Part shown: positions 1 through 58,890 of the stretch, piece after piece | Layout of the letters: every line of letters begins with the position of its first letter | Position numbering within the stretch: the first letter of the stretch is position 1 | Assembly (NCBI RefSeq): GCF_900009145.1 | Contig: NZ_LN889759.1 | Span: forward strand, 1-58,890 | DNA from: Planktothrix tepida PCC 9214 | GTDB taxonomy: Bacteria; Cyanobacteriota; Cyanobacteriia; Cyanobacteriales; Microcoleaceae | Reading direction: 5' to 3' | Length of the DNA: 58,890 bases | Made by a program: the position numbers and the translations under genes | Notes under the pieces: model-generated | What the model was told of the DNA's origin: nothing | Seen by the model: the letters and a program-made list of their open reading frames with translations, nothing else | The model's database searches: none

Positions 1-303
1 CAACTAAACCCTGGAAACCTTGATCCACTGTAAACTATTTCTCAATTAGTCACCTTATTGGTTTTTCATTCCTATGGAGACGAATTGACTGATCCAAACG
101 ATCATAAACCTGCCATTGCCAGCGATCATTGCTGTTGTGTTCAAGATTGTAATATTGCTCAACATCGAACACCTCACAGAAGATTAGCTCAATATATATA
201 GGTATTTGCCCTAACATGAACAATTATTAGCTTTTTAGCTACTGTTGCTCTCCCTTCAGTTGCCAGAAGTAGGATCTTCCGGCGAGAGCAGCCTAACCTA
301 TGC
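1..303. other. Intergenic, no confident gene
   Basis: No recognisable gene. A short plus-strand frame (about 58-201, TTG start, rich in His and Cys) is open but resembles no family I know. The rest is AT-rich and follows the end of the hydrolase gene encoded on the minus strand. Confidence 0.4.
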
Positions 304-1212
304 CTAGGGAGTTAAATTTTTGGCAAAATCTAAAATATGTTGTGCTGTAATTTCAGGTTGTTCTAAATGGGGAACATGACCCGAATTTTTAATCCAAATT
401 AATTGAGAATGGGGAATGGCTTTTTCAAATTTATAAGCATCAGCCGTTCCTAATATTTTATCATTATCTCCCCATAAAATCAAGGTTGGTTGTTGAATAT
501 CATTTAACTCATTACCAAACTTTCCATATCCTCCCGTTTTACTAAACCGAATTAACGCTTGATTCCAGCCCATCGCTTCTAAATGCAAAGCAGCACAAAG
601 TTGAGCATCTAAAGACGCAAAGCTTTTATCAAAATAAGCACTTTCACTAATGGCTTGACGAACTTTAGGATTTCTCAAAAATTCTGTCGCTAAATAATCA
701 AAGGGAGGTAATAAAAATTTACCCATCACTGGCCCTGGTTTCATTCCAGCACTATCTAATAATACGATGGATTTCACGGCTGCGGGATACCATAAGGCAA
801 AATCTAACGCAACTGCACCCCCCATTGATGCTCCGACTAAAATAACAGGTTGATTAATTAAGGTTTCCCAAAAGGAATATAAATGAGTCACAATTTCCGA
901 TCGCTTAAACTGAAATTCTGCGCCCCGTTCTGTGAATCCAAAACCTAAAATATCTAAGCTCCAGGTTTCCTGCTCTGTGGCTAACAACGGCAATAATCGC
1001 CGATATTCAAAAGAAGAACTATCAAACCCATGAATTAATAAAATGGGGGTTCCTCCCGTTCCTTGATGAATATAGACCGTTTGAATCGGTTGCTCTCGTA
1101 GAGGGGTAGAAATTGCCTTACATTTGAGATTTTGAGCAAAAGCGATAGAAGTTGCTTCAGTTAACCTTTGTACAGACTGGGGTAGAAAACTCGGAAACAT
1201 ATTTAGCCGCAA
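304..1212 (-). CDS. Alpha/beta hydrolase
   Basis: A 302-residue alpha/beta-hydrolase-fold enzyme. Seen: oxyanion-hole HGF motif near residues 61-63, nucleophile elbow GASMGG with Ser129, acid Asp251 in WGDND, and His279 in NSGHVPH, giving a complete Ser-Asp-His triad in the usual order. The length fits the family. There is no clear signal peptide, so it is probably cytosolic. Such enzymes in cyanobacteria include esterases, C-C bond hydrolases and haloperoxidase-like proteins; the sequence does not show which substrate is used. The fold is close to certain and the specific activity unknown. A GGGAACA tandem repeat lies just upstream of the start. Confidence 0.9.
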   Translation of the reverse strand: MRLNMFPSFLPQSVQRLTEATSIAFAQNLKCKAISTPLREQPIQTVYIHQGTGGTPILLIHGFDSSSFEYRRLLPLLATEQETWSLDILGFGFTERGAEFQFKRSEIVTHLYSFWETLINQPVILVGASMGGAVALDFALWYPAAVKSIVLLDSAGMKPGPVMGKFLLPPFDYLATEFLRNPKVRQAISESAYFDKSFASLDAQLCAALHLEAMGWNQALIRFSKTGGYGKFGNELNDIQQPTLILWGDNDKILGTADAYKFEKAIPHSQLIWIKNSGHVPHLEQPEITAQHILDFAKNLTP

Positions 1213-1235
1213 TGAGGGTCTGTTTAATTCTATAG

Positions 1236-1267
1236 CAGGGAACAGGGAACAGGGAACAGGGAACAGG
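1236..1267. repeat. Heptameric tandem repeat (GGGAACA)n
   Basis: About four head-to-tail copies of the 7-mer GGGAACA. The same unit occurs at 35221-35242, 39785-39808 (inverted) and in scattered partial copies near 41478-41520 and 50209-50232. It matches the short tandemly repeated repetitive sequences known from filamentous cyanobacteria. Confidence 0.9.
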
Positions 1268-1361
1268 AATAGAAATAATTTTTGAGATCAAAAAATTAGA
1301 GCCATGTTCTGGGTTTGTCGAGTTCACAAAACATGGCTCTATTATTGATTTCAGGTTGAAT

Positions 1362-1580
1362 TTAGGCAAGTGCAGAGACTTCATTAACGATTTCAATTTT
1401 TCCCCGAAGGAGTGATCTCAACATCCGGTCAATACATCGGCGTTCTTCTTCGGATAAGGATTCGTCTAAAATTGCAGCCATCAATCCATAGCGGTCAGCT
1501 TGGGTTAAGGAATGGGTATGGGCTGTGGTTGCCAGCATTTCTATAATCGCACCGGGTAAAAGATTAAGGTTAGGCATCAT
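1362..1580 (-). CDS. Small conserved cyanobacterial protein (unknown)
   Basis: A 72-residue protein, mostly helical, with an acidic centre (DESLSEEERR) and a basic helix after it (RMLRSLLRGK). It starts at ATG 1580, preceded by an AT-rich region. The sequence style is that of small cyanobacterial hypothetical proteins rather than a random frame. No catalytic motif or membrane segment is visible. It lies between the hydrolase gene (304-1212, same strand) and a 286-base gap holding a candidate small RNA. I do not recognise the family and infer no function. Confidence 0.65.
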   Translation of the reverse strand: MMPNLNLLPGAIIEMLATTAHTHSLTQADRYGLMAAILDESLSEEERRCIDRMLRSLLRGKIEIVNEVSALA

Positions 1581-1815
1581 GGTTAGAGATTGAACTCGAC
1601 ACTTTTATCATCCCCCGTTTGTCAAATTAGAGTAGTGATTGATTAACGTTGCGTAGGTGATTCTTCGGAAACTATCTTGTGATTGATGTCACTTCCAGGG
1701 GTTTTGGCCCTTATCTTCTCTAAGATAAAGATTATATTGCCCTATCTTCCTCAAAAGATTACAGTTTGTTAAGCGATATGAGGGGTTATACCCATCATTA
1801 AGCTATACTCAAGAT

Positions 1816-1868
1816 CATAAGTAGATGCACCCTGGCAAGCGCCCTTCATTCGTTGGGCGTGTTTTTTT
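1816..1868 (+). ncRNA. Candidate small RNA
   Basis: A possible short transcript. A TATACT -10 box lies at 1804-1809 with no clear -35. About 25 bases after the expected start there is a terminator-like hairpin (1839-1844 pairing with 1855-1860) followed by seven T. No plus-strand ORF lies upstream that would need this terminator. The transcript would end exactly antisense to the stop codon of the FHA-oxidoreductase gene. It does not contain the Yfr1 core motif. Inference only. Confidence 0.3.
1839..1868 (+). terminator. Rho-independent terminator
   Basis: Six-pair stem (GCGCCC with GGGCGT, one G-U pair), a 10-base loop and a run of seven T on the plus strand. It reads out of a gap with no plus-strand CDS, so it probably ends the candidate small RNA. 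The T-run overlaps the stop codon of the minus-strand gene that ends at 1867. Confidence 0.6.
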
Positions 1869-3852
1869 AATTAGGGGGTTGATTATTAACCCATTTGAAC
1901 CATTGCCACAGGGAGTGCCATCCCGTCAATTTGCGTAAGCTTGGTGTTGAAAGAGAAGCTAAATTTTCAACAGAAACTAAGGCAGCATATTGTAACCCTA
2001 AAAAGCTATCAACTGCCGCATAGGGCCCCCCTAAAGTGATTGCACCTACGGCATACATACGACCCCCAAAACCCTCTCCAGAACTATTAGAATTTCGCAT
2101 TTCTACTAATTCAAAATCATTGGCAACACTCAAGCGTCCTAAAGTATTTAAGGGTAAATTGTAATGCGTCACTAAATCATTTAAGAAAGGATTTGTATTG
2201 ACTTTGGCATCTAATCCTGTGGCATCAATAATAAAATCGGCTTCCAACTGAAGGTTAGCATTTAACCCATGTTCTCGAATGGTGGTTAACGTGCGACCTT
2301 GAGGCGTGGGTTCCACTCGTTCAACGGTTCCAAATGTAATGCGATACCACCCTTGGCGCAGCCCTTGATTAACAATATTTTGCCAATCTTTTCGGGGGGC
2401 GGTGGTTGTTCCTCCCCACTGTTCTAAAAGTTTTAACCGAGCTTGAGGGTTAGCAGCTTCTAATTGTTGCCGTAAGTCACCTCCCCAACAAGATTTAGGC
2501 CAGTTAAAGGGTTGAAATTCAAAATGATTTTCAACGGTTCGTTTTGCCTTTTCAAATTGATTTCCTTGGGCTTTAGGCGATCGCATTAAATGAAGAATTT
2601 GGATTTGAGAATTTTTCTGTCTAGCTTCATAAAGTCGCTGTAAAATTCGAGAGGCAACAATCCCTCGACCCCTAATAATTACGGTTCCCCCTGATTGTTC
2701 TAACTTCTCATAAATATAGTCATGATTTTCATAGGCATTCACAACGGTTTTAAAATCTTTAGTTTGTTCTCGATAAGCTTGTAAATCCGGGAGAAATTGA
2801 ATGGCTGGATAGCCTGTGGCAATCTGAACATATCTAGCGAGGATAAAGCCATGGTCTCGACGATTTTCGGTAGAACGGGAATAGGCGATCGCATAACGGC
2901 CATCGGTCATTTTCCGAATACTTTTGACTCGTCCATAACGATACATTTGTGACCACTGAATTCGATGCGCTTCTCGATCAATTGAATTAAAAACATCTCC
3001 TGAACGGGGGGTATAGGTTTCGGCAAAGGTAGGTTCTGCAAACACTTGCCACAGCAGTTTTAAGGCTGTTAAAAATTGCCCTTGTCTGGCTTCTGTATAA
3101 GCTTCGCGTAAGGCATAACTCGGCCATCCCCAAATATTATCGGGACAAGAATCAGAGTTTGAGCGTAACCGTTCCTGGGGAGGGATTTGAGAATTTAAAC
3201 ACAATTGTTGATAATGGGTATAGGGTTTATTATCTATCCCTAATGCGATAATTTGATTCGATTTAATCCCAGAAATTCTTAATAAATCTACCCAGATAAA
3301 ACTTCCTAATCCTGCCCCAATCGTGAGATAATCGATTTCATCCGTTGGTAATCCTAGGGTTTGTAATTGTTGTACAGAAATTTGTAAGGAATTTACAAAA
3401 GATTGAGGCGGGAAATTTTCTCGATTTGCTGATGAAACCGTGGAAGATGAGAGATCAGTATCCGGTAATTTCGTAGGCGGAGAAAACGAAATTTGAGATT
3501 GGTTTTGGGGGAGAGTGTTAAAAGAATTGGTGACTAAAGAAAGGGTAATATTATAGTGAGCAATTTGTAAGAGATCTCCATCTTGAAGCACACAACGGGT
3601 TTGAGGAATTCCATTGACTAAAATTCCATTACGGCTTCCCGTATCCGTTAACATTAACGTTCCGTTTTCCCAGGTAATTAACCCATGAAAACGGGACACT
3701 CTTTCGCCATTTAAAACAAGACGAGAAACTCGTTCTCCATTAACCGTAGAAGGCATTCGTTCAAAAACCCGTCCTAATGCGATGGGAGGCGTTAGAACTG
3801 GGGTTCGCCATTCTCCTGTTTCTAAGTTTTGCCAACTCAGTCGAATTTGCAT
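1867..3852 (-). CDS. FHA-domain / FAD-NAD(P) oxidoreductase fusion
   Basis: A 661-residue two-part protein. Residues 1-107 form an FHA phosphothreonine-binding domain (GR at 27-28, SRFH at 53-56, TGSRNG at 71-76). After a low-complexity linker, a flavin-monooxygenase-like Rossmann module begins with GAGLGS at 179-184; it carries a second nucleotide-binding site (VIIRGRGIVAS) and ends with a conserved-looking ATG-type sheet (DFIIDATGLD). The pattern resembles FAD-NAD(P)-binding or lysine/ornithine N-monooxygenase-like proteins; the substrate is unknown. The seven residues NGERVSR occur twice (38-44 and 48-54), spelled with different codons. It lies 33 bp downstream of another FHA gene on the same strand, so the two probably share an operon and a kinase signal. 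Confidence 0.85.
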   Translation of the reverse strand: MQIRLSWQNLETGEWRTPVLTPPIALGRVFERMPSTVNGERVSRLVLNGERVSRFHGLITWENGTLMLTDTGSRNGILVNGIPQTRCVLQDGDLLQIAHYNITLSLVTNSFNTLPQNQSQISFSPPTKLPDTDLSSSTVSSANRENFPPQSFVNSLQISVQQLQTLGLPTDEIDYLTIGAGLGSFIWVDLLRISGIKSNQIIALGIDNKPYTHYQQLCLNSQIPPQERLRSNSDSCPDNIWGWPSYALREAYTEARQGQFLTALKLLWQVFAEPTFAETYTPRSGDVFNSIDREAHRIQWSQMYRYGRVKSIRKMTDGRYAIAYSRSTENRRDHGFILARYVQIATGYPAIQFLPDLQAYREQTKDFKTVVNAYENHDYIYEKLEQSGGTVIIRGRGIVASRILQRLYEARQKNSQIQILHLMRSPKAQGNQFEKAKRTVENHFEFQPFNWPKSCWGGDLRQQLEAANPQARLKLLEQWGGTTTAPRKDWQNIVNQGLRQGWYRITFGTVERVEPTPQGRTLTTIREHGLNANLQLEADFIIDATGLDAKVNTNPFLNDLVTHYNLPLNTLGRLSVANDFELVEMRNSNSSGEGFGGRMYAVGAITLGGPYAAVDSFLGLQYAALVSVENLASLSTPSLRKLTGWHSLWQWFKWVNNQPPN

Positions 3853-3885
3853 CCGTTTTTTAGTTTCGATTTCGAGGGTTATAGT

Positions 3886-4422
3886 TTAATGTTCAGTGGA
3901 TAAAACCACGCTAATTGCTGAGGCTAACGACGTTCCACACCAAGGACACCCTGAATTTAACTGTTGATAAGAGGAAACGTGATCACATTTGGGACACTGT
4001 AAACCATATTGTACAGGATTTGGATAAAAAATTGCTTGAGAGTTTGGTTCATTTGGGGAAAATAATTGGGTTGGGGGAATTAAAAAAGGTTCTAAAGAAA
4101 CTGCGGTAACTTCCAGTTGTTGCTGTCCTAATTGGATATGGCTGCCGAGGCTTAAAAGAACTTCACCCGTTATTAACTTTTGATAATTAATTAAAGGAGG
4201 ATTTGTATCTCGTAGATTTTTCAAATAGAAATTCTGTTTAGCTTGATTAAAATAAATTTCAATATGTAATCCTGATACCGTTGGATGGGATAATACAATA
4301 TCGCAACGTGTTGGATCTCGTCCAATGCGAACCATTCCCGGATGTTGGGTGGGGTATTGATCATTCAGGGTTCGGGTACAGGACTGACCTGCTTCTGTCC
4401 AAGTTAGGGTTAATTCGTTCAT
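3886..4422 (-). CDS. FHA-domain protein with C-terminal zinc ribbon
   Basis: A 178-residue protein. An N-terminal FHA domain (IGRD at 33-36, then S-G-L-H at 50-53, then the strand pattern to about residue 105) is joined by a Pro-rich linker to a zinc ribbon with two CxxC knuckles at 143-146 and 159-162. The Arg that normally follows the phosphothreonine-contacting Ser is Gly here, so phosphopeptide binding may be altered. It is the first gene of a probable two-gene unit with the FHA-oxidoreductase. Inference: an adaptor that recruits a phosphorylated partner. ATG 4422 is the only sensible start. Confidence 0.85.
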   Translation of the reverse strand: MNELTLTWTEAGQSCTRTLNDQYPTQHPGMVRIGRDPTRCDIVLSHPTVSGLHIEIYFNQAKQNFYLKNLRDTNPPLINYQKLITGEVLLSLGSHIQLGQQQLEVTAVSLEPFLIPPTQLFSPNEPNSQAIFYPNPVQYGLQCPKCDHVSSYQQLNSGCPWCGTSLASAISVVLSTEH

Positions 4423-4657
4423 GGGGATTAATCATTAAAATAACGATTTCTATTTCGGTTGACTGAATGAGATTTCGGGTTATTCTTAATTTTCAATTTT
4501 ATCCTAGTTGGCTGATTCAAGGTATCTTGTTCATAAAAAATAATGTAAAATATTATTATCAGGGTTTGATTCTAATCAATTAATAGAGGAAGAAAGCGAT
4601 CAGAATTTGCCCCTAAAGCCAATTTTATTAATGTATTTAATTTTAATTTTACCTGTT

Positions 4658-5527
4658 ATGAATAAACTATTAATTACAGGAGCAAGCGGTTTTTTGGGAT
4701 GGCATCTTTGCCAACTGGCTCAAGCTCAATGGCAAGTTTATGGAATTACCCATTCTAAAACTATTAATATTCCTAATATTAATTTAATTCAAGCTGATTT
4801 AACAGATGAGCAAGCTCTTAAAACCATGTTTCAAGAGATACAACCGGATGCAGTGATCCATGCGGGGGCTCAATCTCAACCCAATTTTTGTCAACAATAT
4901 CCTGAACTCTCTCATCAAATTAATGTTACAGTTTCCCTTCTAATTGCTAACTTCTGTGCAGATTTAAATATTCCTTGTGTATTTACATCAACAGATTTAG
5001 TTTTTAATGGGTTAAATCCACCCTATCGGGAAACTGATCCGGTTTCTCCAGTGAGTTATTATGGAGAGCAAAAAGTATTAGCTGAACAGGGAATGTTAGA
5101 ACGATACCCCAGAACAGCAATTTGCAGAATGCCGTTAATGTTTGGGAATGTTCCTCCCCATGCAACCAATTTTATTCAACCGTTTATTCAAGCTCTAAAA
5201 GACGGAAAAGAGTTAAAGTTATTTGTCGATGAATTTAGAACTCCCGTGAGTGGAACAACCGCAGCAAAGGGATTATTATTAGCGTTAGAAAAAACTCAAG
5301 GAATTCTTCATTTAGGCGGGAAAGAACGTCTCTCTCGTTATGAATTGGGAAAACTCATGGCTGAGATTTTAGAGCTTCCTGCTGATTTGATTAAACCTTG
5401 TTCTCAAGCAGAGATTAAAATGTCTGCACCCCGTCCTCCTGATGTTTCTTTAGAAAGTTCTAAAGCGTTTAATTTAGGATATCAACCCTTATCTATTCGA
5501 GAGGAATTACAACTTTTAAACCGTTGA
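4658..5527 (+). CDS. RmlD-like NAD(P)-dependent sugar-nucleotide reductase
   Basis: An extended short-chain dehydrogenase of the RmlD (dTDP-4-dehydrorhamnose reductase)/sugar-epimerase group, 289 residues from ATG 4658. That start puts the NAD(P)-binding motif TGASGFLG at residues 7-14, as usual; an upstream TTG frame (4607) would only add a hydrophobic tail. Also visible: AGAQSQP, the Ser/Thr of FTSTDLVF, the active-site YYGEQK (Tyr-x-x-x-Lys) and the VDEFRTPVSG substrate-region motif. RmlD family members make dTDP-rhamnose for surface polysaccharides. There are no rml neighbours here, so the exact sugar is uncertain; SAM-synthetase beta-like proteins share this fold. An AGAGGAAGA purine tract at 4585-4593 is too far for a ribosome site. 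Confidence 0.85.
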   Translation: MNKLLITGASGFLGWHLCQLAQAQWQVYGITHSKTINIPNINLIQADLTDEQALKTMFQEIQPDAVIHAGAQSQPNFCQQYPELSHQINVTVSLLIANFCADLNIPCVFTSTDLVFNGLNPPYRETDPVSPVSYYGEQKVLAEQGMLERYPRTAICRMPLMFGNVPPHATNFIQPFIQALKDGKELKLFVDEFRTPVSGTTAAKGLLLALEKTQGILHLGGKERLSRYELGKLMAEILELPADLIKPCSQAEIKMSAPRPPDVSLESSKAFNLGYQPLSIREELQLLNR

Positions 5528-5544
5528 TCATCATCAAATTTCAC

Positions 5545-5572
5545 GTAGAGACGTGCCATGGCACGTCTCTAC
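5545..5572. repeat. Perfect 28-bp palindrome
   Basis: A fully self-complementary sequence centred on CCATGG, just after the RmlD-like gene. A related 20-bp palindrome, also centred on CCATGG, lies at 50230-50249 and a half-site at about 41540-41552. No T-run follows, so it is a REP-like dispersed palindrome rather than a classical terminator. Confidence 0.85.
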
Positions 5573-5634
5573 ACTAGACTGCTTTCTATCATCTTGAAGT
5601 CCTGGGATAATTAATGATATTCTGCTATAATAGT

Positions 5635-6348
5635 TTAAGCAGGAATGATCGATGATTTTGAATACCCTTGTAATTGAAGTTTAGCTACTTCCTGAACTTG
5701 AGAATGAGGATCAATAGCTAGGGTTTTTAAGACAGAAATGGGGGTATTGGGGTGTTGAGCGATCGCATATTTAACCAACCAAGAATTAGAATATTGAACC
5801 TGTTCTATTATTGTTGATAAGAGTGATGGAGACGTTTGAGAATCTAATAAAACAATCGCACGAATCACCGGAGGGGAAGTTTTAGCATAATAGGCAATTA
5901 AATGTCCTACTCCTTCTGGAGTTTGAGCTAAAGATTGAGCAGCAATTGTCCTAATTTGGGCTTCAATATCATATAATAACCCTTGTAAAATTACCGTTGG
6001 GGTCTGGGAATGAGCCGCTAATAACAGACGATTTTCATGGGAACATTCTGATAGTTGTTTCCATAATAGCCCAGGTTTATTACAATCAGTAGCAATTTCT
6101 AAGATATCCAAAAAATTATTTTTTTTTGCTACCTTTTTAAGAGGTGCTTCCAACAAGCTTAGTGATGGTTTTAAATAGCGAATATTATTTACTCTTCCGT
6201 TAAGATTTAATCCATCAATCATAAAATTAGGGAGTAACTCTAGTTGAAATAACTGATCTAAATAATTGCTATCCTCCGACCCATTGTGATAGAGTTCTGC
6301 TCGATCAATTAATTCTTTTTTTACAGATTCATTAAACCCTGACATCAT
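5635..6348 (-). CDS. LRV/HEAT-like repeat protein
   Basis: A 237-residue alpha-solenoid protein. The C-terminal half has the leucine-rich-repeat-variant pattern (AIAQHPNTPISVLKTLA followed by DPHSQVQEVAK) and at least two more degenerate helical repeats before it. These repeats mediate protein contacts in cyanobacterial proteins; no enzyme motif is present. The start at ATG 6348 follows AGGGG with seven bases between. It lies next to a broken gene of the same repeat type (6555-6993), so this is a local LRV cluster that has partly decayed. The partner is unknown. Confidence 0.75.
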   Translation of the reverse strand: MMSGFNESVKKELIDRAELYHNGSEDSNYLDQLFQLELLPNFMIDGLNLNGRVNNIRYLKPSLSLLEAPLKKVAKKNNFLDILEIATDCNKPGLLWKQLSECSHENRLLLAAHSQTPTVILQGLLYDIEAQIRTIAAQSLAQTPEGVGHLIAYYAKTSPPVIRAIVLLDSQTSPSLLSTIIEQVQYSNSWLVKYAIAQHPNTPISVLKTLAIDPHSQVQEVAKLQLQGYSKSSIIPA

Positions 6349-6554
6349 AATACTACCCCTTTGTGTGATTAGGATTCATAAAAATGGTGTTAAATTTAGA
6401 GAAAAGATGAAGGATAAAAAACAAGGATTATTAGAGGTACAAAAGTCTATATTTAACCTTTCAATACCACTAATTTAGTGTGAAATTGAGGACTGAAGGG
6501 ATTAAATTAAGGGGGAGATAGAGGAAATTCAGTCTTCCCTGATTTCTCAGTGAA

Positions 6555-6993
6555 TCAATGAGGATTTGATGAAAGTTTTAATACAGCTAAAACATTGGGA
6601 TTTGGATGGTTAGCCGCCCATTAAAAAAACTATCTGGGGCTGTCTTCAACTGAACCAAAAGACAAATCGTTGAGAGGGGAATTTGATATAATAATGGGGA
6701 ATCTGTTGAACATAAAATCGAAAACTGAGAATTACTCAAAACCGGTTTAGGAAACTCATTGAGTAATTCAAGTAAGGTTTCTCCAGGGGTATTTGGATTA
6801 GTCGCAACCAGATGGCGAGTTGCCACGTCCACACTCATTCCCAAGGCTTTTAACACCTCTGGGGGGCATTAGAATTATTGGCAACCAGTCGCGCTAATTC
6901 TATACTTTGTTGAGCAAGTTCGACTAAACGTTCGCCAGAAGTTGTCGGGTTTGCTGCTTCATGTTGAAGAATAATGCACTCTGGTAAGATCAT
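6555..6993 (-). pseudogene. Frameshifted LRV-repeat protein
   Basis: Three consecutive frames together read as one LRV protein. Frame 1 starts at ATG 6993 (MILPECIILQHEAANP...) and stops just after NSNAPQ. One base missing from a C6 tract (6861-6866 on the plus strand) restores NAPPEVLKALG into the next frame, which carries the repeat ATRHLVATNPNTP. A second shift near the end restores WAANHPNPNVLAVLK, ending at 6555. One homopolymer change could be a sequencing error; the second site is not cured by changing the T-run, so true decay is more likely. The intact product would be about 145 residues. Confidence 0.75.
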
Positions 6994-7034
6994 GATGTTG
7001 ACAACGTTTAGGCGTTAAAAAATTAACATCACCT

Positions 7035-7439
7035 TTAATCGTCTACAGGTAATTTAGATTTAATTTGTTCGACAAAGGCTTTATGATCAACAACAGGTTT
7101 AGGAATATAATCATCAGCACCACTTTGGGCTAAAAAGTTTTCTCGATCACCTGTTGTCGCATGGGCAGTGACTAAAATAACGGGTAGTTTTGCTGTTTCT
7201 GGGTTGGCTTTTAACATTTGGGTAATTTTAATCCCATCAACGGCTTTCCCGTCGTAATAACTATTCGTTAAAGACACATCCATTAAAATTAGATCGGCTT
7301 GTTTATTAACCGCCATTTGCATCACGGTTTCCACATCTTCGGTGTGTTTAGCCACTAACCCACCCCGTCTTGTTAAAATTCGTTCAAAGACTTTCCAATT
7401 AATAATATTGTCTTCAACCACCAAAACGGTTCTCATCAT
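7035..7439 (-). CDS. Single-domain response regulator (CheY-like)
   Basis: A 134-residue stand-alone REC domain. Visible: acidic pair Glu9-Asp10, phospho-acceptor Asp54 in LILMDVSL, Thr91 in VTAHA, and Lys114 in the PKP switch. There is no output domain, so it acts by binding a partner, as CheY/CpdR types do, and is phosphorylated by a histidine kinase not present here. An insertion after the phospho-Asp (TNSYYDGKAVDG) lengthens the beta3-alpha3 loop, a form seen in cyanobacterial REC proteins of hybrid-kinase clusters. The neighbouring LRV pseudogene on the same strand may once have shared its operon. Confidence 0.92.
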   Translation of the reverse strand: MMRTVLVVEDNIINWKVFERILTRRGGLVAKHTEDVETVMQMAVNKQADLILMDVSLTNSYYDGKAVDGIKITQMLKANPETAKLPVILVTAHATTGDRENFLAQSGADDYIPKPVVDHKAFVEQIKSKLPVDD

Positions 7440-7774
7440 GGTCTTGCCCCTCCAATAAACCCAATTTCATCTATCCATCTATACCTTAAGTGTGTTCTAT
7501 AACCGTCAAACCGTCGATAGGGATAAGTTCAGGAGTTTTTAAATTCTTCTTGTGACGGGATACAATCTTTCTCAGCAAGTCAGGCTAGAAAAGGATAGAA
7601 AAGTTCAGGATTGCATCGTCACAAAGACGTGGAATAGGTATTTTCTATGTTAAGCGGGTGGGGGGAAATTTTCTCTTGAATTGTTAAAAGATCCTAAACA
7701 CACTGCGTTTTATATTGAAACGTGCTTAGAGGAACAGCATCCCTGGTCTACTTAATTAATCAACGTTAAAATCT
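7440..7774. other. Intergenic region with a possible gene remnant
   Basis: The gap holds the divergent promoters of the response regulator and the 7775 gene. A stop-free plus-strand stretch at about 7654-7758 (KFSLELLKD ... YIETCLEEQHPW) reads like protein but has no start codon, so it may be a leftover of a lost gene. Nothing else is recognised. Confidence 0.35.
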
Positions 7775-8188
7775 ATGAACACTTTATTAGAAAATAAATT
7801 TTTACAAGCAATCAATATTTGCCAATCTTTAACAGAGTGGAAATCTAAACCCACTGATTTAACCTTTCAAGCCATTGAACTATTTTGTGAGGTTGCACAG
7901 TCTCCGAGTCATTTTTTACGTTTAGCAAAAAACTATTCTCAAGAAACTCAATTAGCATCCCAAGCCCTATATGAATATGCTACAACTGTTGATAACTGGC
8001 GAGTTGATTGTGAATTAGGATTTGGAGTTAAAGATCATTGTACAATTCTAAACTTCTTTCTAAATATTTATACTCATGATTTTCATTATTTTACAGGAAA
8101 TTTTAACAGTCCTGAACAAATTAATGAACTACTTCAGGATTGGAAACAAATCGATTTAACAGCAGTTTCATTTATGTTACAATATTAA
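7775..8188 (+). CDS. Hypothetical protein (137 aa)
   Basis: A 137-residue, largely helical, acidic protein starting at ATG 7775 with no obvious ribosome site. Aromatic clusters (THDFHYFTGNF) and a final Leu/Gln/Tyr tail are visible; no membrane segment, signal peptide or catalytic motif is seen. I do not recognise the family. It is flanked by the response regulator (divergent) and by the nuclease-like gene (convergent), so it is probably a single-gene unit. Codon use matches the surroundings. Confidence 0.6.
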   Translation: MNTLLENKFLQAINICQSLTEWKSKPTDLTFQAIELFCEVAQSPSHFLRLAKNYSQETQLASQALYEYATTVDNWRVDCELGFGVKDHCTILNFFLNIYTHDFHYFTGNFNSPEQINELLQDWKQIDLTAVSFMLQY

Positions 8189-8233
8189 TAGAAAAGATAC
8201 ATCAATTAAGATTTATTATCATGAAGTCGGTTT

Positions 8234-8917
8234 CTAGTTTGGTCTCGGCTTATTATTAATACCTTGTCTAAGCCAAAAGAGTTTATCAATTATTAATTCT
8301 TCAAAAATAGATAATTCATTATTGATTGATAACTTTGATTCATTAATTTCTCTATGTCGTGAGTATCGATCTAAAAATCCTTCTTTTTCCAAAACCTCTA
8401 ATAAAATCTCTTTTATACTTATTAATTCATTTTTTCTATATGCTTTTGCTTTATATATAGCTGTTGTCAAACAAGATCCCATGAAATATTGATTTTTATT
8501 TATAGGTGAATTAAAAATAAAATTATAGATTTGATTAATTGATATGTGTGCAGATTTTTTACTCCCTGGACTAAAGAGAAAGACAAAAGACTGAGTTGGT
8601 TGCCATTCCTTTCCAAAAAGGTCAATTTCAGGAAATGATATTAAAATGCAGGCAAAACAATTAGTTTGATCAGCTACAGTTTGAATTTTATCTATTGCTT
8701 CACTTGAAGGAAATTTTGGTTTTATTTCTATCCATAAATTTACATTCTTTAAATGAAAATCAGGTAGATACCAGCCATATTTTGTATCAAATCTCTGGCT
8801 TTCATACTGATATTGAATTTTCAAATAATCAAATAAAATTGCCCATTTAGCTTCTAAAAGTGATCTAAAGATATAACCATTATAGTAAGTTAACTTACTA
8901 ACAACTTCGTCGCTCAT
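8234..8917 (-). CDS. Putative PD-(D/E)XK nuclease
   Basis: A 227-residue protein whose first 100 residues carry a PD-(D/E)XK-like active site: Glu in RSLLEAKWA, Asp in YLPDFHL, and E-x-K in WIEIKPK, in the order and spacing seen in nucleases that recognise 'R-S-x-L-E-A' proteins of phages and cyanobacteria. Predicted role: metal-dependent cleavage of DNA or RNA in the cytosol. The C-terminal half is helical with no known domain. The start at ATG 8917 has AGGAG about 12 bases upstream. It is 17 bases downstream of a small helical repeat gene on the same strand, so the two probably form an operon. Catalysis is inferred from motifs only. Confidence 0.7.
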   Translation of the reverse strand: MSDEVVSKLTYYNGYIFRSLLEAKWAILFDYLKIQYQYESQRFDTKYGWYLPDFHLKNVNLWIEIKPKFPSSEAIDKIQTVADQTNCFACILISFPEIDLFGKEWQPTQSFVFLFSPGSKKSAHISINQIYNFIFNSPINKNQYFMGSCLTTAIYKAKAYRKNELISIKEILLEVLEKEGFLDRYSRHREINESKLSINNELSIFEELIIDKLFWLRQGINNKPRPN

Positions 8918-8934
8918 AAGTTGATAAACTCCTA

Positions 8935-9285
8935 TTAACTAGCATACTGCTCTTGAAGTTGATCATTTTGTTTATCGTTTTGCTCAATTAAATCTACTGG
9001 CTGTTGTGATTTTAAAAACCTTTTAATTTCTATAGGAGAGTAACCGTAGTGAGAAGCAGCTTCTATAAAATTGTCTGGATAATTCTTAAATAATAGTTGT
9101 AGAGAAGCACTCTTGGTTTCAGCTATTGAAAAATAGCCATTTTTGATCAAACTTTCTTTATATAAAAAATTTCTAATCTCAACGTGAGAGTATCCTAACA
9201 ATAGGGCTGCATCTCTAAAAGCCATCTCACCATGAGCTTTGTAAGCTTTCCATAAAGTACCTAGTGGGATCAGTAGGTTTTTCAT
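8935..9285 (-). CDS. Small protein with two HTH-like repeats
   Basis: A 116-residue protein in which one module occurs twice: A-A-x-x-x-G-Y-S-x-x-E-I-R/K-x-F-L at about residues 26-41 and 75-90. Each copy is predicted to be a helix-turn-helix-like unit, so the protein may bind DNA as a tandem. The tail is Gln/Asp-rich and probably disordered. It is the first gene of the unit whose second gene is the PD-(D/E)XK-like protein. Possible roles are specificity factor, regulator or antidote for the nuclease; none is established. I do not recognise a named family. Confidence 0.6.
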   Translation of the reverse strand: MKNLLIPLGTLWKAYKAHGEMAFRDAALLLGYSHVEIRNFLYKESLIKNGYFSIAETKSASLQLLFKNYPDNFIEAASHYGYSPIEIKRFLKSQQPVDLIEQNDKQNDQLQEQYAS

Positions 9286-9464
9286 AGCACCAATTTCAAA
9301 CTAGCTTCAAGTTTGATTATACGTTATCTACCTAAAAAAAACAAGGTAGGTAAACTCAGACATTCAACCACTTAATACGCATCTTCACCTGAATAGGCGA
9401 TCATTTGTCTCATGAGCTATCCACCTTTTTTTTCAATTATAATGTGATCGCCCTTTTTACAAGA

Positions 9465-9500
9465 GCGATCGCTTTTTAATGCGCTAAAGCTCAACTACGG
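9465..9500. repeat. 36-bp HIP1-containing dispersed repeat, copy 1
   Basis: The unit begins with a HIP1 site followed by TTTTAATGCGCTAAAGC and CAACTACGG. Closely similar copies are at 12412-12446 and 13195-13230, each beside a TA module. Confidence 0.85.
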
Positions 9501-9530
9501 GGTGGGATTGCCCTTTAACTCAAAAAGAGC

Positions 9531-9612
9531 GATCGCTTTTCTGGCTGGTTCATGTGTAGGAATGCGATCGCCTCTGCTACAATTTACTAAGATACTATAA
9601 TTAACTTACATT
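9531..9612 (+). promoter_or_regulatory. 82-bp promoter repeat, copy 1
   Basis: An 82-bp segment 78/82 identical to 10328-10409 by my count. It contains a TATAAT -10 box (9596-9601), a weak -35, and ends 17 bases before the vapB-like start. The same segment precedes the next module (antitoxin-like protein/HNH), so two unrelated gene pairs share one promoter sequence. Confidence 0.8.
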
Positions 9613-9628
9613 AATCAATAAAAACACT

Positions 9629-9877
9629 ATGACAACCAAAGAAGTAATTCTACAAGAATTAGAACAAATTACCCCTTCTCAACTGGATGAGGTATTAGAT
9701 TTCATTCGCTCTCTTAAGCAAACTGTTAAACCGACTGAGAAAGCTTATAAACCCATTTGGGAAGTAGCAGATGATATTATTAAAGATATTCCTGAAGAAG
9801 TTATAAGTCAATTACCAAAAGACGGGGCAGAAAATCATGATTTTTACTTGTCTAAAAACCTCCATCAAGAATTATGA
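9629..9877 (+). CDS. Antitoxin of PIN-toxin pair (DUF2281/VapB-like)
   Basis: An 82-residue protein starting at ATG 9629. The N-terminal helix-rich segment (TTKEVILQELEQITPSQLDE, then VLDFIRSLKQ) is the pattern of DUF2281-type antitoxins that accompany PIN toxins in cyanobacteria. The C-terminal half is Pro/Asp-rich and probably wraps the toxin. Its stop overlaps the toxin start by four bases (ATGA, 9874-9877), typical of translationally coupled TA pairs. Role inferred: neutralises the downstream PIN ribonuclease and autoregulates the 82-bp-repeat promoter. Confidence 0.8.
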   Translation: MTTKEVILQELEQITPSQLDEVLDFIRSLKQTVKPTEKAYKPIWEVADDIIKDIPEEVISQLPKDGAENHDFYLSKNLHQEL

Positions 9878-10290
9878 AAACTCTTTTTGTCGATACGTTT
9901 TATTGGGTCGCTTTAATTAATGTGGCTGACTCATGGCATCAGTCCGTTAGAGATTATAGTCGCAATCTCAATAATATTAAATTGGTGACAACAGAAGAAG
10001 TATTAATAGAAACGATTAATTTTTTTGCCTCTTTTCCATCCCCTATGAAAAAAGCAGTTTTTCAGTTAATTACCCAAGTTCTCGCTGATCAGAATATAAC
10101 TGTTATTCCTCAAAGCCATCAATCTTTTACCGCAGGTTTAGAGTTATTTAGTCAACGATTTGATAAAGGATACAGTTTAACAGATTGTATTTCTATGGTA
10201 ACGATGAATCAACTTAATATTACTGAAGTTTTAACCCATGATAAGCACTTTCAACAAGAAGGTTTTATCATTTTATTTAAGCAGAGTTGA
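9874..10290 (+). CDS. PIN-domain toxin (VapC-like ribonuclease)
   Basis: A 138-residue PIN-domain protein. The acidic metal-binding residues are visible: Asp7 (FVDTFYW), a Glu in TTEEVLIE, Asp in SLTDCISM, and a late Asp in THDKHF. VapC-type enzymes cleave RNA, often tRNA or rRNA, when freed from antitoxin. It is coupled by a four-base overlap to the upstream antitoxin gene. This is the PIN subgroup with FVDT-x-Y-W at the N-terminus and is not close to the VapC at 12523-12909, so the two modules have different origins. Confidence 0.85.
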   Translation: MKTLFVDTFYWVALINVADSWHQSVRDYSRNLNNIKLVTTEEVLIETINFFASFPSPMKKAVFQLITQVLADQNITVIPQSHQSFTAGLELFSQRFDKGYSLTDCISMVTMNQLNITEVLTHDKHFQQEGFIILFKQS

Positions 10291-10327
10291 ATTATCAATT
10301 GCGATCGCCGTTTACCTTAAAAAGAAT

Positions 10328-10409
10328 GATCGCTTTTCTGACTGGTTCATGTGTTGGAATGCGATCGCCTCTGATACAATTTACTAAGATGCTATAATTA
10401 ACTTACATT
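10328..10409 (+). promoter_or_regulatory. 82-bp promoter repeat, copy 2
   Basis: The second copy of the promoter segment at 9531-9612, with four substitutions counted; the -10 region GCTATAAT is kept. It lies 27 bases upstream of the ATG at 10437 and probably drives the antitoxin-like/HNH pair. Confidence 0.8.
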
Positions 10410-10436
10410 TCTCTTTAAGTGTTGCAAAGCTCGATC

Positions 10437-10796
10437 ATGCAGATTAAAGTCGAAGTTCCCGATGAATTGGCGATGCGGTTAAGTCCACTGCAAGAGCAGT
10501 TAACACAAATTTTAGAACTGGGTTTGCGGGAATGGAGTGCAGATGCTCAATCTGGATTTTCTGGGTTGGCAGATGTATTAGAATTCCTGGCAAATCTTCC
10601 GACTCCAGAGGAAATTTTGGCGTTGAAGCCGTCGGAAGCATTACAACAACATATTAACAATTTGCTAGAAAAAAATAGAACCGTTGGGTTGACGGCTGAA
10701 GAGGAACGATCATGGCAACAATATGAATATATTGAACATTTGGTGCGGGTGGCTAAGGCTAAAGCATTGCTAAAACTTAACACAGCTAAAAAATGA
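10437..10796 (+). CDS. Antitoxin-like partner of HNH protein
   Basis: A 119-residue protein from ATG 10437 (an in-frame TTG at 10419 would add six residues). It begins MQIKVEVPDELAMRL, a short ribbon-like start resembling DNA-binding antitoxin N-termini, and continues as charged helices with a basic end. Its stop overlaps the HNH start as ATGA (10793-10796). The promoter is copied from the neighbouring TA module. These features suggest an antitoxin or specificity subunit for the HNH protein. I cannot place it in a named family, so the function is inferred from context. Confidence 0.6.
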   Translation: MQIKVEVPDELAMRLSPLQEQLTQILELGLREWSADAQSGFSGLADVLEFLANLPTPEEILALKPSEALQQHINNLLEKNRTVGLTAEEERSWQQYEYIEHLVRVAKAKALLKLNTAKK

Positions 10797-11218
10797 GTAA
10801 GGCTTATGTTTCTGCTGCTCTCAAACGCTTGGTTTGTAATCGCGCTAATTTTGCTTGTGAGTATTGTTTGATGCCAGAAATTTCTGTTTTTGTACCCCAT
10901 GAAATCGATCATATTATTGCAGAAAAGCACGGCGGACAAACGAACGAAAATAATTTGGCGTTGGCTTGTACAATCTGCAACAAATATAAAGGAAGCGATC
11001 TGGCTTCAATCGATCCCATGAATGGGGAAATTGTGAGATTGTATCATCCTCGTCGTGATCGCTGGCGGGAGCATTTTAAATTAGAAAAAGGCGAAATTAT
11101 CCCGTTAACTGCGATTGCACGAGTGACCGTAAAATTGTTACAGATAAATCGTCCAGAGCGAGTTGAGGAACGAAGGTTACTATCACAAGCAAATATTTTG
11201 GATATTCCAGAATTCTAA
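10793..11218 (+). CDS. HNH endonuclease
   Basis: A 141-residue HNH nuclease. Seen: a zinc-binding C-x-x-C at 22-25, the core HEIDHIIAEKHGG (36-48; catalytic His40), NNLALAC (53-59) and the second C-x-x-C at 59-62. HNH proteins of this length cut DNA using a metal-activated His; in cyanobacteria they often stand beside a small helical protein, as here. It is coupled to that gene by a four-base overlap. It could be an orphan restriction-like nuclease, a homing-type remnant or the toxin of a TA-like pair; the shared promoter repeat favours the last. Confidence 0.85.
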   Translation: MSKAYVSAALKRLVCNRANFACEYCLMPEISVFVPHEIDHIIAEKHGGQTNENNLALACTICNKYKGSDLASIDPMNGEIVRLYHPRRDRWREHFKLEKGEIIPLTAIARVTVKLLQINRPERVEERRLLSQANILDIPEF

Positions 11219-11249
11219 TTTTACTATAAAAAGTAGGTTAGATTGAGCT

Positions 11250-11330
11250 TCATTTTTCTAGGTTTTGTCTTTCTTCTGGTGTTAATGAAGAAATAATTTG
11301 AACTAAAGAATCGATGAGTTTATGGTTCAT
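11250..11330 (-). pseudogene. Truncated vapB-like antitoxin, copy A
   Basis: The first 26 codons match the intact antitoxin at 12911-13135 (MNHKLIDSLVQIISSLTPEE...) almost exactly, with the same start context, then a stop follows. It is a 5' fragment lying downstream of the HNH gene on the opposite strand, inside repeat copy A (11259-11384). Confidence 0.8.
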
Positions 11331-11384
11331 ATTCTTTCAATTTCTCAATAATCTTATATTAATTATAGCGCGATCGCTCCCTTG
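11259..11384. repeat. vapB 5'-end/promoter repeat, copy A
   Basis: About 126 bp homologous to 12281-12405 and 13064-13185. It holds the antitoxin 5' end, its start region and a promoter-proximal HIP1. With copy B it brackets higBA. Confidence 0.8.
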
Positions 11385-11426
11385 TTTTCACACTTAAGTG
11401 CCACTAAAGATTGAATTAAAATTTAA

Positions 11427-11825
11427 CTAAATAAATAAGTTGATCGAAACTTGAAAATAATCAGCCAGTGCTTTTGCTTGCACCTTACTAATAGAACGTT
11501 TACCATTAACAACTTCAGAGACAACATCACTTGAGCCAATAGCACCAACTAAATCGCTTTCACAAGTTCCACTCATTTCCATCAAATGTTGTAAGATCTC
11601 GTAGGGTGTAGACTCATCGATGGGATACTGTTCTGATTCGTAGGTTTCAACTAACTGAACCAGCAATTTTAATAACGCTCGTTCTTCAGGGGTGCGAGTT
11701 TTAGCAAAGGTTAATCGTTCAACAATGGCTAAAATACGATCATACTCCTCCTCCGTTTCAATCACTTGAGGAGTGACTTCAGCTAACAGATTGCTATAAA
11801 CAGTTTTATCAATAGTAAGGGTCAT
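11427..11825 (-). CDS. higA: HigA-type antitoxin (XRE domain)
   Basis: A 132-residue antitoxin counted from ATG 11825 (MTLTIDKTVYSNLL). The N-terminal helical part (EEYDRILAIVERL) matches HigA-like proteins, and the C-terminal XRE-type helix-turn-helix (VSEVVNGKRSISKVQAKALADYF) binds the operon promoter. Its start lies inside the upstream toxin gene (17-base overlap), the toxin-first order characteristic of HigBA. An earlier in-frame ATG (11855) would lengthen the overlap and lacks support. Expected role: neutralise HigB and repress the operon. Confidence 0.85.
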   Translation of the reverse strand: MTLTIDKTVYSNLLAEVTPQVIETEEEYDRILAIVERLTFAKTRTPEERALLKLLVQLVETYESEQYPIDESTPYEILQHLMEMSGTCESDLVGAIGSSDVVSEVVNGKRSISKVQAKALADYFQVSINLFI

Positions 11826-12111
11826 TTTTCCACTTGCCTTTGTCATATTCGGCATGAGTCAGAAAATATTTGTAGTAAACGATCTGTTCTTCGTAGTCGA
11901 TACCTACAATTAATCGATAATTGTTACCTTTGATGTTAAATACAGTAAAATTACTCACGGCTTCAGCATCTCGGTAAATTTTACGAACATCTTCTAAGTT
12001 CTTCCAATTGGCTTTTTTGACAACTGCATACCAATCATCAATCTGCTTTTTCACATCAGGATATTTTGCAGTATCAGTACGCAGATTCCGTATTGAGATT
12101 AAATGGAACAT
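11809..12111 (-). CDS. higB: HigB-type mRNA interferase toxin
   Basis: A 100-residue RelE/HigB-fold protein from ATG 12111. Seen: DDWYAVVKKANWKNLEDVRKIY, split as a HigB-like helical lead, then the core FNIKGNNYRLIVGIDY and the C-terminal FLTHAEYDKGKW, matching the HigB_toxin family (PF09907-like). Such toxins cleave mRNA on the ribosome. It precedes and overlaps the antitoxin gene. A decayed antitoxin copy lies on either side of this module (copies A and B). Confidence 0.88.
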   Translation of the reverse strand: MFHLISIRNLRTDTAKYPDVKKQIDDWYAVVKKANWKNLEDVRKIYRDAEAVSNFTVFNIKGNNYRLIVGIDYEEQIVYYKYFLTHAEYDKGKWKNDPYY

Positions 12112-12244
12112 AATCTTTAAATTCAATTATATTTTTCATAGTCTTACCAAATAACTTCTCTGAATTTATTTTAATTGTACCATTTATTCAATGTATCGTC
12201 AAGTCTTTACAGTTATTATTGACCATTAGGTTTACTATAATTCT

Positions 12245-12345
12245 TTAAATCCTCTCGATTTTTCCACTAATTCTTGTTATAGGCTTTGTCTTTCTTTTGG
12301 TGTTAATGAAGAAATAATTTGAACTAAAGAATCGATGATTTTATG
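12245..12345 (-). pseudogene. Decayed vapB-like antitoxin, copy B
   Basis: Homologous to the antitoxin at 12911-13135. The start ATG has become ATA (C to T at the plus-strand CAT), and an internal deletion joins the 5' portion to a stretch resembling codons for the WKDREDL part near the C-terminus. It cannot be translated from the ancestral start. Confidence 0.7.
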
Positions 12346-12516
12346 GTTTATATTCTTTTAATTCCTCAATAATTTTATATTAATTAGAGCGCGATCGCTC
12401 TTTTAAAAAGGGCGATCACTTTTTAATGCGCTAAAGCGCAACTACGAAGTTATTCGACACCTTCAATGGGGGCAAAACCTTGACGTTGAATGTTTTTGGT
12501 AATATGACGGCGTTCA
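12281..12516. repeat. vapB/putA-tail direct repeat, copy B
   Basis: About 236 bp aligned to 13064-13297. It contains the decayed antitoxin 5' end, its promoter, the HIP1 repeat and a copy of the last ~64 bp of the putA coding sequence (12453-12516). Together with copy C it flanks the vapBC module as direct repeats. Confidence 0.85.
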
Positions 12517-12522
12517 TTAAAG

Positions 12523-12909
12523 TTAAGGATAAGGTAACAAATTTACTTCTGTAATAAAACGATAATCACTCTGATTTTTAGTGAGGAGAGGGATATTAAA
12601 ACTAATGGCTGTCGCAGCTATTAACGCATCAGGAATTAATAAACCATGACTGAGGCGGTATTGCCTCAATAGTTCAACAGCTTGATCCGAAATAGATTCA
12701 TTAATTTTAAGAATTACATAGTTGTTTAAAAAAACAGTTAATTTTTGCTGTTCAGATTTATTGCGACAACCGACCATTAATTCCATCTCTGTCACCACAC
12801 TAATTGACAACAAGGCTGTGTGGGATTCATCTTGAAGTCGATTAATAGCGGGTTCAATTCCCCGAAATACATCAATTAAGATATCTGTATCAATTAAAAT
12901 TTGCTTCAT
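12523..12909 (-). CDS. vapC: VapC toxin (PIN domain)
   Basis: A 128-residue VapC. Acidic residues of the PIN site are visible: Asp7 (LIDTDILID), Glu41/Glu43 in VTEMELMVG, and Asp94 in LLIPDALIAATA, followed by a final Asp-rich strand. VapC enzymes are Mg-dependent ribonucleases held inactive by VapB. It starts one base after the antitoxin stop. The coding region ends directly against a duplicated fragment of the putA 3' end, so the 3' boundary was probably made by the repeat recombination. Confidence 0.92.
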   Translation of the reverse strand: MKQILIDTDILIDVFRGIEPAINRLQDESHTALLSISVVTEMELMVGCRNKSEQQKLTVFLNNYVILKINESISDQAVELLRQYRLSHGLLIPDALIAATAISFNIPLLTKNQSDYRFITEVNLLPYP

Positions 12910-12910
12910 G

Positions 12911-13135
12911 CTAACCCATCCATTCTTGCTTTCTCATTTGACGAACCCATGCTGAACTATCTTGTAAATCTTCTCGATCTTTCCACATTCCCACGCAAGG
13001 ATCATCTTTAATAGAAATAAAAGACTGTTGAATTGAGGGTTGTTGACTGGCTAATTGTTTTTCTAGGGTTTGCCTTTCTTCCGGTGTTAATGAAGAAATG
13101 ATTTGAACTAAAGAATCGATGAGTTTATGGTTCAT
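12911..13135 (-). CDS. vapB: VapB-type antitoxin
   Basis: A 74-residue antitoxin (MNHKLIDSLVQIISSL, then SSAWVRQMRKQEW at the end). The C-terminal region with W-x-R is the usual PIN-binding tail of cyanobacterial VapB-like antitoxins; the N-terminal part has a short helical segment. It is the first gene of the vapBC unit and runs on the minus strand, away from putA. Two broken copies of its 5' end (11250-11330, 12245-12345) lie on the far side of the HigBA module and between the modules. Confidence 0.85.
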   Translation of the reverse strand: MNHKLIDSLVQIISSLTPEERQTLEKQLASQQPSIQQSFISIKDDPCVGMWKDREDLQDSSAWVRQMRKQEWMG

Positions 13136-13297
13136 ATTCTTTCAATTCCTCAATAATCCTATATTAATTATAGCGCGATCGCCCTTAAAAAAAAGCGATC
13201 GCTTTTTAATGCGCTAAAGCGCAACAACGGGGTTATTCAACACCTTCAATGGGGGCAAAACCTTGACGTTGAATGTTTTCGGTGATGTGACGGGGTT
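13064..13297. repeat. vapB/putA-tail direct repeat, copy C
   Basis: The parental-looking copy: it spans the intact vapB 5' end, its promoter, HIP1 sites and the true putA 3' end (13233-13297). Copy B is a second, more diverged version 783 bp away. Confidence 0.85.
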
Positions 13298-16208
13298 CTA
13301 AGAACTGTAATAAATAATCGGGGCCACCCGCCTTAGAACCCACACCGGAAAGTTTAAACCCGCCGAAGGGTTGGCGAGAAACAATAGCCCCCGTAATGCC
13401 TCGGTTAATGTACAAATTTCCCACTTCAAATTCAGCTTTTGCCTTCTGAATATGGGACGGAGTTCTGGAATATAAACCCCCCGTTAAAGCAAAATTAGTG
13501 CCATTGGCAATATCCAACGCTTCCTCAAAATTTTGAGCTTTGATCACCGCTAAAACCGGGCCAAAAATTTCCTCTTGGGCGATTTTTGCCGTCGGTAAAA
13601 CATTAATAAAAACCGTTGGCCCCACAAAATAACCCGTTTCCGGTGCCGCAACTTGGATCGCTAATTCTGCTTCTTGTTTGCCAATCTCAATATACTCTTT
13701 AATCTTCTGTTGAGCATTGGCATCAATCACCGGGCCAACCTGGGTACTGGGTAACACCGCATTCCCCACATTTAAAGACCGCACTGCCTCTGTTAACCGC
13801 TTGACAAATGCCTCATAAACAGGTTCTAACACCACCACACGGGAACAGGCGGAACATTTTTGACCCGTATACCCAAAGGCAGAATACACCACACCTGCCA
13901 CTGCTTGGTCAAGGTCGGCACTTTCATCAACGATAATGGCATTTTTGCCCCCCATTTCCGCAATCACCCGTTTCAGGTGTTTCTGTCCGGGTTTGAGTAG
14001 TGCCGCTTCAGCATAAATGCGACATCCCACCTCCTGGGAACCCGTGAAGGTAATCATGTGAACGTCCGGGTGTTGTACCATGTAGGAACCCACCGTTGAG
14101 CCTTTTCCGGGTACAAATTGGAACACACCCGCCGGAATACCCGCCTCTACTAATACTTCGGTAATTTTCACGGCGATCACCGATGACACTTCCGCAGGCT
14201 TCAATAACGTGCAGTTCCCCGTAACTAAGGATGCGACCGTCATCCCAACGGGAATGGCCAGGGGGAAATTCCAGGGGGAAATAATCACCGAAATGCCACG
14301 GGGTTGATAGTTGTAACGGTTGGTTTCGCCAGCAGTGTCATACTGGTAGCCCTGATCCAAACGTTCCATTTCATCGGCATAATAACGACAGAAATCAATC
14401 GCCTCGGACACTTCTGCATCCCCTTGATGTAGGGGTTTTCCGACTTCAAACGCCATCCAAGCACATAATTCCGCCCGCCGTTGTTCAAACAGTTCGGCGG
14501 CTTTTCGTAGCACACCTGCCCGTTCTCGGACTGGAGTATGCCGCCATGCTGGAAAGGCAGCTTTCGCGGCTTGAATGGCGGTTTCCGCTTGTTCAACGCT
14601 AATTAACCCGACTTTCCCCACAATTTCTGAGGGGTTAGAGGGGTTTAAGGAGTCTATCATTTGGGCGGTATTAATATATTGACCATTAATTAACGGTTGA
14701 TAGGTTTGTCCTAATTGTTGACGCACCATTTCTAACGCCCGTAACCCTTTATCCCGTAACGCAGCATTAGAAAAATCCGTATCGGCTGAATTTGGAAATA
14801 CGGGTTTCCAAGTCTCAAAAATATTGCTATTCGGGTTATCTTTAGGGGCAGATAATAACTCTTCAACAGGGCGATTTTCTGAACTTTGACGCACAAAAGA
14901 ACTATTGGCCGTATTTTCTAATAACCGCCGAATTAAATAGGACATTCCGGGTAATAAATCTCCATAGGGGCAATACATTCTCACCCGATATCCTTTTTGA
15001 ACTAAGGCTTTAGCGAGTTGGTCGCCCATGCCATATAAAACCTGCATTTCAAAGGCACGACGAGGCACATTTAAGGTTTCTGCAATGGCGATCGCTCTGG
15101 CTTGAGAACGAACATTATGGCTACCAATAGCAGAATAAATATATTGATGATTTTCTAACATCAATTGAGTCAATCGTTCAAAATTAGCATCCGTTGCGGC
15201 CTTATCATTATAAACAGGTTGGGGCCAGTCATTTTGCATCGATTTAATGGTTTCTTGATCCCAATAAGCACCTTTCACCAATCGTATACTAACGGGATAA
15301 CCTCGTAATTTTACCCATTCAATAATGCCTTCTAAATCCTTTTGAGACTCTCGTAAATAAGCTTGCACCGTCATGCCAATATCCGTGCGGCTGCGGAATT
15401 CTTCTTCCATCAACAGATTTTTTAAAATGCTGAAGGTTAAATCTTTATAGGCGTATTGTTCCATATCAAAATGCACCGCCGCCCCTAATTCTTTCGCCCG
15501 ACGCAATAAAATTCGGATACGTTCTCCGACTTTTTCTTCACTTCCTTTTGCATCTAAGGGATCAAATTGAGAATAAAATGCCGTTAATTTAACGGAAACT
15601 TGAACTTTAGGAATGGGCTGTCCATCGGCTTCATCAATTTGGGGAATAGTTGACCATTTTTTAGCCGCATCGCTGAGACTTTCCATCAATTCTAAATAAT
15701 TATTGAGATAAGATTGTGCCTCAGTTTCAGTAATAACGGCTTCCCCTAATAAATCAACCGTAAACGCCATTTTATCTTTGCGTAACTGTTCTAAAGTTTT
15801 AATAACTTTAGGAATATTAGCACCTGCAATATATTTTTGGGCTAAGGTTTCTACCGCAGGCGCTACCGTTGTCGCCGCTAGTTGTCCGGGGAGGGAGTCA
15901 GGGTTAGCAAAATTGAGTAATTTTTTGAGAACATCAGGAAGTTCGACTGCTTCTGTGGTCAGATATTCTTGTAAATGGGCTGCAATTTCTGGTTTACTTC
16001 GTAATGCGGGTAAACAATCAATAAAATGGAACAATTGCACTCGTAAACCGGGGTTTGACATTGCCCAGTCCATGAGTTTATCATCAAAGCGCATTTGGTC
16101 TTGTAACTGTCCGAACAATGAGCGCTTTTTCTCTTGGGTCGCTGCTAAAAGTTGTTTAGCAATCTCTTGTGTTTTGGCTTCGTAAGTGTCAGGATATTGT
16201 GCAACCAC
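13233..16208 (-). CDS. putA: Bifunctional proline dehydrogenase / P5C dehydrogenase
   Basis: A 991-residue PutA. Residues about 1-480 form the FAD-dependent proline dehydrogenase barrel (FDMEQYAYKDLT; later GSHNVRSQARA and MYCPYGDLLPGMSYLIRRL, with the RRL-type substrate-binding Arg pair). Residues about 500-980 form the NAD-dependent glutamate-semialdehyde (P5C) dehydrogenase, with Glu751 (IAEMGGKN) and catalytic Cys785 (GQKCSACSR). It oxidises proline to glutamate with channelling of P5C. The N-terminal ribbon-helix-helix repressor domain of Escherichia coli PutA is absent, so it is not a trifunctional form. Its 3' end is duplicated at 12453-12516. The start at ATG 16208 fits the domain boundary. 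Confidence 0.95.
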   Translation of the reverse strand: MVAQYPDTYEAKTQEIAKQLLAATQEKKRSLFGQLQDQMRFDDKLMDWAMSNPGLRVQLFHFIDCLPALRSKPEIAAHLQEYLTTEAVELPDVLKKLLNFANPDSLPGQLAATTVAPAVETLAQKYIAGANIPKVIKTLEQLRKDKMAFTVDLLGEAVITETEAQSYLNNYLELMESLSDAAKKWSTIPQIDEADGQPIPKVQVSVKLTAFYSQFDPLDAKGSEEKVGERIRILLRRAKELGAAVHFDMEQYAYKDLTFSILKNLLMEEEFRSRTDIGMTVQAYLRESQKDLEGIIEWVKLRGYPVSIRLVKGAYWDQETIKSMQNDWPQPVYNDKAATDANFERLTQLMLENHQYIYSAIGSHNVRSQARAIAIAETLNVPRRAFEMQVLYGMGDQLAKALVQKGYRVRMYCPYGDLLPGMSYLIRRLLENTANSSFVRQSSENRPVEELLSAPKDNPNSNIFETWKPVFPNSADTDFSNAALRDKGLRALEMVRQQLGQTYQPLINGQYINTAQMIDSLNPSNPSEIVGKVGLISVEQAETAIQAAKAAFPAWRHTPVRERAGVLRKAAELFEQRRAELCAWMAFEVGKPLHQGDAEVSEAIDFCRYYADEMERLDQGYQYDTAGETNRYNYQPRGISVIISPWNFPLAIPVGMTVASLVTGNCTLLKPAEVSSVIAVKITEVLVEAGIPAGVFQFVPGKGSTVGSYMVQHPDVHMITFTGSQEVGCRIYAEAALLKPGQKHLKRVIAEMGGKNAIIVDESADLDQAVAGVVYSAFGYTGQKCSACSRVVVLEPVYEAFVKRLTEAVRSLNVGNAVLPSTQVGPVIDANAQQKIKEYIEIGKQEAELAIQVAAPETGYFVGPTVFINVLPTAKIAQEEIFGPVLAVIKAQNFEEALDIANGTNFALTGGLYSRTPSHIQKAKAEFEVGNLYINRGITGAIVSRQPFGGFKLSGVGSKAGGPDYLLQFLEPRHITENIQRQGFAPIEGVE

Positions 16209-16345
16209 TGTTTAAAGTCTCCAATTCAGATAGAGCATGACAAAGGGGGGAAAATGTCAGGATATTCTGACAATTCTTTCCCCGCGTTAGTGTTTTGGTT
16301 CATTTCTTCTATTGTACGTCTAAAGGGGTGACTGGATTTATAGTA

Positions 16346-16541
16346 TTAAATTAGATTTATAATTTGATTAACAATTCTATCAACATCTTGAATTAATAAT
16401 CTAGCCTGAGTGATGGTAATTTGCTCATGAGGTGCTTTATAACTATCATCAGATTGAAACTCAGGATAGAGAAACTTTTCTCGATTTAGCACTCTCCATA
16501 TACCGTTGCGCTATTTCTTGATAAATTTTCTTCGCACTCAT
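16346..16541 (-). pseudogene. Small ORF with an apparent frameshift, or coupled GTG-start ORF
   Basis: Two overlapping frames. Frame 1 starts at ATG 16541 (MSAKKIYQEIAQRYMESAK) and stops after 26 residues. A +1 shift near AAATCG joins it to a frame reading NREKFLYPEFQSDD...DVDRIVNQIINLI, ending at 16346. Alternatively, the second frame starts at GTG 16492 and overlaps the upstream stop by seven bases, giving a 48-residue coupled protein. It lies directly after the 157-residue gene, so it may be its antidote or partner. The sequence alone does not decide. Confidence 0.45.
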
Positions 16542-16959
16542 AGACAATAATTCCCTGTTTAAATTCCTGTATTAATTCTGAATTAATATCAGCATAGTTA
16601 AAAATATGAAAAATAGGCATTAACAAGAATTCAACATAAAAGTCTGCAAAAACTTCTGATAATTCCCAAATAATTTGATTCTCAGGCTCAAAATTGCCTA
16701 AAATCCAAATATTAATTGTTTCCTGTTCATGTTTTTGGATAATGACATGAGGACTAATTTCTGACCGATAATAATTTTTATACAAATTTTCAACAATAAT
16801 TAAATCAATCCCATGTAACTGCTTAATGATATTTATTTCAGCATAAATACTGTTGTTAATCCTTTGATAAAATCCCAGAAAATCATCAGGGTATGATTTC
16901 AAGGGAATTGTTACCCCCTTAATTGTATCTCTAATATTTTCTATATCAAGAACAACCAT
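16486..16959 (-). CDS. Unknown 157-residue protein, possible TA partner
   Basis: Start chosen at ATG 16959 because AGGAG lies seven bases upstream; an upstream frame from 17022 would add residues encoded by the promoter repeat. The product is 157 residues, mixed alpha/beta, with Ile/Tyr-rich strands (GIDLIIVENLYKNYY, NIWILGNFEPEN) and no membrane helix or known catalytic motif. Upstream sequence (16981-17027) is shared with the brnT promoter region. With the small overlapping ORF downstream it has the two-gene layout of TA modules, but I recognise neither family. Confidence 0.55.
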   Translation of the reverse strand: MVVLDIENIRDTIKGVTIPLKSYPDDFLGFYQRINNSIYAEINIIKQLHGIDLIIVENLYKNYYRSEISPHVIIQKHEQETINIWILGNFEPENQIIWELSEVFADFYVEFLLMPIFHIFNYADINSELIQEFKQGIIVYECEENLSRNSATVYGEC

Positions 16960-16980
16960 ATCAACGCTCCTGATTAAACT

Positions 16981-17027
16981 AATGTATCTACTCATTATAA
17001 ACGATAACATCAACCCAATCATTCTGT
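16981..17027 (-). promoter_or_regulatory. Promoter repeat shared with brnTA, copy 1
   Basis: About 45 bp nearly identical to 21754-21799, carrying a minus-strand TATAAT. It lies just upstream of the 157-residue gene and is followed by a MITE-like element in both places. Confidence 0.7.
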
Positions 17028-17039
17028 ACCCTAATTCCC

Positions 17040-17145
17040 TGATTCCCTGGTTCTACCAGGGAATTAAAGTAGGAGGCTCTGCCTCCAATTAAAACAGCAG
17101 GCGGAGCCTGCAAAATAGTATTGCTAGGTGGAACCTAGCAACGAG
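17040..17145. mobile_element. MITE-like multi-hairpin element, copy 1
   Basis: Full-length copy: four tight stem-loops (TGGTTCTACCA, AGGCTCTGCCT, GCAGGCGGAGCCTGC, GCTAGGTGGAACCTAGC) ending AACGAG. Homologous to 26800-26910 and to shorter copies at 18636-18711 and 21800-21877. It codes for nothing. Confidence 0.85.
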
Positions 17146-17158
17146 ATTAACAGAACTT

Positions 17159-17476
17159 TTAGGCTGCTTTTATATTGACTTCAACACGAATATCCATACC
17201 TGCTTTAGCTATCATTATTACTAATTTATCAATACTAAATCTTTCGATATCGCCATTCATCAAATCACTAATGCGAGGTTGGGTTTCACCAAAAAATACA
17301 GCAGCTTGCTTTTGAGTCCATCCTTTTGTCTGAATAAAATGTTTAATTGTTAACATGAGATCAGCGCGAATTTTGAGATTGAGAGCTTCTTCAGGTGCGA
17401 AGCCTAAATCTTCAAATACATTAGTGCGACCTTGAATAATTTCGGGAACTTGATTCTGGCTCATTTGTCCATTCAT
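17159..17476 (-). CDS. XRE-family DNA-binding protein
   Basis: A 105-residue protein with an XRE helix-turn-helix at about residues 52-80 (GWTQKQAAVFFGETQPRISDLMNG), the HigA/'XRE-like antitoxin' type that often closes a TA operon; the C-terminus DIRVEVNIK is typical of that group. ATG 17476 overlaps the stop of the upstream zinc-ribbon gene by four bases (ATGA). Inference: an autorepressor or antitoxin for the upstream protein, although that protein is not a RelE/HigB-type toxin. A MITE-like element lies directly downstream. Confidence 0.8.
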   Translation of the reverse strand: MNGQMSQNQVPEIIQGRTNVFEDLGFAPEEALNLKIRADLMLTIKHFIQTKGWTQKQAAVFFGETQPRISDLMNGDIERFSIDKLVIMIAKAGMDIRVEVNIKAA

Positions 17477-18540
17477 ACTTTAGGAAAGCTAATAGGTTCA
17501 TCAGGATGATATAATGAAACTATAAAATATATTTCTTGAATATCAATCGATTTATTGTATTTTTTTAATTCGTCTATTTGCTCTTTATAAAAAACGCTAT
17601 AATCGAAAAATACCAAAGCACTACCTATTAAAAATAAATAAATAGGATTTCTTAAAATTATACCTGTCAGGGAATAATATAAAATGCACCTTATAGCAAA
17701 GTAAAAATTCTCTGTAAGACATTTTTTAGAATAGTATTTAGATATAAAAAAGTTGATTTCGTCAAATGATACCAATGGTTCTTCGGGAGAAAAATCATAA
17801 CAAAATTTATGATAATAATCTAAAAAGTAAGGTTCCACTTTCAAATAACCATCTATATAAATAGAATAATATTTTCTATTTTTCCAACTTGTGTTTTCAT
17901 TAAATCTTTTTCTAGTTAAATAAGTAGATTTAACAAAACTATTTTTTCTTTCTGTAAGTCCTCCACAAAATTTACATCGAACATAAGGATAATCCATCAA
18001 AGTAGAAACACTTTGGCCACCGCATTTAGGACATTGGGCAGTATCTTGGATACGCAAAGGATAGCGATGACTTCTAACAGGAGTTAATTTCCAAACATCA
18101 TAATTTCGTGGTAAATTAATCATATCTTCTAGCTCGGATTTTGACCTAATCATATCTTCAAGCTTTGGGTTTAAACAGATACGAGCATGGACATTACGAC
18201 TATTACTCCTCGTATCTTCACTACAAAATTTAGCAGTCTTGGTAAAATTATGTTTACAAGTTTGGCAAGTAAATTTAACAGAATTAAATATGACATCTAG
18301 ATCACTTATAATTTCTGGAGCCTTGTGTTTACAACTCTTACAGAGAGCGATAGGTACCTTCCTTGTAGTGTCAGAAGGATAGTCAAGGATTTGCCAATAC
18401 TGCGCTTCAAACTCTGGGATTGCTGTTTGACATTTTTTACAATTAACATATCTAAATTTTGTTTCACCACAGTGAAAACAACTTCTTAAACTACTGTCAA
18501 ATAATTTTCCGCATCGAGCACATTGAATTAACTGAGACAT
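17473..18540 (-). CDS. Multi-zinc-ribbon membrane protein
   Basis: A 355-residue protein of unknown function. At least seven C-x-x-C knuckles are visible (CARCGK, CFHCGE, CKKCQ, CKSCK, CQTCK, CPKCGG, CKFCGG), forming about four zinc ribbons in residues 1-200. Residues about 275-320 contain a hydrophobic stretch (ILYYSLTGII, YLFLIGSALVFF) that may be a membrane hairpin. A short duplication (LEDMI twice, eight residues apart) lies in the linker. The next gene, an XRE regulator, is translationally coupled. I do not recognise a named family; a sensor or RNA/DNA-binding effector at the membrane is possible. Confidence 0.7.
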   Translation of the reverse strand: MSQLIQCARCGKLFDSSLRSCFHCGETKFRYVNCKKCQTAIPEFEAQYWQILDYPSDTTRKVPIALCKSCKHKAPEIISDLDVIFNSVKFTCQTCKHNFTKTAKFCSEDTRSNSRNVHARICLNPKLEDMIRSKSELEDMINLPRNYDVWKLTPVRSHRYPLRIQDTAQCPKCGGQSVSTLMDYPYVRCKFCGGLTERKNSFVKSTYLTRKRFNENTSWKNRKYYSIYIDGYLKVEPYFLDYYHKFCYDFSPEEPLVSFDEINFFISKYYSKKCLTENFYFAIRCILYYSLTGIILRNPIYLFLIGSALVFFDYSVFYKEQIDELKKYNKSIDIQEIYFIVSLYHPDEPISFPKV

Positions 18541-18635
18541 AAGTAAATCACAAGGTTGTTTTATTTTTGGAAATAATCGCTAAAAATTCGGCTGTAAATT
18601 TTAAATTTTGATAATAGGACTTAATAAATGCAAAA

Positions 18636-18711
18636 AGAGGCTCTGCTTCCGATTAAAAAACAGCAGGCGGAGTGTGGAATCTAGTATTGTTAGGTTCTAC
18701 CTAGAAATCAG
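18636..18711. mobile_element. MITE-like element, degenerate copy 3
   Basis: A partial, mutated version of the 17040-17145 element: one hairpin and the GCAGGCGGAG unit are recognisable, the left hairpin is missing and the AACGAG end is altered. It lies upstream of the zinc-ribbon gene. Confidence 0.65.
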
Positions 18712-18775
18712 GGATTATTGAGAGTGCCTTTTTCTAAAAATCTGAATATTTGCATCAGAAAAAGGCAGTCGCTGA

Positions 18776-19021
18776 TTAATTAAAACCTGCTGGGATTACC
18801 TTAATCCCCTGTTGAGCAGCTAGATAAATTCTATGTCTCCCATTACAAATTTCGTAAGGTCGTGTTCCTCTGTATAGTACAATAGGCTCTTTTTTGTCAT
18901 GAAGCAAACTGGATAGCGAATTAGGAGAATTTTCTAATGCGCGTATTTTAAGCTCATTAAGTTCGCTTCTCTTAGGAATCCTAATATCCGACATTTTTAC
19001 AGGTACAGTTTCTATATCCAT
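18776..19021 (-). CDS. Small ParB/sulfiredoxin-fold protein
   Basis: An 81-residue protein with the ParB-like core: a 'positions-to-keep' segment (PIVLYRGTRPYEI) followed by CNGRHRIYLAAQQ (the G-R-H-R motif) and IKVIPAGF. In full-length ParB this fold binds CTP and DNA; single-domain versions occur as orphan regulators or nuclease-like proteins near mobile genes. There is no HTH or C-terminal dimer domain, so it is not a chromosome-partition ParB. It lies between the degenerate MITE and the STAND gene, with no clear operon partner. Confidence 0.7.
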   Translation of the reverse strand: MDIETVPVKMSDIRIPKRSELNELKIRALENSPNSLSSLLHDKKEPIVLYRGTRPYEICNGRHRIYLAAQQGIKVIPAGFN

Positions 19022-19087
19022 ATTTTCATTTTTACTTTACTCAATTTTAATTTAAGAATAGGTTAGACTCAAATCAATGTCAGTCTG

Positions 19088-19149
19088 AAAAGTAGGAATT
19101 TTGACAAAGTTGCAAAAGTACGCAAAGTACGAATAGTATTAAAAGTAGG
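19088..19149. promoter_or_regulatory. Direct repeats of AAAAGTA(C/G)G upstream of STAND gene
   Basis: Four 9-base units (19088-19096, 19114-19122, 19123-19131, 19141-19149), the middle two in tandem and the last pair 18 apart. They lie within 100 bases of the STAND start and could be operator half-sites for the HTH-like N-terminus of that protein or for another regulator. Inference. Confidence 0.4.
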
Positions 19150-19184
19150 GTAAAATGTGATCACCTTTAACATCTTCTTGGGTT

Positions 19185-20579
19185 ATGGATATTGAAGAAG
19201 TCCTAGAACTGGCAGATCATCTCATTTTTACCAAGACAGGAAAACACTTAGATCATCTCCAACAAGCGATTCTGCGAGGTACTATACAAAACTGTACATA
19301 CTCGGAAATTGCTGAAGATCATTATGCCAGTGAAAGTCATGTTAAATGGGTCGGTTCAGAATTATGGAAAATGATCTCTGAAGAGTTAGGAGAAACGGTT
19401 AAAAAATCTAATTTTAGAGCTATATTTGAGAAAGGGAAAATTTATAAGAATAAAATTTCATCAGCTATTGTTGGTGAGACAGTTACAGTTCATCATATTA
19501 ATATTTGTTCTGAATCAGAAAGAGCTAAAGCTCAACAACAAAAGCAATCCCATCTAAATGATCCTGAAATAACTCCTAATCAACCCTATATCGATTTAAA
19601 CGACGCACCAAAAATAACAAAATTTTACGATCGCACTCAAGAACTTTCTACCCTAGAAAAATGGATTATAGAAGATGGAGTTCAGTTAATAACCCTTTTA
19701 GGTTTAAGTGGAATTGGCAAAACAACCCTTTCCCTTCATTTGATAGATGAAATTAAAACTAACTTTGATTATATAATTTATCGCAGCCTTGGTTTTGCTC
19801 CTACCCTAGATGAAACCTTAACGAACTTGTTAGAAATATTCGGCAATCCAGATAAAATAGAAATTCCTTTAAAGCTAGAAACAAAACTTTCTCAACTGTT
19901 TAATTATCTGCGTCAATATCGCTGTCTTCTCATCCTAGATGATATCCAAATGCTGTTTTTTGAGGGACAATTGGCAGGTCACTATCAATCTGGTTATGAG
20001 AATTATCAACTATTTTATAAAAAAATTGCCGAGGTTTGTCATCAGAGTTGCGTGATCTTAAACAGTTGGGAAAAACCTAGAGAAATTGAAAAAATTGAAT
20101 TTGAAAATCTTCCTGTTCGTACTTTGATATTAGGAAGTTTAGGTCTAGCTGCTCAAAATATTTTTAGAGATAAAAATTTATCTAATCCTGAAACATGGGA
20201 TATCTTAATTAATACTTATCAAGGCAACCCTTTATGGTTAGGAATGATAGCAACTCTGATTCAAGAATTATTTAATAGTAGAGTAACTGAGTTTTTGTAC
20301 TATGATGAGCCGATTTTATGCGACTCCCTGCAAGAGCAACTTAAGCTACATTTTCAACGTTTATCTCCCCAGGAAAAAACTGTAATTACTGTTCTTTCTC
20401 ATTCTTCAGAAATCATGAATTTACAGTCTCTTGCAACTCAGACTAAACTATCAAATTCAGAGTTATTAAATACTATTCAATCTCTAATCAGGCGTTTTTT
20501 AGTGGTCAGAGAAGAACAAGATAACGTGACATTTTTTATTGTGAATCCTCTGTTAAAAGAATATGTTAAAAAGATTTAA
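19185..20579 (+). CDS. STAND NTPase without C-terminal sensor repeats
   Basis: A 464-residue signal-transduction ATPase. Residues 1-85 form a helical, HTH-like N-terminal domain (HLDHLQQAILRG ... TYSEIAEDHY) found at the front of many cyanobacterial NB-ARC proteins. The NTPase follows: Walker A GLSGIGKTT (173-181), Walker B CLLILDD (247-253), then a sensor-like region and a winged-helix end (LLKEYVKKI). Usual STAND proteins continue into WD40 or TPR sensors; this one stops, so it may sense through a partner. Many STAND NTPases act in phage defence, but that is family knowledge, not shown here. Plus strand, alone. Confidence 0.85.
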   Translation: MDIEEVLELADHLIFTKTGKHLDHLQQAILRGTIQNCTYSEIAEDHYASESHVKWVGSELWKMISEELGETVKKSNFRAIFEKGKIYKNKISSAIVGETVTVHHINICSESERAKAQQQKQSHLNDPEITPNQPYIDLNDAPKITKFYDRTQELSTLEKWIIEDGVQLITLLGLSGIGKTTLSLHLIDEIKTNFDYIIYRSLGFAPTLDETLTNLLEIFGNPDKIEIPLKLETKLSQLFNYLRQYRCLLILDDIQMLFFEGQLAGHYQSGYENYQLFYKKIAEVCHQSCVILNSWEKPREIEKIEFENLPVRTLILGSLGLAAQNIFRDKNLSNPETWDILINTYQGNPLWLGMIATLIQELFNSRVTEFLYYDEPILCDSLQEQLKLHFQRLSPQEKTVITVLSHSSEIMNLQSLATQTKLSNSELLNTIQSLIRRFLVVREEQDNVTFFIVNPLLKEYVKKI

Positions 20580-20588
20580 AGTTGGGTT

Positions 20589-20828
20589 TTATTTTAACAG
20601 TTGATCGATTTCTTCATCAGTAAAGCCAAATTGCCGAAAAATCCTTAATACATAAGCAGGTGACATTTCTTTCGCACCCATATCAATAGGAACAATATGT
20701 TTACTTTCTGGAGTTAAACGAATATATAAGCAATGATCTCCTTTCCCTTCTCGATCAAACCTACATCCACCTTTTTCTAAAATTTTAATCAATTCTCTCG
20801 GCTTTAATGAAGGGATGTTTTTAGGCAT
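20589..20828 (-). CDS. hicA: HicA toxin
   Basis: A 79-residue HicA mRNA interferase with the double-stranded RNA-binding-like fold. The catalytic His lies in GKGDHCLY (His32), and the RELIKILEKGGCRF start is typical. HicA is translated from an eight-base overlap with the upstream hicB, giving the hicB-hicA order. The C-terminus FTDEEIDQLLK is standard. It converges tail-to-tail with the STAND gene. Confidence 0.93.
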   Translation of the reverse strand: MPKNIPSLKPRELIKILEKGGCRFDREGKGDHCLYIRLTPESKHIVPIDMGAKEMSPAYVLRIFRQFGFTDEEIDQLLK

Positions 20829-21084
20829 AAACCTTCCTTAATTCATAACTATTTGATTTATTATCCTCATCAATAGTTAAAAATTCATGAAGTTCTAAAA
20901 TCGAAATAGGAGATTGATCAACTTTTTCCTCGGTTTCACATACTAATAAAAAAGATTCAATCGCTTCTTGAAGTTTACTAATGGATTGTTCAGGATTGTC
21001 CCCTTGAGCAACAATTCCATTTTCTAAACATAATGCAACCCAATATCCTGAACTTTTCCTAAGAACAACGCTATAAAACTCCAT
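20821..21084 (-). CDS. hicB: HicB antitoxin
   Basis: An 87-residue HicB-type antitoxin; I chose ATG 21084 because GAGG lies eight bases upstream and the protein then begins MEFYSVVLRKSSGYWVALC, the usual HicB start with the partial RNase-H fold, followed by GDNPEQSISKLQEAI. It lacks a recognisable ribbon-helix-helix C-terminus, as in the 'short' HicB group. The longer frame to 21120 is unlikely. Role: block HicA and repress the operon. Confidence 0.88.
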   Translation of the reverse strand: MEFYSVVLRKSSGYWVALCLENGIVAQGDNPEQSISKLQEAIESFLLVCETEEKVDQSPISILELHEFLTIDEDNKSNSYELRKVYA

Positions 21085-21214
21085 TATTATTACCTCATCT
21101 TTACTTGGATTAAGGATCATTCTTGATAACTTGCTGTTGAGAATAATCTAAATTAGTTTGATATTTAACTCTATTAATTCTCCTAATTAAACCAAGGTAT
21201 TGATTAGTAATGAC

Positions 21215-21475
21215 TTATTCTTTAGTCGTGTTTACCTCATGTTCAAAATAAGAACGTAGTACGGAATTCATCATCGATTGATAGCCTTTTCCTTGGCTTT
21301 TAAACCAATCTAAAACATCACTATCAACTCTTAAAGAAATAGCTTTTTTGGTAATCGGTTTAACGAGTTTAGCTTTTTCCCAAAAACTGGCATCTAATTC
21401 AGGTATATCTGATGTGTCAATCGCATTTTCTGGGAGATTTTCTAACTCTTTAAGTCGTTTTTGCGAGATAGTCAT
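21215..21475 (-). CDS. brnA: BrnA antitoxin
   Basis: An 86-residue antitoxin from ATG 21475 (MTISQKRLKEL). The second half carries the BrnA ribbon-helix-helix (ITKKAISLRVDSDVLDWFKSQGKGYQ, split here as ISLRVDSDVLDWFK and SQGKGYQ), which binds DNA as a dimer and neutralises BrnT. It overlaps the brnT 3' end by 26 bases, the normal brnT-brnA order. Confidence 0.9.
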   Translation of the reverse strand: MTISQKRLKELENLPENAIDTSDIPELDASFWEKAKLVKPITKKAISLRVDSDVLDWFKSQGKGYQSMMNSVLRSYFEHEVNTTKE

Positions 21476-21737
21476 AATAGGTTTTTCTTTCTTGACGAGT
21501 AGCTTTTCTTGCAGATATGATTCGGATGACTCCACTTCTTTCAGTATGCACTACGGTCACGATAACAACACCCTGTATTGCACCGATACTAATTTCTCGA
21601 ATCTCTCCGCCGTAATCAAAACGTTCATCAATGGCGGTAAAAACAAGTCCGTCAAATATTTCTTGAGCTTCTTCAAAGCTAATACCATGTTTTTTGAGAT
21701 TTTGAGCATTTTTGTTTACATCCCATTCAAACTGCAT
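21450..21737 (-). CDS. brnT: BrnT toxin
   Basis: A 95-residue BrnT ribonuclease of the RelE-like fold. The diagnostic opening FEWDVNKNAQNLKKHGISF and the end RIISARKATRQERKTYY are both present, including the basic residues used for RNA cleavage. It is first in the brnTA operon, with promoter region 21754-21799 that is nearly the same as the one at 16981-17027. A MITE-like element lies just upstream. Confidence 0.93.
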   Translation of the reverse strand: MQFEWDVNKNAQNLKKHGISFEEAQEIFDGLVFTAIDERFDYGGEIREISIGAIQGVVIVTVVHTERSGVIRIISARKATRQERKTYYDYLAKTT

Positions 21738-21753
21738 GATTGAGTATATACAA

Positions 21754-21799
21754 AATGTATCTACTAATTATAAACGATAACATAAATCAATCATTATGT
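21754..21799 (-). promoter_or_regulatory. Promoter repeat shared with 157-aa gene, copy 2
   Basis: Near-identical to 16981-17027 and carrying a TATAAT on the minus strand. It supplies the probable brnT promoter. Confidence 0.7.
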
Positions 21800-21877
21800 C
21801 TTCCCTATTTCCCTTGGGAATGTAAACAGCAGGCGGAGCCTGCAAAATAGCATTGCTATGTGTAACCTAGCAACGAG
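21800..21877. mobile_element. MITE-like element, copy 2 (internally deleted)
   Basis: Same family as 17040-17145; the second hairpin is missing but the GCAGGCGGAGCCTGC stem-loop and the AACGAG end are intact. Directly upstream of the brnT promoter repeat. Confidence 0.8.
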
Positions 21878-21890
21878 GGGATAAGGAGGA

Positions 21891-22298
21891 TTAAGGACTG
21901 GTTAATAATACATAAAATCGCTTATTTCTTTTTAACCAATAGGTGATTGCTTCTGAAAAAATATCATTTAAGATTTGCCAATCATCAGGATAATTCTCAG
22001 CGAAATTTTGCCATTGATCATAAACAATCAAATAAGATGACGCTTCAAACCAACTGAGATCAGTTAGACAATCTTCCCAAGCATCCCAATTATAGCCAAA
22101 ATATTCAGGTAAATTCATCACCGTGCTGGCTGTTTTTAGAAAATCAGCTTTATTGTTAATTGTGCTGCCGTCAAAATAAAATAACTCACAGCTATACTCT
22201 TGACAAAGTTGAGATAATTCTTCTGGAGAAATATCTAAGGGAAACTGATAAATATTCGGTTGACTTTCACCTTGTATGAGGTTTAATATTTGATTCAT
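21891..22298 (-). CDS. Barstar-family RNase inhibitor
   Basis: A 135-residue barstar-like protein (FYFDGSTINNKADFLKTAS, then FGYNWDAWEDCLTDLSW), the fold whose acidic helix and Asp plug the active site of barnase-type RNases. It overlaps the upstream RNase gene by four bases and follows it, so the pair is coordinately made, with the inhibitor in the cytosol while the enzyme is exported. Confidence 0.9.
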   Translation of the reverse strand: MNQILNLIQGESQPNIYQFPLDISPEELSQLCQEYSCELFYFDGSTINNKADFLKTASTVMNLPEYFGYNWDAWEDCLTDLSWFEASSYLIVYDQWQNFAENYPDDWQILNDIFSEAITYWLKRNKRFYVLLTSP

Positions 22299-22699
22299 TG
22301 TCTTAAAACCCTAAAAAAACTTTGATAATGGTTGCTGGTGTAATAAATTTCCCCCTGACTACCGACGACAAAGCGCCTAGCTCCCCGACTTCTTTCCCCT
22401 GGAGTGGGTATAGTATATTCCCGATAATAACCATTGGGTTTATTGGGTAATAATTTTTCTCGGTTAAAGAAAGTTGAGCCATCTTTTTCGGGGTAAGGGA
22501 AAGGGCCTCCTTGCTCAATTAATTTTAAAGTATTCCGGGCTTCTGCTGGCAGTTGACTTAAATTAACGGTTGGAATTTGAGCAATAATAGTGATTTGCGT
22601 TGCAGAAACCGGAGAAAAATGAAAATGATGGGTAATACTAACGCTAAAACAGACTAAGCATGTCAGGAAAAAGATCAATCCTTTTCTCAAAAAAGACAT
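22295..22699 (-). CDS. Secreted guanyl-specific RNase (barnase/RNase Sa-like)
   Basis: A 134-residue microbial RNase. A hydrophobic signal segment (residues about 5-35) precedes the RNase domain. Catalytic residues of the N1/T1 family are visible: Glu94 (YREYTIP), the Arg cluster 103-109 (RSRGARR) and His124 (TSNHYQSFF). It cleaves RNA after G. The downstream barstar gene protects the producer. Possible roles are nutrient RNA scavenging or killing of neighbours; the sequence does not decide. There is no toxin-delivery domain or long N-terminal trafficking region, so it is not a CDI/polymorphic toxin. Confidence 0.9.
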   Translation of the reverse strand: MSFLRKGLIFFLTCLVCFSVSITHHFHFSPVSATQITIIAQIPTVNLSQLPAEARNTLKLIEQGGPFPYPEKDGSTFFNREKLLPNKPNGYYREYTIPTPGERSRGARRFVVGSQGEIYYTSNHYQSFFRVLRQ

Positions 22700-22756
22700 A
22701 ATTCTTGACTCAATACCTCCTGAATCTTATTATTGATAATATCATGATTCCAGCTT

Positions 22757-23776
22757 ATGTTAAAAAAATCTTCAACTTGGCGATATTTGTGGATTGTAGT
22801 GATGTTTTCCTGGGGTCTTCAGGCTTGTCTGTTCTCGTCTCCATCCCCTAAACCCGATCCGGTTTTTGAACTCACATCAAATGCCAATATACACTATCAA
22901 CAACTCAAACAATTCTTAAGGGAAAACCGCTTGAAAGAAGCGGATCAAGAAACCTTTAAAATTTTACTCAAACTGAGTAACCGACAAGCTGAAGGTTGGT
23001 TAAGTCAAGCTGATGTCGAAGGTTTAGCTTGTGAGGATTTACAAACAATAAATCGATTGTGGAATTATTATAGTGATGGTCGGTTTGGGTTTAGTCAACA
23101 GGAAAAAATTTGGACATCTTTAGGAGGAATAATTGGTAACTATACCCCGGGAATGGCTGAGAAATTTGGCGATCGCGTGGGTTGGCGTCGGGGAGGTCAG
23201 TGGCTAAAATACGATCAACTGAATTTTTCCCATAGAGCTCCCGATGGACATTTACCCGCTACCACCGGAAATGGTGTCAGTGGGGGGGTTTGGAATGGGG
23301 TCGCCTCCATCACCCATCGAGTTAAATACTGTGGTGTTATTGATGCGTTAGCGATGGGTGAATGGATAAAAGCGGACTGGAAAACCTTAGAATTGTTTGA
23401 AGTTTATCGAATTCCGATTGAAAATTCTCCTGATGTTCCGGCGCCTTTGGTAATTTCTGAAATTCCCTGTTCGGAACTCCAGGGAATTGATCAGCTATGG
23501 GTAAAATATTCCAAGGGGCGCTTTGGTTTAAGTGTTCAAGGTAAAATTTTAAAATCCATCGGTCATTCTTCAGAAAAGCTTGAAGACCGTTATGAACAAT
23601 TTGAAAAAGCAGTGGGTTGGCGTATTGATCCTCGTGATATGACCTACGAGAAAAGTGATCCTAAAACGGTTCCGTTGGGGCATTTTCCCTATCGATTAGG
23701 CTATAGTTATGATACCTTTGGTTCAGGTTTTCACCGGACTTGGCGACTGTCAATTAACCCTAATTGTGGGTTTTAA
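22757..23776 (+). CDS. Lipoprotein with two GUN4-like domains
   Basis: A 339-residue protein with a lipoprotein signal (hydrophobic core, lipobox LQAC, Cys24). Two GUN4-type modules follow: residues about 40-200 (QADVEGLACEDLQTINRLW ... GWRRGGQW) and about 235-335 (IPCSELQGIDQLWVKYS ... GWRIDPRD). GUN4 binds porphyrins and stimulates Mg-chelatase in chlorophyll synthesis, but that protein is cytosolic/thylakoid-bound; a lipid-anchored tandem version points to another role such as envelope sensing or porphyrin binding. The second copy is partial. No neighbour links it to pigment genes. Confidence 0.8.
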   Translation: MLKKSSTWRYLWIVVMFSWGLQACLFSSPSPKPDPVFELTSNANIHYQQLKQFLRENRLKEADQETFKILLKLSNRQAEGWLSQADVEGLACEDLQTINRLWNYYSDGRFGFSQQEKIWTSLGGIIGNYTPGMAEKFGDRVGWRRGGQWLKYDQLNFSHRAPDGHLPATTGNGVSGGVWNGVASITHRVKYCGVIDALAMGEWIKADWKTLELFEVYRIPIENSPDVPAPLVISEIPCSELQGIDQLWVKYSKGRFGLSVQGKILKSIGHSSEKLEDRYEQFEKAVGWRIDPRDMTYEKSDPKTVPLGHFPYRLGYSYDTFGSGFHRTWRLSINPNCGF

Positions 23777-23781
23777 GTGTA

Positions 23782-24279
23782 TTATCGTCTTCTCCGACTG
23801 CGACTCCGACTCGAACTCGTAGAAGTAGAATAAGTATTTTTCTTCCGTCTTAACTTGTGATCATGATCATCGTCATCTTCTTCTACAATAATGACCGGGC
23901 GAGAAGCTTCTAATTCTTGAATAATTGATAGGGTTAATTGTTGCGTCTTAGCATCTCCACTATTTCCCAATAATTCCGATGCTTTCTGAAAATCAGCGAT
24001 CGCTTTTTCTGTTTCATTTAATTCTCGATAAATATAGCCTCGATCTAAATAAGCATTTGTATTATTGGGATTCAATTTAATTACCTGAGTATAATCCCAG
24101 AGGGCTAGACTATAATCTTTATTTCCTAAATATTGCTCTCCTCTCAATAAATAAGCTTCGGAACTTTCAGGATTAATTTTCAGGGCTTGATTAAAATTCG
24201 CGATCGCCGATTGATGACTGTTTAATCGGGCATAAACAGCCCCTCGATAAAACAAGAAAACTAAAATCTTGTACATCAA
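23782..24279 (-). CDS. TPR protein with acidic and RS-rich tail
   Basis: A 165-residue protein. About three tetratricopeptide repeats are visible (AIANFNQALKINPES, LALWDYTQVIKLNPNN, AIADFQKASELL). The tail switches to an acidic block (VEEDDDDHDH) and then a Ser/Arg-rich block ending SRSRSRRRR. The start (ATG near 24276/24279) falls just before the middle of a repeat, and no upstream frame extends it, so the gene may be 5'-truncated. It converges tail-to-tail with the GUN4 gene (5-base gap). Role: protein interaction; partner unknown. Confidence 0.65.
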   Translation of the reverse strand: MMYKILVFLFYRGAVYARLNSHQSAIANFNQALKINPESSEAYLLRGEQYLGNKDYSLALWDYTQVIKLNPNNTNAYLDRGYIYRELNETEKAIADFQKASELLGNSGDAKTQQLTLSIIQELEASRPVIIVEEDDDDHDHKLRRKKNTYSTSTSSSRSRSRRRR

Positions 24280-24486
24280 ATTAACATATTAGCGTTAAAG
24301 TCCCAATATCTATCTACAGAGGGATTTATATTTTCTGTTGGAAAAATTAACCTCAGAATAGTTAAAATCAGTTAAACAGAAGATTAAGATCAGGTTGATC
24401 TTCCAAAGCCAGAGAACAACCAGCGAACACGCATCTCTACTTTTCGATAACCCTTTCTAACACTTTCCGCCGCCGCTGCTATTGTC

Positions 24487-25314
24487 ATGACAGGAGATTT
24501 TACTGTGTCTAATTTTAGAAAAATTATCCCCACCCAAACGACATTAATGTTACTCAAATCCTATGTATTCTTTTTTAATAAATTTTTGAGTGTCAGAGGA
24601 CGACAAAGTGTTCCTGCTCATGGGTTGACCAGGGATATTTCTCCCAAAAAACGGAATCAAGCTTTTTTAAATTTGCTGAAGTTCTATGTTCCTTTCCTGA
24701 GCATTTTAATTGGGGCTGGGTTGCAAAATCGTATTCCTGTTCCCCTATTAACAAGAGATATTTTTGCGATTGCTAACCTATCTCCTTTTACGGGATTTAT
24801 ATCGAATTTAAGTGTTTTTACCTGGGGTAGTAGTGGGGTGATTTGTATTTTTTCATTTTTTATTCTGTCACCGATTAACAACAAAGATAAAAAGTTGAAA
24901 AATTTTATTGGGTTATCCGGTTTAATTTCATTTTGGTTCATGTTGGATGATTTCTTTATGCTCCATGAGATGCTACTTCCTTACTTTTTGAAAGTCCCTG
25001 AAAAGTTTATTGTTGGTGCTGAGTTTGCTTTGCTTTCTTTACTTCTAATTTACTATAAAAATATCATCTTAAACTCTACTCAATTTCAAATTTTAGGAAC
25101 GGCTTTACTTCTTTTTGGATTGTCTGTTTTTATAGATATTTTACCTATTTCTTTTGATTATACTGGATCTAAAAATAACCAGTTATTTTTATTAGAAGAT
25201 GGGAGTAAATTGATGGGAATTGTAACCTGGTTTTTTTATTTTTCTAGTATTTCTTATCAACAAATATTCAAAGAGCGAAAGCTTCTTGATTCTGACTTTA
25301 ATTTACCTTCCTAG
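24487..25314 (+). CDS. Multi-pass membrane protein (unknown)
   Basis: A 275-residue protein with about five or six predicted membrane helices (for example FLSILIGAGL, GVICIFSFFIL, ALLSLLLIYY, TALLLFGLSVFI, IVTWFFYFSS). Conserved-looking acidic and His residues sit at helix ends: DDFFMLHE and LEDGSKLMG. The tetrapeptide TRDI occurs twice in similar contexts (VPAHGLTRDI, VPVPLLTRDI). The pattern is that of a cyanobacterial conserved membrane protein; I cannot name the family. Single gene, plus strand. Confidence 0.6.
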   Translation: MTGDFTVSNFRKIIPTQTTLMLLKSYVFFFNKFLSVRGRQSVPAHGLTRDISPKKRNQAFLNLLKFYVPFLSILIGAGLQNRIPVPLLTRDIFAIANLSPFTGFISNLSVFTWGSSGVICIFSFFILSPINNKDKKLKNFIGLSGLISFWFMLDDFFMLHEMLLPYFLKVPEKFIVGAEFALLSLLLIYYKNIILNSTQFQILGTALLLFGLSVFIDILPISFDYTGSKNNQLFLLEDGSKLMGIVTWFFYFSSISYQQIFKERKLLDSDFNLPS

Positions 25315-25447
25315 TCAGGATTAAGCCACAGAATAAGAGGTTTCAAAAGCTGCCAAAAATCAAATCATGAGTTTAATCAGCCATTCAAATTGATTTAACT
25401 ATCAAACTGTCATATTTCTAGGTTGTGATCGCTTTTTTGAAATTAGC

Positions 25448-25476
25448 TTGTCTCCGATCCCAGACAGTTGTATAAT
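25448..25476 (+). promoter_or_regulatory. Sigma-70-type promoter of the liv operon
   Basis: TTGTCT (25448-25453), 17-base spacer, TATAAT (25471-25476). The predicted start near 25483 leaves about 70 bases of leader before the binding-protein ATG at 25554, with a small hairpin (25491-25522) in it. Confidence 0.6.
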
Positions 25477-25490
25477 TAGCAGCCATCCCC

Positions 25491-25522
25491 CTTGCACTCA
25501 CGAGTTCAATTCTGGGTGCAAG
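25491..25522 (+). promoter_or_regulatory. Leader hairpin of the liv operon
   Basis: Seven-pair stem CTTGCAC with GTGCAAG and an 18-base loop within the 5' leader. It could affect mRNA stability or translation. It is not a tRNA or a recognised riboswitch. Confidence 0.4.
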
Positions 25523-25553
25523 ATCGCTTATTCCTTGTTTGGTTTGCACCCTA

Positions 25554-26789
25554 ATGATCAAAAGACGCCAATTTATTCCTCTATTTTTATCAGGAATTAC
25601 CTTTTCTTTAGTAGTAGCCTGTAATTCCTCTCAACCATCTGGAACTAACACAACTTCGAGTCAAAATTCAACTACAACGGCCAGTCAAAATGCGAATGGA
25701 ATCCCCATCGGAGTTGTTCTTGCTCAAACCAGTAACGCCGCATTATTAGGACAAGAACAAGTTATCGGCGCGAAAATGGCTGAAAAATATTTTAATCAAC
25801 AAGGAGGGGTGAATGGAACTCCGATAAAATTAGCCCTTCAAGATGGCGGCGGCGATGAACAAAGTGCTATTAATGCCTTTAATACTTTAATTACTCAAGA
25901 AAAAGTTGTCGGAATTTTAGGCCCTTCTTTATCTCAACAAGCCTTTGCGGCTGACCCCATTGCAGAACGGGCAAAAGTTCCGGTTTTAGGCCCTTCTAAT
26001 ACCGCTAAAGGAATTCCTCAAATTGGAGATTATATTGCCAGGGTTTCTGCACCCGTTGCGGTGGTTGCTCCTAACGCGGTGCAAGCAGCATTAAAACTCA
26101 ACCCTAACTTAAAAAAAGTTGCGGTTTTCTTCGCCCAAAATGATGCGTTTAGTAAATCAGAAACGGAAACGTTTCAACAAACGGTTAAAGATTTAAACCT
26201 AGATTTAGTAACGGTTCAAAAGTTCCAAACCACAGACACCGATTTTCAAAACCAAGCCACTGCTGCCATTAACTTAAATCCTGATTTAATTATTATTTCA
26301 GGACTCGCTGCCGATGGGGGAAATTTAATCAAACAGTTGCGACAACTCGGTTATCAAGGATTAATTATTGGCGGAAATGGTTTAAATACCTCTAATATTT
26401 TACCCGTCTGTCAAAAAGAATGTGATGGGGTGATTATTGCTCAAGCTTATAGTCCTGAAATTGATAATCCGATTAATAAAACTTTCCGAGAAACCTATGT
26501 AGCTGAAAACAAAAAAGAACCGCCTCAATTTACCGCCCAAGCGTTTGCTGGAATTCAAGTGTTTGTAGATGCGTTAAAAGCGGTTGACCAGAAAAATAAA
26601 ATTAGTAGTTTATCCTTAGAACAGCTAAGAGAACAATTAAATCAAGCAATTTTATCAGGGAAATATCAAACGGTTTTAGGGAATATTTCCTTTACTCCTG
26701 AAGGGGAAGTGGTACAAGAAAAATTTTATGTTGCTCAAATTAAAATGGATGAAACGGGAAAAAATGGCAAATTCACCTATTTAAAATAA
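25554..26789 (+). CDS. livK: Amino-acid ABC transporter substrate-binding lipoprotein
   Basis: A 411-residue periplasmic-binding-fold protein from ATG 25554 (MIKRRQFIPLFL), with lipobox VVAC (Cys23). The leucine/isoleucine/valine-binding pattern is clear: GVVLAQTSNAALLGQEQ at the start of the mature part, KVVGILGPSLSQQA, VPVLGPSNTAKG and LIIISGLAADGG. It binds branched-chain or other hydrophobic amino acids and hands them to LivHM. The first of five co-directional genes; a MITE-like element separates it from the permease genes. Cyanobacterial homologues include the NatB/N-I type, so the ligand range may be broad. Confidence 0.88.
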   Translation: MIKRRQFIPLFLSGITFSLVVACNSSQPSGTNTTSSQNSTTTASQNANGIPIGVVLAQTSNAALLGQEQVIGAKMAEKYFNQQGGVNGTPIKLALQDGGGDEQSAINAFNTLITQEKVVGILGPSLSQQAFAADPIAERAKVPVLGPSNTAKGIPQIGDYIARVSAPVAVVAPNAVQAALKLNPNLKKVAVFFAQNDAFSKSETETFQQTVKDLNLDLVTVQKFQTTDTDFQNQATAAINLNPDLIIISGLAADGGNLIKQLRQLGYQGLIIGGNGLNTSNILPVCQKECDGVIIAQAYSPEIDNPINKTFRETYVAENKKEPPQFTAQAFAGIQVFVDALKAVDQKNKISSLSLEQLREQLNQAILSGKYQTVLGNISFTPEGEVVQEKFYVAQIKMDETGKNGKFTYLK

Positions 26790-26799
26790 CGCTGATATC

Positions 26800-26910
26800 C
26801 TCGTTCCCCTGGTTCTACCAGGGAACATCATTAAGGAGGCTCTGCCTCCTATAATAAACCAGCAGGCGGAGCCTGCAATATGGCATTGCTAGGTAGAACC
26901 TAGCAACGAG
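26800..26910. mobile_element. MITE-like multi-hairpin element, copy 4 (full length)
   Basis: A 111-bp element with terminal inverted ends CTCGTT and AACGAG and four stem-loops, each with a small loop: CCCTGG/CCAGGG, AGGAGGC/GCCTCCT, GCAGGC/GCCTGC and TTGCTAGGT/ACCTAGCAA. It lies between the binding-protein gene and the first permease gene of the liv operon, where its hairpins may shape relative expression. Confidence 0.88.
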
Positions 26911-26946
26911 AGATGAGAGAAAAACAACCTTATATTGATAATAATT

Positions 26947-27897
26947 ATGGATTTTAATGTATTTCTACAATCCTTTTTAAATGGTCTATCAATTGGTAGT
27001 GTTTACGCTATTTTTGCTTTAGGATATACTTTGGTTTTTTCAATTTTAGGGGTGATTAATTTTGCTCATGGAGCTATTTTTACCTTGGGAGCTTATTTTA
27101 CATATACCCTATCTGGTGGAGTTTTTGGATTTAATGGATTATTAGCCAATGGAAAATTACCGTTTCAATTGCCATTTTTTCTAGCCTTAATTTTAGGCTG
27201 TATTCTAGCGGGATTTGCCTCTATTTTGTTAGAACGATTAGCCTTTAAACCGTTAAGAATAAGAGGGGCTGATCCCTTATTAACCCTAGTTTCTAGTTTA
27301 GGGGCTGCGGTGGTGATTGTCAACGTGATTCAATATTTAGTTGGGGCAGAAATTTACACTTTTCCTGATAATATTTACGGAAATATTCCCGTCGCAATTA
27401 ATTTCGGAACTGCGACTCGACCGATTATGATTAGAACCGTACAAGTGATTATTTTTGCGGTTTGTGCAGTCATGGTGGCTTTATTAACCTATCTGGTGAA
27501 TGGCACAAAAATCGGGAAAGCGTTACAAGCCGTCGCCGAAGATGAAACCACCGCTAGTTTATTAGGAATTAACCCCGAACAATTTATTAAAATAACCTTT
27601 TTTGTCAGTGGACTTTTAGCGGGATTAGCCGGAACATTAGTGGGTTCTAGTGTGAGTATCGCAGGGCCGTATTTTGGGATTAGTTTTGGGTTAAAAGGGT
27701 TAGGGGTGATTGTTTTAGGAGGGTTAGGAAGTATTCCAGGGGCGGTAATTGGGGGGTTATTATTAGGATTAGCAGAAGCCTTTGTTCCTCCTGATTTTTC
27801 CGGCTATCGAGAGGCGATTTCTTTTGCTATTCTCTTTATTATGCTATTAGTTCGACCGGAAGGATTATTAGGACGTAAACGGATTCAAAAGGTATAA
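26947..27897 (+). CDS. livH: Branched-chain amino-acid ABC permease (LivH type)
   Basis: A 316-residue inner-membrane permease. The opening MDFNVFLQSFLNGLSIGSVY and the loop VINFAHGAIFTLGAYF are typical of LivH/BPD_transp_2 proteins, as is the cytoplasmic motif GKALQAVAEDETTASLLGI that contacts the ATPase. ATG 26947 is preferred over an in-frame TTG at 26935. It starts 37 bases after the MITE-like element. Forms the channel with LivM. Confidence 0.9.
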   Translation: MDFNVFLQSFLNGLSIGSVYAIFALGYTLVFSILGVINFAHGAIFTLGAYFTYTLSGGVFGFNGLLANGKLPFQLPFFLALILGCILAGFASILLERLAFKPLRIRGADPLLTLVSSLGAAVVIVNVIQYLVGAEIYTFPDNIYGNIPVAINFGTATRPIMIRTVQVIIFAVCAVMVALLTYLVNGTKIGKALQAVAEDETTASLLGINPEQFIKITFFVSGLLAGLAGTLVGSSVSIAGPYFGISFGLKGLGVIVLGGLGSIPGAVIGGLLLGLAEAFVPPDFSGYREAISFAILFIMLLVRPEGLLGRKRIQKV

Positions 27898-27906
27898 TTA
27901 AAATTC

Positions 27907-28869
27907 ATGATTAATTTTTTCAACACCTATGGCTTTTTAATCGTTTCCATGCTATTGGGAGCGGTTCTAGGGTTGTCTGTTTATTTACCCTTAATGGCGG
28001 GTCAACTTTCCTTAGCAACCCCTGGATTTTATGCGTTAGGCGGTTACATTGCTGCCATTTTATCAACTCAAGTCTTTAAATTCACGGGGACTATTTTTCC
28101 TTTTACATTTTTTGTGTTAGAACTCATCATAACGGCTCTGGTTTCTGCTGTTTTAGCCATAGCATTAGGAATTCCAGTGCTAAGATTACGGGGGATTTAT
28201 TTAGCGATTTCAACCATTGCTTTTGTCGAAATTTTAAGGGTTTTAGCGTTAAATTTAGAGATAACAGGTGGGGCGGTTGGTATTTTTGGAATTCCTCAAC
28301 CCTTTACAACTCCCTTAGAATATTTATGGGTAGCCATTCCCTTGTTAATTCTGAGCATGGTTTTCTTATACCGCTTAGAAAAAATTAAAGCGGGACGAGC
28401 ATTTAGTGCCATTCGGGAAGATGAATTAGCCGCCGATTCGATGGGAATTAACCCCACTTATTATAAAGCATTATCCTTTACATTGGGGGCAATTTTAGCG
28501 GGATTAGTGGGAACGATTAGCGCCCATTTTCTCAATACTTGGAATGCACGTCAAGGAACCTTTGATAGTAGTATTATTTATTTAGCTTTTGTGTTAATTG
28601 GAGGGTCAAGAACCTTTTGGGGGCCCGTTTTAGGGGGAATTATTCTGACTGCGTTACCGGAAGTATTACGAGGAATGGGGGGAATTAGTAGTTTACCGTT
28701 ATGGTTCGCTCAATTTTTACGGGATGGTCGTTTAATTATTTTTGGGGTGTTATTGGTTGTGGGATCAATTTTTTATCCGCAAGGCTTAATTACTCCTGAA
28801 TTATTAAATAAAATCGCTCGAAAAAATCCATTTCGGGGAATTTTGAACAAACAATCCATTAAAGGTTAA
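27907..28869 (+). CDS. livM: Branched-chain amino-acid ABC permease (LivM type)
   Basis: A 320-residue second permease (LSVYLPLMAGQLSLATPGFYALGGYIAA, written here in pieces: LSVYLPLMAGQLS, TPGFYALGG), with the EAA-like coupling segment AGRAFSAIREDELAADSMG. Nine bases after livH. Eight or nine membrane helices. It pairs with LivH. Confidence 0.9.
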   Translation: MINFFNTYGFLIVSMLLGAVLGLSVYLPLMAGQLSLATPGFYALGGYIAAILSTQVFKFTGTIFPFTFFVLELIITALVSAVLAIALGIPVLRLRGIYLAISTIAFVEILRVLALNLEITGGAVGIFGIPQPFTTPLEYLWVAIPLLILSMVFLYRLEKIKAGRAFSAIREDELAADSMGINPTYYKALSFTLGAILAGLVGTISAHFLNTWNARQGTFDSSIIYLAFVLIGGSRTFWGPVLGGIILTALPEVLRGMGGISSLPLWFAQFLRDGRLIIFGVLLVVGSIFYPQGLITPELLNKIARKNPFRGILNKQSIKG

Positions 28870-28872
28870 CCG

Positions 28873-29652
28873 ATGAGTTCATCAACAGTACAACCGATTT
28901 TAGAAGTACAAGGTTTAACGCGATATTTTGGTGGTTTATTAGCCGTTGATCAGGTATCTTTTACGGTTCAAGAGCAAGAAATATTCGGTTTAATTGGCCC
29001 CAATGGAGCCGGAAAAACCACATTATTTAATTTAATTACTGGGTTAATTCCGCCGTCTAAGGGTTCATTGATTTATCAAAATCATCCTATAACTCAATTA
29101 AAACCTTATCAAATTGCAGAAAAAGGAATCGCCCGAACCTTTCAAAATCTCCGGTTATTTGGTAATTTATCCGCTTTAGAAAACGTAGCGATCGCTCGTC
29201 ATATACACAACCAATCTAATCTGATTTCAGGGATTTTAGGTTTACCCCAAGCGGTACAAATTGAACAAAAAAACTATGAAAAAGCTAGAGAATTATTAGC
29301 AATTTTTGGATTAGCAGATCGAGTGGAACAAAAAGCTCGTAATTTTGCCTATGGTGACCAACGACGCTTAGAAATTGCTCGTGCGTTAGCTTTAGAACCC
29401 AAAGTATTATTATTAGATGAACCAGCCGCAGGAATGAACCCCAGTGAGAAAAAAGAACTCAGTGATTTAATTCGCCAAATTGCTAAACAATTCCAATTAA
29501 CGGTAATTTTAATTGAACATCATGTTCCGTTAGTGATGGGGTTGTGCGATCACATTGCGGTTTTAGATTTTGGTAAACTCATTGCATTAGGAGAACCAGA
29601 AATTGTGAGAAATAATCCTGCGGTCATTGAAGCTTATTTAGGAGATGAATAA
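28873..29652 (+). CDS. livG: Branched-chain amino-acid ABC ATPase (LivG type)
   Basis: A 259-residue ATP-binding protein with Walker A GPNGAGKTT, the LivG-specific long insertion (NVAIARHIHNQSN ...), the signature region NFAYGDQRRLEIARALA (a Tyr-Gly variant in place of LSGGQ), Walker B LLLDEPAAGMNP and a switch His in IEHHVPLV. Three bases after livM. The Y-G-D-Q variation of the signature is common in this subfamily. Confidence 0.93.
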   Translation: MSSSTVQPILEVQGLTRYFGGLLAVDQVSFTVQEQEIFGLIGPNGAGKTTLFNLITGLIPPSKGSLIYQNHPITQLKPYQIAEKGIARTFQNLRLFGNLSALENVAIARHIHNQSNLISGILGLPQAVQIEQKNYEKARELLAIFGLADRVEQKARNFAYGDQRRLEIARALALEPKVLLLDEPAAGMNPSEKKELSDLIRQIAKQFQLTVILIEHHVPLVMGLCDHIAVLDFGKLIALGEPEIVRNNPAVIEAYLGDE

Positions 29653-29655
29653 ATA

Positions 29656-30357
29656 ATGTTAGAATTAGTGAATGTATCTGTTAATTATGGTTCGATTCAA
29701 GCTTTAAAAGATATTAATCTTGTCGTCAATCAAGGAGAAATTGTCACTTTAATTGGGGCAAATGGGGCGGGTAAAAGTACCACATTAAAAACGATTTCTC
29801 GCTTAATTAATCTTCGTCAAGGAAAACTAATTTATCAAGGAAAAGATATCACGAATTTACGACCGGATCAAGTCGTTAAAATGGGGATCGCCCAAAGTCC
29901 AGAAGGTCGGAGAATTCTATCTCAACAAACCATATTAACCAATTTAGAATTAGGAGCTTATACCCGCAGCGATCGCTTAGGAATTAAAACAGATATTGAA
30001 AAACAATTTATCACCTTTCCCCGGTTAGCTGAACGAAAACATCAATTAGCAGGAACTTTAAGCGGTGGAGAACAACAAATGTTAGCGATCGCTCGTGCGG
30101 TGATGAGTCGTCCTCAGTTATTATTATTAGATGAACCCAGTTTAGGATTAGCCCCCCAAATTGTTCGAGAAATCTTCTCAGTTATTCGTCAACTGAATCA
30201 ATCGGGTGTTACGATTTTATTAGTGGAACAAAATGCCCATTTAGCCTTAGAAATTGCGGATCGAGGTTATGTTTTAGAAGCGGGTTGTTTAACGTTAACT
30301 GGAAAAGCTTCTGAGTTATTAACAGATGAACGAGTTAAACAAGCTTATTTAGGTTAA
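29656..30357 (+). CDS. livF: Branched-chain amino-acid ABC ATPase (LivF type)
   Basis: A 233-residue ATPase with Walker A GANGAGKST, signature LSGGEQQMLAIARA, Walker B LLLLDEPSLGLAP and switch region VEQNAHLAL. Last gene of the five-gene transporter unit (three bases after livG). A repeat with nested hairpins (30410-30467) follows 53 bases downstream and may end transcription. Confidence 0.93.
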   Translation: MLELVNVSVNYGSIQALKDINLVVNQGEIVTLIGANGAGKSTTLKTISRLINLRQGKLIYQGKDITNLRPDQVVKMGIAQSPEGRRILSQQTILTNLELGAYTRSDRLGIKTDIEKQFITFPRLAERKHQLAGTLSGGEQQMLAIARAVMSRPQLLLLDEPSLGLAPQIVREIFSVIRQLNQSGVTILLVEQNAHLALEIADRGYVLEAGCLTLTGKASELLTDERVKQAYLG

Positions 30358-30409
30358 AAACTCAATAAATTTATTGATGGCAATCCTATTTAATTTCTAA
30401 AAAATAACT

Positions 30410-30467
30410 GTAGGGGTTTGGTTTTCAAACCCTCTCTAGGGTCTGGGTTGGGAGACCCAACCCCTAC
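30410..30467. repeat. Inverted-ended hairpin repeat, copy 1
   Basis: A 58-bp element with ends GTAGGGGTTTGG and CCCAACCCCTAC and two internal stems (GGTTTG/CAAACC and GGGTTGGG with CCCAACCC). A second copy is at 33093-33151; together they bracket the divergent gene pair 30499-33061. It also sits where a liv terminator would be. Confidence 0.85.
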
Positions 30468-30498
30468 CATGAAATATTACTTTTATCGTTATTAAAAT

Positions 30499-31800
30499 TC
30501 AAGCTTGAACTTGAAAATAATGGTAAAGATTAGCAACGGTTAAATCGGGTACTTCTTCCCAATTTTTAGGGGCTAATCCATTTAAACCTGTGGCGACCGC
30601 TTGATTCAAAATATAAGATTCATAATCTCGGCGTAATTCAGGTTTAACAATAAATTTTAATTGATTTCGTAAAGCCGAATAGTGAGATTTTTGTTTTAAT
30701 GCTTCATAGATTTGCATTTCTAAGGGTTTTACAGCTAAGTCATTTTGCGGAAGTTGAACCTTAACCGCTTCTGAGGTTTCGGGTTCTAACATTGCTAATT
30801 GTTCTCGTTCATCAGCCGATAAACTTTTAAACCAACTGGTATGATCTTGCCAAGATTTTAAGGCAGTACAATCATGGATTTTAATGCGGGCGATTTCAGG
30901 AAACAGAAAATCCAATTCTTCCTCGGAACTACATTGATTAATAATATTTATTAACTCTTGATGAATTTTATTTTGCAGTTGTTCAAGGTGTTCATTAACT
31001 GCTGTTAATTGATTTTGAGCTTGATAAGCGGCAATAATAGCTTGTTCAATTGCCCAAGCGCATTCCATCCGACGCAGTTGACCCGCAGCACAGGTATTTT
31101 CTAATAAATTGGGGTTAGAGTAATCAGCTAAAGCATTATAGAGCATCGTTAACACCCCATTAATTTGCTCATTTCTAGCATTTACGCCTTCAATGTTCAT
31201 CGCTCTTTTAAACCAATCTAATGCTGTTATAAATTTGCCATAGGCTGTAATTAAACTTAATCGATGACTATTATATTTTATATCTTCTGCAACTTCATCA
31301 ATTCGTTTAATAATACTATCACCTTGATCTTTTAAAGCTGCTTTTAGATCAATAAATCCTCCCGTTACCGTTAATTTAAGCTGTTTGATATCTTCTCTTA
31401 ACTTTAAAGTTTGATATAAATTTACAGCCGTAAGAACACCCGTTACCGCTACACCGACACCAATAACCGCAGTCGTTGATTGTAGAACTCCGAGACTTGC
31501 TTGTAATTGGTTAATTCCTTGATAAGTTTTCTGAAATCCTCGATGAACTTGATACATTTGAGCTAGACCCATACCCACTTCCACGGGTGCGGTTATGGGT
31601 GCTAGGGGACTATCATTCATGATTGTACCAATGGCGTGACCTGCAAACTGACCCGCATTGGCTGTTCCTTTCGCCCATCTAACCATGCTTAAAGGTACTC
31701 CTGAGTTGGAAGAAACTACCTCATAGACACCCTTGGCTAAACCTTCTTGAATTGCAGGGGGAAATACAAATTGCATGGAGGGGCTGAAAAAAGACATCAT
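30499..31800 (-). CDS. Large helical protein with membrane segments (unknown)
   Basis: A 433-residue protein, mostly helical. Residues about 105-135 are hydrophobic (STTAVIGVGVAVTGVLTAV) and are followed by a predicted coiled coil (KLREDIKQLKLTV, DSIIKRIDEVAEDIK). Gly/Ala/Ser-rich N-terminal part; no signal peptide. I do not recognise a named domain. The overall design (soluble helices around a hydrophobic hairpin) is shared by membrane-remodelling and pore-forming proteins, which is only a resemblance. It is divergent from the 32054-33061 gene, and both lie between two copies of one repeat. Confidence 0.65.
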   Translation of the reverse strand: MMSFFSPSMQFVFPPAIQEGLAKGVYEVVSSNSGVPLSMVRWAKGTANAGQFAGHAIGTIMNDSPLAPITAPVEVGMGLAQMYQVHRGFQKTYQGINQLQASLGVLQSTTAVIGVGVAVTGVLTAVNLYQTLKLREDIKQLKLTVTGGFIDLKAALKDQGDSIIKRIDEVAEDIKYNSHRLSLITAYGKFITALDWFKRAMNIEGVNARNEQINGVLTMLYNALADYSNPNLLENTCAAGQLRRMECAWAIEQAIIAAYQAQNQLTAVNEHLEQLQNKIHQELINIINQCSSEEELDFLFPEIARIKIHDCTALKSWQDHTSWFKSLSADEREQLAMLEPETSEAVKVQLPQNDLAVKPLEMQIYEALKQKSHYSALRNQLKFIVKPELRRDYESYILNQAVATGLNGLAPKNWEEVPDLTVANLYHYFQVQA

Positions 31801-32053
31801 TTTTGACCTAACTCTTTAATTATTGTAAACTCATTATCCTCTAAAAATTAACGAATATTGCTAAATTTTTACAACTTAAAAATTTTGTTTAAATGATTTA
31901 AGTATTTTTACGGAAAATTAATTAATATATGAAAATTTGTTTTTTTTCAACCGTATAAATACAGATCAATAGGTTATAGTTTATTACTAAGTGAGTGAAT
32001 TGTATCTCTAATCTTGTACAGTATAACTGTATGCTTTATTGAGGTTGGCTGCA

Positions 32054-33061
32054 ATGAATGAATTTTTAAAGGTCTTCGAGTTTATTACTGAATCAACGAT
32101 TTCTGTACAAAATAATCCGGGTGAATCTTCAGAGTTAAAACAGTCCGCAACGGAGTTAAATCAGTCGATTCAATCCTGTACTGAGGAGTTAAGACAGTCT
32201 GCTGCTAGATTAAAAGAATTAATGGCGGTTAGTTATAAACATTTATATCATGCTGAGGATGTCTGGAATAGTAAAGCTAGAATTATGTCTGTGCCCACAT
32301 CTGAACTCTGGGAAGAAATAGGAAAACTAGCAGCGATTGATTTTAGAATTCGGGATTTGCAGAAGAAATGTCAGACAGAAGTGATTCAAGACATTAAAAA
32401 TTTATGGTTAAATCAATGTGAACAGCTTCAACAAGAGTGGTTTAGAGACAGTAAAAACGGAAATTTAAAAAAAGAATTGGGTTTTTCGGATAAAGATGGC
32501 TTAATTCAAGGATTAGATAAAACAATAAAAATTATCAACAAGGAGATGATCAGCCTAATCAATAATAATTTAGGCTTTTTAAGCCAAACTTTATCAGATT
32601 TAAACTTTGATTCTGTTCAAAATATAATTAATTTGCTGGATTTCAACGAGCGAGCTAATATTTCAGTCAAACCAGCTTCATACTCTTATCAAAAAAATTA
32701 CTTAATTAATACTAAAGGAAATCATAGTAATTTTTTATCGGAGTGGATAAAACTAACTTGGAGTGCATTTTTAAATCAAAGATTGATGGTAATTAGTAGA
32801 GGAAGATTTGACATTTTTGTTAATAGAGTTAAAGAAATTATAGAAGAAAATATGGCTTCAAGATTTTCTGAATGCTTTGATTTTGCTTTGGCTACTACAA
32901 CAGAACTTATTAATTTCTACAATGATTTTTTAGAAAAACAAAACCGATATGAACAAGAAACTCCTGAACAACGGGAAGCCGAAAAAGCTTGGATTGATCA
33001 ACAACGTCAAAAATTAGATGATGTTCAGAAACAAATTAATATTATTTTGAATCAATCCTAA
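32054..33061 (+). CDS. Helical coiled-coil protein (unknown; dynamin-stalk-like end)
   Basis: A 335-residue protein from ATG 32054, with GAGG at 32041-32044. Almost all helical with coiled-coil segments (ATELNQSIQSCTEELRQS). The C-terminal part (ETPEQREAEKAWIDQQRQ) resembles the end of bacterial dynamin-like GTPase stalks, but no GTPase domain is present, so the likeness is weak. Divergent partner of 30499-31800 (253-base shared promoter region). No membrane helix seen. Function unknown. Confidence 0.6.
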   Translation: MNEFLKVFEFITESTISVQNNPGESSELKQSATELNQSIQSCTEELRQSAARLKELMAVSYKHLYHAEDVWNSKARIMSVPTSELWEEIGKLAAIDFRIRDLQKKCQTEVIQDIKNLWLNQCEQLQQEWFRDSKNGNLKKELGFSDKDGLIQGLDKTIKIINKEMISLINNNLGFLSQTLSDLNFDSVQNIINLLDFNERANISVKPASYSYQKNYLINTKGNHSNFLSEWIKLTWSAFLNQRLMVISRGRFDIFVNRVKEIIEENMASRFSECFDFALATTTELINFYNDFLEKQNRYEQETPEQREAEKAWIDQQRQKLDDVQKQINIILNQS

Positions 33062-33092
33062 TCCCGTTTAAATGTAGGATTTAAAAAGTATT

Positions 33093-33151
33093 GTAGGGGT
33101 TTGGTTTCCAAACCCTTTAGGTATTTGGGTTGGGAGGAACACCACCCGTAC
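33093..33151. repeat. Inverted-ended hairpin repeat, copy 2
   Basis: Second copy of the 30410-30467 element, more diverged at the right end (CACCCGTAC). It follows the coiled-coil gene. Confidence 0.8.
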
Positions 33152-33238
33152 AGGTGAATATTACAACCTATGCCGATTTAGAATTGCTATAATTTAATTA
33201 TAAGGTTCTGGTTTAATGTTCAAACCTGATTCAAAAAT

Positions 33239-34333
33239 ATGCCTAATGCTAAAAAACAAAAAGGGTGTCAAACGATGGCGCGGCGTACCTTTTTATTATT
33301 TATTGGTTTTTTGATTTTTAGGGCGTTAAAAGGTTTTTTCTCTATTGCTGAAAATCGCGATCGCACGTTACAATTTATTAACCAAATTAAACAAACCTAT
33401 TTTTCAGAACGATTTGCGGTTAATTCTCCAACACCCCAACCTGCAATTTCTCCCCCTACTATTGTTAAAACGCCTACTTTTAATCTTCCAACATCCCAAC
33501 CCCTGATTATTCCAAACTCTCCTTCTCCTAACCTTAACTTAAATTCAGTACAACCTGTACAAATCTTGCAAAAAGATCTATTGGGAATTTCTTTTTATCA
33601 AACCATTATTAATTTAACTGATCCTGAAAATATAATCACGATGGGGTTAGCCAATAACGCGCCTCAAGCCAATAGTAGCCAAAAATCTTACGGTGATGAA
33701 TCCTTTACTAATTTTGTCAAACGGTATCCGGCGGCGGTCGTTGCGAATGGCACTTTTTTTAGTAAAGATGCTCAAAAACGAGTCATGGGAAATTTGGTTG
33801 GGGAAGGCAAATTTTTAAAATATAGTCGTTGGGAAAATTTCGGAACAACATTAGGGTTAAAAACTGGAAATCGCCCAGAAATGATCACTGCTAGACTTGA
33901 AGGAAAACCCGAATGGAATCAACATTGGTTTTCTCTAACCTGTGGCCCCCGATTAATAAAACAAGGTAAAATTTGGTTAGCACCCAAAACAGAAGGGTTT
34001 AATGATCCTCATGTTTTAGATAAAGGATATCGCACCGCTATTGGTTTTTCTCAAACGGGAAAAGAACTGTTTTTAGTTTCTTTTTTAGCCAGTTTAACTT
34101 TACAACAAGAAGCGGAAGTGATGAAAGCTATTGGATGTTATGAAGCGATGAATTTAGATGGTGGTGCGTCGGAAGGGTTAGCGTATCACGGAGATATTTA
34201 TATTAATCCAGGGCGAAATTTAACGAATGTAATTGTCGTTTATGATCGCAATTTTCCCGCCCCAAGTCCAGTAAAAACCGCCTGGAAACAGTTTCAAAAC
34301 GGTCAACGTCCCGTTATTCCTATTAATCGTTAA
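33239..34333 (+). CDS. Phosphodiester glycosidase-domain protein (NAGPA fold)
   Basis: A 364-residue protein. N-terminal hydrophobic segment (residues about 13-35, FLLFIGFLIFRALKGFF) suggests export or a membrane anchor, then a Pro-rich spacer and the catalytic domain from about residue 130: ANGTFFSKDAQKRVMG, FSLTCGPRLIKQGK, GYRTAIGFSQTG, and MNLDGGASEGL, the GG-signature of the NAGPA-like family (PF09992). Homologues uncover GlcNAc phosphodiesters on glycans; in cyanobacteria the substrate is unknown, probably a cell-surface glycan. A second protein of the same family is at 35458-37767. Confidence 0.85.
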   Translation: MPNAKKQKGCQTMARRTFLLFIGFLIFRALKGFFSIAENRDRTLQFINQIKQTYFSERFAVNSPTPQPAISPPTIVKTPTFNLPTSQPLIIPNSPSPNLNLNSVQPVQILQKDLLGISFYQTIINLTDPENIITMGLANNAPQANSSQKSYGDESFTNFVKRYPAAVVANGTFFSKDAQKRVMGNLVGEGKFLKYSRWENFGTTLGLKTGNRPEMITARLEGKPEWNQHWFSLTCGPRLIKQGKIWLAPKTEGFNDPHVLDKGYRTAIGFSQTGKELFLVSFLASLTLQQEAEVMKAIGCYEAMNLDGGASEGLAYHGDIYINPGRNLTNVIVVYDRNFPAPSPVKTAWKQFQNGQRPVIPINR

Positions 34334-34337
34334 ATTC

Positions 34338-35186
34338 TTATTGAGGATGAACACTGCCATCCGGTAAAATAGTACCTTGTAATTTAGCTCCTGTTAATTT
34401 TACCATTACTTTATCCCCAATTCCAACTTTTGCCCCAGTTAAATTAGCACATCTTAAATCAGCCCCGCTTAAATCAGCCCCAATTAAATTGGCTTCTTGT
34501 AAATTTGCATAGGTTAAATTGGCTTGTAAAAAATTAGCCCGAAATAGATTGGCTTTATATAAACAAGCCCCACTTAAGTTGACTTTATGCAGAAACGCAT
34601 CACTTAAATTGGCTTCACTGAAGTCTGCACCGCTTAAATTTCGACTGGAAAAATCCCGTTCTTTTAAGTCTTCTCCTTTAAAACTTAATCCACTTAATTC
34701 TGTGGGTTTAGGGGGAGGTGGTGGAGGAGAAGGAGAAGGAGAAGGAGGACGAGGAGGCGTTTGTGGTTGGGAATTTACAGGAGTTTGTGGACGTTGAAAA
34801 GTTTCATTTCCAGGAGTTTTTACGCGGCTTTGATAGGTCGAAGATTGATAGGAAGAAGACGCACGTTGATGGGTGTTATAAGTTGAATGTCCTGAACCAT
34901 TAGAGGACGATTTAGCATAGGATTCTGAACGCTGAACCGTTGATGAGCGTTGAGTTGAATTCGATGAAGAACGACGCAATAAAGAACGTAATTTATCCCG
35001 TGCTTGATTAATTTCTTTGAGTTTTTCCTCAGCGATTTTTCTTAATCGTTGATTTTCTTCAGGAATGCGATCGGGATGCCAAATAAATGCTAAGTCTTTA
35101 TAAGCCTGATCCACCAATTCTAAGGAGGCACCAGGCTTAAGATCTAACACTTTATAGTAATAATTCAATTCACCCGGAGTTATCAT
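34338..35186 (-). CDS. J-domain / pentapeptide-repeat fusion
   Basis: A 282-residue protein from ATG 35186. Residues about 8-65 form a DnaJ J-domain with the HPD triplet at 37-39, so it may recruit Hsp70. A Ser/Thr-rich and then Pro-rich linker (PPRPPSPSPSPPPPPPK) leads to about 15 pentapeptide repeats (A(D/N)LSGADL-type; LSGADFSEANL, LFRANFLQANL) forming a right-handed beta-helix. Longer family members use the pentapeptide helix as a scaffold. It overlaps no neighbour and is convergent with the phosphodiester glycosidase gene (4-base gap). Confidence 0.88.
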   Translation of the reverse strand: MITPGELNYYYKVLDLKPGASLELVDQAYKDLAFIWHPDRIPEENQRLRKIAEEKLKEINQARDKLRSLLRRSSSNSTQRSSTVQRSESYAKSSSNGSGHSTYNTHQRASSSYQSSTYQSRVKTPGNETFQRPQTPVNSQPQTPPRPPSPSPSPPPPPPKPTELSGLSFKGEDLKERDFSSRNLSGADFSEANLSDAFLHKVNLSGACLYKANLFRANFLQANLTYANLQEANLIGADLSGADLRCANLTGAKVGIGDKVMVKLTGAKLQGTILPDGSVHPQ

Positions 35187-35220
35187 GGCAGGAGTCCGCA
35201 ATTAAGAATTTAGCAGTTAT

Positions 35221-35242
35221 AGCAGGGAACAGGGAACAGGGA
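35221..35242. repeat. Heptameric repeat (GGGAACA), three units
   Basis: Short GGGAACA tract in the 271-base gap after the J-domain gene's start; followed by unremarkable AT-rich DNA. See 1236-1267. Confidence 0.8.
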
Positions 35243-35457
35243 GGAAAAGATTTTACGTCCCTTGGTTGGCTGCATCAGTCTTGGTCAATCACTGTTAGGC
35301 GCGACTGCTATAAAATTAAGAATCAGAAAAGAAAAAGTTTTCTATTCCTAATTTTGTCCTAATTTGTGATGTAATTAAAACAGACTTAAGGGGAGATAGG
35401 AACTGTAATCTATATTAGCGTTATAGCTTAACATACTCTTCTCTCCCTGAGTATTGT

Positions 35458-37767
35458 TTATCGGCGAAATACCCCTAAACCATTGTGAACCGGGGCGGCT
35501 GTATCGGGAATTCGGTTTAACAGTTGACCTCCTAAGACTAAACTGGTGGAACTTCCTCCGTCTAAATTTAACGCATCTGTGGCACCGAGTTGCTGCATCA
35601 GGAGTGCCATTTCTGTTAATTTAGCACCCACACCCCCCACACGGTTATGGACGGCGGCAATTAACCATTCTCCCTTGGCGGTAATTCCGACGCTGCTACG
35701 GATAGCAGATTGATCCGCAAACCAAATATTAAACCCTTCAGCGACTGCATCAACTACGACTTGTCCATTTTGTAATAATAATGGCCCCCCGCCTAAAATA
35801 TGGGGAAATAAATTAAAATCCGAGGGTGTGGTTTGGGATTCTATCGTAATAGATGTTCCCACTGAAAACGAACTTAAGGCGCTACGAAATGATCGCAAGG
35901 TTAACAAATAGCCATTTTTAGGAATTGCAATGGCAGTGGTAGTATTTGTTGATTCAATTTGTTGTTTAACAATATTATTTTCCACAACAATAACAATTTC
36001 ATTCGCCGTTAAAGGGGTATAACTTTCACCCCATTCGGGAGTATATCGAGCAATTCCAGCTTTTACATAACCTGTATTCAGTAATTCACAATCTAACCGT
36101 TGTCCCGATGATAAAATTAAGGTTTCTTTTAAAGTTAAACGAGCAATTTTAGTTTGTCCGGCATCATTCCAAGCGATCGCACCTCGATTTAAAATTGGCC
36201 CTGAAAACCATTTTCCATCCCGACGAATTGCTCCTAATGGTAAGAGATTATTTCGGTTAAAATAGCCTCCATTAATTGCTGCTAGACATTGACAATTATC
36301 TACAGTTTTCGCTAAACTGTCAATCCCTTTCATTCCCGTTAGATTTGCCCAAATCGGACGTAAATTCAAACTTGAACCCGGAGTTAACATTAACCAAACC
36401 ACCGGAAAACGGCTATTATTTAAGGTGATATATTGTTGTCGCCAACGCAATCCTTTTGTCCAGGTAATATCCCGTTCAATTAACGCATCTTGTCGGAGTT
36501 CAATTAAAATTCGGTTAGGATTATTTAAGGTAAAAACTTTTACCCCATAACCATCGGGTAAGGTTCCTTGAATCACCGTTTGATTATTGGCAATTTTAAC
36601 AATAGGTCGAGAGGGTTTTTTTGTGGTTCCTGCGGTTTCGCCTTCATTTTGTTGTTCAGAAGTTCCTGAAGTGGGTGTGGGTTGAGATTGTTCTTGAAAC
36701 GGTTTAGCAACGGTCGCAGAAGTGACCGCATCAACCACAACTTCCCATGGGGTATTTTGTTGATAAAGTTCCCAAGGAGTCGGTTGATTTAATGTTACCA
36801 TCATTTGAGAACGATTAGGCTGTTCTTCAAAGGTTAAAGCTTGAACAGTTCCCAATTTAGAAACAATATTTAAGGTTTGATCCTGTATTTCTAAATCCCA
36901 TCCTGATAATTCCGCTAATTGATTAATTTTTAAATAGCGATATTCTGTATCCCAAGTTGTCTGGAATTTATAGGGAGTTGAAGAAAACCAACTGACAGTT
37001 TGCGAGTTTTCATCGGTTGTATTTAAGGGATTAATCCCTAAAACCTGTATAATTCCCTTATCACTAATTCCGGTATTTGTCGCAATTCCTGAACTCCACT
37101 GACTCCAGGGTAACTTCCATTTTCGACCATTGACAGAAAGATGGGTTCCGGTGCGGATAATTCCGGGTTTAGATAATTCTATACTATATTGACAAATGAT
37201 AGGATCAGCTTTTTTAAGCAACACTAAAGCTTGATAAATAATAGCAGCTACTTCTCCTCTAGTAGCGTTTAAATTAGGATTGAATGTTTCAGGATTAGGA
37301 TGATTAACTACCAATTGAGAACGAGTTGCTGTAATGATTGCTTGAGTTGCATAATTAGGAATTTGATCCGCATCAGTATAAAGATCTTCTAAGTTTAAAT
37401 GATCACCTGTAGCCAAGTTTAAACCTGATACTAATGCTAATAAAACTTGTAAACGAGTTACCGGATTTTGAGGATAAAACCGTCCATCAGGGAACCCCGA
37501 AATAAATCCAGATTCGTAAGCGGTTTGAATGGCTTTTGCAGCCCAAAAATCCTTGGTAACATCACTAAATTGGATATATTGACGTTTAGCAGGAGTAGGA
37601 AATGCAGCTTTTAGAAGAGTCGCAAATTCCGCACGAGTTAGGTTTTGATCTGGGCGAAATGTGTTATCTTTAAACCCATTAATTAAACCTTGAGCTTGTA
37701 ACCGTTGAATAAAAGGACGTGCCCAATGCTGGGTAATATCTAAAAAAACAGGTTGGAAACTGGTCAT
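35458..37767 (-). CDS. SLH-domain protein with phosphodiester glycosidase domain
   Basis: A 769-residue protein. Three S-layer-homology repeats occupy residues about 8-185 (LDITQHWARPFIQRLQAQG, FSDVTKDFWAAKAIQ, LYTDADQIPNYATQAI), a Gln/Thr-rich middle part has a copper-amine-oxidase/AMIN-like region (about 205-350), and the C-terminus is a NAGPA-type phosphodiester glycosidase (INGGYFNRNN, GGPLLLQNGQVV, LNLDGGSSTSL). SLH repeats anchor proteins to the cell wall or outer layer. No classical signal peptide is visible at the annotated start, which is odd for an SLH protein; a missed upstream start or a non-classical route is possible. Second member of the family in this window. Confidence 0.85.
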   Translation of the reverse strand: MTSFQPVFLDITQHWARPFIQRLQAQGLINGFKDNTFRPDQNLTRAEFATLLKAAFPTPAKRQYIQFSDVTKDFWAAKAIQTAYESGFISGFPDGRFYPQNPVTRLQVLLALVSGLNLATGDHLNLEDLYTDADQIPNYATQAIITATRSQLVVNHPNPETFNPNLNATRGEVAAIIYQALVLLKKADPIICQYSIELSKPGIIRTGTHLSVNGRKWKLPWSQWSSGIATNTGISDKGIIQVLGINPLNTTDENSQTVSWFSSTPYKFQTTWDTEYRYLKINQLAELSGWDLEIQDQTLNIVSKLGTVQALTFEEQPNRSQMMVTLNQPTPWELYQQNTPWEVVVDAVTSATVAKPFQEQSQPTPTSGTSEQQNEGETAGTTKKPSRPIVKIANNQTVIQGTLPDGYGVKVFTLNNPNRILIELRQDALIERDITWTKGLRWRQQYITLNNSRFPVVWLMLTPGSSLNLRPIWANLTGMKGIDSLAKTVDNCQCLAAINGGYFNRNNLLPLGAIRRDGKWFSGPILNRGAIAWNDAGQTKIARLTLKETLILSSGQRLDCELLNTGYVKAGIARYTPEWGESYTPLTANEIVIVVENNIVKQQIESTNTTTAIAIPKNGYLLTLRSFRSALSSFSVGTSITIESQTTPSDFNLFPHILGGGPLLLQNGQVVVDAVAEGFNIWFADQSAIRSSVGITAKGEWLIAAVHNRVGGVGAKLTEMALLMQQLGATDALNLDGGSSTSLVLGGQLLNRIPDTAAPVHNGLGVFRR

Positions 37768-37979
37768 ATTATTAGCTTAAGAAGGAAAGAGAGAGCAAAT
37801 ATAGTTATATTATTTCACCGGATTGAGTTTTGATTCCGTATGAGTTTTTGAGTTTTCTGTTTAAAGTGTCACATTCTGTCGATAACGTTTAATTTAAAAT
37901 TCAGGGCGGTTTAAGGAACAAAACCACCCTTTAATGTGTTGAAAAGCTTTATTTTTAAATACCCTCAATCTGTCAAAAT

Positions 37980-38186
37980 TTAGGATTCCCACTGATCAAT
38001 GATCCGTTGTAATCCCTCAGCAATCTCTTGCCAATTTTGAGCCAAATCTGTACTGCGATCTTGGCGTAGAAATTCAGCTTCATTAAAACAATGATCCGCT
38101 AAAGAATGGACAACACTTCTAATTCCATGTTCCTCAATTAGTTGATTTAAAGCACGAGTTAACTTTTCAGTTTTTGGTTCAGTCAT
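37980..38186 (-). CDS. Small helical protein (68 aa)
   Basis: A 68-residue acidic helical protein (LTRALNQLIEEHGIRSVVHS, FNEAEFLRQDR) of a kind seen across cyanobacteria; no catalytic or membrane signature. ATG 38186 sits in an AT-rich leader. The 77-base gap to the next gene on the same strand (38263-39075) could hold its terminator. Function unknown. Confidence 0.6.
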   Translation of the reverse strand: MTEPKTEKLTRALNQLIEEHGIRSVVHSLADHCFNEAEFLRQDRSTDLAQNWQEIAEGLQRIIDQWES

Positions 38187-38262
38187 GTCCTGCTCAATTC
38201 ATCATTCACGGGTGACAGCCTCTATAATACTGCCATTTGTTCACTTTTTGCTAGAAAGGATT

Positions 38263-39075
38263 TTAATTTTGAGCAGGTTCAAGATTGTGTTGAGATAGGA
38301 CAATGGAAATCTTCTGAAGCCGTCGCTGTTGATCTTGTTTTAACTGTTCTAAATCATTATTAAATCCTGCCGCTTCTATCTCACCTGTATCGGGATTCCG
38401 ATAGGATTGAATTCGAGCGCATAATACAACATCATATTCTAAGAGATATTGGGTTTTACAATCTTGAAGAGACGAAATATAAGCATTTCCGGCTGCGGGA
38501 GATTGGTTAATTAAATCAATCCCTGCTAACAGTTCAAATAATCCTAATCGCAAATTTTTAAGTTGAGCTTCCTGCTGAAGTCGCTCTGTGGATTTCCTTA
38601 ATTTTTTAATTTGTTTTAAATCAGCTTCTAAAGGTGATGAAGCTTCATGTTGATAGGCAAAAGTTCCTAAATTTAACGCTGCATTTCCAGAATCTCGATG
38701 TCCAAAATATTGGGGTGTAAATCCTCCCTGAACGGTTCGTGTCCCTTCTGCTAGTCCAATTGCAATTACACCCAAGGAATTAGGAGTTAAAAATAATTCA
38801 TTTGCCTTAAAATTCGAGATTTTAACAGGATTTTTAGGTTCAGAAGTGGATACTATTTTAACAGTTATAGGTTGTTCTGAACCCACATTAGGTTGATTAT
38901 GATTTGAAGCCAAAAATGTAATCAACTCAACCAATGCTAAACCCTGAAGTAGACTTAAAAAAATGAAGGGACGAAATAAAACTAAGGAAAATAGTTTTTG
39001 GCTCAGAATTTGATAAAATGAATTTTTTTGCAGATTACGAGGCTTTGCACCCTTGAATAAACTCGTATTAATCAC
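38263..39075 (-). CDS. Single-span membrane protein with lysozyme-like motif (unknown)
   Basis: A 270-residue protein with an N-terminal membrane segment (FRPFIFLSLLQGLALVELITF at about 34-54) and a soluble part. Within it AIGLAEGTRTVQGG and FGHRDSGNAALNLG stand together; in other cyanobacterial proteins this combination sits near a muramidase-like fold. No full catalytic set is visible, so enzyme activity is unproven. The C-terminal half is coiled-coil (LRKSTERLQQEAQLK). Role could be cell-wall related. Confidence 0.55.
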   Translation of the reverse strand: MINTSLFKGAKPRNLQKNSFYQILSQKLFSLVLFRPFIFLSLLQGLALVELITFLASNHNQPNVGSEQPITVKIVSTSEPKNPVKISNFKANELFLTPNSLGVIAIGLAEGTRTVQGGFTPQYFGHRDSGNAALNLGTFAYQHEASSPLEADLKQIKKLRKSTERLQQEAQLKNLRLGLFELLAGIDLINQSPAAGNAYISSLQDCKTQYLLEYDVVLCARIQSYRNPDTGEIEAAGFNNDLEQLKQDQQRRLQKISIVLSQHNLEPAQN

Positions 39076-39237
39076 GGTTTAATCTCTTTTTTTACCTGGA
39101 CAAATTCAGATTACCAGCAAGGAAAGCAATAAAAATCTTCCTGAAGTCATAAAATAACGGATTGTTTTTAAACGAAAAGCAACAAGATTAAAGCATTACT
39201 TCAACCTTGCTGCTTTTAGGAATTTAAAAATTAAGAA

Positions 39238-39597
39238 TTAACCAACCGTTAATTGGCTAGTATCAACTGAAGTTGCTCCATTAACGCCTTTAGCAACTGT
39301 CACCATTCTACTAAACAGTTGTTGACTGGGAACCTTCCCTTTTAACACAACTGTACTATCAGTTTGAGCAACCCAAACGCTATCCATATCATCTAATTCA
39401 GAATCTTGATCAAACGCATAAGCCACTCGTTTTGCTAAACCACTTTGATCATATTTCCCATCTAAACCCATCCGTTCAGGTGGAATTGTAGCGGTTGCTG
39501 TTGTTGCGGGAGCACTCGCCTGAACATTTTGTACAGGTTGAGCAGTTTTAGCTTTTTCTTCTTCATGACGACCAAATAATCGGCTTAACCAACCCAT
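39238..39597 (-). CDS. BON-domain protein
   Basis: A 119-residue protein from ATG 39597, with AGGAG seven bases upstream. An N-terminal basic/Ala-rich region is followed by a BON domain (YDQSGLAKRVAYAFDQDSE, VVLKGKVPSQQLFSRMV, TSVDTSQLTV). BON domains bind phospholipid or membranes; this one resembles the OsmY/LysM-associated group and lacks a signal peptide at the start. An upstream ATG (39603) is too close to the ribosome site. Confidence 0.85.
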   Translation of the reverse strand: MGWLSRLFGRHEEEKAKTAQPVQNVQASAPATTATATIPPERMGLDGKYDQSGLAKRVAYAFDQDSELDDMDSVWVAQTDSTVVLKGKVPSQQLFSRMVTVAKGVNGATSVDTSQLTVG

Positions 39598-39603
39598 TGT
39601 CAT

Positions 39604-40017
39604 TCTCCTATTTTTTTATTTTTATTTATCATCTTTCAATATAAAAATATTAGTTGAGAATTACCTCTATCTCTTGATAGAAACTTTCAGCAAGATTAAA
39701 CTTTACTTAAATATAGCAATCCGCGCCTTCGAGATGGAGGTTGTGCTCATTTACAACGGATATGAAACAGCCAGAAGTATTATCCCTGTTCCCTGTTCCC
39801 TTTGGGTTCAGACTTGGTATTGAGGAATACATTCTGAGGATATACACTTTAATTCTTTTGTGTGATTCAGTTTATCAGTAAATCTTAGACTATCAAGAGA
39901 AGTAATCACTTGATAAATAACTGCTCATTGGGAGTTAAATACTATGCCGATTTCTTCAATGGAATACAAGCTAAAGTTGAACATTAAAACCTAAACCTAA
40001 AAATCGACTCTAAGAAT
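39604..40017. other. Intergenic region with heptameric repeat
   Basis: Contains a CCCTGTTCCC-type tract (39785-39808) and no gene I can support. The pentapeptide pseudogene begins directly after it. Confidence 0.6.
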
Positions 40018-40426
40018 ATGAGCTTTAATATATTTTGGAAGCGCTATTTAGAAGGTGGAAAAAATTTTAGTGGCTTAGACTTAACAGAAGCAAACCTAAC
40101 CTATGCCAACCTGACTCAAGCAAATTTATCAAACACCAATTTGAATCATGCTTCATTAAGTCAAGCCAATCTCGATGGGGCAAAATTTAAGTCAGGCAAA
40201 TTTGATAGGTGCAGATTTGTCTGATTGTAACCTAAGTGATGCAGATTTGACGGATGCTGATTTAAGAGGAGCTATTCTTTTAAGAGCGAATTTAACAGGA
40301 GCCAAACTCAACGGAACGAATCTCAAGTGGGCAGCTTTAACTAAAGTTATCCCCCCTGATATTAATCTCAACCATGCTATTTTAAATCGAACAATTTTGC
40401 CCAATGGTTGTCCATCTGAACTGTAA
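40018..40426 (+). pseudogene. Frameshifted pentapeptide-repeat protein
   Basis: Pentapeptide repeats read in two frames: first MSFNIFWKRYLEGG ... LSQANLDGA, then NLSQANLIGADLSDCNL ... PNGCPSEL. Removing one A from the AAAA run at 40182-40185 joins them (DGANLSQANL), giving an uninterrupted 135-residue beta-helix. Either a real +1 mutation or a homopolymer sequencing error. The C-terminal frame alone has an in-frame ATG at 40175 and could still make an 83-residue product. Confidence 0.85.
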
Positions 40427-40617
40427 AGCCTCTGGGTTTGAGATGGAGTGCTATTCTTGAGTTGATATCAGAATAATTTCTGCCCGTATTTTATCTTGAC
40501 CTGATTGGGAATTGAACCAAAAAATGTAACAGAAAACCGTTACTGTAGGGGTATGTCTTCACCGTTGTAGAAATGAAATAATGAATTAATCCTTTCGTAT
40601 GTTCATTGCGGTAGCAA

Positions 40618-40658
40618 GACGAGTGTTTATTTGCAGAGTGTTAGGCACTCGTCATTTT
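40618..40658 (+). terminator. Probable terminator or processed RNA hairpin
   Basis: Eight-pair stem GACGAGTG with CACTCGTC, a 20-base loop containing another GAGTG, then a T-run. It lies 190 bases after the pentapeptide pseudogene with no ORF between, so it may end a longer transcript or a small RNA starting in the 40430-40600 gap. Confidence 0.5.
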
Positions 40659-40712
40659 TACCCAGAACACGGGGAAGCCTAAGTCCTGAACTTTCAAAGT
40701 TAGTTATTTAGA

Positions 40713-40792
40713 GGGCAACCCAGGGGGTTTTTTATGGAGTTGAAATCCTACTCAATTCCATGAGGTCATCAACCTTAACTCTGGGGTTGCCC
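40713..40792. repeat. Nested inverted repeat
   Basis: Outer arms GGGCAACCCAG and CTGGGGTTGCCC and inner arms TGGAGTTGA and TCAATTCCA (one mismatch) form an 80-base nested hairpin just downstream of the gene at 40805. Not matched elsewhere in the window; probably a repeat-type or structural element. Confidence 0.6.
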
Positions 40793-40804
40793 CATTCCCT
40801 TAAG

Positions 40805-41227
40805 TCAATCTTTATGTAGGTTGAATTTAACTATTGAATAAATTTTTTCCCAAGTCTCAGGAGATTTTTCTGACGAATATTTATGATATGCTAATCTCAA
40901 CCTGTCATCTATTTCTTGAAGTAAATTAGGTTTTTTGGCTTTAATCGAAAAATATTTAGCTAATCCAAAACTTAAGGCAAACCAGAGCAGATAAATGATA
41001 TCTAAATATTCTGTTTCTAGTTTTCCCATGTATCCCTCTATCACCCTTTTTGTCGGGATTAGAGTGATATTATTTTGATAAGCGTTTTCTCCTTCTTTAA
41101 TGAGTTCACTCAATAAATTTTCACAATTATAATCAAAACTATAATAACAATCTTTAAGACTACAAATTGAAGATACTACATCTTCTAAAGCAAAATATAA
41201 AATTTGCAATTTGCCTTGATTGTTCAT
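40805..41227 (-). CDS. Hypothetical protein (140 aa)
   Basis: A 140-residue helical protein with two Cys (SSICSLKDCYYSF) and a Tyr/Trp-rich core (YLDIIYLLWFALSFGLAKYF); the second is hydrophobic enough to be a membrane or core helix. The C-terminus is charged (SSEKSPETWEKIYS). Starts at ATG 41227. No family recognised. Isolated on the minus strand between hairpins. Confidence 0.55.
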   Translation of the reverse strand: MNNQGKLQILYFALEDVVSSICSLKDCYYSFDYNCENLLSELIKEGENAYQNNITLIPTKRVIEGYMGKLETEYLDIIYLLWFALSFGLAKYFSIKAKKPNLLQEIDDRLRLAYHKYSSEKSPETWEKIYSIVKFNLHKD

Positions 41228-42112
41228 ACCCTTTTATTTATTATATTTATTAATTGTATGGATTTCCCTAAGAAATGGTAAGTGCCTATTGTAAAGAAAG
41301 GTACTCACCAATTAATGCCAATCAATTTGATTTAGCTTGATTATTCTATTTTTAGAAAGTTTTAGGAATACCTCTACAGGATTGATTTTCTGTTACATTT
41401 TCTGGTTCAGCTTCTTTCTGTTGCCCATCTATCAAGGGTTTCACCCCCTGTGAACCTATCTGACAATTCTAATTGAACAGGGAACACTTCGACAAGCTCA
41501 GTGCTTCGCAGGGAACAGGAAATGAGTTTGCTGGATTTAGTAGAGACGCGCTATACCTTGGACGAAATTAAATCCTATGTCCGTAGCATTCCAAGGGATG
41601 ACACTACGAGAAAATACGGAAGTCTGACGAAAAAAAGCACTTAGATTGCTGCTTTGAAATCATGGAATTATTTATGCTAATTCTCCTGTTACCCTATTAT
41701 CCATAGGGGTTTCAAGTAATTGTAAACTTAAGTAAAAGGTAAAGTTTTTATTAAGAAATGGGGGAAATCCCAAGTTTTTATGCTTATAATTGAAGCAATC
41801 CGAAAGGATGAAAAATTTCAACAGTATAATAACTTTGTAAATAATCCTCTGATAAAAGGGGATTAAAATATTCAATCCTAAAAGTAAAAACGCCCAAGTT
41901 TAACAGCCTCCGAGGATCTGAACTCAGAGGCTGTTAAACGTTTAAATTAATTCGATCACAGCAATGCCTTGAGGTTGACAATAGTTGATTGCTGTTTAAG
42001 ATGCAACAAGAGCAATCAGGAATTAATAAACTTCCAGAATCTAACTGAAGATAGAGGAAAGTTTGATGCTATTTAACAACAGTGGGAGAGGAGAATTTAT
42101 TAGGAATAAATT
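41228..42112. other. Long intergenic region
   Basis: Contains a GGGAACA/CTTCGACAAGCTCAGTGC repeat fragment (about 41478-41520), a short plus-strand frame after it (41522-41644, 40 codons starting MSLLDLVETRY, of doubtful reality), a strong hairpin (41898-41939) and the promoter of the SDR gene. No confident CDS. Confidence 0.5.
41898..41939. repeat. Perfect 13-bp inverted repeat
   Basis: GTTTAACAGCCTC pairs perfectly with GAGGCTGTTAAAC across a 16-base loop. A T-rich stretch follows only in the minus direction, so it is at best a weak minus-strand terminator and may instead be a regulatory or repeat element. Confidence 0.6.
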
Positions 42113-42997
42113 ATGGATGGGTTAACAGGACGGCTGGTAAATAAAGTGGCAATTGTTACAGGGGCTGGAACTGGAATTGGGGAAGCGATCGCCCATAAAT
42201 TTGCTAAAGAAGGTGCTAAAGTAATTGTTAATGGTTTACCCGATGATCCGATTGAATCTGTCGCTGCATTGATTCGGAAATCTGGCGGTTCAGCAATGGC
42301 TTATGCTGGGGATGTATCCGTTGAAACCCAGGCTCAAGGGTGCATTGATGCGACAATTGATGGGTTTGGAAAGCTGGATATTCTAGTGAATAATGCGGGT
42401 GTATTCTTAACCAATGCAGAAATTGATGATTATCCCATTACCGATTTTGATCAGACTATTCGGATGAATATTCGGTCAGCATTTTTAATGACTAAATATG
42501 CTATTCCTCACTTAAGAAAAACCGCCGGAAATATTATTTCGGCTGGGTCAGAAGCGGGATTTAATGGACTCGCTCAAAATGCACCTTATGGAGGTACAAA
42601 AGGCTGGATGCACTCTTTTATGATGGGGGTTGCAGTTGAACAAGCTAAACATGGAATTCGGGCAAATTGTGTGTGTCCGGGGGCAATTGATACCGCTTGG
42701 ACACATAAAGAAACTGGCCCAATGGATCAAAAAATGGAAAAAACTTTAATTCAAGCAACACCAATAGCGCGAAGAGGTACACCGGAAGAAGTTGCTAATG
42801 TTTATGCGTTTCTGGCCTCCGATGAAGCCAGTTATGTTACAGGTGCATTATGGTTAGTCGATGGCGGTGTGACTCCTGCAAAAGGCCCAATGGGTAAAGA
42901 GACTCCCTTCTGGAAACGGTCTGAACCTTCAGGAGAATTGCGTTTAGAGCATGGAAAAGAAGGGTTAAAAAACAAAGAAACCCATACCATTAAATAA
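42113..42997 (+). CDS. Short-chain dehydrogenase/reductase
   Basis: A 294-residue SDR. Cofactor motif GAGTGIG (17-23), NNAG (93-96), catalytic Ser146 and Tyr159-x-x-x-Lys163 (YGGTK), and the C-terminal dimer segment ASYVTGALWLVDGG are all in place. The glucose/ribitol dehydrogenase-like or 3-oxoacyl reductase-like group; the extra 30 residues at the end are polar. Single-gene unit. The substrate cannot be read from the sequence. Confidence 0.93.
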   Translation: MDGLTGRLVNKVAIVTGAGTGIGEAIAHKFAKEGAKVIVNGLPDDPIESVAALIRKSGGSAMAYAGDVSVETQAQGCIDATIDGFGKLDILVNNAGVFLTNAEIDDYPITDFDQTIRMNIRSAFLMTKYAIPHLRKTAGNIISAGSEAGFNGLAQNAPYGGTKGWMHSFMMGVAVEQAKHGIRANCVCPGAIDTAWTHKETGPMDQKMEKTLIQATPIARRGTPEEVANVYAFLASDEASYVTGALWLVDGGVTPAKGPMGKETPFWKRSEPSGELRLEHGKEGLKNKETHTIK

Positions 42998-43082
42998 AAT
43001 CAACAAGTAGGATGGGCTATCCCCATTCTACTGAATCATATTGGGAGTTGATGAACATAAAAATAGAGGATTTCTGCTAAAA

Positions 43083-43490
43083 TCAGACCGTTATTTTTTC
43101 TTTCTTAGCTGAATTCATTGGCTCAACTTGGCTTAATTCGGGTTCTGTATTGTTCAGGTGTTCTTCTAATAAATTCAAGTTGCGAATATTAGATTTATAG
43201 AAAGCATCAAAGATATCCCCTACCAAAGGGACTGTTCCTAATATAGCTTCTAATACAATATTAAAAACCATCCAACCTAATACTGAATTCGGTAACTTAA
43301 ATTGGGCAGCTAAATAAATTAAATACCCTGAAAAAGCAGTATCAATGATATCTCCGAAACCGGGAATTAAACCAATAATCGGATCTAAACCAATCCGAAA
43401 ACCAATTACCGGAAGGCGAATCGAAGTATCCATTAAACGGCTGAGTTTACGGATACGGTTTAAAGTCGCTAAACGTTGGTTTGTATTCAT
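43083..43490 (-). CDS. DUF4112 membrane protein
   Basis: A 135-residue DUF4112 protein: LMDTSIRLPVIGFRIGLDPIIG and LIPGFGDIIDTAFSGYLIYLAA, then VLEAILGTVPLVGDIFDAFYKSN, showing the repeated G-D-I-x-D membrane motif. Two or three hydrophobic segments. Function unknown, widely conserved in bacteria. Divergent from the DUF2267 gene. Confidence 0.9.
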   Translation of the reverse strand: MNTNQRLATLNRIRKLSRLMDTSIRLPVIGFRIGLDPIIGLIPGFGDIIDTAFSGYLIYLAAQFKLPNSVLGWMVFNIVLEAILGTVPLVGDIFDAFYKSNIRNLNLLEEHLNNTEPELSQVEPMNSAKKEKITV

Positions 43491-43641
43491 AATTTCATCT
43501 TGACAAACCCCAAAATTAATATGTTATATCCAAAGATATAATTTAAAAAAAACTTAATACACCTATCTTTTGAAAGATTCACTTCTACAGTTTCTCCTCT
43601 ACTGTCTTAAATACAGTTAAACTTTTAAAAGAGGTTAAAGT

Positions 43642-44157
43642 ATGACGACACAACAAGCCCAACAAAAACAACCGGATGCGAATGTTGAAATTTCAGAAAA
43701 ACATCAGCCATTTTTAGAAAAAGTTATGACTGAAGGAGGTCTTTCTGATCTCTATGATGCCAGAGATATTACAGAAGTTGTCTTTCGGGTCATGCGGGAT
43801 GTTATGAGTACAGAAACCGCCGACCATGTTGCTGAAGAATTACATAAAGAAGTGATGCCAACTTCTAATAAAAGACTCCAAATGGAAATTGCCGAGTTAT
43901 GGGAAGATACTAATCCGATTGTCGGTTTTTTAAGCCGGATTCGTCCCCCTTTAAAAGGGCCTGGTCTATCAGGAATTGATTCGGAAAAATTTTTAGTTCG
44001 TGTGGCCAATGAAGGGGGTTTACCTCCAACAACCAATGCAGAAACCGTGATTAAAGCTGTATTTTCTGCAACAAAAGCTGAACTTTCTAAAGAACGAATT
44101 GAAGAAATTACAGGGTGGCTTCCAGACGATATTCAAGAAATTTGGAAACAAGTCTAG
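43642..44157 (+). CDS. DUF2267 protein
   Basis: A 171-residue protein with two DUF2267 repeats (about 24-85 and 107-168): LEKVMTEGGLSDLYDARDI and LVRVANEGGLPPTTNAETV begin each, followed by an acidic/basic helical pattern. DUF2267 proteins are small bacterial stress-associated proteins; exact role unknown. Starts at ATG 43642 with GAGG upstream. Confidence 0.9.
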   Translation: MTTQQAQQKQPDANVEISEKHQPFLEKVMTEGGLSDLYDARDITEVVFRVMRDVMSTETADHVAEELHKEVMPTSNKRLQMEIAELWEDTNPIVGFLSRIRPPLKGPGLSGIDSEKFLVRVANEGGLPPTTNAETVIKAVFSATKAELSKERIEEITGWLPDDIQEIWKQV

Positions 44158-44589
44158 GGGGTCAGAGGCTAGGGGGGTGTAGGGTGTGTTAGGGTAAACA
44201 CCTTCAACGGTTCACATCCTACTCCCCGGTGCTTCCTGTCTCGACAAAGGTGATTTTTTGATCCCCATTCTTTGATGAATTTTGGGGAGAAGCGCAAAAT
44301 CTCTGTGTTTTGATAACTTTTTTTAATATTTTTTTAATATTGTAAAGGAAAGTTAAATTTATATTCAACCTGTTCTTGTATTTGATTAATGATATACTTT
44401 TGCTATAATTGTTAGAGCATGGAGGGCTTTAATTCCCTTCCCAAAAGCTGCATCAGTAGCCAATTGTAGTTTAAATTCAACTTAATGTTGCTTTTTTTGT
44501 TTTTTTCTTTCCAATTGTGATGATTTACGCTACAGTAGACTCATGGGAATAAAGTATAGTGAAGTATAGATTACTTCCGTACACTCAAT

Positions 44590-44847
44590 CTATTTTTTCA
44601 AACTCTCTACTTTGGGGATGTAGAGAAACCTAATTTCCGAGATGGGGAATTTTAGGTTTCTATGGCGAAATGCTCTAGGGTGTTTCTGGGTTTTAATCTC
44701 AATAATATTACCAGTAAACCCCCCAGAACTTTGATGGATAATCACCTCCTTAACCGATTGTTTCCTTGACTCGTTAATTTCAGTTTGATAGGAAGCAGAA
44801 AATTCGGCAGGAGAAACCCAAACTTCGACAGAATTAAAGATTGAGCG
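44590..44847 (-). pseudogene. Stop-free antisense stretch, possible gene remnant
   Basis: An 85-codon open frame with no usable ATG start reads like protein (SVEVWVSPAEFSASYQTEIN, then GGFTGNIIEIKTQKHP). It is antisense to the STAND leader and ends in TAG at 44590. It may be the tail of a lost gene or chance; the leader hairpins fall inside it. Confidence 0.35.
44605..44660 (+). promoter_or_regulatory. Tandem hairpins in the leader of the STAND-WD40 gene
   Basis: Two adjacent stem-loops: CTCTAC/GTAGAG (44605-44625) and GAAACCTAA/TTAGGTTTC (44625-44660, with extra TTCC/GGAA pairs). They share one base, so the two could be alternative pairings. Located 220-280 bases before the start codon. Confidence 0.4.
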
Positions 44848-44885
44848 TCAATATAGTATTTTTACCCTCAGTGTGCAATCTTCCT

Positions 44886-47800
44886 ATGAATAGACTATTG
44901 GATTCTCAAGCAGTAGCCTCAGTTAATCAACAAGGTTTACATCGATTAGTGCGCTCGGTTTCCCTATCTCAAGGACAATTTTCCTTAGTCTTAGTGCGAT
45001 GCAATTCTAGTCAACTCAGACAACAAGTGCTTCAGGCTGTACAAGCTGATTCTGAAATTACAATTGAACTTCTCATCCTCTCTGCTCAAACGTCAACCCT
45101 GTATACAACCTTATCAGAATACGTTCAAACCCATTCCCCGTCAGCATTGATGATTCTAGGGTTAGAAACCGTTGAAAATCTCGATGCTCTTCTGAGTTCA
45201 ACGAATCAAGTTCGGGATGAATTTCGTAAACAATTTAATTTTCCTGTGATTTTATGGATTACCGATGATATAGCAACACAGTTAATTCGTCTAGCACCGG
45301 ATTTTAAAAGTTGGGCAGCCGCAACGATTAAATTTCAATTAACAACGGCGGAGTTATTAGATTATTTAAAATTACAAGCTAATACCCTTTTTACCTTGGC
45401 AGAACTCAAAATTAAAGCTTGGGAACCGGAAACACAACAAACCTTTCAATCTTCCGTTTCTCGGAGTTATCCGTCTGACTTTGCCATCAATTCTAATCGT
45501 CGCCGAGAACTTGAACTCCATTGGCAAGATTTACAAAATCGAGGTTATGAATTAGACCCAGCGTTAGAAGCGTTTCGTCAGTTTATTTTCGCTCAAGATT
45601 GCGATGCTAATGACCACAGTGAAAAAGCTCGCCAACATTATCAACAAAGTTTAGCTTTTCTACAACATGAATGTCTTCAGAAAGATGTAGGGTGTTGGTT
45701 CACGGTCAACCGTCAGGGAATTGTTCTCTTTCATATTGCCTTAACTTATTGCATTCAAGCTACAAGAAATCCAGGGATAAAACACACATTATTACTGGAA
45801 GCTAAAAATTATTTTGAGCAAAGTCAGCAGATTTTTGAACAAGCTGGACGACCGGATTTAGCAGCAGGAGTTCTCTCCCATTTAGGAGAAGTTTTACAAC
45901 GTTTACAATTATGGGAGGAGTTACAAGAATTAGCCATCTCTGGGTTAAAAATGCACCTGATTTATGGAACCGCTAGCCAACTCGCTCAAGATTATGGGTT
46001 TATGGCAGAGGTGGCGTTACGACGGTCGCAATGGAATCAAGCCCTTGCTTTAGCGCAATTGGCGTTAACAATTTTACCCGAATTGAATCGAACAGCAAGT
46101 CGAGGACAATGTTTATTATTATTAGCACGCTGTTATCAACAGCAGCGAGAATGGCTACAAGCGCGGCAAGAATTAGAATTAGCTTTAGAGCAAACAAAAC
46201 CTCAATATAATCCACAGTTGTATCTGGATATTTTGGGAGAATTACGGAATATTTACTATCATCAAGGTCAGTATCGTAAAGCGTTTAGAATCAAGAAAAA
46301 ACAACGAGAACTTGAGCATCAATATGGATTCCGAGCGTTTATTGGGGCTGCCCAACTTCAACCGCCTAAACAAGCGATAAATCCCTCTAGTCTTCATGGG
46401 GAAAATATCGTAACTATTGCGGAAGAAATGATGGCATCCTGTCGCCAACAGGATATTCAGAATTTGCTGCATCGATTAAGTCGAGATGATCACAAATTGA
46501 TTATTGTTCATGGGCGTTCTGGCGTGGGCAAAAGTTCTTTAGTCAATGCAGGTTTAGTTCCAGCCTTGAAGAATACGGCGATTAGTGCTAGAGGTTGTTT
46601 ACCCGTTGTGATTCAGGGTTATACGGATTGGGCCAGAGAATTAGAACGTAATTTAGCCAATGCTTTACTGAATTGTGATACCTTCAAATATCCTGATGAA
46701 TCCATTAAAAAACTCTGGTATAACGTGATTGCTCAATCCTCAACTAAACCGATTAACTTTTTCCAAAAAACCGCAGAAACAGCTAATTCTTTTATTCTTG
46801 ATTCGTCTTCTTTTGTGTTAAAACAATTGACTCAAAATGCAGATCGAAATTTACTAACGGTTTTGATTTTTGATCAATTTGAAGAATTCTTTTTTGTCTC
46901 TCAGCATCAAGCTAGACGAAAAATATTTTATGATTTTTTGAAAATTTGCTTGGATTTACCGTTTGTTAAAATTATTTTTTCTTTAAGGGAAGATTATCTT
47001 CACTATCTTTTGGAATGTGATTATTTATTAAATTTAGAAGCAATTAATAATAACATTTTGGACAAAAAAATCCGCTATCATTTGCGAGATTTTACTTTAG
47101 CTGAAGCAAAAACAGTGATTGACCGATTAACGCAACGAGCTAAATTAAAATTAGAACCCGCTTTAATTAATGCTTTAGTCGCCGATTTAGCGGATGAACG
47201 TCAAGAAGTTAGACCCATTGAATTGCAAGTTGTGGGTGCTCAACTTCAGGAAGAAGGAGAACATGGAATTACCACCTTATCGGCTTATCAAAAATTGGGA
47301 CTTAATCCCAAAGCCGAATTAATTAAACATTCCATTGAACAAGTGATTCAAGATTGTGGTCAAGAAAACGAAGATGCGGCGTGGGAAGTGTTATTTGCCT
47401 TAACAGATGAAAAATTTACTCGCCCCATTAAAACAAAAGCTGAATTAATTACAGCCGCTAGGAGGAGACAAGAAGAGGCGGACAAGGGGACAAGGGGATG
47501 GGGGGACAAGGGGACGGGGAGACTAGGGGATGGGGGGACTAGGGGACTAGGAGATGGGGGGATCAACACGATTTTAGCGGGTGGTCAACACTTCGACCCT
47601 TCGGCAAGCTCAGGGCATTGCAAACTCAGTGCCAAGCTGTCAACAATTGTTGAAGATCGGGAGGAACCTGAAGCCTTTATTGATGTAATATTAGAATCCG
47701 GTTTGCTGTTACGAAGACGGGAGGAACCGGAAGATCGATATCAATTGCTGCATGATTATTTAGTATTACCAATTCGCCAACGATATGCCTTGCAAGAACA

Positions 47801-50204
47801 ACAGCGCCAGCAAGATATTCAGCAGCGTTTAAACCAAGTTCAAGCTGAAAAATATCAAGCAGAAGCCGCTTTAGAAAAAATGAGTCGAGAGCAATTGTTA
47901 AAACGCAATCAACTCTTACAACAGTTGTTAGGTGTTTCGATGGTGGTTGCCCTATTATTGGGTTTTACAACAAAAGTAGCGACTCATCAACAGCGACGGG
48001 CTGATCAACAAAAACAACTGGCAGATTTAGCAACCTTAACGGCTTCTTCCGAAGCACTTTTCTTCTCACAATATAAGTTTGATGCCTTAATGGAAGCTTT
48101 AAGGGCGGCTCGACAATTTCAACAATTGAAAGCCACAACAGCCCAGAGTCCTGAACTGACCACGATGGAAACTCGAATTGCAGCCACATTACAGCAGGCG
48201 GTGTATGGTATTGGAGAACGCAACCGTTTAGAAGGACATCTGGATGTCGCCTGGGATGTCTCTTTTAGTCCCGATGGTAAAACCATGGCTTCTGGGAGCT
48301 TTGATAAAACCGTTAAATTGTGGACACCTGAAGGTCAACTTTTACAAACCTTAGTCGGTCATACCGCCAGTGTCACGAGCGTTAGTTTCAGTCCCGATGG
48401 TCAATTACTCGCCTCTGCATCTCAGGATGGAATAATTAAACTTTGGTCTTTAGAGGCGGAGGTAACAAAAGTTAGGGGCCAGATGTCTGTTCCCTTAGTA
48501 ACACTCCGAGGTCATCACAAAAGCGTTTCCTGTGTCACCTTTTCACCGGATGGCCGTTTGATAGCTTCGGTATCTGAAGATCATCAATTAAAATTATGGA
48601 GTCGAGACGGGAAATTATTACGAACGTTTGTGAATGGGGCGGCGTTAACGTCCGTGGCGTTTAGCCCTGATGGTGGCGTTTTAGCCATCGCTCTTGCTAA
48701 TGGCATGGTAACCATTTTGGAATTGGATGGAACAATTCTCTACAATTTAGACCATACCCAAGATCCGAAGGAAACGGTTTATAAAGTCCAATTTTCTCCC
48801 AATGGTAAATTCATAGCCACGGTGGGACAAGATCAAACGCTGAAACTGTGGAACCGTCGCGGTCAACTGTTAAAAACCTTAAAGGGAGATGGCTCCAGAG
48901 TTTATGGGGTTCATTTTTCTCCCGATAGCAAATTATTAGCGACTTCTAGTGACGATAAGAATATTTATTTATGGACAGTGGAAGGAACGTTATTAAAACA
49001 ATGGCAAGGACATGGGGATAAAGTCACGAATGTTCAATTTTCTCCCGATGGCAAGACTTTAGCGTCTTCTAGTTATGACAAAACGGTAAAACTATGGAAT
49101 ATTGATCACATTCCTCTGAAAACCCTGACTGGACATCAACATCGAGTTTTAGGGGTAAGTTTTAGCCCTAATGGTGAGATATTTGCCTCGGCGAGTCAGG
49201 ATAAAACCGTGAAGTTGTGGAGTCGTACAGGAGCATTATTAACGACATTAACCGGACATCAAGATCGGGTGGCGACGGTGAGTTTTAGCCCGGATGGTGA
49301 ACTGTTAGCAACAGCCAGCTATGACCATACGGTGAAATTGTGGCAACTCAGTGCTGATGCCGAAACCCCCCAAACATCCTCTAGGCGGTTATTTCAGTTT
49401 GGGATGTTCCGGGGAATTCCTTGGCTGTTTAATCGCAGGACAACGGCGTTACCTGTTCAGAAAAAGCGAGTTTCCGTAGAATCAATTCAATTGCTCAACA
49501 GTTGGATTGCTCATGATGATAGCATTATGAGTGTTACCTTCAGCCCTGATGGGGAAACGATTGCCACAGCCAGTAAGGATAAAACAGTGAAATTGTGGAA
49601 CCGCCAGGGGGAATTATTACACACCTTAATTGGACATCATTTATGGGTTAATAGTGTTACGTTTAGCCCGGATGGTCAAGTGATTGTGACTTCTAGTGAC
49701 GATGGAACGATTAAACTGTGGAATCATCAGGGAACTTTGTTAAAAACGATTGCGGGCCATCAAGGTTTGATTCTCAGCGTCAGTTTTAGCCCCGATGGTC
49801 AAGTCATTGCGTCCGCCGGCTATGACAATACGGTTAAACTGTGGGATAGCAAGGGGAACTATCTCAAAACATTATTAAAGGGATCAAGTGATAGTGTAAC
49901 CAGTGTAGTGTTTAGTCCCGATAGTCAGTTAATTGCCTCAGCCAGTTTTGATGGTACGGTTAAACTCTGGAGTCGTCAGGATGGCACATTATTAAAAACA
50001 TTAGTCGGCCATCGGGATGGCGTCATGGGGATTAGCTTCAGTCCCGATGGTCAGGTTTTAGTGTCCGCCAGTCGGGATAAAACCTTAATTATGTGGAATC
50101 TCGATTTGGATAACCTGATTGATCGAGCTTGTGATTGGGTTTACGATTATCTGCGAACAAACCCTAAAGTTGGCAATAGCGATCGCTACCTGTGCCATCT
50201 ATAG
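44886..50204 (+). CDS. Large STAND NTPase with TPR region and 14 WD40 repeats
   Basis: A protein of 1772 residues from ATG 44886 (an upstream frame from 44841 adds 15). Order: an uncharacterised N-terminal domain (about 1-185), helical TPR-like repeats (to about 500), an nSTAND1-type NTPase (Walker A HGRSGVGKSS, Walker B LIFDQFEEFF), a membrane-like hydrophobic segment (LLGVSMVVALLLGF), and 14 WD40 repeats (FSPDG-type cores) that could fold as two seven-bladed propellers. Repeat 9 and repeat 10 are split by about 60 unrelated residues. Between the NTPase and the propellers a low-complexity tract encoded by tandem repeats is inserted in frame (47481-47634). Role: WD40 sensors with a STAND switch; ligand unknown. 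Confidence 0.9.
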   Translation: MNRLLDSQAVASVNQQGLHRLVRSVSLSQGQFSLVLVRCNSSQLRQQVLQAVQADSEITIELLILSAQTSTLYTTLSEYVQTHSPSALMILGLETVENLDALLSSTNQVRDEFRKQFNFPVILWITDDIATQLIRLAPDFKSWAAATIKFQLTTAELLDYLKLQANTLFTLAELKIKAWEPETQQTFQSSVSRSYPSDFAINSNRRRELELHWQDLQNRGYELDPALEAFRQFIFAQDCDANDHSEKARQHYQQSLAFLQHECLQKDVGCWFTVNRQGIVLFHIALTYCIQATRNPGIKHTLLLEAKNYFEQSQQIFEQAGRPDLAAGVLSHLGEVLQRLQLWEELQELAISGLKMHLIYGTASQLAQDYGFMAEVALRRSQWNQALALAQLALTILPELNRTASRGQCLLLLARCYQQQREWLQARQELELALEQTKPQYNPQLYLDILGELRNIYYHQGQYRKAFRIKKKQRELEHQYGFRAFIGAAQLQPPKQAINPSSLHGENIVTIAEEMMASCRQQDIQNLLHRLSRDDHKLIIVHGRSGVGKSSLVNAGLVPALKNTAISARGCLPVVIQGYTDWARELERNLANALLNCDTFKYPDESIKKLWYNVIAQSSTKPINFFQKTAETANSFILDSSSFVLKQLTQNADRNLLTVLIFDQFEEFFFVSQHQARRKIFYDFLKICLDLPFVKIIFSLREDYLHYLLECDYLLNLEAINNNILDKKIRYHLRDFTLAEAKTVIDRLTQRAKLKLEPALINALVADLADERQEVRPIELQVVGAQLQEEGEHGITTLSAYQKLGLNPKAELIKHSIEQVIQDCGQENEDAAWEVLFALTDEKFTRPIKTKAELITAARRRQEEADKGTRGWGDKGTGRLGDGGTRGLGDGGINTILAGGQHFDPSASSGHCKLSAKLSTIVEDREEPEAFIDVILESGLLLRRREEPEDRYQLLHDYLVLPIRQRYALQEQQRQQDIQQRLNQVQAEKYQAEAALEKMSREQLLKRNQLLQQLLGVSMVVALLLGFTTKVATHQQRRADQQKQLADLATLTASSEALFFSQYKFDALMEALRAARQFQQLKATTAQSPELTTMETRIAATLQQAVYGIGERNRLEGHLDVAWDVSFSPDGKTMASGSFDKTVKLWTPEGQLLQTLVGHTASVTSVSFSPDGQLLASASQDGIIKLWSLEAEVTKVRGQMSVPLVTLRGHHKSVSCVTFSPDGRLIASVSEDHQLKLWSRDGKLLRTFVNGAALTSVAFSPDGGVLAIALANGMVTILELDGTILYNLDHTQDPKETVYKVQFSPNGKFIATVGQDQTLKLWNRRGQLLKTLKGDGSRVYGVHFSPDSKLLATSSDDKNIYLWTVEGTLLKQWQGHGDKVTNVQFSPDGKTLASSSYDKTVKLWNIDHIPLKTLTGHQHRVLGVSFSPNGEIFASASQDKTVKLWSRTGALLTTLTGHQDRVATVSFSPDGELLATASYDHTVKLWQLSADAETPQTSSRRLFQFGMFRGIPWLFNRRTTALPVQKKRVSVESIQLLNSWIAHDDSIMSVTFSPDGETIATASKDKTVKLWNRQGELLHTLIGHHLWVNSVTFSPDGQVIVTSSDDGTIKLWNHQGTLLKTIAGHQGLILSVSFSPDGQVIASAGYDNTVKLWDSKGNYLKTLLKGSSDSVTSVVFSPDSQLIASASFDGTVKLWSRQDGTLLKTLVGHRDGVMGISFSPDGQVLVSASRDKTLIMWNLDLDNLIDRACDWVYDYLRTNPKVGNSDRYLCHL
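47481..47634 (+). repeat. Tandem-repeat tract inserted in frame in STAND gene
   Basis: First part (47481-47563) is a G-rich 8- or 9-mer array (GGGGACAAG, GGGGACTAG, GGGGATGG) encoding a Gly-rich, unstructured peptide; second part (47587-47634) resembles the CTTCGACAAGCTCAGTGC-type dispersed repeat seen at about 41490. Both are non-coding repeats elsewhere, but here they keep the reading frame. Confidence 0.75.
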
Positions 50205-50229
50205 CGTTAGGGAACACCGAACAGGGAAC

Positions 50230-50249
50230 AGACGCGCCATGGCGCGTCT
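50230..50249. repeat. 20-bp palindrome (CCATGG-centred)
   Basis: A self-complementary AGACGCGCCATGGCGCGTCT, related to the 28-bp palindrome at 5545-5572, 25 bases after the STAND gene. Possibly a transcript end or REP-like element. Confidence 0.8.
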
Positions 50250-50293
50250 CTCTACTACAATTTTAATGCGTAGTGCTATACCCTTATATCTTC

Positions 50294-50377
50294 TTATAAA
50301 AGCAAGGAAAGTAATAAAAAGCCGAAGAATAGGAGGGCAGATTCAAAAAATACTTGAAATTCTAATTTGCTAGTCAT
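50294..50377 (-). CDS. Small hydrophobic ORF (27 aa)
   Basis: ATG 50377 with AGGAG eight bases upstream, a strong ribosome site. The 27-residue product (MTSKLEFQVFF, then ALLFFGFLLLSLLL) has one predicted membrane helix. It is not one of the known small photosystem or cytochrome b6f subunits. It could be a type I-toxin-like peptide, a small membrane protein or chance; the combination of a strong site and a hydrophobic helix makes it worth noting. Convergent with the end of the STAND gene. Confidence 0.4.
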   Translation of the reverse strand: MTSKLEFQVFFESALLFFGFLLLSLLL

Positions 50378-50706
50378 GGTTTCAACTCCTGATAGGGGTT
50401 AGTCTTGTTAGTTTGTGGAGTATTCCCCGAACATTGCGTTTGCGGGAAATTCGTCTATTTTTACTGTTTTGCTCACCGCCTTATCTCTAATCGGGTGTTA
50501 GTTGAGGAGAATTAACCCCATAGTGGAGTAGAAATAGAACGTTGTGACTCAGAAATTAAGTAGGTTTAATTTTGAACAACTTAATCTTCTGGAATCTAAA
50601 CAACTTAGCTTTTCTCCTTACTCTTATATTGTATAATTTTTTTTCACGTCTGTACCTTAAGTTTTCCCCCTATTTGCTATTCTGTGATTAGTTTTATTAA
50701 TCCCTA

Positions 50707-51432
50707 TCAAGCGCTGGTTTCCCAAGAAGGCAGATAGGTGTGAAGACCAGACATGGGTTCCCAGTTGAGAATATCGTGTAATAAGGCTTGATAGCCTCGG
50801 ATATTGGGATGAAGACCATCAGCACTTAAGTGTAGCCGTCGCCAATGTTCTCCTCGTTTCAACCACAGGTCAAAAATATCGAGATAGGGAATCTGACGTT
50901 GTTCACAAGCTAACTGGGTGGCTTGTTTGTAGCGGTACTGGTCAGCGTGATTATAATAAAAACAATCGAGAAATGGCATCTTACTTTCATCCACAGGCAC
51001 CATTCCCACAAAGAAAACCGGACACAAATTGACGGCTTGATCTAACAAATGATTCAGTTGGGTATGAAAGTGTTCAAATTCTGTAAATGGCCTTCCATTT
51101 GCTCGTCCTAACCGGGGAGAATCATTCACCCCAACGGACAGAATCATTAATTCAGGCTGACGATTTCGGAATTCTCCTCGGTGACTCCATTCTTTTTCCA
51201 GCCGTTGGGAAACTTGAGCGACACCATTTCCTCGCACCCCTAAATTATAGAGGGCATGACCGGGATGGTTGGGAGACATCCACAGGCGACGTAAGCGTTC
51301 TACCCAACCCCCACCAACGGGATCACCAAATCCATAAATTAGACTGTCTCCGAGAGCAACAATCCTCATGGGAAGATGGGGGTGATAAGGCTTAGGAAAA
51401 TGGGAAAAAGATTGAGGAGAAAGGGTTCGCAT
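50707..51432 (-). CDS. SGNH/GDSL-family hydrolase
   Basis: A 241-residue SGNH hydrolase. Block I GDSLIYGFG (Ser30), block II NLGVRGNG, block III GVNDS and block V DGLHPN (catalytic Asp-x-x-His) are all present. Start at ATG 51432 with AAGG upstream; an internal ATG (51369) would remove 21 residues including part of the leader. Substrate is an ester, probably lipid, carbohydrate or cell-wall acyl; not resolvable. It is downstream of the pha operon on the same strand, separated by the terminator at 51739-51779. Confidence 0.9.
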   Translation of the reverse strand: MRTLSPQSFSHFPKPYHPHLPMRIVALGDSLIYGFGDPVGGGWVERLRRLWMSPNHPGHALYNLGVRGNGVAQVSQRLEKEWSHRGEFRNRQPELMILSVGVNDSPRLGRANGRPFTEFEHFHTQLNHLLDQAVNLCPVFFVGMVPVDESKMPFLDCFYYNHADQYRYKQATQLACEQRQIPYLDIFDLWLKRGEHWRRLHLSADGLHPNIRGYQALLHDILNWEPMSGLHTYLPSWETSA

Positions 51433-51738
51433 ACAAGCCTTCTTTTGAGGTCACATTGAAACCGAGGCGTTAAATTTTAGCACATTAAAATCCCTGACTA
51501 GCAGGCAGAATGCCTATTTTAGGGAATTTAAACTGCTAGTTTTAACATGAATCTAGTCTAGCCTTGCTTTCGTTGAAAAAAAAGTTCCTGATGAACCTTT
51601 AAGATTAGTTTTTTTAATGTTTGCTTGCTACCGATTCAATCCAGTGTTGCTTAAAGATAAACTATGAATATTAATGAAATAATATTCTGATTGTGAAGGT
51701 TTTTAGTTACAGTTCTTAATATTGGGAAAGATATATTC

Positions 51739-51779
51739 AAAAAGGGGAACTGAACTTAAACTTTAGTCAGTATCCCCTT
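51739..51779 (-). terminator. Rho-independent terminator of the pha operon
   Basis: In the minus direction, AAGGGGATACTGA pairs with TTCAGTTCCCCTT (one bulge) and a run of T follows. It lies 82 bases after the phaC stop codon. Confidence 0.75.
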
Positions 51780-51860
51780 GGTGTTTTTGGGGAGGGTTCG
51801 TTCCTAAAATCTGTATCAATACGGATTAGTCATCACCCCAATAGATCCTAGAACATTTTC

Positions 51861-52955
51861 TTAACCTCTGGCTTTTAACCAATTGGCAATAGTGGGGGGT
51901 AAATCCCGTTGCACTTTCCCACTCACATACATTCCAATATGTCCGACGGGGAAAGATTGGACGGTATAATCTTTACTACCCACATATTGTTTTAAGGCGA
52001 TAGAAGATGATGGATCTACTAAATGATCTTTCTCCGCATACAGATTTAAAACAGGCATATTCACCGCTTTTAAATTCACCTGTTTCTCCCCAATCACAAC
52101 TTCACCTTTAATTAATTTATTGCCTTGGTAGAAATCTTTTAAAAACTGCCGATAGGCTTCTCCAGCTTGATCTGGACTATCAAAAATCCATTTTTCCATC
52201 CGCATAAAATTCAGCAATTTATCTTGACTGCTCATAATATCTGGTAAATCCAAATATTTTTGATATCCCAATTGCAACGGTTTGAGCATCAAAAATTCAA
52301 GATTGAGGAAATCTCCGGGAACATTCCCCATCGCATCAATCATTAAATCGACATCTAACGCATCAGAACCTAGGGTACAACCTCCCCGCATATTGAGCAG
52401 GGTATTTTTCATTTTAAAATCAACGGGAGTCACCATCACAATTAAGTTCTTCACCTTGTCGGGGTGCATGGAACTATAACAGAGACTAAAGGTTCCCCCT
52501 TGACAAATTCCTAACAGATTAATTTTGTCTAATTGATGGGTTTTGCAAATAAAATCGACACAGTTATCCAGATAACCATTTAAGTAGTCATCTAAGGTTA
52601 ACCAACGATCGGCGCGAGTCGGATATCCCCAGTCGAGTAAATAAACATCTAATCCCAATTTTAACAAATTAGCAACTAAGGATCGATCTTCCTGTAAGTC
52701 AACCATAAACGGACGGTTAACTAAGGCATAAACAATTAAAACCGGAATTTGAAAGGGTTTTTCAACTTGGGATTTAAAGCGATATAAAATCACTTTATCT
52801 TCCTTATAAACCACTTCTTTAGGAGAAAAACCTACTTCAATATCTTCTTCTCGTAAACGGCTTAAATTTTCCATACCTTTCACGAGTTTTTGCGTTAACT
52901 CCACATATTCGTGGGTGGTATCTTCCAAACTTAATTGAGTTAAAAAAGGTAACAT
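51861..52955 (-). CDS. phaC: Class III PHA synthase catalytic subunit PhaC
   Basis: A 364-residue PHA synthase. The lipase-like box GICQGG carries the catalytic Cys151 (nucleophile), with Asp in EKDHLVDP and His in VGHIGMYVS completing the triad. Class III synthases are two-subunit enzymes (PhaC of about 40 kDa plus PhaE); the size and the adjacent phaE confirm this. It polymerises 3-hydroxybutyryl-CoA into polyhydroxybutyrate granules. Last gene of phaA-phaB-phaE-phaC. Start at ATG 52955. Confidence 0.96.
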   Translation of the reverse strand: MLPFLTQLSLEDTTHEYVELTQKLVKGMENLSRLREEDIEVGFSPKEVVYKEDKVILYRFKSQVEKPFQIPVLIVYALVNRPFMVDLQEDRSLVANLLKLGLDVYLLDWGYPTRADRWLTLDDYLNGYLDNCVDFICKTHQLDKINLLGICQGGTFSLCYSSMHPDKVKNLIVMVTPVDFKMKNTLLNMRGGCTLGSDALDVDLMIDAMGNVPGDFLNLEFLMLKPLQLGYQKYLDLPDIMSSQDKLLNFMRMEKWIFDSPDQAGEAYRQFLKDFYQGNKLIKGEVVIGEKQVNLKAVNMPVLNLYAEKDHLVDPSSSIALKQYVGSKDYTVQSFPVGHIGMYVSGKVQRDLPPTIANWLKARG

Positions 52956-52989
52956 AGGTTTAATTCAAGTTAGGGACTGTGGAATGGGG

Positions 52990-53008
52990 AACAGGCATCT
53001 TGCCTGTT
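52990..53008. repeat. Short hairpin AACAGGCA-nnn-TGCCTGTT, copy 1
   Basis: Eight-pair perfect stem with a three-base loop between phaE and phaC; the same stem lies at 54137-54155 between phaB and phaE, and a partial one near 51499-51512. Dispersed repeat that may modulate expression of the last two genes. Confidence 0.8.
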
Positions 53009-53037
53009 AAAAACCTATTAACAAAACAGGTCAACCG

Positions 53038-54042
53038 TTAACTTTCTGGTTCATACTTTGCCAAAGTTTTTTTCAACCGTTTAACTTCTTTTCGCAGTTC
53101 ATAAACGGTTTTATGAATTTCATCCACTTCGCTGCGAGAGGGCATATTCATCGCTTTCATCCAAGATTCCATTAATTCTTGTTGTTGAATGCGATAGGCA
53201 TTTAAAGCATTGAGAAAATCTCCATGAACTTTGAGATTTTCTTCCGAAACAAAAGTCTTCTCAAAAATATCATCAGAAACGATACTCCAGAGATCTTGGA
53301 ATTTCCTCCAGTCGGTAACGGGTTCGCCTTTTTCAGCTAACTCAACTAACTTTTGAATTAAGGCTTCAAAGGACTTAACTTGAATATCGGATAATAAAAT
53401 TTGATAATTGTTACTAGCGCGATAAAGATTTGTCCATTGATCAAATCCTTTGAGAATTTTATTATTAAATTCCCGTGTAATTCCTAGGGTGGGACTTTGC
53501 AGAAAATTCCCAAAGGTGGGTTGATAAAACATCTCCCAATACAGGTTATTCAGTTCGATCCAAGGTTGGCTATTTCCTGTCCAAGTTTGGTTTAATGGCC
53601 CAAGGGAAGACTCCATATAAGCCATCCAAACTTGATTAAATTTTTGGATTTGTTGAGAATATAATTGCCAAAGTTGAGTGGTATCTTGATTGATTTTTTG
53701 ATTTCCGAGGGAAAAATCATCTAATTGTTTGCGAATTTGGGCGGTATAATTCGTTAAGGTTTTTTGCCAATCCTCTCCGGCTTGAACTTTCGGTAAAATA
53801 TCTTGCCAAGCATCAAAAGACAACTTCAGAAAACGCATTAATAACTGTTGATTCTGCGTAAACCGTTCTGTTAAAGCGGTCATATTGGGTTTGGTTTCCG
53901 CATTTCCGTTTTCTTCGGTTGCTACTCCCATTTGATTAAACCAAGCTTTCCAAATTTGAGTTCCTGCATCTGTCCAAGCATTCACCCAATTTCCGGTTAA
54001 ATCATTCCAAGTTGCGGTTTCTTTATCCATTTTTTTCACCAT
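53038..54042 (-). CDS. phaE: Class III PHA synthase subunit PhaE
   Basis: A 334-residue, highly helical protein with the PhaE pattern (DLTGNWVNAWTDAGTQIWKAW; MPSRSEVDEIHKTVYELRKE near the end). PhaE activates PhaC and helps initiate the polymer. It precedes phaC by 82 bases. The opening has two Mets (54042 and 54030); neither has a good ribosome site, so the start is uncertain by four residues. Confidence 0.93.
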   Translation of the reverse strand: MVKKMDKETATWNDLTGNWVNAWTDAGTQIWKAWFNQMGVATEENGNAETKPNMTALTERFTQNQQLLMRFLKLSFDAWQDILPKVQAGEDWQKTLTNYTAQIRKQLDDFSLGNQKINQDTTQLWQLYSQQIQKFNQVWMAYMESSLGPLNQTWTGNSQPWIELNNLYWEMFYQPTFGNFLQSPTLGITREFNNKILKGFDQWTNLYRASNNYQILLSDIQVKSFEALIQKLVELAEKGEPVTDWRKFQDLWSIVSDDIFEKTFVSEENLKVHGDFLNALNAYRIQQQELMESWMKAMNMPSRSEVDEIHKTVYELRKEVKRLKKTLAKYEPES

Positions 54043-54136
54043 GAATTCAATTGTTTAAGAGGAACCCCACCCTCCCTCCCTTTGAAGACGGGAGGAGTTT
54101 TTAATCATTTTCTTGAATCAAACAAAATAGGTATGA

Positions 54137-54155
54137 AACAGGCAATATGCCTGTT
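54137..54155. repeat. Short hairpin AACAGGCA-nnn-TGCCTGTT, copy 2
   Basis: Perfect eight-pair stem with loop ATA, in the 132-base phaB-phaE gap. Same element as 52990-53008. Confidence 0.8.
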
Positions 54156-54174
54156 CCACTGTCTTGAGTGATGT

Positions 54175-54897
54175 TTAAGTATGATGGGCTCCATTAACTC
54201 TGAGGACTTCTCCGGTTACATAACTACTAGCAACTGGAGATAACAGAAATGCACAAGCCCAAGCAATATCTTCGGGTTCTCCAAAGCGACGGAATGGGAT
54301 TTCTGCAATAATTTTTTCTTTGATATTATCGGCGATCACTTTGGTCATTTCGGTATTAATAAATCCAGGGGCGATCGCATTTGCCCGTACATTATAACGC
54401 GCCGCTTCTCTAGCTAAAGATTTGACTAAACCAATCACAGCCGCTTTCGTTGCGGCATAGTTGGTTTGACCCGCATTACCGCGATCACCTGAAATCGAAC
54501 TAATGGCAACAATTGACCCAGATTTTTGTTCATACATTCCCGCAACAAAGGGTTTAATCGTATTCACAACCCCTTTTAAATTAACATTAATCACCGCATC
54601 CCAATCGGCGGGAGACAGTTTCCCAAAAAAGTTATCACGGGTAATCCCAGCGTTAGCCACAACCCCATAAACCGGCCCTAATTTTTTAGCAATTTTTTTG
54701 CCAACAGCCTCCATTTCTTCTAAATTCGTGACATCGGCTTTCGTTGCAAAGGCAGCCGGATGATCATCGGGAATATTAATATCGACAAAAGCAACTTTTG
54801 CCCCTAATTCGGTTAATAAAGAGACAATTGTTGCCCCAATTCCTCGACCGCCACCCGTGACAAAAATGACTTTATCTTCTAAACCTAAAGAAACCAT
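54175..54897 (-). CDS. phaB: Acetoacetyl-CoA reductase PhaB
   Basis: A 240-residue NADPH-dependent SDR. GGGRGIG (15-21), NAGITRD (82-88), the catalytic Ser134, Tyr147 and Lys151 (NYAATK), and the PhaB-type FRRFGEPEDIAWACAFLLS end are all seen. It reduces acetoacetyl-CoA to (R)-3-hydroxybutyryl-CoA for PhaEC. 45 bases after phaA. Confidence 0.95.
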   Translation of the reverse strand: MVSLGLEDKVIFVTGGGRGIGATIVSLLTELGAKVAFVDINIPDDHPAAFATKADVTNLEEMEAVGKKIAKKLGPVYGVVANAGITRDNFFGKLSPADWDAVINVNLKGVVNTIKPFVAGMYEQKSGSIVAISSISGDRGNAGQTNYAATKAAVIGLVKSLAREAARYNVRANAIAPGFINTEMTKVIADNIKEKIIAEIPFRRFGEPEDIAWACAFLLSPVASSYVTGEVLRVNGAHHT

Positions 54898-54942
54898 ACT
54901 GTTTACTCCAATTTAAGTGATTAGTCTGAATGCTCAATGCTT

Positions 54943-56133
54943 TTAAACTCGTTCAATGGCTAAAGCCGTACCGCCTCCGGTTCCATGACATAAGGCGGCT
55001 AACCCCAGGGTTTTATCCTGCTCTTTTAAGGCATTCAACAAGGTGACAATAATTCGGGTTCCTGATGCGCCAATAGGATGTCCTAAAGCGATCGCACCGC
55101 CATTCACATTCATTTTGTCAAAAGGAACGCCTAACATTTGATTGAATAAACAACTACTGACCGCAAAGGCTTCATTATTTTCTACTAAATCAAAATCAGC
55201 AATTGTCATATTCAATTTAGTCAGAAGTTTCTGGGTTGCCAGTATCGGAATTTCCGTAAATCGCCAAGTTTCACCTCCGGCTAAAGTTCCTGACATCAGT
55301 TTAGCTAAGGGCGTTAAACCGTATTTTTCCACCGCTTGAGCACTGGCTAAAACGACAGCCGCAGCCCCATCGGAAAGTTGACTACTATTTCCCGCCGTTA
55401 ATATTCCCTCTTTACTAAAAGCTGGACGTAATTTAGCTAAACTTTCTAAGGTTGTTTCCGGGCGAATTCCTTCATCTTGATCGAGAATTTGGGTGCCTTT
55501 TTTACTCACAATTTCTATCGGGGCAATTTCCGCTTTAAAGATTCCCCGTTGAGTCGCTTCTGTCGCGCGTTTGTGGGAATAAAACGCCACTTCATCTAAA
55601 TTTTGCCGGGTGAACCCATGTTCAGCAGCCACTCGTTCGGTTTCATCCCCCATTCCCTCTCCGGTGGTGGGGTCAGTTAACCCGTCATACACCAGAATAT
55701 CAATTAACTGTTCCGGTGCACCCATGAGGAATTTATATCCCCATCTCGCCCGTTGGGAGAGATAAAATCCGGTTTGAGACATGGATTCTATGCCTCCGGC
55801 TAAGACGAGATCGGCTTCTCCGGCCCGAATGGCGGTTGCGGCATTAATCAGGGTCATCATACCGGAGGAACACACCATATCCACCGCATATCCATCCACA
55901 TGGGCGGGAATTCCAGCTTTCAGGGCAGCTTGGCGAGGAATGAGTTGTCCGTGTCCGGCGCGGAGAACGTTTCCCAAAATGTAGAGGTCTAAGGCATCGC
56001 TGGGAACTCCTCCGCGTTCCAATGCAGCTTTGATGACGTGGGCCCCGAGATCGGAAGGAGAAAAACCTGCTAAGGAACCGCCAAAACGACCGAGGGGGGT
56101 GCGGACTGCTGAAACGATATACACATCAAGCAC
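54943..56133 (-). CDS. phaA: Acetyl-CoA acetyltransferase (beta-ketothiolase) PhaA
   Basis: A 396-residue thiolase. Acyl-accepting Cys88 in DMVCSSGM, His352 in IALGHPIGASG, and Cys382 in ALCHGTGGG, the standard two-cysteine set. It condenses two acetyl-CoA to acetoacetyl-CoA, the first step of PHB. First gene of the operon, whose promoter is in the gap to the 56452 gene, transcribed divergently. Confidence 0.96.
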   Translation of the reverse strand: MLDVYIVSAVRTPLGRFGGSLAGFSPSDLGAHVIKAALERGGVPSDALDLYILGNVLRAGHGQLIPRQAALKAGIPAHVDGYAVDMVCSSGMMTLINAATAIRAGEADLVLAGGIESMSQTGFYLSQRARWGYKFLMGAPEQLIDILVYDGLTDPTTGEGMGDETERVAAEHGFTRQNLDEVAFYSHKRATEATQRGIFKAEIAPIEIVSKKGTQILDQDEGIRPETTLESLAKLRPAFSKEGILTAGNSSQLSDGAAAVVLASAQAVEKYGLTPLAKLMSGTLAGGETWRFTEIPILATQKLLTKLNMTIADFDLVENNEAFAVSSCLFNQMLGVPFDKMNVNGGAIALGHPIGASGTRIIVTLLNALKEQDKTLGLAALCHGTGGGTALAIERV

Positions 56134-56390
56134 TAATCCCTGCTCCTCTTGCTAAAACTTTTAAGAACAATGATTCTTTTTTATCATATTTGAGGAGTAT
56201 AAATTCCTAAATAAAGTATTAAGAATCGAAGAAAAATGATTAAGAATCAAGACGTTAATGTTAAGAATTGAACATTAAATATTAAGTTTTGAAAAAATCA
56301 GCAACGGGAGAACGGCTCAGAACAGGATAGAAAAGCCTTGTGATGAGTTGTGATCGCACAGCACTATCCTTAAAATAATTCTGTTTTTGC

Positions 56391-56420
56391 TTGACACAAA
56401 CCAGAAAATTGAGCTATACT
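56391..56420 (+). promoter_or_regulatory. Consensus-like sigma-70 promoter
   Basis: TTGACA (56391-56396), 18-base spacer, TATACT (56415-56420). It drives the small 77-residue gene starting at 56452. Confidence 0.7.
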
Positions 56421-56451
56421 TAATAAAAGCTGTAAAAAAATATAGGGAAAA

Positions 56452-56685
56452 ATGGCACGACAACTAAAACGTTGGGAATCTCCCCGCTCCCAAGGCAGAA
56501 ATATTAAAGGAAAAGGGGGGTCGGCGAGGGCGCGACAACTGAAAAAACAACGGCAAACCCTCAGAAACAAACTTAATCAAAACCAAAGCAACGGGAAGGA
56601 TCAATCAGATACCTTCCCGATTTTTTTAGGATTAACATTCTCCTTGAATATTGGGACAAATCGTGGTATCCTCGTGATAGTTTGA
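56452..56685 (+). CDS. Small basic protein, reading frame runs through a terminator
   Basis: A 77-residue protein from ATG 56452, preceded by a good promoter and AGGGA. The N-terminal 50 residues are very basic (ARQLKRWESPRSQGR, then ARARQLKKQRQ; ARQLK occurs twice). The frame continues past a perfect terminator hairpin (56592-56627) for 19 more codons, overlapping the antisense merR 3' end. If termination is efficient the mRNA lacks a stop codon. Nucleic-acid binding is plausible from charge; no family recognised. A frameshift in the G6 tract near 56515 would give a 29-residue product instead. Confidence 0.55.
   Translation: MARQLKRWESPRSQGRNIKGKGGSARARQLKKQRQTLRNKLNQNQSNGKDQSDTFPIFLGLTFSLNIGTNRGILVIV
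56592..56627 (+). terminator. Rho-independent terminator inside the 77-aa frame
   Basis: Perfect stem CGGGAAGG/CCTTCCCG with a 12-base loop, followed by seven T. It is oriented with the small basic gene and ends five bases before the merR stop codon. Confidence 0.8.
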
Positions 56686-57063
56686 TGGATGATCTTGCCA
56701 ATGGTTGAGTAATTGTTGTAACTCACTTTTTAAAATTTCTAAGGCGGTTATTTGGTGATTAATCTCTTCAACTTTCATCGCTAAATGTTGTTTAACCTCC
56801 TCACAGGGAAGTTCACCGCGATCGCTAATATTTAAAATCTCTCGAATTTCACTTAAACTTAAACCCAAAGATTGAGCCCGTTTGACAAATGCTAAACGGT
56901 TGACGACCGAGGGATCAAAAAGTCGATACCCGGAGTCAGACCGTTCAACGGTGGGGGCTAATAAACCAATTTCTTCATAATAGCGAACCGTTTTCACCGA
57001 TAAGCCACTCCGGGTGGCAACATCACCAATTTTTAAGCGTTCCTCTGTAATTACAGCACTCAT
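56632..57063 (-). CDS. MerR-family metal-responsive regulator
   Basis: A 143-residue MerR protein. Winged HTH at 10-50 (LKIGDVATRSGLSVKTVRYYE) and a dimer coiled coil. Cys87 (ELPCEEVKQH), Cys136 and Cys143 (ICPNIQGEC) match the three-Cys layout of ZntR/CadR-like sensors, so it probably responds to a divalent metal such as Zn, Cd or Co. It should remodel a long-spacer promoter of a nearby efflux gene, but none is in the window. A 17-bp dyad at 57114-57130 lies upstream. Confidence 0.92.
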   Translation of the reverse strand: MSAVITEERLKIGDVATRSGLSVKTVRYYEEIGLLAPTVERSDSGYRLFDPSVVNRLAFVKRAQSLGLSLSEIREILNISDRGELPCEEVKQHLAMKVEEINHQITALEILKSELQQLLNHWQDHPSNYHEDTTICPNIQGEC

Positions 57064-57113
57064 TTTTAGTGATCCTGATTATTTTCTCATTAAATCAAAA
57101 GAACGATTTGATC

Positions 57114-57130
57114 CAGAAACTGAGTTTCTG
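57114..57130. promoter_or_regulatory. Inverted repeat upstream of merR
   Basis: CAGAAACTGAGTTTCTG, a perfect 8-bp inverted repeat around one base, 50 bases before the merR start. It could be the regulator's operator or the terminator of the upstream gene; no T-run is seen. Confidence 0.4.
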
Positions 57131-57164
57131 AACTTTCCATCGGGATTTAATCTTTTAAAAAAAC

Positions 57165-57476
57165 TTAAAAACCCGGTTTTTTGGATCGACGAGGGCGTAA
57201 GTCCTGGGTGAGTTGAGGGAGGGGAGGTCTTGAAGAACTAGGGGGGAGAGCATATTCCGGTGCGGTTTCAGGTTGTTCAATTTTAGAGCGTTGTAACATC
57301 CACCAACGCAAGACCAAAATCACCGCAACGCTGGAAAGCCCAAAGGTTAATAACGATAAACTTGAACTCACTCCACCAATCACAGCATCTACAGTTCCAA
57401 CCGTTACCACAAAACTCACAATAGGTTCTCGACGATAAGCAGACCTGAGAACACGCGGCCATAAAGCATTCATCAC
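57165..57476 (-). CDS. Small membrane protein (103 aa)
   Basis: A 103-residue protein with two hydrophobic segments (VSFVVTVGTVDAVIGG; LSSVAVILVLRWWML) and a basic, Pro-rich C-terminus. The arrangement resembles small cyanobacterial membrane proteins; no catalytic motif. Same strand as merR, 101 bases upstream of it. Unknown function. Confidence 0.6.
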   Translation of the reverse strand: MMNALWPRVLRSAYRREPIVSFVVTVGTVDAVIGGVSSSLSLLTFGLSSVAVILVLRWWMLQRSKIEQPETAPEYALPPSSSRPPLPQLTQDLRPRRSKKPGF

Positions 57477-57813
57477 AGTTTTACTCTAAATTTTAATTGT
57501 GTTAACTTTTAGTACAATCTCTCGGAATAGGAGCCGACAGAATCATTCTCTAATCTTCTTCACTTCAAAGTTTATCTAATCCCAATTTAACTTAATCTCC
57601 AAACTTTTGCTGCATTTTACCCCTTGCGGGGTCAGTTGTCATCCGTTATCAGAGTGATCAGAAACTGAGGATTTGACTGATTCTGTTTAGCCTGAATTCC
57701 AGGGAAATCCCAAAATTACGGCCCAACAGGAGAACCCTGAATTAACTTTGACCCATCAGACGAATGACAACCTTCTATAATTAACGGTCAACTATGAACA
57801 GTCTTCGCTAAAA
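57477..57813. other. Intergenic region with a small hairpin
   Basis: AT-rich gap between the HLIP gene and the 103-residue gene, both on the minus strand. A short ACCCC-TTGCG-GGGT stem-loop lies at about 57619-57633. No gene or known RNA seen. Confidence 0.6.
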
Positions 57814-57984
57814 TTAACTCAACCCCAGCCAGGATAACAAACCCTGTCCGCTAAAATATTCAATTGCCAAGGTGATCAAAAAACCAATCATGGCCGCTCG
57901 ACCGTTTAACCGTTCAGCATATTGATTGAAACCAAATTTGGGTTCATTTAGGTTGGGGGTTGTCGTCGGTTGTGGTTGATTCAT
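57814..57984 (-). CDS. hli: High-light-inducible protein (HLIP)
   Basis: A 56-residue protein that falls below ordinary length cut-offs. The single chlorophyll-binding helix is clear: AERLNGRAAMIGFLITLAIE, the E-x-x-N-G-R-x-A-M-I-G-F motif of Hlip/LHC proteins, ending SWLGLS. HLIPs bind chlorophyll and carotenoid and protect photosystem II assembly under light stress. It is divergent from the DUF3611 gene. The N-terminal half is Pro/Thr-rich and stromal. Confidence 0.95.
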   Translation of the reverse strand: MNQPQPTTTPNLNEPKFGFNQYAERLNGRAAMIGFLITLAIEYFSGQGLLSWLGLS

Positions 57985-58044
57985 GCTTGAGTTCCTTGGA
58001 TTTTAAGCGCGTTCATTATGATTTTACCCCTGATTGTTTAAACA

Positions 58045-58632
58045 ATGTCCTATCCATCTGACTCTTCACCTCCAACTTCCAATGCCATTCAACGGGTTGC
58101 CTTTGCCCTGCGTACCACCGGCTGGGTTTGCTTTTGGACACAGCTTGTTTTAGCGGTAGTTTCTGCTGTGATTCAGCTTTTTGCGATTTTTGCCTTTAAT
58201 CCAGGAAGAACAGCACAACCTGGCACAACGTCGGGAATGGGCGGGGGTTTAGTTTTTGCCTTAATTGGACTGGGTATTTTAGGGTTTAGTATTTTTCAAG
58301 CCTTTCGTTACACTCGTTTAGCCCGCAGACTCAAAGCACCGGGAATGGCTCGCCCTAGCCGTGCAGAAACCATGAAGCAAATTCGCCTGGGTTTAACCAG
58401 TAACTTAAGCGGAATGGCTGTCACCTTAATTGCATCAGAGGCTATCAACGGAATTTTATTAGCAAAAGCGATTTCTCAACCTCGAAATTTTTTAGCCACC
58501 GCAGGCAGCCTACAAGATTTTATCCAACCTGTTGATTTTTTCGTAGTTCTCGCGAATACCCACACCATAGTTGCTCACTTCGTTGGAATTGTCGCGGCTT
58601 TGTGGTTAATGAGAGAGATTTATAAAAATTAG
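58045..58632 (+). CDS. DUF3611 membrane protein
   Basis: A 195-residue DUF3611 protein with four predicted membrane helices (FWTQLVLAVVSAVIQLFA; LVFALIGLGILGFSIFQA; VTLIASEAINGILLA; AHFVGIVAALWLM). The NAIQRVAFALRTTGW and FRYTRLARRL motifs are family hallmarks; chloroplast homologues (Tic21-related) are linked to iron or protein import. Divergent from the HLIP gene. Confidence 0.9.
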   Translation: MSYPSDSSPPTSNAIQRVAFALRTTGWVCFWTQLVLAVVSAVIQLFAIFAFNPGRTAQPGTTSGMGGGLVFALIGLGILGFSIFQAFRYTRLARRLKAPGMARPSRAETMKQIRLGLTSNLSGMAVTLIASEAINGILLAKAISQPRNFLATAGSLQDFIQPVDFFVVLANTHTIVAHFVGIVAALWLMREIYKN

Positions 58633-58665
58633 GAGAAATAAATATCCCTCTCCTCAACAGTTTTC

Positions 58666-58842
58666 TCAATTTTTTGAATCCCTTTGAAATAAACTGAGGG
58701 TGTTTTTCAAATGATCTAAAAATTTATCCAGTGGATCGCCTGCTTCGAGATCATTGAGCAATGTTTTCATGGATACACGAGTTCCAACAAAAGCTGGGGT
58801 TCCTCCTAAGCGGAGAGTGTCAAACCGTCCAATCTTCTGTTT
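58666..58842 (-). pseudogene. Remnant of a DUF433 protein
   Basis: The stop-free frame reads LGGTPAFVGTRVSMKTLLND, then LEAGDPLDKFLDHL, the centre of a DUF433 (VapB-like) protein, but lacks a start codon (an in-frame stop lies at 58843) and ends early. Both ends are missing, so it is a degraded copy, possibly of another TA module. Confidence 0.7.
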
Positions 58843-58890
58843 TCAAACCAGGAACTTTGCTAAAGTCCCTAACATTTCTAGTTAATAATA

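What the first reader, a model, noticed from the sequence alone, without database searches (positions are those of the whole stretch)
9286..22699. A 13-kb island packed with toxin-antitoxin modules around putA
At least seven modules with clear or likely TA character lie here: DUF2281/PIN, antitoxin-like/HNH, HigBA, VapBC, HicBA, BrnTA and RNase/barstar, plus uncharacterised pairs and a STAND NTPase. The families differ, but the flanking DNA is re-used. A chromosomal locus growing by stacking TA cassettes is unusual enough to merit comparative work.
Basis: partly seen in the sequence, partly recalled or inferred. Interest (0 to 1): 0.72.

Follow-up and report, generated by a model that had tools for sequence, protein, structure and literature searches.

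The report
Shuffling toxin-antitoxin array beside putA
In ten related cyanobacteria the DNA beside one metabolic gene holds a different set of small toxin-antitoxin gene pairs each time, and the joins suggest that the pairs are swapped between species by recombination in re-used DNA, in one case inside an antitoxin gene itself.

Summary
The window is Planktothrix. HigBA, VapBC, HicAB, BrnTA and RNase/barstar have toxin or partner matches to family models; DUF2281/PIN and antitoxin/HNH are likely pairs. In all 10 Planktothrix genomes held putA is here, and RNase/barstar follows in all 9 that reach it, so that pair is a border, not a cassette. What lies between and beside them differs in each genome (putA-barstar gap 306 to 5,682 bp), and module order is permuted even between sister species. 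Module alleles are younger than putA (median synonymous divergence ratio 0.32 left, 0.44 right, control 0.88); for three modules tested, near-identical alleles sit only here.

The re-used flank is mainly the 5' part of the vapB antitoxin gene with its upstream DNA, plus the last 66 bp of putA. The same 5' part leads to a PIN toxin in two genomes and, through a VapB-MazE chimeric antitoxin, to an intact MazF toxin in two. Its first ~30 codons recur at the start of cyanobacterial antitoxins beside five toxin families.

Most likely: locus-specific recombination between species that adds, loses and re-pairs modules. Excision, uptake and toxicity are not shown. New variant of known TA islands.

The parts
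9503..9628 (+). U1: upstream (promoter/leader) unit of the DUF2281 antitoxin
   Evidence: 90% identical over 110 nt to U2; also precedes DUF2281 in G001, G002, G005, G007
9629..10290 (+). DUF2281 antitoxin (9629-9877) and PIN-like toxin (9874-10290)
   Evidence: DUF2281 Pfam 0.003, below cut-off; PIN by annotated plasmid relative; open pair also in G002; toxin mostly deleted in G005, absent in G001 and G007
10300..10418 (+). U2: copy of U1, here upstream of the HNH antitoxin
   Evidence: in G005 and G009 the same antitoxin has a different upstream sequence
10419..11218 (+). antitoxin-like gene (10419-10796) and HNH endonuclease (10793-11218)
   Evidence: Pfam HNH 2.6e-13; antitoxin 98-99% aa identical in G002, G005, G009; the HNH frame of G002 has an internal stop
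11253..11388 (-). remnant A: first ~26 codons of vapB plus upstream DNA, joined to HNH downstream DNA
   Evidence: same HNH/vapB junction in G009
11427..12126 (-). HigBA (HigB 11809-12126; HigA 11427-11855)
   Evidence: Pfam HigB_toxin 1.1e-31; also at this locus, open, in G002, G005, G008
12215..12409 (-). remnant B: decayed copy of the VapB-MazE type antitoxin 5' part plus upstream DNA
12450..12515 (-). P3 copy: second copy of the last 66 bp of putA, abutting vapC
   Evidence: 5 differences from the window's native putA end, 2 from the same copy in G002, which shares the vapC junction
12523..13135 (-). VapC PIN toxin (12523-12909) and VapB antitoxin (12911-13135)
   Evidence: Pfam PIN 4.7e-13; also open in G002; in G006 vapC has an internal stop and vapB lacks its 5' part
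13051..13232 (-). native handle: vapB 5' coding part plus intergenic DNA up to putA
13233..16208 (-). putA, constant anchor
   Evidence: 93-98% aa identical in all 9 congeners; partial at a contig end in G004
16486..17022 (-). uncharacterised 178-aa gene, variable
   Evidence: no family above cut-off; in G001, G002, G008, fragments in G003
17087..17145 (.). REP-like double hairpin
   Evidence: DNA fold z -5.89; 20 related copies in the genome, 4 of them in the window
17159..17476 (-). HTH antitoxin (HTH_37) whose RelE-like partner is missing here
   Evidence: Pfam 1.3e-23; 100% identical in G008 next to a Gp49/RelE toxin; upstream DNA changed at the start codon
17473..19021 (-). Zn-ribbon protein (17473-18540) and ParB-like protein (18776-19021), possibly a mobile pair, function unknown
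   Evidence: same pair and order elsewhere in G002
18653..18711 (.). degenerate REP-like copy, no longer a good hairpin
   Evidence: z 0.41
19185..20579 (+). NB-ARC NTPase
   Evidence: Pfam NB-ARC 3.1e-10
20589..21120 (-). HicA toxin (20589-20828) and HicB antitoxin (20821-21120)
   Evidence: Pfam HicA 7.3e-10; also open in G002, G005; hicB remnant in G001
21215..21737 (-). BrnA antitoxin (21215-21535) and BrnT toxin (21450-21737)
   Evidence: Pfam 2.7e-17 and 2.4e-26
21819..21877 (.). REP-like double hairpin at the barstar border
   Evidence: z -2.73
21891..22699 (-). barstar (21891-22298) and ribonuclease (22295-22699), constant anchor
   Evidence: Pfam 1.6e-27 and 3.1e-24; in all 9 genomes that reach it

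Best explanation
The flanks of putA are a site in Planktothrix where TA modules are exchanged between species by homologous (or near-homologous) recombination. On the putA 3' side the crossovers fall in re-used handles: the 5' part of the vapB antitoxin gene with its upstream DNA, and the putA 3' end. A module that carries a handle can be added (giving handle-module-handle), lost (leaving an antitoxin remnant), moved to another order, or joined to a different neighbour. Because the main handle is the start of an antitoxin gene, a join there can also give an existing antitoxin start a new toxin-specific tail and toxin: the same vapB start serves a PIN toxin in two species and, as a VapB-MazE chimera, a MazF toxin in two others. 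On the putA 5' side modules lie between REP-like hairpins, and a REP transposase may take part there. Shown by sequence: presence/absence, permutation, shared junctions, chimera, younger module alleles, and (for three modules) near-identical alleles at this locus only. Inferred: the DNA uptake route, RecA dependence, circle versus linear substrate, and that the pairs work as toxins and antitoxins.
For: Content differs among all 10 genomes while putA (10 of 10) and barstar/RNase (9 of 9 that reach it) stay; the putA-barstar gap is 306 to 5,682 bp in 9 genomes. Order: G000 HNH-HigBA-VapBC-putA, sister G002 HNH-VapBC-HigBA-putA. What lies left of the vapB handle (HNH, PIN, MazF) and right of it (putA, HigBA, HicAB) combines freely: HNH+HigBA (G000), HNH+putA (G009), PIN+putA (G000), PIN+HigBA (G002), MazF+HigBA (G008), MazF+HicAB remnant (G003). 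Handle copies are themselves mosaic. The putA-end copy left of VapBC is shared by G000 and G002 with the same vapC junction, though the modules around it differ. Saturation-corrected 4-fold divergence relative to putA: left modules median 0.32 (18 of 18 pairs below 1), right 0.44 (9 of 10), control barstar/RNase/GUN4 0.88 (22 of 36). Near-identical alleles at this locus only: HigB 4 of 4, HNH antitoxin 4 of 4, HTH antitoxin 3 of 3. The last 500 bp of putA are mosaic in the sisters G005 and G008: donor-like sites 18 of 32 against 30 of 193 in the rest (G008) and 17 of 26 against 31 of 168 (G005), p 2.4e-6 each. Chimera: its middle scores with VapB types (z 10.8 and 12.0), its tail with MazE types (z 10-18), not the reverse.
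Against: No excision product, circle or within-species difference could be tested: one genome per species is held. The putA mosaic is clear in one sister pair only; G003, G007, G000, G002 and G009 show none and G001 p 0.034 (mid-gene cut 0.0098); G005 and G008 each also lean to the other outside group (p 2.8e-4 and 0.011), so donors are not resolved; the 500-bp cut was chosen, though the mid-gene cut also gives p 1.4e-4 (G008) and 3.9e-6 (G005). Pairs are not independent, and only relatives of at least 60% identity and 75% coverage were counted, which favours similar alleles. Handles are short (about 50-250 bp, 80-96% identical), short for efficient exchange between species. Right-side modules lack the vapB handle. 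G001, G005 and G006 have no full vapB handle now. Outer flanks also change between genomes, so larger rearrangements add to the variation.
Confidence: 0.7

Rival explanations
1. One large ancestral TA array was inherited vertically and each species lost different modules.
For: Some junctions are shared by distant species (HNH/vapB remnant in G000 and G009; HigBA left junction in G000, G002, G005, G008), and decayed remnants and broken toxins show that loss happens.
Against: Module alleles are far younger than putA; order is permuted between sisters; loss alone does not put PIN in some species and MazF in others behind the same vapB start.
Confidence: 0.1
2. A dedicated mobile-element mechanism (REP/RAYT, IS, integron or Xer-site cassettes) inserts the modules, and homologous recombination plays little part.
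For: REP-like hairpins lie between right-side modules; a REP-associated tyrosine transposase (NCBIfam 6.5e-30 for the G006 copy; the G001 copy is 96% identical) sits between REP copies at this site in G001 and G006; 4 of the 20 genome copies, the query included, lie in the window, binomial p 2.5e-5; an ISAs1 transposase sits at the site in G007.
Against: No recombinase among the island proteins scanned; the left handles are an antitoxin start and a putA end, almost single-locus, not element ends; near-identical alleles of the three modules tested are not found elsewhere, which free insertion would give.
Confidence: 0.15
3. Local tandem duplication and divergence inside one lineage made the repeats, with modules arriving by rare unrelated events.
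For: A tandem duplication of vapC-vapB-upstream DNA-putA end would give exactly the putA-end/vapC junction.
Against: The modules between repeats belong to unrelated families; young alleles are shared across species at this locus.
Confidence: 0.05

Closest known systems
TAS 'islands' of Makarova et al. 2009 (PMC2701414; passages seen)
   Same: Closely spaced TA pairs of different classes; the authors suggest preferred sites and/or transfer of TAS 'cassettes'.
   Different: In the passages seen, no junctions, handles or species-by-species turnover; here the joins are resolved.
Replacement flexible genomic islands exchanged by homologous recombination (Lopez-Perez et al. 2014, PMC4033161; abstract and outline seen)
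   Same: Same chromosomal site, different genes, exchange by homologous recombination, aquatic prokaryotes.
   Different: Per the abstract those are islands typically for exposed cell structures, replaced between clonal frames; here single TA pairs and even part of an antitoxin move, and one handle is inside the array.
Microcystis TA module 1067/1065 fenced by two 152-bp direct repeats beside MaOC1 (PMC7935541; passages seen)
   Same: Cyanobacterial TA pair between direct repeats; the neighbouring gene is not the same in all strains that have it.
   Different: One module, identical repeats, no antitoxin fragment in the repeat.
TA partner swapping: NetFlax and Panacea antitoxins (PMC10440598; passages seen)
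   Same: One antitoxin domain paired with many toxin families.
   Different: That is a network map with tested pairs; here a PIN-to-MazF change behind one antitoxin start is seen at one locus in one genus. The start module here had no Pfam match above cut-off in the proteins scanned.
XerC/D-site (pdif) modules of Acinetobacter plasmids (PMC5790767; passages seen)
   Same: Discrete modules between re-used short sites, with rearrangement.
   Different: Site-specific recombination on plasmids; no such sites were sought here.

Membership tests
TA island (Makarova sense) | several TA pairs of different classes closely spaced | tested here: met
TA island (Makarova sense) | closer spacing than the genome background | not tested
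   no genome-wide TA census was made
Replacement flexible genomic island | constant core genes at the site, different content in relatives | tested here: met
   putA in 10 of 10, barstar/RNase in 9 of 9 that reach it; content differs in each. Outer flanks are not constant
Replacement flexible genomic island | recombination signature in the flanking core gene | tested here: inconclusive
   clear in G005/G008, none in five of the other six genomes queried
Integron | integrase gene beside the array | tested here: not met
   no integrase among the island proteins scanned in the window; the whole genome was not searched
Integron | attC sites after each cassette | not tested
   -
REP/RAYT element | REP-like hairpins and a REP transposase in the genus | tested here: met
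   concerns the right side only
Type II TA (each pair) | toxin growth arrest neutralised by the partner | not testable with these tools
   indirect only: toxins are broken while antitoxins stay open, not the reverse
Panacea (PanA) antitoxin | Panacea/DUF4065 domain | tested here: not met
   window VapB has no Pfam match at E up to 0.1, nor have the VapB-type relatives L119 and L131

The most novel reading that the evidence does not exclude
A ~30-residue helical hairpin encoded at the start of many cyanobacterial antitoxins is a portable start module: it is re-used with tails and toxins of unrelated families (PIN, PemK/MazF, DUF5615, TumE, ParE), and its DNA, with the promoter, works as a recombination handle so that a TA locus can change toxin without losing an expressed antitoxin start. 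The Planktothrix putA locus catches this in the act, including a two-headed VapB-MazE antitoxin that could neutralise both VapC and MazF while a lineage switches toxin.
Probability: 0.35. Interest if true: 0.8.

Novelty: new variant of a known kind. Interest (0 to 1): 0.62.

Why it matters
How TA modules change partners is an old question, studied largely through protein networks. Here one locus in one genus shows the joins: same antitoxin start, different toxins, with remnants, permutations and a chimera. It gives a system in which partner change, module gain and loss, and their effect on growth or phage resistance can be tested with close relatives, and a named candidate for a transitional form.

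Tried and rejected
No match: Rfam over 6000-27500 at gathering scores; phage records over 9400-13300. Plasmid records (17 with a match, 15 listed) match single modules, at most 15% of the query, and none covers 80%, so the array was not found on a plasmid.

Partner swap of the HTH antitoxin with the Zn-ribbon gene: considered and dropped, because the Zn-ribbon gene travels with the ParB-like gene elsewhere in G002, so insertion beside the antitoxin is likelier than re-pairing.

A conserved TA site at putA in other cyanobacteria: not found. In the 33 outgroup loci examined (L034-L066 of the 80 kept from 405 relatives; several are cut short by contig ends) no relative of these modules lies within 1.8 kb of putA, the nearest being a HicB at 1,813 bp in L052. 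Other TA families there were not sought.

PADLOC, 10 proteins: HigB resembles PD-Lambda-2 A and HNH resembles PtuB; no partner gene of either system showed among the 10. Structure of VapB: only the hairpin (helices 3-15 and 18-31, pLDDT 85-89) is confident, pTM 0.32, so no fold search was run.

Dropped before counts: G004 (73% complete, 5-kb contig) from the gap lengths and; vapB because it is chimeric; module pairs with under 20 sites; 10 of 70 loci before the tally. Kept although broken: HNH of G002, vapC and RNase of G006 (stops seen only).
Full report
What the window is. The tool places the window's genome in the same genus. The window is the whole of one contig of a 6.78-Mb draft. Ten genomes of the genus are held, the window's own included; all ten were compared.

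Are the modules there? HigB, VapC (PIN), HNH, HicA, BrnT, BrnA, barstar and ribonuclease pass curated cut-offs. DUF2281 and its PIN partner are likely but not certain. The rest of the interval is an unknown gene, an HTH antitoxin without its partner, a ParB-like/Zn-ribbon pair and an NB-ARC NTPase.

Are the flanks re-used? Yes. Left of putA lie U1/U2 upstream of two different antitoxins (87-90%), a 143-bp unit made of the vapB 5' part and its upstream DNA (three copies, 84-88%), and a 114-bp unit containing the last 66 bp of putA (two copies, 89%). In the whole genome the combined 249-bp unit has six matches, itself included, five of them here. Right of putA the repeat is a different thing, a REP-like double hairpin with 20 related copies in the genome, four of them in this window; one of the four no longer folds well.

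Do relatives share the content? putA is present in all ten and barstar/RNase in all nine that reach it, but the rest differs in each genome. Left of putA, in window orientation: G000 DUF2281/PIN, HNH, HigBA, VapBC; G002 DUF2281/PIN, HNH (internal stop), VapBC, HigBA; G005 DUF2281 with PIN mostly deleted, HNH, HigBA; G008 MazF with chimeric antitoxin, HigBA; G009 HNH only; G006 an HTH/PIN pair and VapBC with vapC stopped and vapB truncated; G003 HTH/PIN, MazF with chimeric antitoxin, and HicB with a HicA remnant; G004 HTH/PIN, chimeric antitoxin with a mazF fragment, HicAB; G007 DUF2281, chimeric antitoxin with a mazF fragment, an ISAs1 transposase; G001 DUF2281, HTH with a broken PIN gene, HicB. 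The putA-barstar gap is 306 bp in G007 (REP only) and 5,682 bp in the window. A GmrSD-type restriction gene lies just left of the array in G002 and G007. The outermost neighbours also change, in about four left types and three right types by my reading, so larger rearrangements happen here too.

Toxins break first. By my count there are 11 cases at this locus in which an antitoxin frame is kept, whole or nearly so, and its toxin is broken or gone (HNH in G002; DUF2281's PIN in G001, G005, G007; MazF in G004, G007; Gp49 in G009 and in the window; PIN_3 in G001; HicA in G001, G003), none of the reverse, and one with both damaged (VapBC in G006). This was noticed late and is not a planned test, but it is what real TA pairs should show.

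Are the modules exchanged between species? Three tests say so. First, alleles are too young: 4-fold divergence, corrected for saturation and divided by that of putA, has a median of 0.32 for left modules (18 of 18 pairs below 1), 0.44 for right modules (9 of 10) and 0.88 for neighbouring constant genes (22 of 36) (pairs overlap in genomes, G004 left out, only relatives of at least 60% identity counted). Second, near-identical alleles occur only here for the three modules searched: HigB at 96% or more 4 of 4, HNH antitoxin at 98% or more 4 of 4, HTH antitoxin at 97% or more 3 of 3; the other matches in the genus (16, 10 and 5) are 81% or less. Third, the putA end next to the array is mosaic in the sisters G005 and G008 (18 of 32 against 30 of 193 sites for G008; 17 of 26 against 31 of 168 for G005; p 2.4e-6 each). 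Against that: five of the other six genomes queried show nothing and G001 p 0.034; G005 and G008 also lean, less, to each other's outside group, so donors are open; the cut was set after looking, though the mid-gene cut is also significant for both. The putA tree used for kinship is.

Where are the joins? The vapB handle is preceded and followed by different modules in free combination. The handle copies are mosaics: the middle of the chimeric antitoxin gene in G003 is closer to the PIN-type gene of G002 (93%) than to the MazF-type gene of G008 (82%), over 57 positions. The putA-end copy left of VapBC differs by 2 bases between G000 and G002 and by 5 to 12 from any native putA end, so this flank travels with VapBC. 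HigBA has the same left junction in all four genomes that hold it, whatever lies beyond. Two further joins fall at antitoxin starts: U2 gives the HNH antitoxin of G000/G002 an upstream region unlike that in G005/G009, and in the window the DNA upstream of the HTH antitoxin start is no longer the Gp49/RelE toxin seen in G008 (a remnant of it in G009) but the Zn-ribbon gene.

The chimera. In G003 and G008 a 99-aa antitoxin precedes a PemK/MazF toxin (Pfam 2.9e-12 for the G003 copy; both frames open). Its first 60 residues match VapB, including the GMWKDRED stretch of the PIN-paired form, and its tail matches the MazE-like antitoxins that precede MazF in other cyanobacteria; the two parts do not cross-match. 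G004 and G007 keep the whole chimera with only a 5' fragment of mazF.

The start module. Profile search with the first 32 residues finds it in 43 of 145 genomes of the class at E up to 0.001, and an earlier 60-residue query in 71 of 195 genomes of the order. Of 60 loci read (not a random sample, some duplicates, six from Planktothrix), tails fall into MazE-like 15, DUF433 13, TumA-like 8, a YETATP type 8, VapB-like 6, TPR 3 and other 7; classes were set by simple motifs and the names MazE-, VapB- and TumA-like are mine. Of 17 next genes scanned, 15 pass a Pfam cut-off: PemK 5, PIN 3, DUF5615 3, TumE 3, ParE 1; two do not. No Pfam or NCBIfam model above its cut-off covers the module in the proteins scanned (DUF433 begins after it). 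It is predicted as a helical hairpin. That it makes dimers or binds DNA is my guess. Paper searches that might have shown it and, in listings, did not; of the papers listed I saw passages of five. Subscription papers are mostly not held.

How it most likely works. Incoming DNA from another species pairs with a handle at this locus; crossovers in two handles replace a module, one crossover with a circle or an unequal exchange adds one, and exchange between two resident handles deletes one and leaves a remnant. The layout handle-module-handle around HigBA and VapBC fits addition by a single crossover. Joins at antitoxin starts keep an expressed antitoxin in place. None of these steps has been watched; natural uptake in these species was not tested. 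On the right side REP elements may add a second route.

Verdict. A real, actively remodelled TA locus, close in kind to TA islands and replacement islands, with two features I did not find described in the searches above: a handle made of an antitoxin start, and an in-place change between VapC and MazF through a chimeric antitoxin.

Noticed in passing
window 17473-19021; L159 1025-2568: A ParB-like/Zn-ribbon gene pair without known families occurs beside the HTH antitoxin here and at a distant place in G002 (77% identical Zn-ribbon protein); no match to the Zn-ribbon protein in the other 38 of 40 genomes searched. Possibly a small mobile unit.
   Followed up: partly
L124 (G002), L127 (G007), L128 (G000), other loci: The antitoxin start module is also found on a 191-aa protein with TPR repeats in three Planktothrix genomes (TPR by Pfam for L124).
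   Followed up: no
window 40513-40585 and 41337-41409: A 73-nt imperfect inverted repeat (77%) brackets a 140-aa unknown ORF; an ORF that looks like pentapeptide repeats to me lies beside it.
   Followed up: no
window 8234-9285: A 227-aa and a 116-aa gene at the left edge have no relatives in the fetched stretches of nine congeners; the first looks nuclease-like to me, no family match.
   Followed up: no
G002 (L015:10340-12031) and G007 (L025:2260-3975): GmrSD-type restriction genes lie directly left of the TA array in two congeners, hinting at a wider defence role of the site.
   Followed up: partly
L023:3034-3564 (G006) and L013:15655-16185 (G001): A REP-associated tyrosine transposase sits between putA and barstar with REP copies on both sides.
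   Followed up: partly
putA locus in congeners (G001-G009) and window 17159-17476: Where a module decays, the toxin is broken or gone while the antitoxin frame stays: 11 cases against 0 of the reverse by my count, one with both damaged.
   Followed up: partly
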